From a virus: 26,279 nucleotides of DNA. Below the pieces are notes generated by a model. It saw only the letters and a list, made by a program, of their open reading frames with translations. It made no database searches and was not told the origin of the DNA. Location of the stretch: the IMG/VR virus record IMGVR_UViG_3300006810_000328, positions 1 to 26,279 of that record; one strand, written 5' to 3'. This document shows, piece by piece, positions 1 to 26,279 of this stretch. The position numbers were made by a program, and so were the translations under genes. Numbering within the stretch: position 1 is the stretch's first letter; each line of letters begins with the position of its first letter.

Positions 1-59
1 AAAAAATTGTTAGTTCAATTCAATTACCTCTTGGAAGAAAAAAGAAATTAGGTAAATAA
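1..59 (+). CDS. C-terminal end of an unidentified upstream gene (partial)
   Basis: An open frame enters from the left edge (codons start at position 3) and ends at TAA 57-59. The last 18 residues are basic and finish with the tail LGRKKKLGK. The stop overlaps the ATG of the next small gene (TAATG), the same coupling used at several other junctions here, which supports a real gene end. In T4-like phages the position just before PAAR and gp25 is occupied by other baseplate or hub genes, but too little is visible to name it. Confidence 0.6.
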   Translation, partial: KIVSSIQLPLGRKKKLGK

Positions 60-199
60 TGGCGAAATTATCAAAAGGTTTTGTAAAACACGAAAGAATA
101 CCCAAAAAGACTTCTCAAGGCAAGAGTAAAAAGGTTAAAAGAAGTTCTATGAATAAACATAAGAAAAGATCATTTAAGATTTACAACAAACAAGGATAA
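59..199 (+). CDS. 46-residue highly basic protein
   Basis: A short frame starts at the ATG overlapping the previous stop (TAATG) and ends at TAA 197-199, three bases before the PAAR gene. The product is very basic, with about 17 Lys/Arg and hardly any acidic residues, and contains a central SSMNKHKKRSFK motif. From memory, similar tiny Lys/Arg-rich proteins with an 'SMNK..KR' core sit at this place in other marine T4-like phages, so I take it as a conserved gene. Its function is unknown. The charge would suit nucleic-acid binding or packing against an acidic partner in the baseplate, but that is a guess. There is no signal peptide or membrane segment. Confidence 0.7.
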   Translation: MAKLSKGFVKHERIPKKTSQGKSKKVKRSSMNKHKKRSFKIYNKQG

Positions 200-202
200 C
201 AA

Positions 203-502
203 ATGCCCGCAATCTGTCGAAAAGGTGATAGTTTAACCACTGGACACGTTTGTACAAGTGTGACGACTTTAGATACACCCTCACAATCGACAGTTAGAGC
301 AAATGGTATATTAATCGCAAGAGTTGGTGATCCTACTGTATCTCACGCTGCACCTCCAGCACCACCCTGTCCGCCACACGTTGCATATGTAAACGCAGGT
401 TCTTCAACTGTAAGAGTTGCTGGCGCATTTGTGGCAAGAATTGGTGATAGCGCAGATAGTGGTAATATGATAAGTGGTTCTTCAAATATCTTTGCGGGTT
501 AA
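203..502 (+). CDS. PAAR-motif tail-spike tip protein (T4 gp5.4-like)
   Basis: PAAR proteins form the sharp metal-bound cone that caps the central spike of contractile tails and helps pierce the host envelope. The 99-residue length is typical. The sequence shows the PAAR pattern: two similar beta-rich halves (STVRANGILIARVGD near 29-43 and STVRVAGAFVARIGD near 68-82), with potential zinc ligands Cys5, His15, Cys17, His48, Cys56 and His59 around a Pro-rich turn. An AAGGA ribosome site at 192-196 lies at good spacing from the ATG. It sits directly before gp25 and gp6, as expected of a baseplate-tip gene. The family assignment is firm; the metal ligands are inferred from the pattern. Confidence 0.9.
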   Translation: MPAICRKGDSLTTGHVCTSVTTLDTPSQSTVRANGILIARVGDPTVSHAAPPAPPCPPHVAYVNAGSSTVRVAGAFVARIGDSADSGNMISGSSNIFAG

Positions 503-504
503 TG

Positions 505-512
505 TATAAATA
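505..512 (+). promoter_or_regulatory. T4-type late promoter box TATAAATA before gp25
   Basis: An exact TATAAATA lies between the PAAR stop and the gp25 start. In T4 this octamer is the -10 element read by RNA polymerase carrying the late sigma factor gp55, and transcription begins about six bases downstream. Here that would place the first transcribed base at or next to the gp25 ATG (518). Confidence 0.65.
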
Positions 513-517
513 TTGTT

Positions 518-946
518 ATGCCTAGTTATAGTGTAGAAAACGTATCAAATAACTCTAAAAGAGCAAATAGAATCTATAAAGATTTAGATTTAGATTTTGG
601 TCGAAACACTGTGACTAATGATGTTAATAAATTAACTGATGTTGAAGCAGTTAAAAGAAGTGTTAGGAATTTAATACAAACTAATCACTTTGATAGACCA
701 TTCCATCCAGAGATTGGTGGTAATGTTAGAGCTTTATTATTTGAACCAATTTCACCTTTGACAGCTCTAAATCTACAAAGAAAGATAGAAGAAGTTTTAA
801 ACAACTTTGAACCAAGAGTTAAATTAACTCAAATTATTGCTACTCCTGACATTGACAGAAATCGTTATCAATTACAAATTAAATTTTATGTTATTGGTAT
901 TTCAACACCAATTACAGTAGAAACATTTTTAGAAAGATTAAGATAA
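518..946 (+). CDS. 25: Baseplate wedge / sheath initiator protein gp25
   Basis: gp25 joins the wedge core (gp6-gp7-gp53) and primes sheath polymerisation; it belongs to the GPW/gp25 family shared by phage tails and type VI secretion. The 142-residue length fits. Visible family marks are the YKDLDLDF stretch (20-27), the RPFHPEIGG loop (60-68), LLFEP (73-77) and the conserved EPR motif at 98-100 in NNFEPRVKL. It is followed one base later by gp6. No Shine-Dalgarno sequence precedes the ATG; instead a late promoter box ends six bases upstream, so the message may be leaderless. No other in-frame start fits the conserved N-terminus. Confidence 0.93.
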   Translation: MPSYSVENVSNNSKRANRIYKDLDLDFGRNTVTNDVNKLTDVEAVKRSVRNLIQTNHFDRPFHPEIGGNVRALLFEPISPLTALNLQRKIEEVLNNFEPRVKLTQIIATPDIDRNRYQLQIKFYVIGISTPITVETFLERLR

Positions 947-947
947 A

Positions 948-2801
948 ATGGCAAGTAATAAATTAGAAGTTTCAGAATTAGATTTTGATGATATAAAATC
1001 AAATCTTAAAACATTTTTACAAAATCAATCAGAGTTCCAAGATTACGACTTTGAAGGTTCTGGTTTTGCTGTACTATTAGACTTACTTGCTTACAATACA
1101 CACTATCTAGGTTTCAATGCGAATATGTTGGCAAATGAAATGTACCTTGACAGTGCTGATATTAGAAAAAATATTGTGTCATTAGCAAAGATGTTAGGTT
1201 ATACACCAACATCAGCTAAAGCACCAACAGCAACTATTGACATTCTTGTAAACAATGCAACAGGAACAAGTATAACAATGGATAAAGGTACAGCTTTTAC
1301 AACTACAGTAGATGGTACTTCATATGAGTTCATTACAAATGCTGCTCATAGTATTACAGCTTCAAATGGAATTTATCAGTTTTCAAATATACCTGTATAT
1401 GAAGGTACACTTGTCACATTTAAATATACAGTAGATAGTTCTGATCCTGACCAAAGATTTATTATTCCAAGTGTAAATGCCGATACATCAACACTAAAAG
1501 TATCTGTACAAAATTCAGTTTCAGATACAGCAACTTTAACATACAATTTAGCAGCTGGTATTACAAGTTTAGATAATACCTCAAGGGTTTATTTTTTACA
1601 AGAAGGTGAAGATGGCAAATTTGAAATTTATTTTGGTGATGGTGTTCTAGGTAAATCTTTATCAGATGGTAATATTGTTATATTAGAATATATTGTCACA
1701 AATAAAACTGAAGCAAATGGTGCATCAAACTTTTCACTATCAGGTAATATTGGTGGATTTACAAATGTTTCTATTACAACAAGTTCAAATGCTCAAGGTG
1801 GCGCAGAAGCTCAAACAAAAGAATCAATTAGATATAATGCACCATTACAATACTCAGCACAAGATAGAGCTGTCACAACTTCTGATTATGAAACTTTAGT
1901 ACAAGAAATTTATCCAAATGCACAATCAGTTTCAGCGTGGGGTGGCGAAGATGACGAAACACCAGTTTATGGTGTAGTAAAGATTGCGATTAAAGCAGCA
2001 TCAGGTTCCACTTTGACAGAAACTACAAAACAAAGTATTATTACTCAATTAAAAAAATATAATGTTGCATCTGTAAGACCAGAAATTATTGATCCAGAAA
2101 CAACTTCTATAATTTTAACTTCAAATGTAAAATATGATGAAAAGGCAACTACAAAAACTGCGGCAACTTTAGAATCAGAAATATTAACAAATTTAATTAA
2201 TTACAATAATAATACTTTACAAAAATTTGATAGTATGTTTAGATATTCAAAAGTAGTCGAATTAATTGATGATACGGACAATTCTATTTTATCAAATATA
2301 ACAACTTTAAAAATAAGAAAAGATTTTACTCCTACATTAAATAGTTCTACTAGATATGATGTATATTTTAGAAATGCATTATATAATCCACACACAGGTC
2401 ATAAAGCAAGTCAAGGTGGAATATTGGAATCTTCAGGTTTTAAAATACCTAATGATACAAAAGTTTATTACCTAGATGATGATGGTGCAGGAAATGTTAG
2501 AAGATATTATTTGGTTGGTTCAGTAAGAACATATGCTAATAATACTCAAGGAACAATCAATTATACTACTGGACAAATAACAATTAATTCTTTAAATGTT
2601 GCTTCAGTGGAAAATATTAGAGGATCAGCGGCAACTGCTATAGAATTAACGGTACAACCTAGTTCAAATGATATTGTTCCTGTAAGAGATCAAATTATTT
2701 CTATTGATACAACAAATTCATCTATCACTGCTATTGCTGACACCTTTGTGGGTGGATCTGCAGATGCAGGAGTAGGATACACAACAACACCTAGCTACTA
2801 A
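948..2801 (+). CDS. 6: Baseplate wedge subunit gp6 (baseplate J family)
   Basis: gp6 forms the inner ring of the T4 baseplate, its dimers linking neighbouring wedges and transmitting the conformational change on adsorption. At 617 residues it is close to T4 gp6 (660). The N-terminus has the typical 'F.DIKSNLKTFLQ...F.DYDFEGSGF..LLDLLAYNTHY' opening (about residues 12-52), and the middle contains the J-like region with YFGDGVLGKSLSDG (about 228-241) and the 'RAVTTSDYETLVQEIYP' segment (about 307-323). The start is one base after the gp25 stop, and its own stop overlaps the next ATG (TAATG), so the gene is translationally coupled on both sides. There is no signal of truncation. Confidence 0.92.
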   Translation: MASNKLEVSELDFDDIKSNLKTFLQNQSEFQDYDFEGSGFAVLLDLLAYNTHYLGFNANMLANEMYLDSADIRKNIVSLAKMLGYTPTSAKAPTATIDILVNNATGTSITMDKGTAFTTTVDGTSYEFITNAAHSITASNGIYQFSNIPVYEGTLVTFKYTVDSSDPDQRFIIPSVNADTSTLKVSVQNSVSDTATLTYNLAAGITSLDNTSRVYFLQEGEDGKFEIYFGDGVLGKSLSDGNIVILEYIVTNKTEANGASNFSLSGNIGGFTNVSITTSSNAQGGAEAQTKESIRYNAPLQYSAQDRAVTTSDYETLVQEIYPNAQSVSAWGGEDDETPVYGVVKIAIKAASGSTLTETTKQSIITQLKKYNVASVRPEIIDPETTSIILTSNVKYDEKATTKTAATLESEILTNLINYNNNTLQKFDSMFRYSKVVELIDDTDNSILSNITTLKIRKDFTPTLNSSTRYDVYFRNALYNPHTGHKASQGGILESSGFKIPNDTKVYYLDDDGAGNVRRYYLVGSVRTYANNTQGTINYTTGQITINSLNVASVENIRGSAATAIELTVQPSSNDIVPVRDQIISIDTTNSSITAIADTFVGGSADAGVGYTTTPSY

Positions 2802-5368
2802 TGGCAAAGTTTACAGATAAAATATCAAACCTGATTAATCAACAGGCGCCAGAGTTCGTATTAGAACAACACCCTAAATTTTTAGAGTTTATTAAAACGT
2901 ATTACACGTTTATGGAATCTGCTGAATTAGCAGTGACTTCAGTTCAAACAACAGATGGTATTTTATTAGAAACTGAAACTAATCAAACAAATGAATTATT
3001 ACTAGATGGTTCTCGTATTGATACAGATAGAACACAACTAGATGCTGGTGATAAGATAATATTAGAAAGTTCTACTTATGGTAAATTTACAAGAGGTGAA
3101 ACAGTTGTAGGTCAATCATCAAACGCAACTGCGACTGTTCTTGCTGAAGATTTAGGCAATGGTCGTTTATATATTTCAGCACAAGATAAATTTATTATCA
3201 ATGAAACTATTGTAGGTAGTTCTTCAAACGCTAGTGCAACTATTAATAATTATAAACCCAATCCAGTTCAAAATATACAAGAGTTATTAAATTTTAGAGA
3301 TCCTGATAAAGTTATATCTAATTTTTTAACTAAATTTAGAAATGAATTTTTAAACACTTTACCTGAAAGTTTAAATTCAAGTGTAGATAAAAGAAAACTA
3401 ATAAAAAATATTAAATCGCTGTATCGTGCTAAAGGTACCAATAGAGGACACGAATTATTTTTTAGATTATTATTTGATTTAGAATCAGAAACAATTTATC
3501 CTAGAGAAAATATTTTGAGAGCATCTGATGGAAAATGGGATACTAAAAAAATTTTAAGAGCAGTTGCAACTATAGGAGATACAACAGATTTAATAGGAAG
3601 AACGATTACAGGTCAAACATCATCAGCTACAGCTGTAGTTGAAAACGTATTTAAATTTCAAATAGGTGATGAGGAAGTATCGGAGTTTATTTTAAATGAA
3701 GATACTATATCAGGCACTTTTTTAATAGATGAAATTATTAGAGGAACAGAAAATGATGATGTAGATACATTTATAAAAGCAACAGTCACAGGTATTCCTT
3801 CATCAATTAGTATAACAAATTCAGGAACATTATATACATCTGGTGATAGTATAACTTTAAGTGGTGGTGGTACTGGTGCGGTTGTACAAGTTGATGCCGT
3901 AGGAAGAGGAAGTATATCAGATTTTGTAATACAAACTTCAGGTTCTGGTTATGAAATTGGAGATGATATTAATTTTACAAATACAGGAACGGGTGGAGGA
4001 TCCGCAAGAGCTAAAGTATCAGTTGTCAATGGTGGATTTACAATAGAAGAAAGTACATCATCTACGGAAGATCATATAATATTAGAAGATGAAACTACAA
4101 AAGGCGATCCATATACAGGAAATAAAATTGTACAAGAAACTGCTACAGGAATAGGCGACATTACAGATATAAGAATTATTAGTGGTGGAAGTAATTATCT
4201 ATCTCTACCTATTGTTGAAGTTGATGATACTAATGGTACAGGAGCAGAAATATACTGTTATGGTTCAGATATAGGAAGAATACAAAGTATAAAAATTATT
4301 GAGTCAGGAAAAAATTATGAGGATAGTCCATCTCCTCCTACTTTATTATTACCTAATTCTTTAGTCATAACAAATTTATCAGGTTCATTTACAATAGGTG
4401 AAACTGTGACTGGTATTGATAGTAGTTCGACAGTTGTGACAGGAATAGTTGTATCTTACAATACTAATACAAATGTTTTAAAATTATCTAATGCAACTGG
4501 TACCTTTGCTGAAAATTCTACATTTACAACAGATGGTGGAGCAACTGCAACAGTGTTTAAAAATAATTTAGGTTCTGCTACAGCAACTGTAGGATCAGTT
4601 GTAGATACTTCAGGTTCATTTATAAACCAAGATGGTTGGTTAGATGAAACTGCAATGAGATTACAAGATAGTTTATATTACCAAGACTTTTCTTATGTTA
4701 TCAAAGTTGGTCGTACAATTAATGACTGGCGAGATAGTTTCAAAAAAACTATGCACACATCTGGTTTTTATTTTACAGGTCAAGTAGATATTGCAACACA
4801 AGTAAACGCAAGATTAAGAGCGTTTACTACAATTAATTCTGGTTTAGATTTTGAAGGTGTTCAGTTAATAATCAATACTTTATTCTCAACAATCTTTGGA
4901 AGAAGACTAGGAACAACAAGTGATGGAACAACATTAAGAGTTAACGCAAATATAGGTGCTGATCCAGACTTTACAGATTCTACAATTACACCATTTGATA
5001 AAACTACAAGAGATTTAACTTTAAGTAAAGAATTAAAATATATTTTACAAGCTAAACCTAGAACAGCAATTAGAAACAACAACAAAATATATGGTGTAGG
5101 ATTAGGACCAAATTTAAAATCTTTATCGTCATTACTTTTAAGTACACATTTTGCTAGTCAAATACAAATACAAGATATAAACAATTTAAGATTGACAGGT
5201 ACTCAAAATACTGACATAGATGGTGAGTTAAATGAATTAGGTGATTTTGATTATAAATTAAAAACAAACTTTGCGATGCCTTCAGAAATATGGCAAATAT
5301 CTAATGATAGTTGGGACGAAGATCAAATAACTTTTGATACTAACACTATAACTTTTGATGTGGCCTAA
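2801..5368 (+). CDS. Large baseplate structural protein in the gp7 position
   Basis: This 855-residue protein lies exactly where T4 has gp7 (between gp6 and gp8), and equivalents in marine T4-like phages are virion structural proteins. The N-terminal part is helical and conserved in style (APEFVLEQHPKFLEFIKTYY, about 16-35; FLTKFRNEFLNTLPESL, about 175-191; a Lys/Arg-rich YRAKGTNRGHELFFRLLF segment after it). The middle is beta-rich and repetitive: at least four copies of an 'F..GETVTG.SSSATATV' unit (near 95, 130, 264 and 529) and two or three 'G..Y..GD.I...GGGTGA' units (about 345-480). The C-terminal third returns to non-repetitive sequence (RTINDWRDSFKKTMHTSGFYF). It is translationally coupled to gp6. 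I infer a wedge role from position; homology to T4 gp7 itself is not visible. Confidence 0.75.
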   Translation: MAKFTDKISNLINQQAPEFVLEQHPKFLEFIKTYYTFMESAELAVTSVQTTDGILLETETNQTNELLLDGSRIDTDRTQLDAGDKIILESSTYGKFTRGETVVGQSSNATATVLAEDLGNGRLYISAQDKFIINETIVGSSSNASATINNYKPNPVQNIQELLNFRDPDKVISNFLTKFRNEFLNTLPESLNSSVDKRKLIKNIKSLYRAKGTNRGHELFFRLLFDLESETIYPRENILRASDGKWDTKKILRAVATIGDTTDLIGRTITGQTSSATAVVENVFKFQIGDEEVSEFILNEDTISGTFLIDEIIRGTENDDVDTFIKATVTGIPSSISITNSGTLYTSGDSITLSGGGTGAVVQVDAVGRGSISDFVIQTSGSGYEIGDDINFTNTGTGGGSARAKVSVVNGGFTIEESTSSTEDHIILEDETTKGDPYTGNKIVQETATGIGDITDIRIISGGSNYLSLPIVEVDDTNGTGAEIYCYGSDIGRIQSIKIIESGKNYEDSPSPPTLLLPNSLVITNLSGSFTIGETVTGIDSSSTVVTGIVVSYNTNTNVLKLSNATGTFAENSTFTTDGGATATVFKNNLGSATATVGSVVDTSGSFINQDGWLDETAMRLQDSLYYQDFSYVIKVGRTINDWRDSFKKTMHTSGFYFTGQVDIATQVNARLRAFTTINSGLDFEGVQLIINTLFSTIFGRRLGTTSDGTTLRVNANIGADPDFTDSTITPFDKTTRDLTLSKELKYILQAKPRTAIRNNNKIYGVGLGPNLKSLSSLLLSTHFASQIQIQDINNLRLTGTQNTDIDGELNELGDFDYKLKTNFAMPSEIWQISNDSWDEDQITFDTNTITFDVA

Positions 5369-5370
5369 AA

Positions 5371-5538
5371 ATGATTATAAATAGTTCAAAAGATATTGTT
5401 GTCACAATAAATGATAAAATTTTGGAAGAAAATGAATATACTATTGATAAAAATGGTATTACATTTTCAAAGGCTCCAGAGGCAAACGATAAAATATCTA
5501 TAAAGAAAAGAATAGAAGATGGTAAAACAGATAATTAA
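5371..5538 (+). CDS. 55-residue small beta-rich protein
   Basis: An ATG two bases after the previous stop opens a 55-codon frame ending at TAA 5536-5538, overlapping the next gene by 20 bases. The core pattern, 'DIVVTINDKILEENEYTID..GITF.KAPEANDKISI', matches the small beta unit 'VIVTLNGVTQSKTDDFSISGTTLTMVVAPESTDDLVI' of the gene at 14943, a motif I know from many phage fibre-associated proteins (a short strand, 'NG', a strand, 'aP...D.I.i'). This match makes it likely to be translated. A TATAAATA box lies over codons 2 to 5, so transcripts starting there would not include its start codon; it would depend on read-through from upstream. Role unknown, probably fibre or baseplate decoration. Confidence 0.6.
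   Translation: MIINSSKDIVVTINDKILEENEYTIDKNGITFSKAPEANDKISIKKRIEDGKTDN
5376..5383 (+). promoter_or_regulatory. TATAAATA late promoter box inside a small gene
   Basis: The octamer matches the T4 late -10 element exactly. It overlaps the first codons of the 55-residue gene and would start transcripts near 5389, upstream of the fibre-like gene at 5519. It could be chance in AT-rich coding sequence, but every other exact box I found lies just outside a gene, which favours function. Confidence 0.45.
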
Positions 5539-6121
5539 TGTAGGTACTACGGTAAATGACGGAACAGGTAGTCCGATACGTACAGGTGGTCAATACATAA
5601 ATTCAAACTTCACAGAAATATATAACGCACTTGGTGATGGTTCAACAATTACATTTAACTCTGCCACAGTAGCAACATTAACTGGAAGTGAAACTTTAGA
5701 GAATAAAACAATTGATTTAGACTCTAATACAATCACTGGAACAACAGCAGAATTTAATACAGCACTACAAGATGGTTCTTTTGCGACTTTAGCGGGTTCT
5801 GAAGCAATTACAAATAAGACTTTTAATACTACTAATACATTTCCATCTATTTCTTTATTAGATGAGTCTTCAACATCAGGTTCAATATCATTAGGTGGTA
5901 CTTTAAGAATTGATGGTGATTCTAGTATAGACGTATCTGTGTCAAGTAGTACATATACTGTTTCATTACAATCAGGTATAGATGCAACTAAAATCGCTGA
6001 TGGTAGTGTATCTAATACAGAATTTCAACATTTGAATGGAGTGACATCAAATATTCAAACACAAATTGATGCAATTTCAGGAGGATTGCCAAGCTTAATA
6101 GCTGCTATCGCTTTAGGATAG
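5519..6121 (+). CDS. Short tail-fibre-like structural protein
   Basis: A 200-residue protein. The N-terminus, 'QIINVGTTVNDGTGSPIRTGGQYINSNFTEIYNALGDGS', is a widespread module of marine T4-like phage fibre proteins, usually starting a few residues before QIINVG, which supports the ATG at 5519 even though it overlaps the previous small gene by 20 bases. After it come fibre modules shared with the 820-residue fibre further right, including 'LTGSETLENKTI' and a 20-residue block that differs there at one position, then 'GVTSNIQTQID'. It ends in IAAIALG, close to the C-termini of two other short fibre proteins here. A late promoter follows directly. Likely a fibre or baseplate-attached adhesin; host specificity cannot be read. 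Confidence 0.8.
   Translation: MVKQIINVGTTVNDGTGSPIRTGGQYINSNFTEIYNALGDGSTITFNSATVATLTGSETLENKTIDLDSNTITGTTAEFNTALQDGSFATLAGSEAITNKTFNTTNTFPSISLLDESSTSGSISLGGTLRIDGDSSIDVSVSSSTYTVSLQSGIDATKIADGSVSNTEFQHLNGVTSNIQTQIDAISGGLPSLIAAIALG
5738..5797 (+). repeat. Fibre module copy 1 (20 residues, in the 200-aa protein)
   Basis: This block encodes [10 protein letters not shown] followed by [11 protein letters not shown] block differing by a single residue (Q to S) is encoded at 22603-22662, about 17 kb away, with mostly silent differences at the DNA level. This indicates a shared module kept by protein selection or by old recombination rather than a fresh duplication. Confidence 0.8.
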
Positions 6122-6134
6122 TTTATAAAACTTG

Positions 6135-6142
6135 TATAAATA
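6135..6142 (+). promoter_or_regulatory. Late promoter box TATAAATA before gp8
   Basis: Exact T4 late -10 octamer in the 40-base gap before gene 8. The predicted start near 6148 leaves a short leader that carries AAGGA (6148-6152) ahead of the ATG at 6162. Confidence 0.75.
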
Positions 6143-6161
6143 TGAATAAGGAAAAAAGAAA

Positions 6162-7625
6162 ATGCCAGCAATTATAACAAACAAATTCAGGATTCATAAC
6201 GCAGAACAATTTTATGAGTCTTTTTCAGAAGCGTCACCAAATGTCTATTATTTGACTATTGGAAGACCTCAAGCTTTTGGTACAAAAACAAGAGGAGACG
6301 GAAGAACAGTTAATGAAGGTTCTGATGTTTCGCCTTTAACACCAGCAGATTCAATCGCAGATGAATTTTATTATTATGATGATTTTCTAGCTGCTAAAAA
6401 AATTACTTCTTCAGATATAGGTTATGTAGTTCCTAGAAGAAACTGGACGACTGGCACAGTTTATGATTATTACAGACACGACTACGGAAATAGAATTACA
6501 GGTACAACAACTACACAAACAGCTGATAGTGGTGCTTCTACATTATGGGACGCAACTTTTTATGTTATGACTGAAGACTTTAATGTTTATAAGTGTTTAG
6601 ATAACAACAGTGGAGCAGCTTCTACAGTTGAACCTACAGGTACATCAACATCAATATTATCTACAGGTGATGGATATAAGTGGAAATATATGTACACTTT
6701 ATCAGCATCTCAACAATCAAATTTCTTATCTACAGATTTTATGGGTGTTGGTACAGATGCAACAGTATCTTCTGCGGCAGTTGATGGAGCTATTAACATT
6801 GTAAAAATTAAATCAGCAGGTTCTGGTGCTTCAGTAAATAATACATTTACAAACATAGATATTCACGGTGATGGTACTGGTGGAAAAGTTTCTGTCACTA
6901 CTACAGCTGGTTCAGTATCAGCAGTTTCTGTGACAAATGTTGGTTCAGGTTATACTTACGCTTATATTAGAAACGCAGACATAGTGACTGCTGGCGCAAC
7001 TGACTTAACAGGTGCTGAATTAGATTGTATTATAGAACCTAAAGGCGGACACGGATTTAATGCCGTACAAGAATTAGGTGGATACTTTGTAATGTTAAAT
7101 ACGACCTTTGAAGGTGCTGAAACTTCAAACTCTGGTGACTTCACAACAGATAATGATTTTAGACGTGTTGCTTTATTGCGTGATCCAGATAGTGGTGGTT
7201 CAGCTGCTAGTTCAACAACTTTAAGAGGTACAAAAGCAATATTCTTATCTAGTGCTTCCGGTACATTTACAGTTGATGAAGAAATTAATCAAGCGACAAC
7301 AGGCGCTGTAGGTAAAGTTGTAGAACACGACACAGTTAATAGTATATTATACTATATACAAACAAGATTTAATGATGAGGGAATAGATAGTGATGGTGAT
7401 TTAACAGCGTTTTCTGGTACAAATACAATTACAGGACAAAGTTCATCAGTCACTGCAACTCCATCTAGTTCAACAACCACAGTAGATAGTATTTCATTTA
7501 CAAGTGGTTATGCTGGTTCAGAAATTGATGAAGATACTGGTGATGTACTTTATGTTGAAAATAGATCGCCAATTACAAGAGCTTCAGATCAAACTGAGAA
7601 TGTTAAATTAATAATTGAATTTTAG
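6162..7625 (+). CDS. 8: Baseplate wedge subunit gp8
   Basis: gp8 is a peripheral wedge component that binds gp7 and gp10 in T4. The 487-residue protein shows the N-terminal signature of marine T4-like gp8: 'ITNKFRIHNAEQFYESF' (about 5-21), 'YYLTIGRPQAF' (about 29-39) and 'DIGYVVPRRNWTTGTVYDYYRHDYG' spread over about 85-109, followed by 'FYVMTEDFNVYKCLDNN' and 'GDGYKWKYMYTLS'. It is longer than T4 gp8 (334) because of inserted beta repeats (an 'F..DE.INQATTGAVGKVV' unit near 369 and 'ITGQSSSVTATPS' near 424) like those in the two giant neighbours. It has its own late promoter and ribosome site, and is followed at 11 bases by the 2031-residue protein with a GAGGGA ribosome site. Confidence 0.88.
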   Translation: MPAIITNKFRIHNAEQFYESFSEASPNVYYLTIGRPQAFGTKTRGDGRTVNEGSDVSPLTPADSIADEFYYYDDFLAAKKITSSDIGYVVPRRNWTTGTVYDYYRHDYGNRITGTTTTQTADSGASTLWDATFYVMTEDFNVYKCLDNNSGAASTVEPTGTSTSILSTGDGYKWKYMYTLSASQQSNFLSTDFMGVGTDATVSSAAVDGAINIVKIKSAGSGASVNNTFTNIDIHGDGTGGKVSVTTTAGSVSAVSVTNVGSGYTYAYIRNADIVTAGATDLTGAELDCIIEPKGGHGFNAVQELGGYFVMLNTTFEGAETSNSGDFTTDNDFRRVALLRDPDSGGSAASSTTLRGTKAIFLSSASGTFTVDEEINQATTGAVGKVVEHDTVNSILYYIQTRFNDEGIDSDGDLTAFSGTNTITGQSSSVTATPSSSTTTVDSISFTSGYAGSEIDEDTGDVLYVENRSPITRASDQTENVKLIIEF

Positions 7626-7635
7626 AGGGAAATAA

Positions 7636-10600
7636 ATGCCAAGTCCATCAGACTTTAACCTCTCGCCATATTATGACGACTTTACGGAAAGTAAGAAGTT
7701 TCATAGAATACTTTTTAGACCGTCATTTGCAGTTCAAGCGAGAGAATTAACACAGTCACAAACAATCTTACAAAATCAGATTGAAAGAGTATCTGATCAC
7801 CTTTTTGATAAAGGCGCTATGGTTATTCCTGGCGAGATTGGATATGATTTAAATTACTATGCTGTTAAGTTAAGTAGCATTGGAAGTGGTTTTACTTTAT
7901 CAGATTTTAATACAGGAGATATTTTAACAGGTGGTACTTCTGGTGTCACAGCAACAATTGTAAATAAAGTTGCAACTGATGGAACAGATCCTGATACCCT
8001 TTATGTAAAATATACAGCAACAGGAACAAATAATTCAGATATAGTTTTTTCTGACAGTGAAACAATTACATCAGACGCAGATACTCCAGTGACTGCTGTA
8101 GTAGATACAACTGCTACTGGTTGTGCCGCAGAAATACAATCTGGTGTATATTATATAAATGGATTTCAAGTACAAGTAGATAATCAAGTTTTAATATTAG
8201 ACAAATACACTAATACGCCTAGTTATAGAGTTGGTTTAACTGTCACGGAATCTTTTGTGACACCAAATGATGATGCAAGTTTAAATGATAACGCTGCTGG
8301 TTCATCAAATGTAAATGCTCCAGGCGCTCACAGATTTAAAATAGATTTAACATTAGCTAAAAGAACATTAACATCAACTGAAGATTCAAACTTTGTAGAA
8401 TTATTAAGACTATCAAATGGTGTTTTACAAAATCAAGTTAGAACAACTGAATATGCTGTATTAGAAGATACACTTGCAAGAAGAACCTTTGATGAATCCG
8501 GTGATTATTCTGTAAAAGAATTTGATTTAGATTTAAGAGAAAGTTTAATATCAGGAAACAATAGAGGTATTTTCACAGCATTAGAGGGTGGATTAGAATC
8601 AAAATATGTTGCTGGATTAGGTCCAGGTAAAGCATATGTTAGAGGTTATGAAATCGAAACTATAGGAACAAAATTTATACAAGCAAATAAAGCAAGAGAG
8701 TTTGATACACAAAATAATTTTAACACTAGATTTGATTTAGGTAATTTTGTAAATGTCACAAATGTTTATGGATCGCCAGATATTGGATTTGTGACTGGTG
8801 ATGTAGAGGCATTCAAAAGAGTTAATTTGTATAAAGAAGCAACTAGTGTAAGAGGAACTGAAAACGCAAGTTCAGAATCAAGTATTAACACAATCGGTAG
8901 AGCGAAATCCAGAGGTTTTGAATATTCATCTGGTACTGCAACATCAAATATATTCGCAAGTTCAAGTTTAACATCAGCAATATACAAACATTATTTGTTT
9001 GATATTAATATGTTTACGCACTTGAATATCACAACTAATCAAAGTTTTACAACAGGTGAAAAAATCACAGGTAATACATCAGGTGCTATCGGTACTTTTG
9101 AAAGTATTTCTACCACAGAAAATCAAACAGTAAATGCTATTTCATCAGCAAGTCCAGGAGTGGTGACTATATCTGGTGGTCATAATTTTAAAGAAGGTCA
9201 ACAAATTACATTAGCAGGTACTTACGAAGTAGATTCAACTGCTGAAACTTCAAATGTTTATACTGTAAGAAATCCAGATGCAACTACTTTTGAGTTGTAT
9301 GATACTGATGGAACTACAGCAATAAATGTCACAGGATTTACATCAGCAACAGCAACACACGGCGTTGTTATTATTTCTAGCACAAATGGTACATTTACAG
9401 CAGGAGAAACTATTACTGGTGGAACATCAAGTAGTACAGCTGTTATACAATCAGATGCTGTAGGATTAAACGGAGTACAAACTTTTGATTTTCCTAAAGT
9501 TAAACAAATTGGAATGGCAGGATCACCAACTTATACTGCTGACACAGCATTAGATTTTACAGGCGGTGACAATTATGTAATTACAGGAACACTTGATATT
9601 GGTTCAGGTTCAGCAAGTGTGACAGGTATTAATACAAGATTTACAACAGATTTATCAGTAGGCGATTCTATCTCATTTACAAATGATAGTGGTAATACAG
9701 AAACTAAAATAGTTGAAGCTATTATTTCAAATACTAGTTTAACATTAACAAGTGTCACTGCTGCTGCTTCTACTAAAACAATTGCAACTAGAAGAAGAAC
9801 AAAATTACAATCATCAGAAAAAAATATTTCTATATTTGAATTACCTTATTCAACTATTAAAACATTAAAAACAACTGCAAATTCTGGTATTACAGATACT
9901 AACTTTGAAGTTAGAAGACATTTTACAGCAACATTATCATCAAATGGTGATGCTACAATTACGGCAGGTACAAATGAAACATTTAGTGCTTTAGCTGAAT
10001 TAGATTTTTCAGTTTCAATTATGACTTTAGGTGCAGGTACTTCAGGTGCTGTAGGTGATGTGTTAAGTTTATCAGGAAATAACCACGAAGGTGACCCTAT
10101 TTTTGTATTAGGTGGTTCTCCATCAGGTAAAACTTTAACATTAGATTTTGGTACTGATTATCAAGGTCATAAAGTTAAAATATTAGCAACTGTTAGTAGA
10201 AGTGTTGCAGGTTCAAAAACTAAAACTTTAAATTCAAACTCAACAGTACAAATATCTACTTTAGCAGCAGTTAATAAACAAGGTGGTATAAGTTTAGGTA
10301 AAGCAGATATTTACCAATTAAATGCTGTTTATATGTCAGCAGATTTTAGTACAAATGCTACAGCAAGTGATACAAACATCACAGATAGATTTGAATTAGA
10401 TAACGGACAAAGAGATAATTACTATGACGTTGGTAGAATTAAATTAAAACCAGGTGAATTAACGCCAACTGGTAGAATATTAATAGATTTTGATTATTTC
10501 TCTCACGGTTCAGGTGATTATTTTGATGTTGACTCATATTCGGGTGTAGTTGATTATGAAAATATACCATCATATAAATCTGATACAACTGGTAAATCAT

Positions 10601-13600
10601 ATGAGTTAAGAGATTGTTTAGATTTTAGACCAAGAGTAGATGACGCAAGTACAATTAATTCAGGTGGACAAGATAGAAGTTATGATGGATCAGGTGCATC
10701 AACAATAGACATAGTTAAATTCAATTCGAATGTATCTACTGACCACGAATACTATTTGCCTAGAATAGACAAAATATTTTTAGATAAAGAAGGTAATTTT
10801 AAATTTGTAGAAGGTGCTTCTTCTTTAAATCCACAAGTTCCAAAAGACCTTGATGGTGCGATGCACTTATATACATTAGAAGTTCCAGCTTACACATTAT
10901 CTACTGAAGATATAACAATTAAAAAGGTTGATAATAAACGTTATACAATGAGAGATATTGGTAAACTAGAAAGTAGAATAGAAAGTTTAGAATATTATAC
11001 TCAATTATCTTTATTAGAAACACAAGCACAAAATTTACAAATACAAGACGCAGATGGTTTTGATAGATTTAAAAATGGATTTATCGTAGATAATTTTACA
11101 GGTCACAACATTGGTGATGTTGGTAATGCTGATTATGCAGTATCAATGGATATGGCAAAAGGTGAAGTTAGACCTACATTCAATGAGGACGCTGTACAAT
11201 TAATTGAAAGAGATGATGATGGTACAGCAATAGTTGCAGCTGATAGAACAGCAGCAAATTATCAAAAAACTGGTGATCTAATTACTCTACCATATACAGA
11301 ACAAACATTAATAGATCAACCGTTTGCAAGTAAATCAATCAATGTAAACCCATTTGAAGTGTTTACTTGGTCGGGTAATATAGAATTAACTCCACCAACT
11401 GATGAATGGAAAGAAACAGAAAGAGCACCAGAATTACTTATTAACAATACAGGTGCTTTTGATACTCTTGCTTCTAATTTAGGAAACGCATCATTAAATG
11501 GTATAGAAATTGGAACAGTGTGGAATGATTGGCAAGATTTTTGGACAGGTGCTCCTAGAGATGTTGCAAGTAGAACTATTAGTGGTCAACAAAGATCAGG
11601 TCGTAGAGTATTTGTTAGAACAGAAATAGAAAGTCAACAAGCTGTATCTCAAACAAGAACAGGTGTAAGACAAAGATTAGTTCCACAAGTTGTAAGAAAT
11701 TCAATAGGTGATAGAATAGTCAATGTTGCTTTTGTTCCATTTATAAGAAGTAGAACATTAACATTTACAGCAACAAGAATGAAACCTAATACAAGAGTTT
11801 ATCCGTTCTTTGATAATATAGATATATCCTCATATACTACTCCTGACGGTGGTTCTTTAGGTGGTAGTGTAATAACTGATTCAAATGGTGCAGTGTCAGG
11901 TACTTTTGCAATACCTGATCCAACTAATAATTCAAATCCAAGATGGCGAACAGGTCAAAGAGTATTCAGATTAACTAGTTCATCTACAAATGATACTACA
12001 AGTGAAGTAGAAACATCAGCAGAGGCAGAATATATTGCTAGAGGTATATTAGAAACTGTACAAGAAACAATTATTTCAACAAGAGAACCAAGAATTGAAA
12101 GAGAAAGTACAGTTGAAAATAGAACAATTACTAGAACATCTACAAGAGAATCAACAAGAACAGTAGGCTGGGTTGATCCACTAGCTCAAACATTCTTAAT
12201 AGATGATGAGGGTGGTGTATTTGTCACTTCTATGGATATATACTTTGGTTCAAAAGATACAAATATTCCTGTCACTCTACAAATAAGAGAAGTAGTTAAT
12301 GGTTATCCTGGAAAGAAAATTCTTCCTTTTTCAGAAAAAACTTTAAATCCTAGTTCAGTAAATGTAAGTACGGATGGAACTGTAGCAACAACATTTACTT
12401 TTGATAGTCCTGTTTATTTACAAGAAAATACAGAATATTGTTTTGTGGTTTTAGCAAACTCAAATAATTACACAGCATATGTTGCAAGATTGGGCGAAAC
12501 TGCTTTAGATTCAGATAGAACAATATCACAACAGCCTTATGCAGGGGTACTATTCAAATCACAAAATGGTTCTACTTGGACTGCAGAACAAAACGAAGAT
12601 ATGAAGTTCAAAATTAAAAGAGCAGAATTTGAAAATGTCACAGGTACAGTCACTTTAACAAATGACGTATTACCAGCTAGAACATTAAAAAATAATCCAT
12701 TAAGAACATCAGCTGATAGTACAGCTATTATTACTGTTTATCACCCTAATCACGGTATGCATGGAACATCAAATAATGTCACTATTGCAGGAGTTCCATC
12801 AGGAACATATAATGGAATATCTGCTGATCAAATTAATGGTACTTACACAGCAATTGGAAATGTCACTTTAGATAGTTATACTTTAGATCCAACAAATAAT
12901 ACAAGTTATGTAGGTGCGATTGCTGTAGCAACAGCTGCTGGTGACATAGGCGGAAGTGCAGTCACAGCAACTCAAAATAGATTATACGATATATTAAATT
13001 TAAGTTTACAAACTATGACTTTACCTGGAACAAGTATTGCTTATCAAATAAGACCCACAACTGGTAAATCTGTTCACGGTTCTGAATCAGAATTTTCATT
13101 ATCATCAGCAAGTAATGCAATTAATGTAATCGCAAATGATAATATTTATTTTAATGCACCTCAAATGGTAGCAAGTTCTATTAACGAAACAAATGAAATG
13201 TCAGGAAGTAAATCTCTATTTGTGACATTAGATTTAGCAACAACAAATACAAAATTATCACCTGTTTTAGATACACAAAGAATAAGTGCGTTTACAATTC
13301 AAAATAGATTAAATGATCCAACTGAAAGTAATACGCCTAACTTTGTTGCTTGTACAGAAAACGAAGGAACATCTTGTAGTACAAAATATATTACAAGACC
13401 AATTACTTTAGAAAACGCATCAACTGCTTTAGATGTTAGATTGACTTCAAATGTTAGATCAACTTCTAGTGTAGAATTATATTACAGAATTACTAGTTCT
13501 GAAGAGGTAAGAAACATAGAAGATTTAAGTTGGATACCATTTAATGGTGACGGTAGTGAAGATACAACAGTCACTCCAGCTGAAGATGATGAAACATTTA

Positions 13601-13731
13601 AAGAATACAAATATTCTGATACAGGATTACACGATTTTACAGCGTTCCAACTTAAAATTGTGATGAAAGGAACTAATTCAGCATATCCACCTAGAATTAG
13701 AGATTTAAGAGGTATTGCTTTAGCAGTTTAA
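7636..13731 (+). CDS. Giant DUF4815 virion structural protein (2031 aa; gp10-like position)
   Basis: The N-terminus (PYYDDF, HRILFRPSFAVQARELTQ, LQNQIERVSDHLFDKGAM; about 11-62) is the DUF4815 signature of large structural proteins next to gp8 in marine T4-like phages, where T4 has gp9 and gp10. The order is a head domain (1 to about 400), beta-rich repeats including three 'GETITG.TS..TA' units (near 90, 470 and 586), a heptad-like helical segment (LESRIESLEYYTQLSLLETQ, about 1112-1131), an Arg/Thr/Glu-rich stretch (about 1475-1505), then a conserved 'GWVDPLAQTFLID' (about 1508) opening a C-terminal region with jelly-roll-like features. It is probably a baseplate-peripheral protein that carries fibres; the link to gp10 is positional. 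All 19 Val-Thr pairs use GTC or GTG. Confidence 0.82.
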   Translation: MPSPSDFNLSPYYDDFTESKKFHRILFRPSFAVQARELTQSQTILQNQIERVSDHLFDKGAMVIPGEIGYDLNYYAVKLSSIGSGFTLSDFNTGDILTGGTSGVTATIVNKVATDGTDPDTLYVKYTATGTNNSDIVFSDSETITSDADTPVTAVVDTTATGCAAEIQSGVYYINGFQVQVDNQVLILDKYTNTPSYRVGLTVTESFVTPNDDASLNDNAAGSSNVNAPGAHRFKIDLTLAKRTLTSTEDSNFVELLRLSNGVLQNQVRTTEYAVLEDTLARRTFDESGDYSVKEFDLDLRESLISGNNRGIFTALEGGLESKYVAGLGPGKAYVRGYEIETIGTKFIQANKAREFDTQNNFNTRFDLGNFVNVTNVYGSPDIGFVTGDVEAFKRVNLYKEATSVRGTENASSESSINTIGRAKSRGFEYSSGTATSNIFASSSLTSAIYKHYLFDINMFTHLNITTNQSFTTGEKITGNTSGAIGTFESISTTENQTVNAISSASPGVVTISGGHNFKEGQQITLAGTYEVDSTAETSNVYTVRNPDATTFELYDTDGTTAINVTGFTSATATHGVVIISSTNGTFTAGETITGGTSSSTAVIQSDAVGLNGVQTFDFPKVKQIGMAGSPTYTADTALDFTGGDNYVITGTLDIGSGSASVTGINTRFTTDLSVGDSISFTNDSGNTETKIVEAIISNTSLTLTSVTAAASTKTIATRRRTKLQSSEKNISIFELPYSTIKTLKTTANSGITDTNFEVRRHFTATLSSNGDATITAGTNETFSALAELDFSVSIMTLGAGTSGAVGDVLSLSGNNHEGDPIFVLGGSPSGKTLTLDFGTDYQGHKVKILATVSRSVAGSKTKTLNSNSTVQISTLAAVNKQGGISLGKADIYQLNAVYMSADFSTNATASDTNITDRFELDNGQRDNYYDVGRIKLKPGELTPTGRILIDFDYFSHGSGDYFDVDSYSGVVDYENIPSYKSDTTGKSYELRDCLDFRPRVDDASTINSGGQDRSYDGSGASTIDIVKFNSNVSTDHEYYLPRIDKIFLDKEGNFKFVEGASSLNPQVPKDLDGAMHLYTLEVPAYTLSTEDITIKKVDNKRYTMRDIGKLESRIESLEYYTQLSLLETQAQNLQIQDADGFDRFKNGFIVDNFTGHNIGDVGNADYAVSMDMAKGEVRPTFNEDAVQLIERDDDGTAIVAADRTAANYQKTGDLITLPYTEQTLIDQPFASKSINVNPFEVFTWSGNIELTPPTDEWKETERAPELLINNTGAFDTLASNLGNASLNGIEIGTVWNDWQDFWTGAPRDVASRTISGQQRSGRRVFVRTEIESQQAVSQTRTGVRQRLVPQVVRNSIGDRIVNVAFVPFIRSRTLTFTATRMKPNTRVYPFFDNIDISSYTTPDGGSLGGSVITDSNGAVSGTFAIPDPTNNSNPRWRTGQRVFRLTSSSTNDTTSEVETSAEAEYIARGILETVQETIISTREPRIERESTVENRTITRTSTRESTRTVGWVDPLAQTFLIDDEGGVFVTSMDIYFGSKDTNIPVTLQIREVVNGYPGKKILPFSEKTLNPSSVNVSTDGTVATTFTFDSPVYLQENTEYCFVVLANSNNYTAYVARLGETALDSDRTISQQPYAGVLFKSQNGSTWTAEQNEDMKFKIKRAEFENVTGTVTLTNDVLPARTLKNNPLRTSADSTAIITVYHPNHGMHGTSNNVTIAGVPSGTYNGISADQINGTYTAIGNVTLDSYTLDPTNNTSYVGAIAVATAAGDIGGSAVTATQNRLYDILNLSLQTMTLPGTSIAYQIRPTTGKSVHGSESEFSLSSASNAINVIANDNIYFNAPQMVASSINETNEMSGSKSLFVTLDLATTNTKLSPVLDTQRISAFTIQNRLNDPTESNTPNFVACTENEGTSCSTKYITRPITLENASTALDVRLTSNVRSTSSVELYYRITSSEEVRNIEDLSWIPFNGDGSEDTTVTPAEDDETFKEYKYSDTGLHDFTAFQLKIVMKGTNSAYPPRIRDLRGIALAV

Positions 13732-13735
13732 TAAA

Positions 13736-13957
13736 ATGGCTAGATTAAAAGTAGAAGGATATGAAAATTTAATTAGAGATACCAGATCAAATGGTATCGT
13801 TAATACAAATGTAAGCGAATATCAAGTTTATATGGCAAGAGTGAGAGCGAGAGAGAAACACGGCGATCAAATTAGAAGTGCTGTAAAGGAAATAAATAAT
13901 TTAAAAGCTGAATTAAGAGAAATTAAAAATTTATTAAAGGATTTAGGTAGTAAATAA
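13736..13957 (+). CDS. 73-residue coiled-coil protein
   Basis: A small basic protein four bases after the giant structural gene, with its stop overlapping the next ATG (TAATG). The N-terminal half (EGYENLIRDTRSNGIVNTN) is of a type I recall next to DUF4815 proteins in marine T4-like phages. The C-terminal half, from about residue 45, has a heptad pattern (IRSAVKEINNLKAELREIKN) predicting a parallel coiled coil. Lying between a baseplate protein and a short fibre, it may act as a trimeric linker or assembly aid. That role is inference; the coding call is firm because of the coupled start and stop. Confidence 0.78.
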   Translation: MARLKVEGYENLIRDTRSNGIVNTNVSEYQVYMARVRAREKHGDQIRSAVKEINNLKAELREIKNLLKDLGSK

Positions 13958-14439
13958 TGGCTTTAAAAAATGTAGCAACAACTGATACAATTAATACGTT
14001 TAGAACAACGTTTAATGATCTTGCGATAGATGTAGGCGATTTAAATAATCTAACTACAACTGCGACAAGTAATTTAGTATCTGCTATCAATGAAGCTGCG
14101 GGTTCTACTAATAACTTTATATTAAGAGATGAAACATCAAGTGTATCAACAATAAATGGAGGGGATACTTTAAATGTAGTCGGTAGTTCAGGTATTACAG
14201 CGACAGTATCTGATCCTGAAACATTGACTATATCACTTGATTCTACAATAACCGGATTGACGAGTATTACATCAACGACTATTACAGATGGTACTTTATC
14301 AATTAATAGTGGTTCTATATCTAGTGCAGTAAATGTCACTGGTAGTGGAACTGCGAATTTTACTACAGATGTACAAGTTAATAGTGTATCTGTTGCAACA
14401 AAACCCTTTGCGATTGCTCAAGCGATTGCTTTAGGATAA
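13957..14439 (+). CDS. Short tail-fibre-like protein with AIAQAIALG tail
   Basis: A 160-residue protein. Its N-terminal part ('TINTFRTTFNDLAIDVGDL', 'LVSAINEA') is the attachment-type opening common in fibre proteins of marine T4-like phages. The middle carries a 'LRDETSSVSTINGGDTLNVVGSSGI' module matching '[25 protein letters not shown]' of the 820-residue fibre and a related block in the 200-residue protein. It ends in KPFAIAQAIALG, nearly the same as the end of the gene at 25340 though in different codons. Translation is coupled to the coiled-coil gene by TAATG. A late promoter box follows seven bases after the stop. Confidence 0.8.
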   Translation: MALKNVATTDTINTFRTTFNDLAIDVGDLNNLTTTATSNLVSAINEAAGSTNNFILRDETSSVSTINGGDTLNVVGSSGITATVSDPETLTISLDSTITGLTSITSTTITDGTLSINSGSISSAVNVTGSGTANFTTDVQVNSVSVATKPFAIAQAIALG

Positions 14440-14445
14440 GAAATA

Positions 14446-14453
14446 TATAAATA
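14446..14453 (+). promoter_or_regulatory. Late promoter box TATAAATA (distal of a pair)
   Basis: Exact octamer just after the fibre gene, 93 bases before the next start codon. A second identical box lies at 14518-14525, so the gene at 14547 may have tandem late promoters. The stretch between them is AT-rich and holds no gene. Confidence 0.6.
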
Positions 14454-14517
14454 GACTCAAGGATTATTAAAAAGTTTTATAATACGAAATTTATTTTTAT
14501 TCCGTGTGTTTATAAAG

Positions 14518-14525
14518 TATAAATA
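14518..14525 (+). promoter_or_regulatory. Late promoter box TATAAATA (proximal of a pair)
   Basis: Exact octamer 21 bases before the start at 14547. The predicted transcript start near 14531 leaves a short leader with an AGAGGA ribosome site (14534-14539), the same geometry as at gene 8 and gene 13. Confidence 0.75.
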
Positions 14526-14546
14526 ATTAACATAGAGGAAAAAGAA

Positions 14547-14915
14547 ATGGCAAACGACTTTAAAAGATATGTAGCAGCAGATGTAGGTACTAGTACAGGT
14601 GCATCAGGAGACGCTGTTTACACTACACCTGCCGGCGCAGGTTCAACTGCATTAGAAACAATCGTTATCGGTATCTCAGTGTGTAATAAAAATTCAGCTG
14701 AGAGAACAGTAGGTCTATTTTTAGACAACTACGATGGTACAAACGATGGTTATATTGTTAATGGTTTAAAAGTACCTGGTAATACAACTGTTGAAATAAT
14801 GCAAGGTAATAAAATCGTTCTTCAAAACAATGGTACAGCGGGTGACGTATTAAGAGCAGAAGCTTCTGCAGGTACATCAATTGATGTTGTAGCATCAGTT
14901 TTAGAAGACGTATAA
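14547..14915 (+). CDS. Small conserved beta-sandwich virion protein (122 aa)
   Basis: The opening 'MANDFKRYVAADVGTST', followed by alternating strands ('TALETIVIGISVCN', 'ERTVGLFLDN', 'NGLKVPGNTTVEI', 'GNKIVLQNNGTAGDVLRAEA', 'SIDVVASVLEDV'), is a family I recognise from marine T4-like phages as a small structural or decoration-type protein found among fibre genes. It looks like a single beta-sandwich. Strong promoter and ribosome-site context (two late boxes, AGAGGA) suggests high expression, fitting a multi-copy virion part. Exact location in the virion is unknown. Confidence 0.78.
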   Translation: MANDFKRYVAADVGTSTGASGDAVYTTPAGAGSTALETIVIGISVCNKNSAERTVGLFLDNYDGTNDGYIVNGLKVPGNTTVEIMQGNKIVLQNNGTAGDVLRAEASAGTSIDVVASVLEDV

Positions 14916-14942
14916 TAAAATTTTTTTAGAAAGATTTTAAAA

Positions 14943-15185
14943 ATGGTTAGATACATAAACGGAAAATATAGACCAACAGAAATAATTACAAGAGCGCCTA
15001 CTTGCGATGGGTCTACTACAGGATTTATAGTCACTCAAGGAATGACAGAAGATAAGGTTATTGTGACTTTAAATGGTGTGACTCAATCAAAAACAGACGA
15101 CTTTTCTATTTCTGGAACAACATTAACAATGGTAGTGGCACCAGAATCTACTGACGATTTAGTCATTAGAGAAATGCCAGTATAG
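14943..15185 (+). CDS. Small beta-rich fibre-associated protein (80 aa)
   Basis: An 80-residue protein with the pattern 'STTGFIVTQGMTEDKVIVTLNG', 'DDFSISGTTLTMVVAPESTDD', 'LVIRE'. This is a short phage beta module (strand, 'LNG', 'dysisGttltf..aP...D.i.i') seen in fibre and baseplate accessories; the 55-residue protein at 5371 carries the same pattern. It ends nine bases before the modular adhesin gene, with a GAGGGA ribosome site between, so the two are probably expressed together. Function unknown; possibly a spacer or adaptor for the adhesin. Confidence 0.72.
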   Translation: MVRYINGKYRPTEIITRAPTCDGSTTGFIVTQGMTEDKVIVTLNGVTQSKTDDFSISGTTLTMVVAPESTDDLVIREMPV

Positions 15186-15193
15186 AGGGAATT

Positions 15194-16699
15194 ATGGCAG
15201 GGAAAATTAGAAATACAAATTTAAATCAGAGTGTAATATCTGGTCATACTGAAAATGTCACTGGCCAAGTTGCTACTGATGATAAAGTTTTAATATTTGA
15301 TACGAGTACAAATAGTATTAGAAAAACAAATACATCAAATATAGGTCTTCAAGCACCTACAATTACAAATGTTTCTCCAACTTCAGTTCAAAGATTAGAA
15401 GGAGCAGGAACAGTGACTATCACAGTCACAGGTACAGGTTTTAATGCTGGTACTACAGCAAAATTAATCACTAATGGTGGTTCAAACGTTTCTTTTAACT
15501 CTGTCACTATTGATTCAGAAAGTCAATTAACTTGTGTTGCAAATAGATCAGTATTTTTAAATGCTAATGAACCTTATGATGTAAACGTTGTCAATGGTAG
15601 TGGTTTAAGTGTCACTGCTGAAAATCAAATTAACGTAGATGGCGCTCCTGTGTTTGTCACAGCTGCAGGTTCTTTAGGTTCTACTAGAGGTGGTGGAGAT
15701 TTTATAATTGAGGCTTACGATCCTGAATCAGGAAGTGATCCATCTTTTGTACTTGAATCAGGTTCATTTCCTCCAGGTATGAGTATTACAAATATTGACT
15801 CTGGAAGATGTACAATTGGTGGGGTAATTTCACCTACGCCTTCAAGTGATACTACATACACATTTACAATTAAAGCAAATGATGCAAACTCAAACGTATC
15901 ATTTAGAGAATTTTCAATTACAGCATTAGGTCCAAGTTATACAACATTTACAGCAGATGGTACTTTTAGTGTACCAAGTGGTTTAACAGCTGTTGATGTA
16001 CTTGTAGTTGCTGGTGGCGGTGGATCGCAAGGTTTACCAGGTTCAGGTATTAATAACCCTGACCACATTGGAAACAATGCTGGTGGTGGTGCCGGCGGAC
16101 TAATCTTTATGCCAGGTTATCCAGTGACACCAGGTGGAACAGTTTCAGTGACTGTTGGTAATGGAGGGTCAGGTAGTTCAGGACAAGATTCAGTATTCGG
16201 AACACTAACTGCAGATGGTGGTGGATCTGGAAAAATGGGATTCTACATTATTGGATACCAACCAGGAACACCAGGTGGTTCTGGTGGTGGCGGAGGCCGA
16301 GGAAGAGACTCTGGAGGCCCTGCAGGTACTGGTCAACAACCAACTCAACCAGGTAATTCAGGAGCATACGGCTTCGGAAATCCAGGTGGTTCCCAAGGTG
16401 GTGGGGGCGGTGGCGCTCAACAACCAGGTGCACCAGGAACTGGTGGTAAAGGTGGTGATGGTAGAGCATACACTATCGGAGATGGTTCAACTCCAGTCGT
16501 ATACGCTGGTGGCGGTGGTGGAGTATCTGGTGTAGGCGGAGACGGTGGCGGTGGCCCTAATCCAGCACCTACTGTACCAAATCCAAAAGACGGTCTCGCT
16601 AATAGAGGCGGTGGTGGAAGAGGTGGTTCTCAATCAGCTGGTCCAGAAAACGGTCCTAAATCAGATGGTGGTTCTGGCGTAGTTATCGTCAAAACATAA
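15194..16699 (+). CDS. Modular adhesin: IPT/TIG, Ig-like and Gly-rich C-terminal domain (501 aa)
   Basis: Probable receptor-binding or fibre-tip protein. Order: an N-terminal attachment segment with 'DDKVLIFDTSTNSIRKT' (about 29-45), typical of marine phage fibres; an IPT/TIG-type Ig fold (about 54-148, 'APTITNVSPTSV', 'TVTGTGFNAGTTAKL'); a second Ig-like He_PIG-type domain (about 151-245, 'SGSFPPGMSITN', 'YTFTIKANDA'); then from about 247 a 'YTTFTADGTFSVPSG..AVDVLVVAGGGGSQ' opening and about 250 residues rich in Gly with runs of GGGGG, closing with GGSGVVIVKT. The Gly-rich domain is a known phage family. Polyglycine-II packing, as in gp38 adhesins of S16-type phages, is a plausible structure but is inference. 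Many Pro-Gly steps occur. Local GC is higher than in neighbours because of Gly codons. A strong terminator follows. Confidence 0.82.
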   Translation: MAGKIRNTNLNQSVISGHTENVTGQVATDDKVLIFDTSTNSIRKTNTSNIGLQAPTITNVSPTSVQRLEGAGTVTITVTGTGFNAGTTAKLITNGGSNVSFNSVTIDSESQLTCVANRSVFLNANEPYDVNVVNGSGLSVTAENQINVDGAPVFVTAAGSLGSTRGGGDFIIEAYDPESGSDPSFVLESGSFPPGMSITNIDSGRCTIGGVISPTPSSDTTYTFTIKANDANSNVSFREFSITALGPSYTTFTADGTFSVPSGLTAVDVLVVAGGGGSQGLPGSGINNPDHIGNNAGGGAGGLIFMPGYPVTPGGTVSVTVGNGGSGSSGQDSVFGTLTADGGGSGKMGFYIIGYQPGTPGGSGGGGGRGRDSGGPAGTGQQPTQPGNSGAYGFGNPGGSQGGGGGGAQQPGAPGTGGKGGDGRAYTIGDGSTPVVYAGGGGGVSGVGGDGGGGPNPAPTVPNPKDGLANRGGGGRGGSQSAGPENGPKSDGGSGVVIVKT

Positions 16700-16705
16700 A
16701 AAATT

Positions 16706-16736
16706 AAAAAAGGGCGTCTTAAATGGCGCCCTTTTT
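16706..16736 (+). terminator. Intrinsic terminator after the adhesin gene
   Basis: Arms GGGCGTC (712-718 of the 16 kb block) and GGCGCCC (725-731) pair over seven base pairs with one G-T wobble around the loop TTAAAT. A5 before and T5 after extend the stem and provide the U-tract. It is the only clear GC-rich hairpin with a T-run that I saw in the window. Because it is flanked by A and T runs it could also work on the opposite strand. Confidence 0.88.
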
Positions 16737-16743
16737 GTATCTA

Positions 16744-16751
16744 CATAAATA
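16744..16751 (+). promoter_or_regulatory. Late-promoter-like box CATAAATA before the oxygenase cassette
   Basis: One mismatch from TATAAATA, placed eight bases after the terminator and 35 bases before the next start, which has a good AGAGGAG ribosome site (16771-16777). Variants with a changed first base are tolerated in T4-like late promoters. The terminator/promoter arrangement makes the following genes an independent unit. Confidence 0.5.
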
Positions 16752-16786
16752 ACTTTATATTAACTTATAAAGAGGAGTGAATAACA

Positions 16787-17158
16787 ATGGCAAGTGAAGA
16801 CACAATACAAAAAGTATTTAACCAAGACTTACTAAACAACGAAGACTTTTTAAGAATTATTAGAGAACTAATATCTGATTTAGAAAAAAGACCTGGTATA
16901 CCAGCGGATATGGTTGCTCAAGAATTAAAACAAAAGTTTAAATTAAAAGATATACCATCATTAGATTTAAGTAAAAATCTTTGGCATCAATGTACTGATA
17001 ATATACCTAATTTTGAAGGTATGCCACAAGGATATAGAATTACTATAAAAGAGGGTGGGAAAAAAGTAAAAATACCATTATTAGCATATACAGTTGATTT
17101 AGGACACGGTGAAGATATTATTAAAAAGATAGTTGAGAATTATAATAAAATAAAATAA
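16787..17158 (+). CDS. Uncharacterised 123-residue protein heading the oxygenase cassette
   Basis: I do not recognise this family. The protein starts with an acidic helical part ('EDTIQKVFNQDLLNNEDFLRIIRELISDLEKR', about 4-35) followed by 'IPADMVAQELKQKFKL' and a compact C-terminal part ('NFEGMPQGYRITIKEGGKKVKIPLLAYTVDLG'). There is no signal peptide, membrane segment or obvious catalytic motif, so it looks like a small soluble alpha/beta protein. It has the best ribosome site of the cassette and lies first after the promoter-like box, 16 bases ahead of five oxygenase-like genes, so it is probably co-transcribed with them. A partner, adaptor or substrate role is conceivable but unsupported. 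Confidence 0.7.
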   Translation: MASEDTIQKVFNQDLLNNEDFLRIIRELISDLEKRPGIPADMVAQELKQKFKLKDIPSLDLSKNLWHQCTDNIPNFEGMPQGYRITIKEGGKKVKIPLLAYTVDLGHGEDIIKKIVENYNKIK

Positions 17159-17174
17159 TATTATAATTTATATT

Positions 17175-17951
17175 ATGCAGAATCATTTTAGTTATTATTA
17201 TTTTAAGTCTGCTTTAACACCAGATCAATGTCAACGTATAATTGATTACGGTAATTCTTTAATTGAAAAAGAAAAAAAGCAAGGTCATAGTACAGCTGCT
17301 GTGACATTTGGAAATAATCATAAACAAGCTTTTGATGAAAAAGGTATTAATGTTCAGCCTTTAGGTGATAAAACACACGAAGATGTACAGAAAGAATTAA
17401 ATACTGATATTACTACAGGCAAAACTTATGTTAGAGATAGTGAAGTTGCTTGGTTTAATGATCAGTGGGTGTATGATCTAATTTGGCCTTTTCTAACCGA
17501 AGCAAATGAAAAATCTGGTTGGAGATATGATTTAGATTTTGGAGAAGATTTCCAATTTACAAAATATGGATTAAATCAATTTTATGGTTGGCATTCTGAC
17601 GGAGGGGGTTGTCATATGAATGCTTACAAAAGATTAATTCCTGGTGTGACGCCAAAAAATAAAAATGGAGAGTATGATTCTCATTATACATCTAATCAAA
17701 ATTTAATAGGTAAAATAAGAAAAATATCTATGACTATTAATTTAAATAAACCTGGTGAATATGAGGGAGGTAATTTAAAATTTGATTATGGTCCACACGC
17801 AGAGGGAAAAAGATTCCACGAGTGTGAAGAAATAAGACCTCAAGGCTCTATTATATTCTTTCCATCATATACATATCATCAAGTCACTCCAGTGACAAAG
17901 GGTACAAGATATTCTTTAGTATTATGGATATGTGGAAAACCTTTTAGATAA
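17175..17951 (+). CDS. 2OG-Fe(II) oxygenase 1, prolyl-4-hydroxylase-like
   Basis: These enzymes use Fe(II), O2 and 2-oxoglutarate to hydroxylate a substrate, releasing CO2 and succinate. In this 258-residue protein the facial triad reads His140-x-Asp142 in 'FYGWHSDGGG' and His235 in 'FFPSYTYHQVTPV', with Arg245 in 'KGTRYSLVLWICG' as the 2OG-binding arginine. 'ISMTINLNKPGEYEGGNLKF' (about 184-203) is the core strand region typical of the P4Hc/PKHD hydroxylases. All key residues are present, so it should be active. No Shine-Dalgarno sequence is visible before the ATG in the AT-only 16-base gap. The substrate is unknown; P4Hc-type relatives act on protein side chains. Confidence 0.88.
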   Translation: MQNHFSYYYFKSALTPDQCQRIIDYGNSLIEKEKKQGHSTAAVTFGNNHKQAFDEKGINVQPLGDKTHEDVQKELNTDITTGKTYVRDSEVAWFNDQWVYDLIWPFLTEANEKSGWRYDLDFGEDFQFTKYGLNQFYGWHSDGGGCHMNAYKRLIPGVTPKNKNGEYDSHYTSNQNLIGKIRKISMTINLNKPGEYEGGNLKFDYGPHAEGKRFHECEEIRPQGSIIFFPSYTYHQVTPVTKGTRYSLVLWICGKPFR

Positions 17952-17977
17952 AACTAAATATGAAAAAAGGAAACGAA

Positions 17978-18742
17978 ATGGAAACAGAAAATCAAACCAA
18001 ACACCCTGCCGCTAAATTCTTTGAAGAAAATGGTTGGGTAAAAATAGAAAAAGTGATTGATAGTAAAATGGCTTTTTTATTATATCATCACGTACAGTTG
18101 GCAGCAACAAGATTAACATATTTGGATAATTTTTTAGGATTTGGAAATTATAATACAGATGTGTGGGGTAGTTTTACAGATAAACAAGCACCAGGTGATT
18201 TTAGTAGATATGGTGATTTAATTTTTGACAGTTTAATGAATTTAGTATTAGGACAAATGGAAAAATATACAGGTAAAAAATTAGTGCCTACATACACATA
18301 TCATAGATTATATACAAGAGGAACAGAGTTAACAAGACATAAAGATAGACCTAGTTGTGAAATATCTACTACAATGTGTTTAGGATACGATATAGATAAT
18401 TTAGATAAACAAAAATATTCAAATTGGAATTGGCCTATGTATGTTGGTCCTAAAACTGGTGAATTGGGAACAAAAGGAACTCCAATAACTTTGGAACCAG
18501 GTGATATGATTATCTATCGTGGTTGTGAAGTGGAACACTGGCGTGAACCATATATTGGAAATAATCACGCACAAGTATTTTTACATTATAATGAAAAAGA
18601 TGGAAAAAATCATAACGTATATGATGGAAGACCTTGTTTAGGAGTTCCAAGATTAGTTGATACATTAAAACAAAATTATAATGTAGAAGAAAAAGAAGAA
18701 GACATTTTTTTTAAACAAGAGGAAAATCAAATAGTATATTAA
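17978..18742 (+). CDS. 2OG-Fe(II) oxygenase 2
   Basis: A 254-residue double-stranded beta-helix oxygenase. The triad reads His121-x-Asp123 in 'ELTRHKDRPSCE' and His187 in 'GCEVEHWREP', preceded by the 'LEPGDMIIYRG' strand that normally precedes the distal His. 'VPTYTYHRLYTRGTEL' is the conserved strand before HxD. The usual 2OG-binding Arg about ten residues after the distal His is not obvious in 'NNHAQVFLHYN'. I chose the ATG at 17978 because an AAAAGGA ribosome site lies seven bases upstream; an ATG at 17960 is also in frame and would add six residues. The N-terminal 'HPAAKFFEENGWVKIEKVID' fits the phytanoyl-hydroxylase-like class. Substrate unknown. Confidence 0.82.
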   Translation: METENQTKHPAAKFFEENGWVKIEKVIDSKMAFLLYHHVQLAATRLTYLDNFLGFGNYNTDVWGSFTDKQAPGDFSRYGDLIFDSLMNLVLGQMEKYTGKKLVPTYTYHRLYTRGTELTRHKDRPSCEISTTMCLGYDIDNLDKQKYSNWNWPMYVGPKTGELGTKGTPITLEPGDMIIYRGCEVEHWREPYIGNNHAQVFLHYNEKDGKNHNVYDGRPCLGVPRLVDTLKQNYNVEEKEEDIFFKQEENQIVY

Positions 18743-18746
18743 TAAA

Positions 18747-19406
18747 GTGAATAAAATAGATTTTGAAAATAGAAAAAATATACCTCAAGTTTGGAATATA
18801 AGAACAATAAAAGATAATCCAATGTTTCCATTTGTTCTTATAGAAAATTGGTATACACCTGAAGAAGAAAAAGCAGTTTGGAAAGAATTAGAATATTATT
18901 CTAGTAATCCTATTGATAGAGCCGAAGGTGGTATTGTAGCGAGAGATGAAGATGGAAAAGAAAAGGGAAAACATTATAGATTTTATTTAGATAAAATTTA
19001 TTCACAACAGGGAAGAGAACAATCTAATATTTTAAATTTTACATACAAACAAAAAATGTTAGAATTACATCATAAGATAAATGAATGTGGTCACTATGGA
19101 AGATCATTTTTTTCAAGTAAAAGTATTACTTCTTTTGTATCTTATTATGAAAATAATGATTTTTATAATTCTCATTATGACTCTTATCACTGGACAAATT
19201 TAGTTTGGTTTGTGAAAGAACCTAAAAAATTTGAAGGTGGCGATTTAATATTTGAAGAATCAAATACAAAAATAACTTTAAAACATAATAGAGCAATTAT
19301 GTTTCCCTCAATGTTTTTACATAAATCAACACCTATTAAATTTAATCAACAATCAAATGGAAGTGAAGGAAAATTTACCATAACTCATTTCTATTATGCA
19401 GATTAG
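18747..19406 (+). CDS. 2OG-Fe(II) oxygenase 3 (GTG start)
   Basis: A 219-residue protein that starts with GTG four bases after the previous stop, so it is probably coupled; no ATG before Met26 is available and the N-terminal residues fit the gene limits. The triad reads His143-x-Asp145 in 'FYNSHYDSYHW' and His192 in 'IMFPSMFLHKSTP', with 'FEGGDLIFEES' (162-172) as the intervening strand typical of PKHD-type hydroxylases. A 2OG-binding Arg after the distal His is not clear; Lys209 in 'GKFTITHFYY' occupies the likely place. The N-terminal 'FVLIENWYTPEEEKAVWKELE' is a common opening for phage oxygenases. Base composition is more AT-rich than in the structural genes. Confidence 0.8.
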   Translation: MNKIDFENRKNIPQVWNIRTIKDNPMFPFVLIENWYTPEEEKAVWKELEYYSSNPIDRAEGGIVARDEDGKEKGKHYRFYLDKIYSQQGREQSNILNFTYKQKMLELHHKINECGHYGRSFFSSKSITSFVSYYENNDFYNSHYDSYHWTNLVWFVKEPKKFEGGDLIFEESNTKITLKHNRAIMFPSMFLHKSTPIKFNQQSNGSEGKFTITHFYYAD

Positions 19407-19413
19407 AAATATA

Positions 19414-20034
19414 ATGATTAGTCCTATAAATTATAAAAAATTTGAATTGTTTCCAACGCCTGTTTACAAATCAAAAATAGAAGTACAAGATGAATGGTTG
19501 AAATTGTGTGAGACCACAGAATACGAAAGAATGAAGACAGGAAATGGTGATATTTCTAAAAATAGAAAGATATTAAATGATTTAAATATAAAAAATGATA
19601 TAGAAGATCATCTAAATGTTTATGTTAGAGATTGGTTAAAAGTACATTGGAAAACTGAATTTTATTTAACATCATCTTGGTTAGTAAAACACAAAAAAGG
19701 AGATTGGGCACAATTACATCATCATGCTAATTCCTTAATTAGTGGTGTATATTATTTAAAAACACCTGAAAATTCTGGTAATATAAAGTTTCATAAATTT
19801 TTTAATAAAAACTTATTTGATGAAACTTTACGATTTGATTTTACAGATGATAATTTTATAAATGCTGAAAGTGTGAGTTTTGATGTAAACGCAGGAGATA
19901 TAATATTATTCCCATCTCACTTAACTCATTCTGTAGATGAAAATTTTAATGATGAAACAAGATATTCACTTGCGTTCAATTATTTTTGTAGAGGGTCATT
20001 TGGTAAAGATGAATATGCATTGACTATTAAATAA
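19414..20034 (+). CDS. 2OG-Fe(II) oxygenase 4, TIGR02466-like with altered HxD
   Basis: A 206-residue protein (numbered from the ATG at 19414; an in-frame ATG at 19396 would overlap the previous gene and add six residues, and neither has a clear ribosome site). 'FELFPTPVYKS' at the N-terminus and 'HHHANSLISGVYYLKTPENSGNIKF' (about 102-126) are marks of the TIGR02466 putative oxygenase family common in marine phages. The distal 'FPSHLTHSVDENFNDETRYSLAFNYF' supplies His172 and Arg183. The Asp/Glu of HxD is replaced: the motif reads HHHAN, so the second ligand would be His or Asn, as is usual in this family. Activity has to be regarded as unproven. Ends in TAATG overlap with the next gene. Confidence 0.78.
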   Translation: MISPINYKKFELFPTPVYKSKIEVQDEWLKLCETTEYERMKTGNGDISKNRKILNDLNIKNDIEDHLNVYVRDWLKVHWKTEFYLTSSWLVKHKKGDWAQLHHHANSLISGVYYLKTPENSGNIKFHKFFNKNLFDETLRFDFTDDNFINAESVSFDVNAGDIILFPSHLTHSVDENFNDETRYSLAFNYFCRGSFGKDEYALTIK

Positions 20035-20555
20035 TGAAAAATTTTATATTTGTAAAAGAAAATGTTTTAGATGAAAAAGAATGTGAAGATATTATAAAAT
20101 ATTGTAGCGATAAAACTAATCCAAGTGATTTTGATTATTTGAATTATGATTGTTATGATTTTGATAACTCACATTATCTTTTTAAAAAAATATTACCAAT
20201 ATTACAAGAATATAAAAATACATATCCTGAAATAGATAAAACGGCATCTATTTGGGATTTAACTAGTTTAAGATTTAAAAGTTTTGAACCAGGTAAAGGT
20301 TATACTGGTTGGCATTCAGAACATTGTTTATCAAAACCTGATAGAGTTTTAAATGTTCAAATTTATCTATCTAATCATAGATGTGGAACTGAATTTTATA
20401 ATGGTGATGTAATAATGTCAAAAGTAGGTAAGTTGGCCATCTTCCCATCATACTTTACTCACACACACAGAGGTCAAATTTGTCCTGATAATAAACCTAG
20501 ATATATAATAACAGGTTATGTGACATTTATGAAAAAAGGACCTGAAGAAGACTAA
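20034..20555 (+). CDS. 2OG-Fe(II) oxygenase 5 with HxE ligand pair
   Basis: The smallest of the five (173 residues), coupled to the preceding gene by TAATG. It has a typical opening ('FIFVKENVLDEKECEDIIKYC'), a strand 'LTSLRFKSFEPGKGYTGWHSEH' with His94-x-Glu96, 'NVQIYLSNHRCGTEFYNGD' in the core, and the distal His143 in 'IFPSYFTHTHRG', with Arg156 in 'KPRYIITGYV' as the likely 2OG anchor. Glu instead of Asp in the facial triad is accepted in some members of the superfamily. It is compact, close to the minimal jelly-roll catalytic core. The substrate is unknown. It closes the oxygenase cassette before a new promoter-like box. Confidence 0.8.
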   Translation: MKNFIFVKENVLDEKECEDIIKYCSDKTNPSDFDYLNYDCYDFDNSHYLFKKILPILQEYKNTYPEIDKTASIWDLTSLRFKSFEPGKGYTGWHSEHCLSKPDRVLNVQIYLSNHRCGTEFYNGDVIMSKVGKLAIFPSYFTHTHRGQICPDNKPRYIITGYVTFMKKGPEED

Positions 20556-20562
20556 ATAAACT

Positions 20563-20570
20563 AATAAATA
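20563..20570 (+). promoter_or_regulatory. Late-promoter-like box AATAAATA
   Basis: One mismatch from TATAAATA, in the 31-base gap after the oxygenases and 17 bases before the start at 20587, with AAAAGG between as the ribosome site. The geometry matches the exact boxes elsewhere, but AT-rich gaps produce such near matches easily. Confidence 0.4.
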
Positions 20571-20586
20571 TAAGAAAAGGAAAATT

Positions 20587-20814
20587 ATGACAGAACAAAC
20601 TAAAACTGATTTGATTACTATTGATGGAAAACAATATAGTTTAAGTGAATTACCTTTAGACATAAGAAATTCAATTGTTGCTAGACAAGAAATACAACAA
20701 TCTAAAGTAAGACACGAAGTAGAATTAGAAAAAATTGAAGTATTGACTAATCATTATAATATAAAAATTAAAAATGGTTTAGAAGAATACGATAAATCTA
20801 AAGAAAGTAAATAA
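20587..20814 (+). CDS. Small helical protein, DUF6447-like (75 aa)
   Basis: The opening 'LITIDGKQYSLSELPLDIRNSIVA' matches a small family I know from marine phages ('TIDGKEY...dLs.eak', probably DUF6447), followed by a long helix ('RQEIQQSKVRHEVELEKIEVLTNHYNIKIKNGLEEY'). In relatives the helix is amphipathic and probably forms a coiled coil. It lies between the oxygenases and the fibre genes with a short AT-rich spacer on both sides. It may help assemble fibres or act in the cytoplasm; nothing in the sequence decides this. The family label is from memory and moderately sure. Confidence 0.65.
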   Translation: MTEQTKTDLITIDGKQYSLSELPLDIRNSIVARQEIQQSKVRHEVELEKIEVLTNHYNIKIKNGLEEYDKSKESK

Positions 20815-20821
20815 AAAATAA

Positions 20822-21166
20822 ATGGCAGCAAGAGCAAATCTACAAATAGATCAGGGAGCAACTTTTTCAACAGATGTCACAGTAAGTGATACTAATGGAG
20901 ATGCTTTTGATTTAACGGGATATACTGCTTCTGCTAAAATGGCAAAGGGATATGCTTCCACTCGTACTAGAGTGGTATTTACTACTACAATTAACTCTGA
21001 TCCAACAACTGGTATTATTACATTAAGTTTAACTGCAGATCAAACTGACGCTTTAGAAGCGCCGGCAAGATATGTTTATGATATTGAAATATTAAAGACT
21101 TCAGATAGTACAATCACACGTGTTATCGAAGGAATTATCACAGTTAAACCGTCCGTGACCACATAA
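20822..21166 (+). CDS. Small beta-sandwich structural protein (114 aa, BppU-N-like)
   Basis: The pattern 'ARANLQIDQGATFSTDVTVSDTNGDAFDLTGYTASAKMAKG' then 'TTTINSDPTTGIITLSLTADQTDAL' and 'ARYVYDIEILKTSDSTITRVIEGIITVKPSVT' is that of a single Ig-like or BppU-N-type domain: a 'D.G.....vtv.d.dG...dLtGyt..a.mr' opening, a 'G.i.l.lt..qt..l' middle and a 'Y.yDiei....g...rvieG.itv.p.vT' end. Such proteins are frequent next to fibre genes in marine T4-like phages and contribute a carrier domain for fibres. The complete domain is present with no extra modules. Start chosen at ATG 20822, seven bases after the previous stop; ribosome site weak. Confidence 0.75.
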   Translation: MAARANLQIDQGATFSTDVTVSDTNGDAFDLTGYTASAKMAKGYASTRTRVVFTTTINSDPTTGIITLSLTADQTDALEAPARYVYDIEILKTSDSTITRVIEGIITVKPSVTT

Positions 21167-21193
21167 TCTTTATTATCTTTAGTATATTTTTAT

Positions 21194-21201
21194 TATAAAT
21201 A
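21194..21201 (+). promoter_or_regulatory. Late promoter box TATAAATA before the right-hand fibre genes
   Basis: Exact octamer in the 59-base gap after the beta-sandwich gene; the leader carries an AGAGAGA ribosome site (about 21211-21218) ahead of the ATG at 21226. It would drive the run of four fibre genes up to 25300, which show only short gaps and no further box. Confidence 0.72.
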
Positions 21202-21225
21202 TAATTAAAAAGAGAGAGATTTTAT

Positions 21226-21462
21226 ATGGCTGTAATAAAGGCTAAAATTAATTCAAATAATTCTGCTGGTCCACAACAAGTATCAGTCACTGTGCCTAGT
21301 GCTACTAGGGCAAATACATTTCAATCTTTAAATGATGTGAATGCAACTAATCTAACTGATGGTGCTTTAATTCAATACGATGCTTCAACACAAAAATTTA
21401 CAACAAGAAACGAATTACAAACTACCACAGGAACAATTACGTTTAACGGTGGCAACTTTTAG
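21226..21462 (+). CDS. Small fibre-associated protein (78 aa)
   Basis: A 78-residue protein with 'TFQSLNDVNATNLTDGALIQYDASTQKFTTRNELQTTTG' in its second half. The 'L.DV...nl.dG.lLqYd..t.kft....l' pattern is a common short module of marine phage tail-fibre proteins, linking the neck of a fibre to its shaft. Here it is a separate small gene ending 12 bases before the 820-residue fibre, with a GGGGAA ribosome-like sequence between them. Likely a fibre adaptor; no enzymatic motif. Confidence 0.68.
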   Translation: MAVIKAKINSNNSAGPQQVSVTVPSATRANTFQSLNDVNATNLTDGALIQYDASTQKFTTRNELQTTTGTITFNGGNF

Positions 21463-21474
21463 GGGAATTAACAA

Positions 21475-23937
21475 ATGGCAACAATAATTCAGATAAAACG
21501 AAGTGATGGAACTACCGCACCATCGTCACTTAAATTAGGAGAACTAGCCTATACATATGGTACAGGTACTCAAGGTAATAATGGTGATAGGCTCTTTGCT
21601 GGTATTGGTGGAGTTGATGGAAATGGTGACGCAAACGAAATCGCAGTCATTGGTGGACAATATTTTACAGATCAATTAGATCACGTACAAGGTACTTTAA
21701 CAGCAAGTTCAGCTTTATTAGTAGATAGTAATAAAGCAATAGACGAAATTTTTATTGGTAATAATGCTACTACAGGTGGTACATTAAAATTAAACGAAGG
21801 TACTAATAACGGTGCTCATTTTGTTGCCTTAAAAGCAGCAAACAGCATTTCTTCATCTATCACATTTACGTTGCCAAGTGCAGATGGAACAAATGGACAG
21901 GTTTTACAAACAGATGGTTCTGGTAATTTAACATTCGCAAGTCCCGCAGCAAGTTCATTTACATTAGCTGCTGATACTGGATCAAATGATACATTTTCAA
22001 CAGGTGGTACTTTAACCTTTACTGGTGGTACTGGTATTGATACAACAGTTTCAGATGATGCTATCACAATAGCCATAGATAGTAATGTTTTAACTGCTTC
22101 ATCTACTCATACTCTAACTAATAAAACTTTTGACGCTAATGGTACAGGAAACTCAATATCAAATATTGAAGTTGCTGATTTTGCTTCAGGTGTTGTTGAA
22201 ACTGATTTATCTGTATCTATAACTTCAGATGATAGCACTCTTGCTTCTGCGAAAGCGATTAAAACATATGTAGATGACCAAGTCACAGCACAAGATTTTG
22301 ACTTAACAGCTGATACAGGTTCAGCTTCTATTGATTTAGATAGTGAGTCATTACAAGTCACTGGCGGAACTGGTATTGACACAACAGTTGATAACTTAAC
22401 TAAACAATTAACAATAGATATTGATAGTACAGTTGCTACACTCACTGGTTCTCAAATACTTACAAACAAAACTATTGATACTGCTTCAAACACAATTACT
22501 GTAGTTGAGGCAGATATTTCTGACTTACAATCATACATACTTGCTGATAGTTCTGATACATTAGAAAACAAAGGTATTAATTTAGCAAATAACACTTTAA
22601 CAGGTACAACTGCTGAATTTAACACTGCGTTATCAGATGGTTCTTTCGCAACATTAGCGGGTACAGAAACATTATCTAATAAAACACTTACAGCACCTAA
22701 ATTTGTTGATGGTGGTTTTATTGCTGACGCAAATGGTAATGAGTTAATTCTATTACAAACAGAAACATCTGCAGTAAATGAATTAGAAGTCACAAACTCT
22801 GCAACAGGAAATGCTGTTAAAATAGCAACTTCAGGTGGTGATACAAACATTGACTTAAAAATCAGTCCAAAAGGAACTGGTGTTGTTGATGTTGATTCAA
22901 GTAGAATTACAAATGTGACAGATCCGTCTGGCGCACAAGATGCCGCTACAAAAGCATATGTAGACAGTGTTGCTAATGGTTTAGATGTAAAAGCTTCTGT
23001 TAGATACGCTTCAACAGCCAATGTTGCTGGTACATACGACAATGGTGCTGGAACAATTACTGCTGGTTCAAATGGTGCTTTTTCAATAGATGGTCAAACT
23101 CCATCAACAAATGATAGAGTATTATTAAAAGATCAAACAGATGCTGTTCAAAACGGTTTATATAGAGTGACAACTGTTGGAGATGGTTCAAGTGCTTACG
23201 TATTAACAAGAACACCTGATGGTGATGAAGCTGTAGAAATTACAGGTGGCGCTTTTGTATTTGTTGAAGAAGGTACTGCGAATGCTGACAATGGTTATGT
23301 ATTTACACACGATGGTACTCCAACATTAGGTACAACAGATATTACAGTTGCCCAATTCTCTGGTGCTGGTCAAATTTCAGCTGGTGACGCTTTAACAAAA
23401 ACTGGTAATACTTTAGATGTTGCAGTTGATGATAGTACAATCGAAATATCTGGTGACGCTTTACAAGTTAAAGCTTCTGGTATTGGTACTAATCAATTAG
23501 CAGCTACTGCGGTCACAGAAGCTAAAATTGCGAATAACGCAGTGACAGTTGCTAAATTAGCAACAACTTTAGATTTATCATCTAATACAGTCACTTTACC
23601 TAGTTCATTTACAACTAACACAGGTGCACAAGAGTTAACTAATAAAACTATAAATGGTTCATCTAACACTATTTCAAACATAGCGAATGCTTCTTTAGTA
23701 AACAGTTCAATTACAATTAGAGATGAAAGTTCTACTTCGGATGCAATTAATTTAGGTGAAACTTTAATAGTGACTGGTGGTGAAGGTATTGACACAGCAA
23801 TTTCTTCAAATACTTTAACTTTATCTGCTGAATTAGCAACAACATCAAATAAAGGTGTTGCTTCATTTAGTTCAGATAACTTTACTGTCACATCAGGTGC
23901 AGTGACTGTGACTACTATTGATGGTGGTACATTTTAA
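21475..23937 (+). CDS. Long tail-fibre protein built of repeated modules (820 aa)
   Basis: The largest fibre of the right-hand cluster. The N-terminal attachment module '[26 protein letters not shown]' (about 3-28) is shared in style with the next gene. A '[27 protein letters not shown]' block follows, then repeated shaft units: three or more '[19 protein letters not shown]' modules (near 175, 293 and 763), 'S.TLTNKTFD' units and a 20-residue block shared with the gene at 5519. Residues about 478-650 form a recognisable domain ('[21 protein letters not shown]', '[19 protein letters not shown]', '[11 protein letters not shown]', '[17 protein letters not shown]') known from fibres of many T4-like phages. 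The C-terminus, '[21 protein letters not shown]', is also a known fibre end pattern. Acts on the virion surface, probably in host recognition. Confidence 0.85.
22603..22662 (+). repeat. Fibre module copy 2 (20 residues, in the 820-aa fibre)
   Basis: Partner of 5738-5797: the encoded block differs at one residue (S for Q at position 11), while many third codon positions differ. The flanking '[16 protein letters not shown]' also resembles 'ETLENKTIDLDSNTIT' upstream of copy 1, so the similarity extends beyond the block itself. Confidence 0.8.
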
Positions 23938-23959
23938 TTATTAATTTAGGAGATTAATA

Positions 23960-24541
23960 GTGGCAACAGTAATAAAGATAAAAAGAAGTGAAACTGCTTC
24001 TTCAGTACCTACAACAAGTGATTTAGAAGTAGGTGAAATTGCTGTAAATACTAGTGATAAAAAAGTTTACATACGTGATAGTGGTGATCAGATTGTCACT
24101 GTTGCAAATTTTAGTGAGAGTAATGATTTAAGTAGTATTAGTCAAAGTTTATTGCCTGACACAACTGAAGCTTACGATATTGGTTCATCATCTAAAAGAT
24201 GGAGAGATATTTACTTATCTGGTAATACTATTGATTTAAATGGTGCTACTATTTCATCAGATGGTACAGGAACAATACAAATTTCAGCATCAGGTGCAAC
24301 TTTACCTGTAAACTCAAAAATTGAGGTTGCAACAAATACTACAAAAACAATTGCATTAGCAGATGACACTACAGGTGCTGCAATACGATCTGTACCTTTT
24401 TTTAGTAATAGTGGTGGATTAAGTACACCTAATGCATATTTAAACTTTAGAGCTCCAACAACAAATACGTTTGTTGCGAGTTTCTTATTAGCAAATGGAA
24501 GTAATATTACTGCCACTGCTGATGAATTATTTTTATTTTAA
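23960..24541 (+). CDS. Tail-fibre protein (193 aa, GTG start)
   Basis: The GTG at 23960 is preceded by AGGAGA (about 23948-23953), the best ribosome site of the fibre group, and gives an N-terminus 'MATVIKIKRSETASSVPTTSDLEVGEIAVNTSDKKVYIRDSG' that mirrors the '[10 protein letters not shown]' start of the preceding gene, so the GTG is right. After it come 'LLPDTTEAYDIGSSSKRWRDIYLSGNTIDLNG', a well-known fibre shaft unit ('D..yDLG...rrwkdiylsg.tI.lg'), and a beta-rich C-terminal domain ending 'ANGSNITATADELFLF'. It probably forms a short trimeric fibre or attaches to the long one. No cleavage or enzymatic motif is visible. Confidence 0.82.
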   Translation: MATVIKIKRSETASSVPTTSDLEVGEIAVNTSDKKVYIRDSGDQIVTVANFSESNDLSSISQSLLPDTTEAYDIGSSSKRWRDIYLSGNTIDLNGATISSDGTGTIQISASGATLPVNSKIEVATNTTKTIALADDTTGAAIRSVPFFSNSGGLSTPNAYLNFRAPTTNTFVASFLLANGSNITATADELFLF

Positions 24542-24550
24542 GGAGATAGA

Positions 24551-25300
24551 ATGGCAGAAAAAACACCAATAAGAACGGTCTTTGACGGAGACGGCAACGC
24601 CACAGGTCTAGCAGAGTTTCAATCTGGTGAGTTTATAGGTGTCACGTATGGTGGTATTGGTCGTGCAACATTAACTACAAACTCAATATTATTAGGTAAT
24701 GGAACAGATGCTGTTCAAATGTCACCTATACAAATAGATGGTTCAACTATTTCATCGTCAGATTCTACTTTAATTACAATTAATGATGGATTGAACGTCA
24801 CTGGTAATTTATCAGTAGATGGTAATATGACAGTCACAGGAACTTTGACTGCTGTTAATTCTCAAACAATTAATATTACAAATTCATTTACTTTTGAAGG
24901 TTCGACAGCAGATGGTAATGAAACTCAATTAACAGTCACAGATCCAACTGCAGATAGAACAATTACTTTACCAGATGCAACTGGTCACATTCCAGTATTC
25001 GCAACATCAATGACAACAGCGATTACAGATGGATCAGCAAATCAAGTTTTAACAACTGATGGTTCAGGCGGTTTAACATTTGAATCCGTATCAACAGATT
25101 TACAAGAATCAACATTAACAACAGCACCAGCTTCTGAAGGTGATTTTGATTTAAGTTATGATCCTACTCAAACAACTCAGGAAACACCGTTTGAGGCAGT
25201 AGGCGCTGATGCTTTTGGAATTTCAACTTCATCTGTTGTTTTTAGTTATAATGACCCAGTTGGTTCAACAAATACAATAGATTTAGGAGCATTTTCATAG
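24551..25300 (+). CDS. Tail-fibre protein (249 aa)
   Basis: The N-terminal 'PIRTVFDGDGNATGLAEFQSGEFIGVTYGGIGRATLTTNSILLGNG' (about 5-50) is a fibre module with the typical 'ygGtG...l..nsillGnG' turn. It is followed by 'LNVTGNLSVDGNMTVTGTLTAVNSQTI' (about 79-105), a repeated 'l.v.Gnl.V.G..tv.G' shaft pattern, then 'RTITLPDATGHIPVF' and 'ANQVLTTDGSGGLTFESV'. The last part ('VVFSYNDPVGSTNTIDLGAF') looks like a small end domain. An AGGAGAT ribosome site lies just before the ATG. Part of the fibre run that begins at 21226; probably co-assembled with it. Confidence 0.82.
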   Translation: MAEKTPIRTVFDGDGNATGLAEFQSGEFIGVTYGGIGRATLTTNSILLGNGTDAVQMSPIQIDGSTISSSDSTLITINDGLNVTGNLSVDGNMTVTGTLTAVNSQTINITNSFTFEGSTADGNETQLTVTDPTADRTITLPDATGHIPVFATSMTTAITDGSANQVLTTDGSGGLTFESVSTDLQESTLTTAPASEGDFDLSYDPTQTTQETPFEAVGADAFGISTSSVVFSYNDPVGSTNTIDLGAFS

Positions 25301-25311
25301 GACTAAATCGT

Positions 25312-25319
25312 TATAAATA
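25312..25319 (+). promoter_or_regulatory. Late promoter box TATAAATA before the last fibre gene
   Basis: Exact octamer in the 39-base gap; the start of transcription near 25325 leaves an AGGAGA ribosome site (25325-25330) and then the ATG at 25340. Same geometry as at gene 8. Confidence 0.75.
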
Positions 25320-25339
25320 ACAATAGGAGATTAGAATAA

Positions 25340-25801
25340 ATGCCAACAGTATTACAATTTAGAAGAGGAACTACAGCACAGAACAATAGTTTTACTGGTG
25401 CTGCTGGGGAAATTAGTATTGATACTACATTAGATACTTTAAGAGTACACGATGGTTCTACAGCAGGTGGTTTAGAGCTTACTCAAAATACAGCAACTCA
25501 AACACTAACAAATAAAACTTTAACTAGTCCAACAGTTAATACACCTACTATTACAGGTGATACTACTTTTAGTGATGGTGCTTATGATTTTGATATTGCG
25601 TCACACGATGGTTCTAACGGACTAAAATTAGGTGGAACTTTAGTGACTTCAACTGCTGCTGAATTAAATTTATTAGATGGTGTCACAGCAACAACTGCTG
25701 AACTAAACTACACTGACGGTGTGACTTCTAATATTCAAACACAATTAGACGATAAAGCAGCAAAATCTTTCGCAATAGCACAAGCCATCGCTTTAGGATA
25801 A
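25340..25801 (+). CDS. Short tail-fibre protein with AIAQAIALG tail (153 aa)
   Basis: The N-terminus 'TVLQFRRGTTAQNNSFTGAAGEISIDTTLDTLRVHDGSTAGG' (about 3-44) is the widespread phage fibre opening ('lq.RRGt...n..ftga.GEi..dt...tlrvhDG...gG'). The shaft has 'TLTNKTLTSPTVNTPTITG', 'AAELNLLDGVTATTAELNYTDGV' (two copies of 'taELN.lDGVt') and 'SNIQTQLDDKAAKS', all common trimeric-fibre units. It ends in FAIAQAIALG, the tail shared with the genes at 13957 and, shortened, at 5519. It has its own late promoter and is followed by another, so it forms a single-gene unit before gene 13. Confidence 0.85.
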   Translation: MPTVLQFRRGTTAQNNSFTGAAGEISIDTTLDTLRVHDGSTAGGLELTQNTATQTLTNKTLTSPTVNTPTITGDTTFSDGAYDFDIASHDGSNGLKLGGTLVTSTAAELNLLDGVTATTAELNYTDGVTSNIQTQLDDKAAKSFAIAQAIALG

Positions 25802-25815
25802 TACTCTCTTATTCT

Positions 25816-25823
25816 TATAAATA
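25816..25823 (+). promoter_or_regulatory. Late promoter box TATAAATA before gene 13
   Basis: Exact octamer 18 bases before the neck gene, with a GGAGA ribosome site (about 25833-25837) in the leader. It probably opens the neck and sheath operon that continues past the right edge. Confidence 0.78.
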
Positions 25824-25841
25824 GTAGGGATTGGAGATTGT

Positions 25842-26279
25842 ATGGCAACACCAGCTAGTAGAGAAACACTAAAACAATACGCTTTAAGAGCTCTCGGTAA
25901 ACCCGTTATAGAGATAAATGTAGATGACGACCAGTTAGAAGATAGACTGGACGAAGCTTTACAATATTTCGCACAATATCACTATGATGGTATAAGAAGA
26001 ACTTACTTAAAGTATCAATACACACAGGTTGATTACGATAGAATTAATACTGATACAACAGAATCAGTCACTAAAAATTCAGTCACTACATCTTGGAAAG
26101 AAGCAAATGGTTTTATTGTAGTACCAGAAAGTGTAATTTCAGTTATCAATATATTCCCATATTCAAATAAAGGTAATCTAAACTTATTTGACGTAAGATA
26201 CCAATTAAGATTAAATGACCTTTATGATTTTTCTTCAACATCAATTATTAACTATGATGTTGTATTAAGACATTTAGAT
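25842..26279 (+). CDS. 13: Neck protein gp13 (N-terminal part, runs off the window)
   Basis: gp13 and gp14 form the neck that closes the filled head and joins it to the tail. The visible 146 residues begin 'MATPASRETLKQYALRALGKPVIEINVDDDQLEDRLDEALQYFAQYHYDGIRRTYLKY', a very characteristic opening of gp13 in marine T4-like phages (Leu/Gly-Lys-Pro, 'EINVDDDQ..DR.DEAL.Y....HYDG'). 'GFIVVPESVISVINIFPYSNKGNLNLFDVRYQLRLNDLYDF' follows in the expected order. The reading frame is open to the last base. The start is set by the GGAGA ribosome site and the fit to the family. The C-terminal half lies outside the window. Confidence 0.88.
   Translation, partial: MATPASRETLKQYALRALGKPVIEINVDDDQLEDRLDEALQYFAQYHYDGIRRTYLKYQYTQVDYDRINTDTTESVTKNSVTTSWKEANGFIVVPESVISVINIFPYSNKGNLNLFDVRYQLRLNDLYDFSSTSIINYDVVLRHLD

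Follow-up and report, generated by a model that had tools for sequence, protein, structure and literature searches.

The stretch of DNA analysed here, hereafter the window, comprises 26,279 nt (positions 1-26,279 of IMG/VR record IMGVR_UViG_3300006810_000328) and is part of the genome of a T4-like marine phage, akin to the pelagimyophages Mosig and HTVC008M and to Melnitz. All of its annotated genes are on the plus strand, and the structural genes of this genome fragment are T4-like by Pfam and PHROG matches. A PAAR-motif protein (203..502; PF05488, E 1e-6) is followed by baseplate wedge proteins resembling gp25 (518..946; PF04965) and gp6 (948..2801; PF21379; phrog_219, E 6e-193), by an 855-aa baseplate/connector protein (2801..5368; phrog_3465; 47.9% to Mosig), which served as marker for a tree of relatives, by a protein with a T4 gp9/10-like N-terminal domain (5519..6121; PF07880), by a gp8-like baseplate wedge protein (6162..7625; PF09215) and by a 2031-aa structural protein with DUF4815 (7636..13731; PF16075, E 2.7e-60), whose positional counterpart in Mosig and HTVC008M carries the annotation VrlC. 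Beyond a Gly-rich/TIG-domain protein (15194..16699; PF21722, PF01833) and a 123-aa protein to which Pfam and PHROG searches assigned no family (16787..17158) come three 2OG-Fe(II) oxygenases (17175..17951 and 18747..19406, both PF13640; 19396..20034, PF13759), an oxygenase-like protein under the Pfam cut-off (20034..20555; PF13640, E 5e-5; phrog_61) and an auxiliary protein bearing the PHROG label "ferrochelatase" (17960..18742; phrog_2954). A protein with a major tropism determinant N-terminal domain (25340..25801; PF18454, E 9e-12) and a neck or head-tail adaptor Ad2, truncated by the window end (25842..26279; phrog_211), close the series.

From position 1 to 26279, on both strands, the window holds not one GTTAC or GTAAC, the two forms of GTWAC, a short palindrome with a degenerate centre. 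An earlier note had reported this absence from inspection and estimated that composition would predict a few tens of sites; a maximal-order Markov model gives 37.9 over the 26,279 bases and places GTWAC at the head of all 5-mers in the window by z-score of deficit. The expectation rises when the encoded proteins are held fixed: in 1000 synonymous shuffles, in which codons were permuted within the 24,957 coding bases, 74.6 ± 5.0 sites are expected, and the lowest count in any shuffle was 54. The sequences that the earlier note had set beside the missing word do occur, with ATTAC, TTTAC, TTAAC and ATAAC counted 87, 78, 74 and 37 times, GTCAC and GTGAC 52 and 41 times, and GTAC, GATC and GTTAAC 112, 58 and 3 times.

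The imprint on codon choice is correspondingly sharp. Across the 25 window genes, valine before ACN is encoded by GTT or GTA in 0 of 73 cases, as opposed to 418 of 460 elsewhere; tyrosine following GGT, AGT or CGT is always TAT (23/23), and asparagine following a codon ending in GT is always AAT (39/39). All 19 Val-Thr pairs of the 2031-aa gene use GTC (13) or GTG (6), as the earlier note had claimed, including its two examples at 8242..8246 (GTCAC) and 8257..8261 (GTGAC), while valine outside these pairs is, again as claimed, mostly GTT (57) or GTA (55) and seldom GTG (7) or GTC (1). The parallel claim that Gly-Tyr pairs in this gene read GGTTAT is true of two pairs, in a gene that has only three.

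Might such a pattern reflect codon-context bias, an RNase cutting GUWAC in mRNA, or deamination of methylated cytosine? Because the annotated genes share one strand, effects on RNA and on DNA are partly confounded in the window. Both orientations of the site are nevertheless empty on the sense strand (GTTAC 0 vs 36.3 expected; GTAAC 0 vs 38.7), and this equal loss disfavors cleavage at the RNA level. Relatives encoding the same proteins speak against this family of explanations more broadly: GTWAC is normal in 145 of 157 related loci carrying the same genes as the window. It is likewise normal in T4 (54 observed/62.4 expected), P-SSM2 (115/99.8), HTVC008M (197/164.6) and Melnitz (184/156.3), 50 kb each, and in the whole genome of Mosig (302/296.7), so that a general codon-pair bias, which would extend to relatives and to cultured AT-rich phages, is ruled out. 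With the mutational evidence given below, we consider a codon, mRNA or mutational origin very improbable.

The boundaries of the avoided word are exact, in that six single-substitution neighbors of GTWAC occur in the window at 0.86-1.21 of expectation. GTSAC is in excess, with 90 occurrences against a synonymous expectation of 31.9, and has a ratio of 2.85 in the comparison with the neighbor words. Tsp45I recognises GTSAC, whose degenerate centre is complementary to that of GTWAC and which forms the opposite subset of GTNAC. MaeIII of Methanococcus aeolicus, given as GTNAC in the accessible text of PMC10113651, shares the outer letters and spacing of GTWAC and also covers GTSAC; a MaeIII-type specificity is ruled out by the GTSAC excess. 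The specificity for GTWAC asserted by the earlier note holds only in part, since avoidance extends to other restriction-like words: against synonymous expectation, the window has CTWAG 0 vs 16.1, CATG 2 vs 26.0, GGATG/CATCC 3 vs 14.6 and CTSAG 5 vs 15.1.

Relatives, too, lack other short words, most of them palindromic. In a survey of 148 contigs, with near-absence defined as O/E <= 0.08 at E >= 15 and word classes counted by hand, palindromes made up 7 of 8 near-absent 4-letter words (16/136 of all word classes), and palindromes with a degenerate centre 8 of 15 near-absent 5-letter words (32/512 of all classes). Near-absent words are thus enriched in restriction-like form, and the avoided words of the window and its relatives form a patchwork of sites resembling Type II restriction targets, although the non-palindromic GATGC and GGATG, also avoided in several contigs, count against a reading in terms of Type II palindromes.

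The distribution of the trait among relatives is that of repeated loss. A tree of the 855-aa protein has 107 rows (98 normal, 7 zero and 2 low for GTWAC) and one of the 2031-aa protein 89 rows (79 normal, 9 zero and 1 low), the window population contributing several near-identical rows to each. Loss is complete in three separate clades and partial in a fourth, and the zero state requires three changes on the tree; forcing the zero rows into one clade was rejected (p-AU 8.7e-11) on a subset of 22 of the 89 rows picked after the tree had been seen. GTWAC was lost on no fewer than three separate occasions in this phage group. Besides the window (74.9 sites expected in this count), the site is wholly missing from contigs with 77.9 (G004), 42.9 (L303) and 32.6 (L315) sites expected, and a partly purged genome, G003, retains 10 vs 72.9 expected. 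Its sister L008 has 6 sites; the two share one derived GTWAC site, and at least one site was gained in this pair. The familyless 123-aa protein occurs in purged or partly purged G003, G004, L300, L301 and L303 and in one normal locus, normal loci often having no coverage there.

Four pairwise comparisons reveal how sites were lost. Of the 53 GTWAC sites in its relative G008 (86% DNA identity), the partly purged G003 retains 4, control words being kept at 46-80%, and none survive of the 59 in L305 when compared with the window, the 43 in G010 with G004, or the 65 in L314 with L315. Eight control words (GTSAC left aside) are kept at 24-80% across the four pairs. Of these 220 sites, then, 4 survive and 82 carry changes at more than one letter, and the single-letter losses mostly take the change that is synonymous in their own codon phase: in phase 0 the central W became S in 72 of 98, in phase 1 the last letter changed in 19 of 27, and in phase 2 the first letter changed in 9 of 9. 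The main exit, central W->S, is impossible by cytosine deamination, which rules out that process.

The same comparisons bear on whether the absence could be manufactured during library preparation or assembly, for example if DNA were digested or certain reads selectively lost. The relatives are contigs from metagenomes, judged from assemblies rather than raw reads. Displaced GTSAC codons, on the other hand, stand at the positions of would-be GTWAC sites, and a single metagenome can yield both normal and purged relatives (3300044723: L002 0/7.6 and L023 21/19.4; 3300012920: L009 5/31.8 and L029 37/27.2, observed/expected). An artefact is, in our view, hardly credible.

The earlier note had proposed avoidance either of a host restriction or methylation site or of a phage nuclease that would cleave the host's DNA at GTWAC while sparing the phage's own. 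Selection on a double-stranded DNA site stands, the refuting conditions set by that note having failed to overturn it as far as they were applied, and restriction is the better half of that proposal; the self-sparing nuclease, which would demand total absence and which finds some encouragement in the statement that endonucleases are common in pelagiphages (PMC10504331, accessible text), fits poorly. Sites persist or have reappeared in G003 and L008, a condition that a self-cutting phage with unprotected DNA could scarcely tolerate. Pfam scans revealed no nuclease or methylase family among the 25 window proteins, nor among those scanned from other purged contigs (20/41 in G004, 3/20 in L303, 2/14 in L315, 25 proteins in all), the remaining proteins of which are mostly homologues of structural genes. 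An HNH search (PF01844) hit 1 of 10 records, G029, which is not a zero contig, and gave no match in five zero contigs (G001, G004, G023, G024 and G025). For two window proteins the PHROG matches include families with the labels "DNA endonuclease" or "DNA endonuclease V", but their matches to 2OG-Fe(II) oxygenases are better. Searches across records found PF01555 in 0 of 12 and PF02086 in 2 of 16 (G020 and G022) and in none of 5 more; loci of the G020 and G022 records are not zero (L296 34/21.3, L272 35/28.2, L545 2/5.2). In favor of a self-sparing nuclease, the search in confirmed purged genomes covers the structural half of each, the replication region lying outside it. On balance we judge such a nuclease distinctly unlikely.

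Two terminase scans (0/80 and 0/41 new loci) and two DNA-polymerase scans (0/80 and 0/80) yielded no zero-GTWAC locus. O/E fell below 0.5 in 27 of 80 loci of the Mosig polymerase scan, where only 3 of 80 stood at or above the Markov expectation, as compared to 3/80 in the other polymerase scan and 1/80 and 0/41 in the terminase scans; GTWAC being moderately low by the Markov measure in many replication-region loci of relatives, some of the variation in this region must stem from a different or a weaker cause. A further search, aimed at the replication region of purged phages, used conserved peptides whose Val-Thr had to be encoded GTSAC, and thus selected on the trait. The first pattern gave nine stretches, four at O/E 0.23-0.33 and one at zero (L470; 2.9 expected in 2.5 kb), the last belonging to the contig of L458, which has 13/31.9. 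The second pattern gave at least 120 matches; among the 115 new loci listed, at least 7 lack GTWAC, each with 5.5-9.3 expected, and at least 30 more fall below half of expectation. Because they are trait-selected, short and from an often-low region, we do not count these loci as purged lineages; the nine examined (seven zero, two nearly so) do not share any nuclease or methylase gene.

Site elimination as such is known. Complete or almost complete elimination is reported, in the accessible text of PMC6286503, for about one tenth of viral genomes and mostly for orthodox Type II sites; the window resembles those cases in that a short palindrome is wholly absent from a large phage fragment, and differs from those described there in the recurrent loss in separate clades and the partly purged sister pair. 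GANTC, a cell-cycle methylation motif, shows a depletion that splits the pelagiphage tree (PMC9516812, in part), and so there, too, motif depletion differs between related SAR11 phages; in the window, however, GANTC is only moderately low and still present (46 vs 77.1, synonymous expectation), whereas GTWAC is absent. Dnd phosphorothioation at GTWAC was rejected, the Bermanella motif being given as GATC in the available parts of PMC12193691 and PMC10470545. GTNAC is named a widely distributed methylated motif in PMC5390034, and the accessible portions of that paper and of PMC6329791 make no mention of GTWAC. In the open-licence literature, to which our search extended (subscription papers and REBASE lying outside it), we found no description of a GTWAC restriction specificity, which thus apparently has not been described there.

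The loss of GTWAC is total, exact in its word boundaries, symmetric between strands, effected by mostly synonymous exits and repeated in separate lineages, and there is strong support for selection against this word as a target in double-stranded DNA. The probable cause is an endonuclease recognising GTWAC in double-stranded DNA, most likely from a Type II restriction system of the host; the nature of the agent as an endonuclease, its origin in the host and its Type II character are three things that we infer as most likely. The phage lineage would have been long exposed to an enzyme recognising this 5-bp degenerate palindrome, which some hosts of the lineage most likely possess as part of a Type II restriction-modification system. 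Every site would be a potential lethal cut, and sites would therefore be replaced, mostly by protein-preserving mutations: at Val/Thr codons (GTW/AC) through the middle letter, W->S, at xGT/WAC through the last letter, and at xxG/TWA/C through the first.

Who the hosts are bears on this reading. One genome-contig scan for a host yielded no more than two phage contigs, which sit, probably through misbinning, in MAGs with the names Flavobacteriaceae and Deltaproteobacteria. Neither an enzyme nor methylation of GTWAC specificity was encountered in the sequences and literature covered, a point against the host reading. SAR11 genomes are reported to be almost without restriction systems (PMC7029224 and PMC9516812, accessible text), which would weigh against a host enzyme should the hosts be SAR11; contrary to such a lack, PMC10504331 speaks, in its accessible part, of host restriction endonucleases in HTCC1062. 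An endonuclease from competing phages, prophages or satellites co-infecting the same cells, rather than from the host chromosome, would explain how sites could be purged even in hosts for which restriction systems are reported to be lacking, and a superinfection role for phage endonucleases is suggested in the same text; we nonetheless think it rather unlikely. Carried further, mobile endonucleases of changing specificity, GTWAC included, might have written the mosaic of purged words in a conflict between phages, their carriers being phages or satellites that co-infect streamlined marine hosts nearly devoid of restriction, an idea to which we give a small chance.

Purged words preserve a trace of which enzymes have cleaved the DNA of a phage. 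This phage group offers a clean natural experiment, in which GTWAC, in one and the same set of genes, is normally frequent in most lineages but missing from three separate clades, with one sister pair (G003 and L008) in an intermediate state. The finding predicts a restriction specificity, GTWAC, and it matters because reported SAR11 genomes are nearly without restriction systems: if the hosts are SAR11, the question of who restricts these phages becomes testable.

As the earlier note had claimed, GTTAC and GTAAC (together GTWAC) are missing from the window (0 found, with 37.9 expected from a Markov model), and the valine codon shift it described is borne out, with GTT or GTA used for 0 of 73 valines before ACN and for 418 of 460 in other contexts. 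Its account of 19 Val-Thr pairs in the gene for the 2031-aa structural protein (7636..13731) agrees with the codon list. Tyrosine after GGT, AGT or CGT is never written TAC (0/23), nor asparagine after xGT as AAC (0/39), and 1000 synonymous codon shuffles of the window lead one to expect 74.6 ± 5.0 GTWAC words, with a minimum of 54. By such shuffles the word is likewise at 0 in three relatives, the contig G004 (77.9 expected) and the loci L303 (42.9) and L315 (32.6). On the same measure in the window, the one-letter neighbours ATWAC, CTWAC and TTWAC, with their complements, have ratios of 1.02, 0.86 and 1.01, and GAWAC, GCWAC and GGWAC, with theirs, 1.21, 1.09 and 1.11. Because these neighbours lie near expectation, GTSAC (GTCAC/GTGAC) is in excess (ratio 2.85), and both sense orientations are empty (GTTAC 0 vs 36.3 expected, GTAAC 0 vs 38.7), what is avoided is the palindrome GTWAC in double-stranded DNA. 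The claim that the effect is specific stands for these neighbours and not for the window's words at large, since CTWAG (0 vs 16.1 expected), CATG (2 vs 26.0), GGATG/CATCC (3 vs 14.6) and CTSAG (5 vs 15.1) are also avoided; together with GTWAC, the losses of CTWAG, CATG and GGATG/CATCC may be traces of several restriction specificities.

The window, 26,279 bases, is an entire virus record, and it codes for T4-like structural proteins (PAAR, gp25, gp6, gp8, the DUF4815 2031-aa protein and neck) together with a block of 2OG-Fe(II) oxygenases. Its 855-aa baseplate/connector protein (2801..5368) best matches Pelagibacter phage Mosig (47.9%), followed by HTVC008M (36.5%) and then Methylophilales phages (Melnitz, 33.7%), and we infer that its host is SAR11 or a comparable low-GC marine organism. 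GTWAC is normal in the cultured phages, at 302/296.7 observed/expected across the whole Mosig genome and, over 50 kb each, at 197/164.6 in HTVC008M, 184/156.3 in Melnitz, 115/99.8 in P-SSM2 and 54/62.4 in T4. Among 80 loci found with the 855-aa protein, 73 hold at least 0.96 of expectation, two are low (L008, L009) and five are at zero: L002 and L003, from the window's population, L005, L010 and L011. The 37-kb contig containing L010, G004, has 0 vs 66.1 expected. The 2031-aa protein added 77 new loci, 72 with at least 0.76 of expectation and five at zero (L300-L302, from the window's population, L303 and L315).

Among loci centred on other genes, those based on terminase are mostly normal, with GTWAC below half of expectation in 1/80 and 0/41. 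Around DNA polymerase, the Mosig-based scan (L179-L258) gives 27/80 below half and 3/80 at or above expectation, and the G013-based scan 3/80 and 16/80. Mosig as a whole is at expectation, which makes this deficit regional at least in part; the moderately low values may reflect either regional composition or partial avoidance. Given the generally lower level there, short zero loci from this region were accorded no weight, and the same-gene comparison is unaffected.

In FastTree trees of the 2031-aa (89 rows) and 855-aa (107 rows) proteins, the zero state requires three changes, each forced by starred branches. A single clade of zero rows is ruled out by the AU test on a 22-row subset (p 8.7e-11), as are the smaller unions of the window group with L315, the window group with L010, and L010 with L315. 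Parsimony with normal outgroups thus suggests that avoidance was gained three times, plus one partial case; taken alone, the trees may also accommodate gains followed by later losses. Because the trees conflict on some rows (L305 is close to the window by the 2031-aa protein and not by the 855-aa protein), modules seem to reassort among these phages, and despite this apparent reassortment every purged contig lacks GTWAC along its whole length.

Contig G003 and its relative G008 share 86.2% identity across 16.9 kb, and only 4/53 of the GTWAC sites of G008 are kept in G003, as against 46-80% for eight control words; 24 of the lost sites read GTSAC. None is kept between the window and L305 (0/59), G004 and G010 (0/43) or L315 and L314 (0/65). 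Over these four pairs, 4 of 220 sites are kept and 82 changed at more than one letter. Single-letter losses fall on the central W (to S) in phase 0 (72/98), the last letter in phase 1 (19/27) and the first letter in phase 2 (9/9). This dependence on codon phase contradicts mutational bias as the cause; purging is therefore selection, largely via synonymous routes.

G003 (10 GTWAC vs 72.9 expected) and its sister L008 (6) can be read as an unfinished or relaxing purge. At 13 of the 15 G008 sites alignable in both, GTWAC was lost to the identical new word, so that most of the loss predates their split; of the other two, one was lost to differing words and one was lost in G003 and is GTWAC in L008. 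One GTTAC common to both, where G008 and L021 have GTTTC, is a site gained during or after the purge, and selective pressure probably varies over time. The sites present in this pair would hardly be tolerated by a phage nuclease acting on its own unprotected genome.

We surveyed 148 contigs (at least 12 kb or specially chosen, some overlapping or near-identical, cultured controls included), scoring a word as purged at O/E <= 0.08 with E >= 15. The purged contigs number 50 for CATG, 24 for GATC, 18 for ACGT, 11 each for TCGA and CACTG/CAGTG, 9 for GATGC, 7 each for CTAAG/CTTAG, GTAAC/GTTAC, CGCG and TGCA, 5 for ACAGT/ACTGT, and 3 each for CCGG, CGACG/CGTCG and CATCC/GGATG; nine more words are purged in single contigs. 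Palindromes make up 7/8 of the purged four-letter words (16/136 among all classes), and degenerate-centre palindromes 8/15 of the five-letter ones (32/512). TGCA is at zero in the window's near relatives by the 2031-aa protein, L304 (0/44.6), L305 (0/56.9) and L073 (0/42.6; on the same contig as L304), all with normal GTWAC. The 45,950-base contig G016 has 0 CATG vs 114.3 expected. Several purged words coincide with known targets of restriction enzymes (NlaIII, TaqI, TspRI, Hpy99I, FokI and SfaNI). In phage genomes, near-elimination is reported to affect chiefly orthodox Type II sites (PMC6286503). A restriction-type agent is therefore the natural reading for GTWAC loss.

Within the structural half of the genome, Pfam revealed no nuclease or methylase family in the 25 window proteins or in the proteins scanned from G004 (20 of 41 predicted), L303 (3 of 20) and L315 (2 of 14); the rest in the latter three are mostly homologues of structural genes. 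For two oxygenase-like proteins of the window (18747-19406 and 20034-20555), PHROG gives further matches to families that it names 'DNA endonuclease V' or 'DNA endonuclease', which is probably a labelling error in that library. MT-A70 adenine methyltransferase matches, frequent in the relatives' replication half, occur in 145 of the collected loci (overlapping loci counted separately), the gene lying immediately downstream of that for DNA polymerase in G013 and in L378 (4099-4638; polymerase, 4751-7252). Mom modifies adenine in phage Mu; Mom-like matches occur in 10 collected loci, with one partial match, in Melnitz, and in L580, on a pelagimyophage-like contig, a Mom-family protein (3965-4744; PF25680, E 1.4e-51) is encoded between ferredoxin and DNA polymerase. 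From these genes, the phage group likely also encodes DNA-modifying enzymes. A stand-alone endonuclease VII-type gene lies within the clamp-loader cluster of L570 (2071-2592), alone among the collected loci.

Word elimination of this kind is already known as a phenomenon, and GTWAC as a specificity appears undescribed within the open-licence literature searched. GTWAC avoidance is real and strong, acts at the DNA level and evolved repeatedly, and the pressure may come from hosts other than SAR11, from accessory systems of the host or from nucleases carried by competitors.

Follow-up and report, generated by a model that had tools for sequence, protein, structure and literature searches.

A run of five divergent 2OG-Fe(II) oxygenase genes behind a glycine-rich fibre-tip gene in a marine phage genome

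Introduction

It is already established in print that marine phages carry multiple 2OG-Fe(II) oxygenases. They are among the commonest unexplained genes of abundant marine phages and are usually filed under metabolism or DNA repair, the roles published for the cyanophage enzymes; the highest published number, 24, belongs to S-SCSM1 (PMC9602691). In HTVC023P-type pelagiphages, oxygenase genes were described as "frequently nearby" a "ferrochelatase" gene, not adjacent to it (Wittmers 2022, PMC9599517). For the cyanophage Pam3, the published description (PMC9608196) assigns the glycine-rich domain of gp24 to the distal tip, as a proposed receptor binder, and has gp24 assembly use the small chaperone gp25.

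Here we analyze a stretch of viral DNA of 26,279 nucleotides (IMG/VR record IMGVR_UViG_3300006810_000328; hereafter, the window), for which the original prediction had claimed five neighboring 2OG-Fe(II) oxygenase-like genes. Six oxygenase-like genes occupy the same place in Pelagibacter phage Mosig, and about five do so in HTVC008M.

Results

Organization of the locus

Five consecutive ORFs on the + strand, at 17175-20555, are all 2OG-Fe(II) oxygenase-like (ox1 to ox5). Upstream of ox1 lie, in order, a glycine-rich tip gene, a terminator, a late-type promoter motif and a small-protein gene.

15194..16699, + strand: glycine-rich fibre-tip/adhesin-like gene with TIG and Gly_rich_2 domains; candidate substrate
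16707..16736, + strand: intrinsic terminator closing the fibre-tip gene; 12-bp stem, 6-nt loop, -19.4 kcal/mol, z -5.25
16744..16751, + strand: T4-type late promoter-like motif CATAAATA ahead of the cassette, by motif match
16787..17158, + strand: small-protein gene (123 aa) that separates the tip gene from the oxygenases, with positional orthologues
17175..17951, + strand: ox1, 2OG-Fe(II) oxygenase, PKHD-hydroxylase-like; H140, D142, H235, R245
17960..18742, + strand: ox2, 2OG-Fe(II) oxygenase, relatives named "ferrochelatase"; H127, D129, H193
18747..19406, + strand: ox3, GTG start, 2OG-Fe(II) oxygenase; H143, D145, H192, K209
19396..20034, + strand: ox4, 2OG-FeII_Oxy_5 family; H108-x-H110, H178, R189
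20034..20555, + strand: ox5, small 2OG-Fe(II) oxygenase; H94, E96, H143, R156
20563..20570, + strand: next late promoter-like motif AATAAATA, opening the next fibre unit and bounding the cassette

The genes are separated by 8 nt (ox1/ox2) and 4 nt (ox2/ox3) or overlap by 11 nt (ox3/ox4) and 1 nt (ox4/ox5, TAATG), in agreement with the tight coupling noted originally from the 4-nt gap and the TAATG. The terminator, missed by the automatic scan and revealed by direct folding, is real as predicted but lies ahead of gene 16787-17158, which, and not ox1, is the first gene of the oxygenase unit. The motif ATAAATA is found at 10 intergenic-gap sites on the + strand, where 1.9 would be expected and none of 2000 shuffles reached as many, and at none on the - strand. 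Late-promoter motifs flank the oxygenase unit on both sides, as at the equivalent site in Mosig (L002), where one stands at 15532.

Five proteins resembling 2OG-Fe(II) oxygenases

On the evidence of profiles and predicted structures, all five proteins are 2OG-Fe(II) oxygenase-like, with Fe(II)- and 2OG-dependent turnover predicted. Three of the five exceed the Pfam cut-off (ox1, PF13640, 1e-14; ox3, PF13640, 6e-7; ox4, PF13759, 2e-22), ox5 falls just under it (PF13640, 5e-5; 24.6 bits against a cut-off of 27), and ox2 has no Pfam match. Both phrog_61, which takes in ox1, ox3 and ox5 (the last at 6e-21), and phrog_81, which takes in ox4, are named 2OG-Fe(II) oxygenase; ox2 falls in phrog_2954, named "ferrochelatase". 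Profile matches in the PDB are 3dkq (1e-7) and PiuC (9ghl, 3e-7) for ox1, 3dkq (8e-5) and the 5mC-modifying enzyme CMD1 (E 0.001) for ox3, and 2rg4 (2e-15) for ox4; for both ox1 and ox3 the profile matches are of the PKHD-hydroxylase type, with P4H scoring more weakly, and the ox2 profile reaches Tet-like enzymes at E 0.12 at best.

The AlphaFold model of ox2 (pLDDT 89.8) has as its top Foldseek match the Pseudomonas prolyl-4-hydroxylase 4j25 (E 7e-10; VIA Z 16.5) and also resembles small-molecule oxygenases (SnoN, Z 17.2), and that of ox5 (pLDDT 84) is matched best by the PBCV-1 viral collagen prolyl hydroxylase 5c5u (E 2e-8). The modeled folds of ox2 and ox5 are thus of the prolyl-hydroxylase type, protein prolyl hydroxylases being their best or near-best matches. 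The jelly-roll (double-stranded beta-helix) is seen directly in these two models; for ox1, ox3 and ox4 it follows from Pfam matches above cut-off and from the PDB profile matches. The five oxygenase-like genes of the original prediction are therefore upheld by Pfam, PHROG and the ox2 and ox5 models, as is the jelly-roll core that structure prediction had been proposed to check.

We rule out the name ferrochelatase for ox2, given the 2OG-oxygenase fold in the model and the lack of a Pfam match in ox2 or two homologues; the ferrochelatase HemH family is PF00762. This correction, apparently new for ox2 homologues, takes away a supposed iron/haem link that was based on the name. Similarly, "DNA endonuclease V" is rejected for the phrog_274 genes of related clusters: Mosig 00058 and S-SM1 054 give no Pfam match, while the name would imply a T4 DenV domain in Pfam, and profile searches group the phrog_274 genes with the oxygenases.

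Conserved active sites and separate lineages

Family alignments reveal a kept metal triad, HxD...H in ox1, ox2 and ox3 and HxE...H in ox5. In the ox1 family, H140 and D142 are present in 134/134 sequences and H235 and R245 in 131/134; in the ox2 family, H127 and D129 in 120/120 and H193 in 119/120; in the ox3 family, H143 in 52/52 and D145, H192 and R/K209 each in 51/52; and in the ox5 family, H94, D/E96 and R/K156 in 40/40 and H143 in 36/40. The ox4 family keeps H108-x-H110, H178 and R189 in all 33 sequences and has no conserved carboxylate at position 112 (N112 is variable), so that its metal site is possibly made of three histidines. A basic 2OG-binding residue follows the distal histidine in ox1 (R245), ox3 (K209), ox4 (R189) and ox5 (R156); ox2 has no Arg or Lys at the usual place and shows invariant R116, R195 and Q205. 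The ligands first proposed hold for ox1, ox3 and ox5, while the numbering for ox2 and ox4 must be raised by 6, as it counted from a start lying 6 codons too far downstream.

In the oxygenase genes dN is far below dS, indicating purifying selection. The best BLAST E value among the window paralogues is 0.015, whereas ox1 to ox4 share 39-58% identity with their Mosig counterparts. In the tree, the ox1 clade holds one gene per genome in 16 genomes (support 0.95) and the ox3 clade one per genome in 12 (support 1.0). The low similarity within the window and these one-gene-per-genome clades rule out recent tandem duplication, which had already been judged unlikely; by sequence comparison, ox1 to ox5 are old, separate lineages.

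The glycine-rich tip and its small neighbor

Gene 15194-16699 matches PF21722 (3e-17), PF01833 (7e-5) and phrog_2295 (1e-33), the last also accounting for 19 of the 75 genes directly upstream of other oxygenase clusters. Its product is 35% identical to that of Mosig 13980-15530, and a PDB sequence search with it returned nothing significant. Orthologues of 16787-17158 stand at the corresponding place in Mosig, L013, L178, L008 and L165, and the gene evolves with dN 0.25 against dS 1.11; by analogy, its product may be a tip chaperone or assembly factor. Few relatives were retrieved from IMG/VR with ox5 or this 123-aa gene as query.

Glycine-rich domains near oxygenases have a median proline content of 8.0% against 1.3-2.0% (p about 1e-8, raw and lineage-confounded), and a PP.SPPQG-type motif is accompanied by oxygenases at 29/31 loci, against 11/32 loci without the motif. 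After phylogenetic correction, 4/5 independent pairs are in favor (p=0.375). Despite its strong raw signal, proline enrichment therefore fails as independent proof of substrate.

Oxygenase clusters recur downstream of tip genes

The original prediction had implied that five in a row are exceptional, which does not hold: runs of at least five recur in marine phages, and relatives usually carry between 2 and 18 oxygenases per genome, the range in the 18 isolates searched. Uncultivated phages have runs of up to 9-11, those of 10-11 resting partly on weak calls (41-50 bits; one L058 gene without a PHROG match), so that the longest run at >=50 bits is 9. The survey for co-occurrence that had been suggested thus finds linked oxygenase clusters in many marine phages, and the tip-oxygenase neighborhood recurs in both myophages and podophages.

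An oxygenase lies within 2.5 kb in 12/14 complete isolates with PF21722 (null 3.3; permutation p about 5e-5); 4/18 isolates carry oxygenases in the absence of any PF21722 match. The association is one-sided: for clusters of at least three genes, a glycine-rich ORF is found upstream at -1 in 21/114, at -2 in 44/99 and at -3 in 17/83, and downstream at +1 in 0/103 and at +2 in 1/78; among non-redundant clusters it is upstream in 20/36 versus downstream in 3/31. In a sample of 67 loci anchored on the 16787-17158-type protein and chosen without regard to oxygenases, 55 have a glycine-rich gene upstream, 28 of these followed within two genes by an oxygenase, against 3/12 of the others, a non-significant difference (Fisher p=0.12). 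About half of the sampled glycine-rich tips thus have no adjoining oxygenase, and modification would be dispensable for such tips.

Cluster composition and gene number vary widely among relatives, and many homologous oxygenases lie elsewhere in the same genomes. In all 124 runs holding both, ox1 precedes ox2; other orders are less constant. In L165 all five genes recur with their order unchanged, at 68-81% identity. Next to oxygenase clusters we also note, in L013, a carbamoyltransferase and, in L184, a tryptophan halogenase.

Discussion

The reading we favor, at slightly less than even confidence, is that the cassette encodes late-expressed 2OG-Fe(II) hydroxylases that act post-translationally on proteins of the virion itself, the most likely target being the tip encoded at 15194-16699. 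In favor of this reading are the linkage, the intact sites, dN below dS, the prolyl-hydroxylase folds, the bracketing late motifs, the proline-rich domains near oxygenases and the Pam3 description. Against it count the lineage-confounding of the proline signal, the glycine-rich tips that lack a neighboring oxygenase, the homologous oxygenases elsewhere in these genomes, the isolates with oxygenases and no PF21722, and the resemblance of ox2 to small-molecule oxygenases; insertion hot-spots could also produce linkage inside a host-recognition island. Adhesin, small assembly-type protein and oxygenases would be produced together late, as the promoter motif suggests; the oxygenases, drawing on host 2-oxoglutarate, Fe(II) and O2, would hydroxylate residues of the putative adhesin substrate, such as proline in loops, before or during trimer folding, and this may tune tip stability or receptor binding and hence adsorption. 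Among the three tasks first suggested for the genes (modification of fibre proteins, of nucleotides or of host surface compounds), that on the fibre protein fits best, because the clusters follow a glycine-rich tip gene, the promoter is late-type and the models are prolyl-hydroxylase-like. The accompanying idea of a fixed joint pathway is doubtful, because composition and number vary, homologues lie elsewhere and only the ox1-ox2 order is near-universal.

Tailoring of host-surface glycans or envelope compounds, in which the enzymes would work alongside the glycosyltransferases, carbamoyltransferases and halogenases of the same islands and might serve to block superinfection, is unlikely. The pelagimyophage host-recognition island is rich in glycosyltransferases (PMC7029224), the carbamoyltransferase and halogenase genes stand beside oxygenase clusters, and small-molecule oxygenases are among the structural matches; yet no glycosyltransferase was recognized among the scanned window genes, the recurrent upstream neighbor is the fibre-tip gene, and the late-type promoter suggests expression during virion building.

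We regard it as slightly less likely still that the enzymes share no task at all, the island being a hot-spot that gathers unrelated oxygenase genes, each with its own target. Both the differing composition and the scattered homologues would fit. Against this stand the constant ox1-ox2 order, the repetition of the whole five-gene order in L165, and an association limited to one side and one kind of neighbor.

A metabolic role, in which the oxygenases lower 2OG or make succinate and so steer host nitrogen and energy metabolism, has been proposed for cyanophages (Sullivan 2010, PMC3037559; S-SCSM1, PMC9602691) and is very unlikely here, since a single uncoupled enzyme would suffice and it leaves unexplained both five divergent, separately conserved enzymes and their position behind a fibre-tip gene and late-type promoter. 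Least likely of all is AlkB-like or 5mC-oxidase-like nucleic-acid modification or repair, a literature proposal for phage 2OG oxygenases (PMC9146016), for which the CMD1 match of ox3 and the Tet-like match of ox2 are too weak beside the protein-hydroxylase matches (3dkq for ox3, prolyl hydroxylases for the ox2 and ox5 models), while no methyltransferase or repair gene was recognized among the scanned window genes and the oxygenase genes sit in the virion late region.

Returning to hydroxylation of the tip, we tentatively extend it, with the balance somewhat against us, to marine myo- and podophages at large, which would maintain exchangeable sets of protein hydroxylases reserved for the post-translational decoration of their own Gly/Pro-rich tips, diversifying receptor binding by side-chain chemistry. 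If true, this would account for the hitherto unexplained multiplicity of phage 2OG oxygenases, and receptor binding could shift through adhesins altered by the phage's own hydroxylases while the adhesin sequence stays constant. The cluster-to-tip link offers a direct, testable function. We did not find this link, or the ox2 correction, stated in the literature; a search for phage tail fibres with hydroxylation or hydroxyproline gave no papers, which, being limited to open-licence papers, is weak evidence of novelty.

Comparison with known systems

The closest counterpart, Mosig EXVC030M (MT647606), shares a Gly-rich tip, a small protein and ox1, ox2, ox3 and ox4 in the same order, with the late-promoter motif at the same place. 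It differs in an additional gene named "endonuclease V" between ox2 and ox3, in a further oxygenase that, with genes for haem oxygenase and PcyA, follows ox4, and in lacking ox5 at this site, with the fib820 block elsewhere. HTVC023P-type pelagiphages, though podophages, likewise link ox1-like and ox2-like genes with Gly-rich tip genes upstream; their ox2 was taken as a haem enzyme (Wittmers 2022, PMC9599517), in contrast to the oxygenase fold found here. T4-like cyanophages have the same families (T4-GC 412, 240, 611, 615) and multi-copy 2OG-Fe(II) oxygenases, the T4-GC 412-615 pair corresponding to ox1-ox2 in several isolates, but their copies are more scattered. The closest solved folds are the PBCV-1 viral collagen prolyl hydroxylase (5c5t/5c5u) for ox5 and Pseudomonas P4H (4j25) for ox2, at 10-17% identity, the phage substrates being putative. 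The available part of the Pam3 gp24/gp25 description (PMC9608196) mentions neither oxygenases nor hydroxylation; what the two systems have in common is an arrangement in which a glycine-rich distal tip is accompanied by a small assembly protein.

Layout of the oxygenase cassette

The 26.3-kb virus record comes from a T4-like marine phage and spans baseplate wedge genes as well as fibre genes; when the oxygenase genes are compared, the closest isolate is Pelagibacter phage Mosig EXVC030M. Stretches near-identical to the window are present in two more IMG/VR contigs. The original prediction placed five neighbouring oxygenase genes, here ox1–ox5, in the fibre module, and this arrangement is borne out:

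16707–16736: strong terminator, upstream of the cassette
16745, + strand: ATAAATA late-type promoter motif, upstream of the cassette
17175–20555, + strand: ox1–ox5, in succession, neighbours separated or overlapping by only a few bases
506, 5377, 6136, 14447, 14519, 16745, 20564, 21195, 25313, 25817, + strand: ATAAATA late promoter-like motifs

ATAAATA is a late promoter in T4-like phages. On the + strand of the window, 10 of 11 copies lie in intergenic gaps (1.9 expected there), while no minus-strand copy occurs in these gaps. As predicted late promoters, these motifs would mark the transcription units of the baseplate and fibre region. The terminator together with the motif at 16745 yields a predicted transcription unit of 16787–20555, and Mosig has the motif at the equivalent place.

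Identity of the five enzymes

Taken together, profile searches and, for ox2 and ox5, structure prediction show each gene to be oxygenase-like. 2OG-Fe(II) oxygenase Pfam families match ox1, ox3 and ox4 above the cut-off and ox5 slightly under it, and all four fall into PHROG families of that name, whereas ox2 is assigned to "ferrochelatase". Proteins of phrog_61, the family of ox1, ox3 and ox5, are reported to have EGLN3-like structures (PMC12774648). The AlphaFold model of ox2 (59 aligned sequences, pLDDT 89.8) best matches Pseudomonas prolyl-4-hydroxylase 4j25 in Foldseek (E 7e-10), and in VIA-align SnoN, P4H and PHD2 lead at Z 16–17, a tie to within about 1. For the model of ox5 (pLDDT 84), the best match is PBCV-1 viral collagen prolyl hydroxylase (E 2e-8).

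The family alignments show almost no variation at the metal and cofactor residues, except for ox4 and ox2. In the ox2 family the usual basic residue is missing and R116, R195 and Q205 are invariant; in the ox4 family the conserved set is HxH...H...R. Since ox4 (19396–20034) and 33 relatives share an invariant HxH...H and lack a conserved carboxylate, this family may bind iron through three histidines. Against the relative L165, dN is 0.14–0.23 and dS 0.65–1.04, indicating that all five genes are kept functional.

The "ferrochelatase" genes of these clusters are oxygenase-like and the "endonuclease V" genes probably so, neither of which we found stated in the literature read; both PHROG names are probably erroneously propagated database labels. 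The families so named (phrog_2954, phrog_3531, phrog_274) appear 2OG-oxygenase-like.

Origin of the cassette

BLAST among the window paralogues finds no recognisable kinship (best E 0.015), while Mosig orthologues of ox1–ox4 share 39–58% identity. The ox1 clade (16 members in 16 genomes, support 0.95) and the ox3 clade (12 in 12, support 1.0) each hold one gene per genome in a tree covering 94 homologues. These results rule out recent amplification, confirming that recent tandem duplication is unlikely. Iterated profile searches unite ox1, ox3, ox4, ox5 and the "endonuclease V" genes in one superfamily, with ox2 outside by sequence. Taken together, the cassette is an assembly of old lineages. 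Phage S-SM1 carries two ox2-type genes in tandem (L005 18530–19646), possibly a true local duplication.

Linkage to glycine-rich fibre tips

A glycine-rich PF21722 gene lies directly ahead of the terminator. For clusters of at least three oxygenases in other phages, a glycine-rich ORF occurs upstream at -1 in 21/114, -2 in 44/99 and -3 in 17/83, and downstream at +1 in 0/103 and +2 in 1/78; with redundancy removed, 20/36 have one upstream versus 3/31 downstream. An oxygenase gene lies no more than 2.5 kb from PF21722 in 12 of the 14 complete isolates that have this domain, where rotation predicts 3.3 (p=5e-5, with shared ancestry and a common fibre-region preference uncorrected). The tie between oxygenase clusters and glycine-rich fibre tips is one we did not find stated in the literature read.

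With the small protein phrog_7759, often found between tip and oxygenases, as the starting point instead, we chose 67 loci. A glycine-rich gene lies upstream in 55, of which 28 also carry an oxygenase among the two genes that follow; tip and small protein are therefore a regular pair, behind which oxygenases are an optional addition. This protein (L058:7038–7505 and about 40 relatives; roughly 150 aa, conserved Trp/Pro positions) directly follows the tip genes in most sampled phages and is possibly a tip chaperone. The small gene of the window belongs to a family other than phrog_7759 and may likewise act as a chaperone. In cyanophage Pam3, a comparable glycine-rich domain is the distal tip, a proposed receptor binder folded with a small chaperone (PMC9608196).

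Proline content and possible function

Glycine-rich windows near oxygenases have a median proline content of 8.0%, versus 1.3–2.0% without (p about 1e-8). Many contain NTPPVSPPQG-like segments, with an oxygenase present at 29/31 motif loci versus 11/32 motif-less loci; window-type tips carry QPxQPG segments. In the small-protein tree, however, oxygenase presence switches only about five times, and independent pairs favour the proline link in 4 of 5 (p=0.375), so the enrichment is a lead to the substrate rather than evidence of it.

The cassette enzymes are most likely protein hydroxylases that would be produced late in infection and would modify the phage's own glycine-rich fibre tip. The analysis establishes their fold, their active sites, the selection on them, the layout of the cassette and its linkage to the tip gene; timing, target, residue and an effect on adsorption are what we infer. 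Rival explanations are that the enzymes serve host-surface chemistry or 2OG-pool metabolism, that they modify nucleic acid, or that the cassette is a mere insertion hot-spot.

Some relatives carry tryptophan halogenase (PF04820) and Nol-like carbamoyltransferase genes beside the clusters (L184:6142–7689, L013:12600–14198, L003:8507–9901), which suggests more tailoring chemistry within the same islands. In S-SCSM1 (L242, 102203–103928), an oxygenase annotated "ferrochelatase", yet matching ox1, adjoins an annotated GDP-fucose protein O-fucosyltransferase.

Comparison with other marine phages

Multiple 2OG oxygenases in cyanophages (PMC3037559; PMC9602691), their proximity to "ferrochelatase" in pelagiphages (PMC9599517) and a host-recognition island in pelagimyophages (PMC7029224) have been published. 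Among 209 non-duplicate loci, the longest oxygenase run has 11 genes when calls are permissive and 9 when at least 50 bits are required, and 18 complete isolates hold 2–18 oxygenases per genome, many outside the cluster. The uniqueness implied by the original prediction thus does not hold, while linked co-occurrence recurs. Wherever a run holds both ox1 and ox2 (124 runs), ox1 comes first. A second island by the Mosig fibres (L002:1–6035) holds Asp/Arg-hydroxylase-domain, fatty-acid desaturase, FMN reductase, taurine-dioxygenase-like and methylase genes. The window cassette is a further case of a recurring kind of cluster. HTVC008M has a similar block of about five oxygenases, on the strand opposite to its fibres, and the order in Mosig is glycine-rich tip, small gene, ox1, ox2, "endonuclease V"-named gene, ox3, ox4, another oxygenase, haem oxygenase and PcyA.
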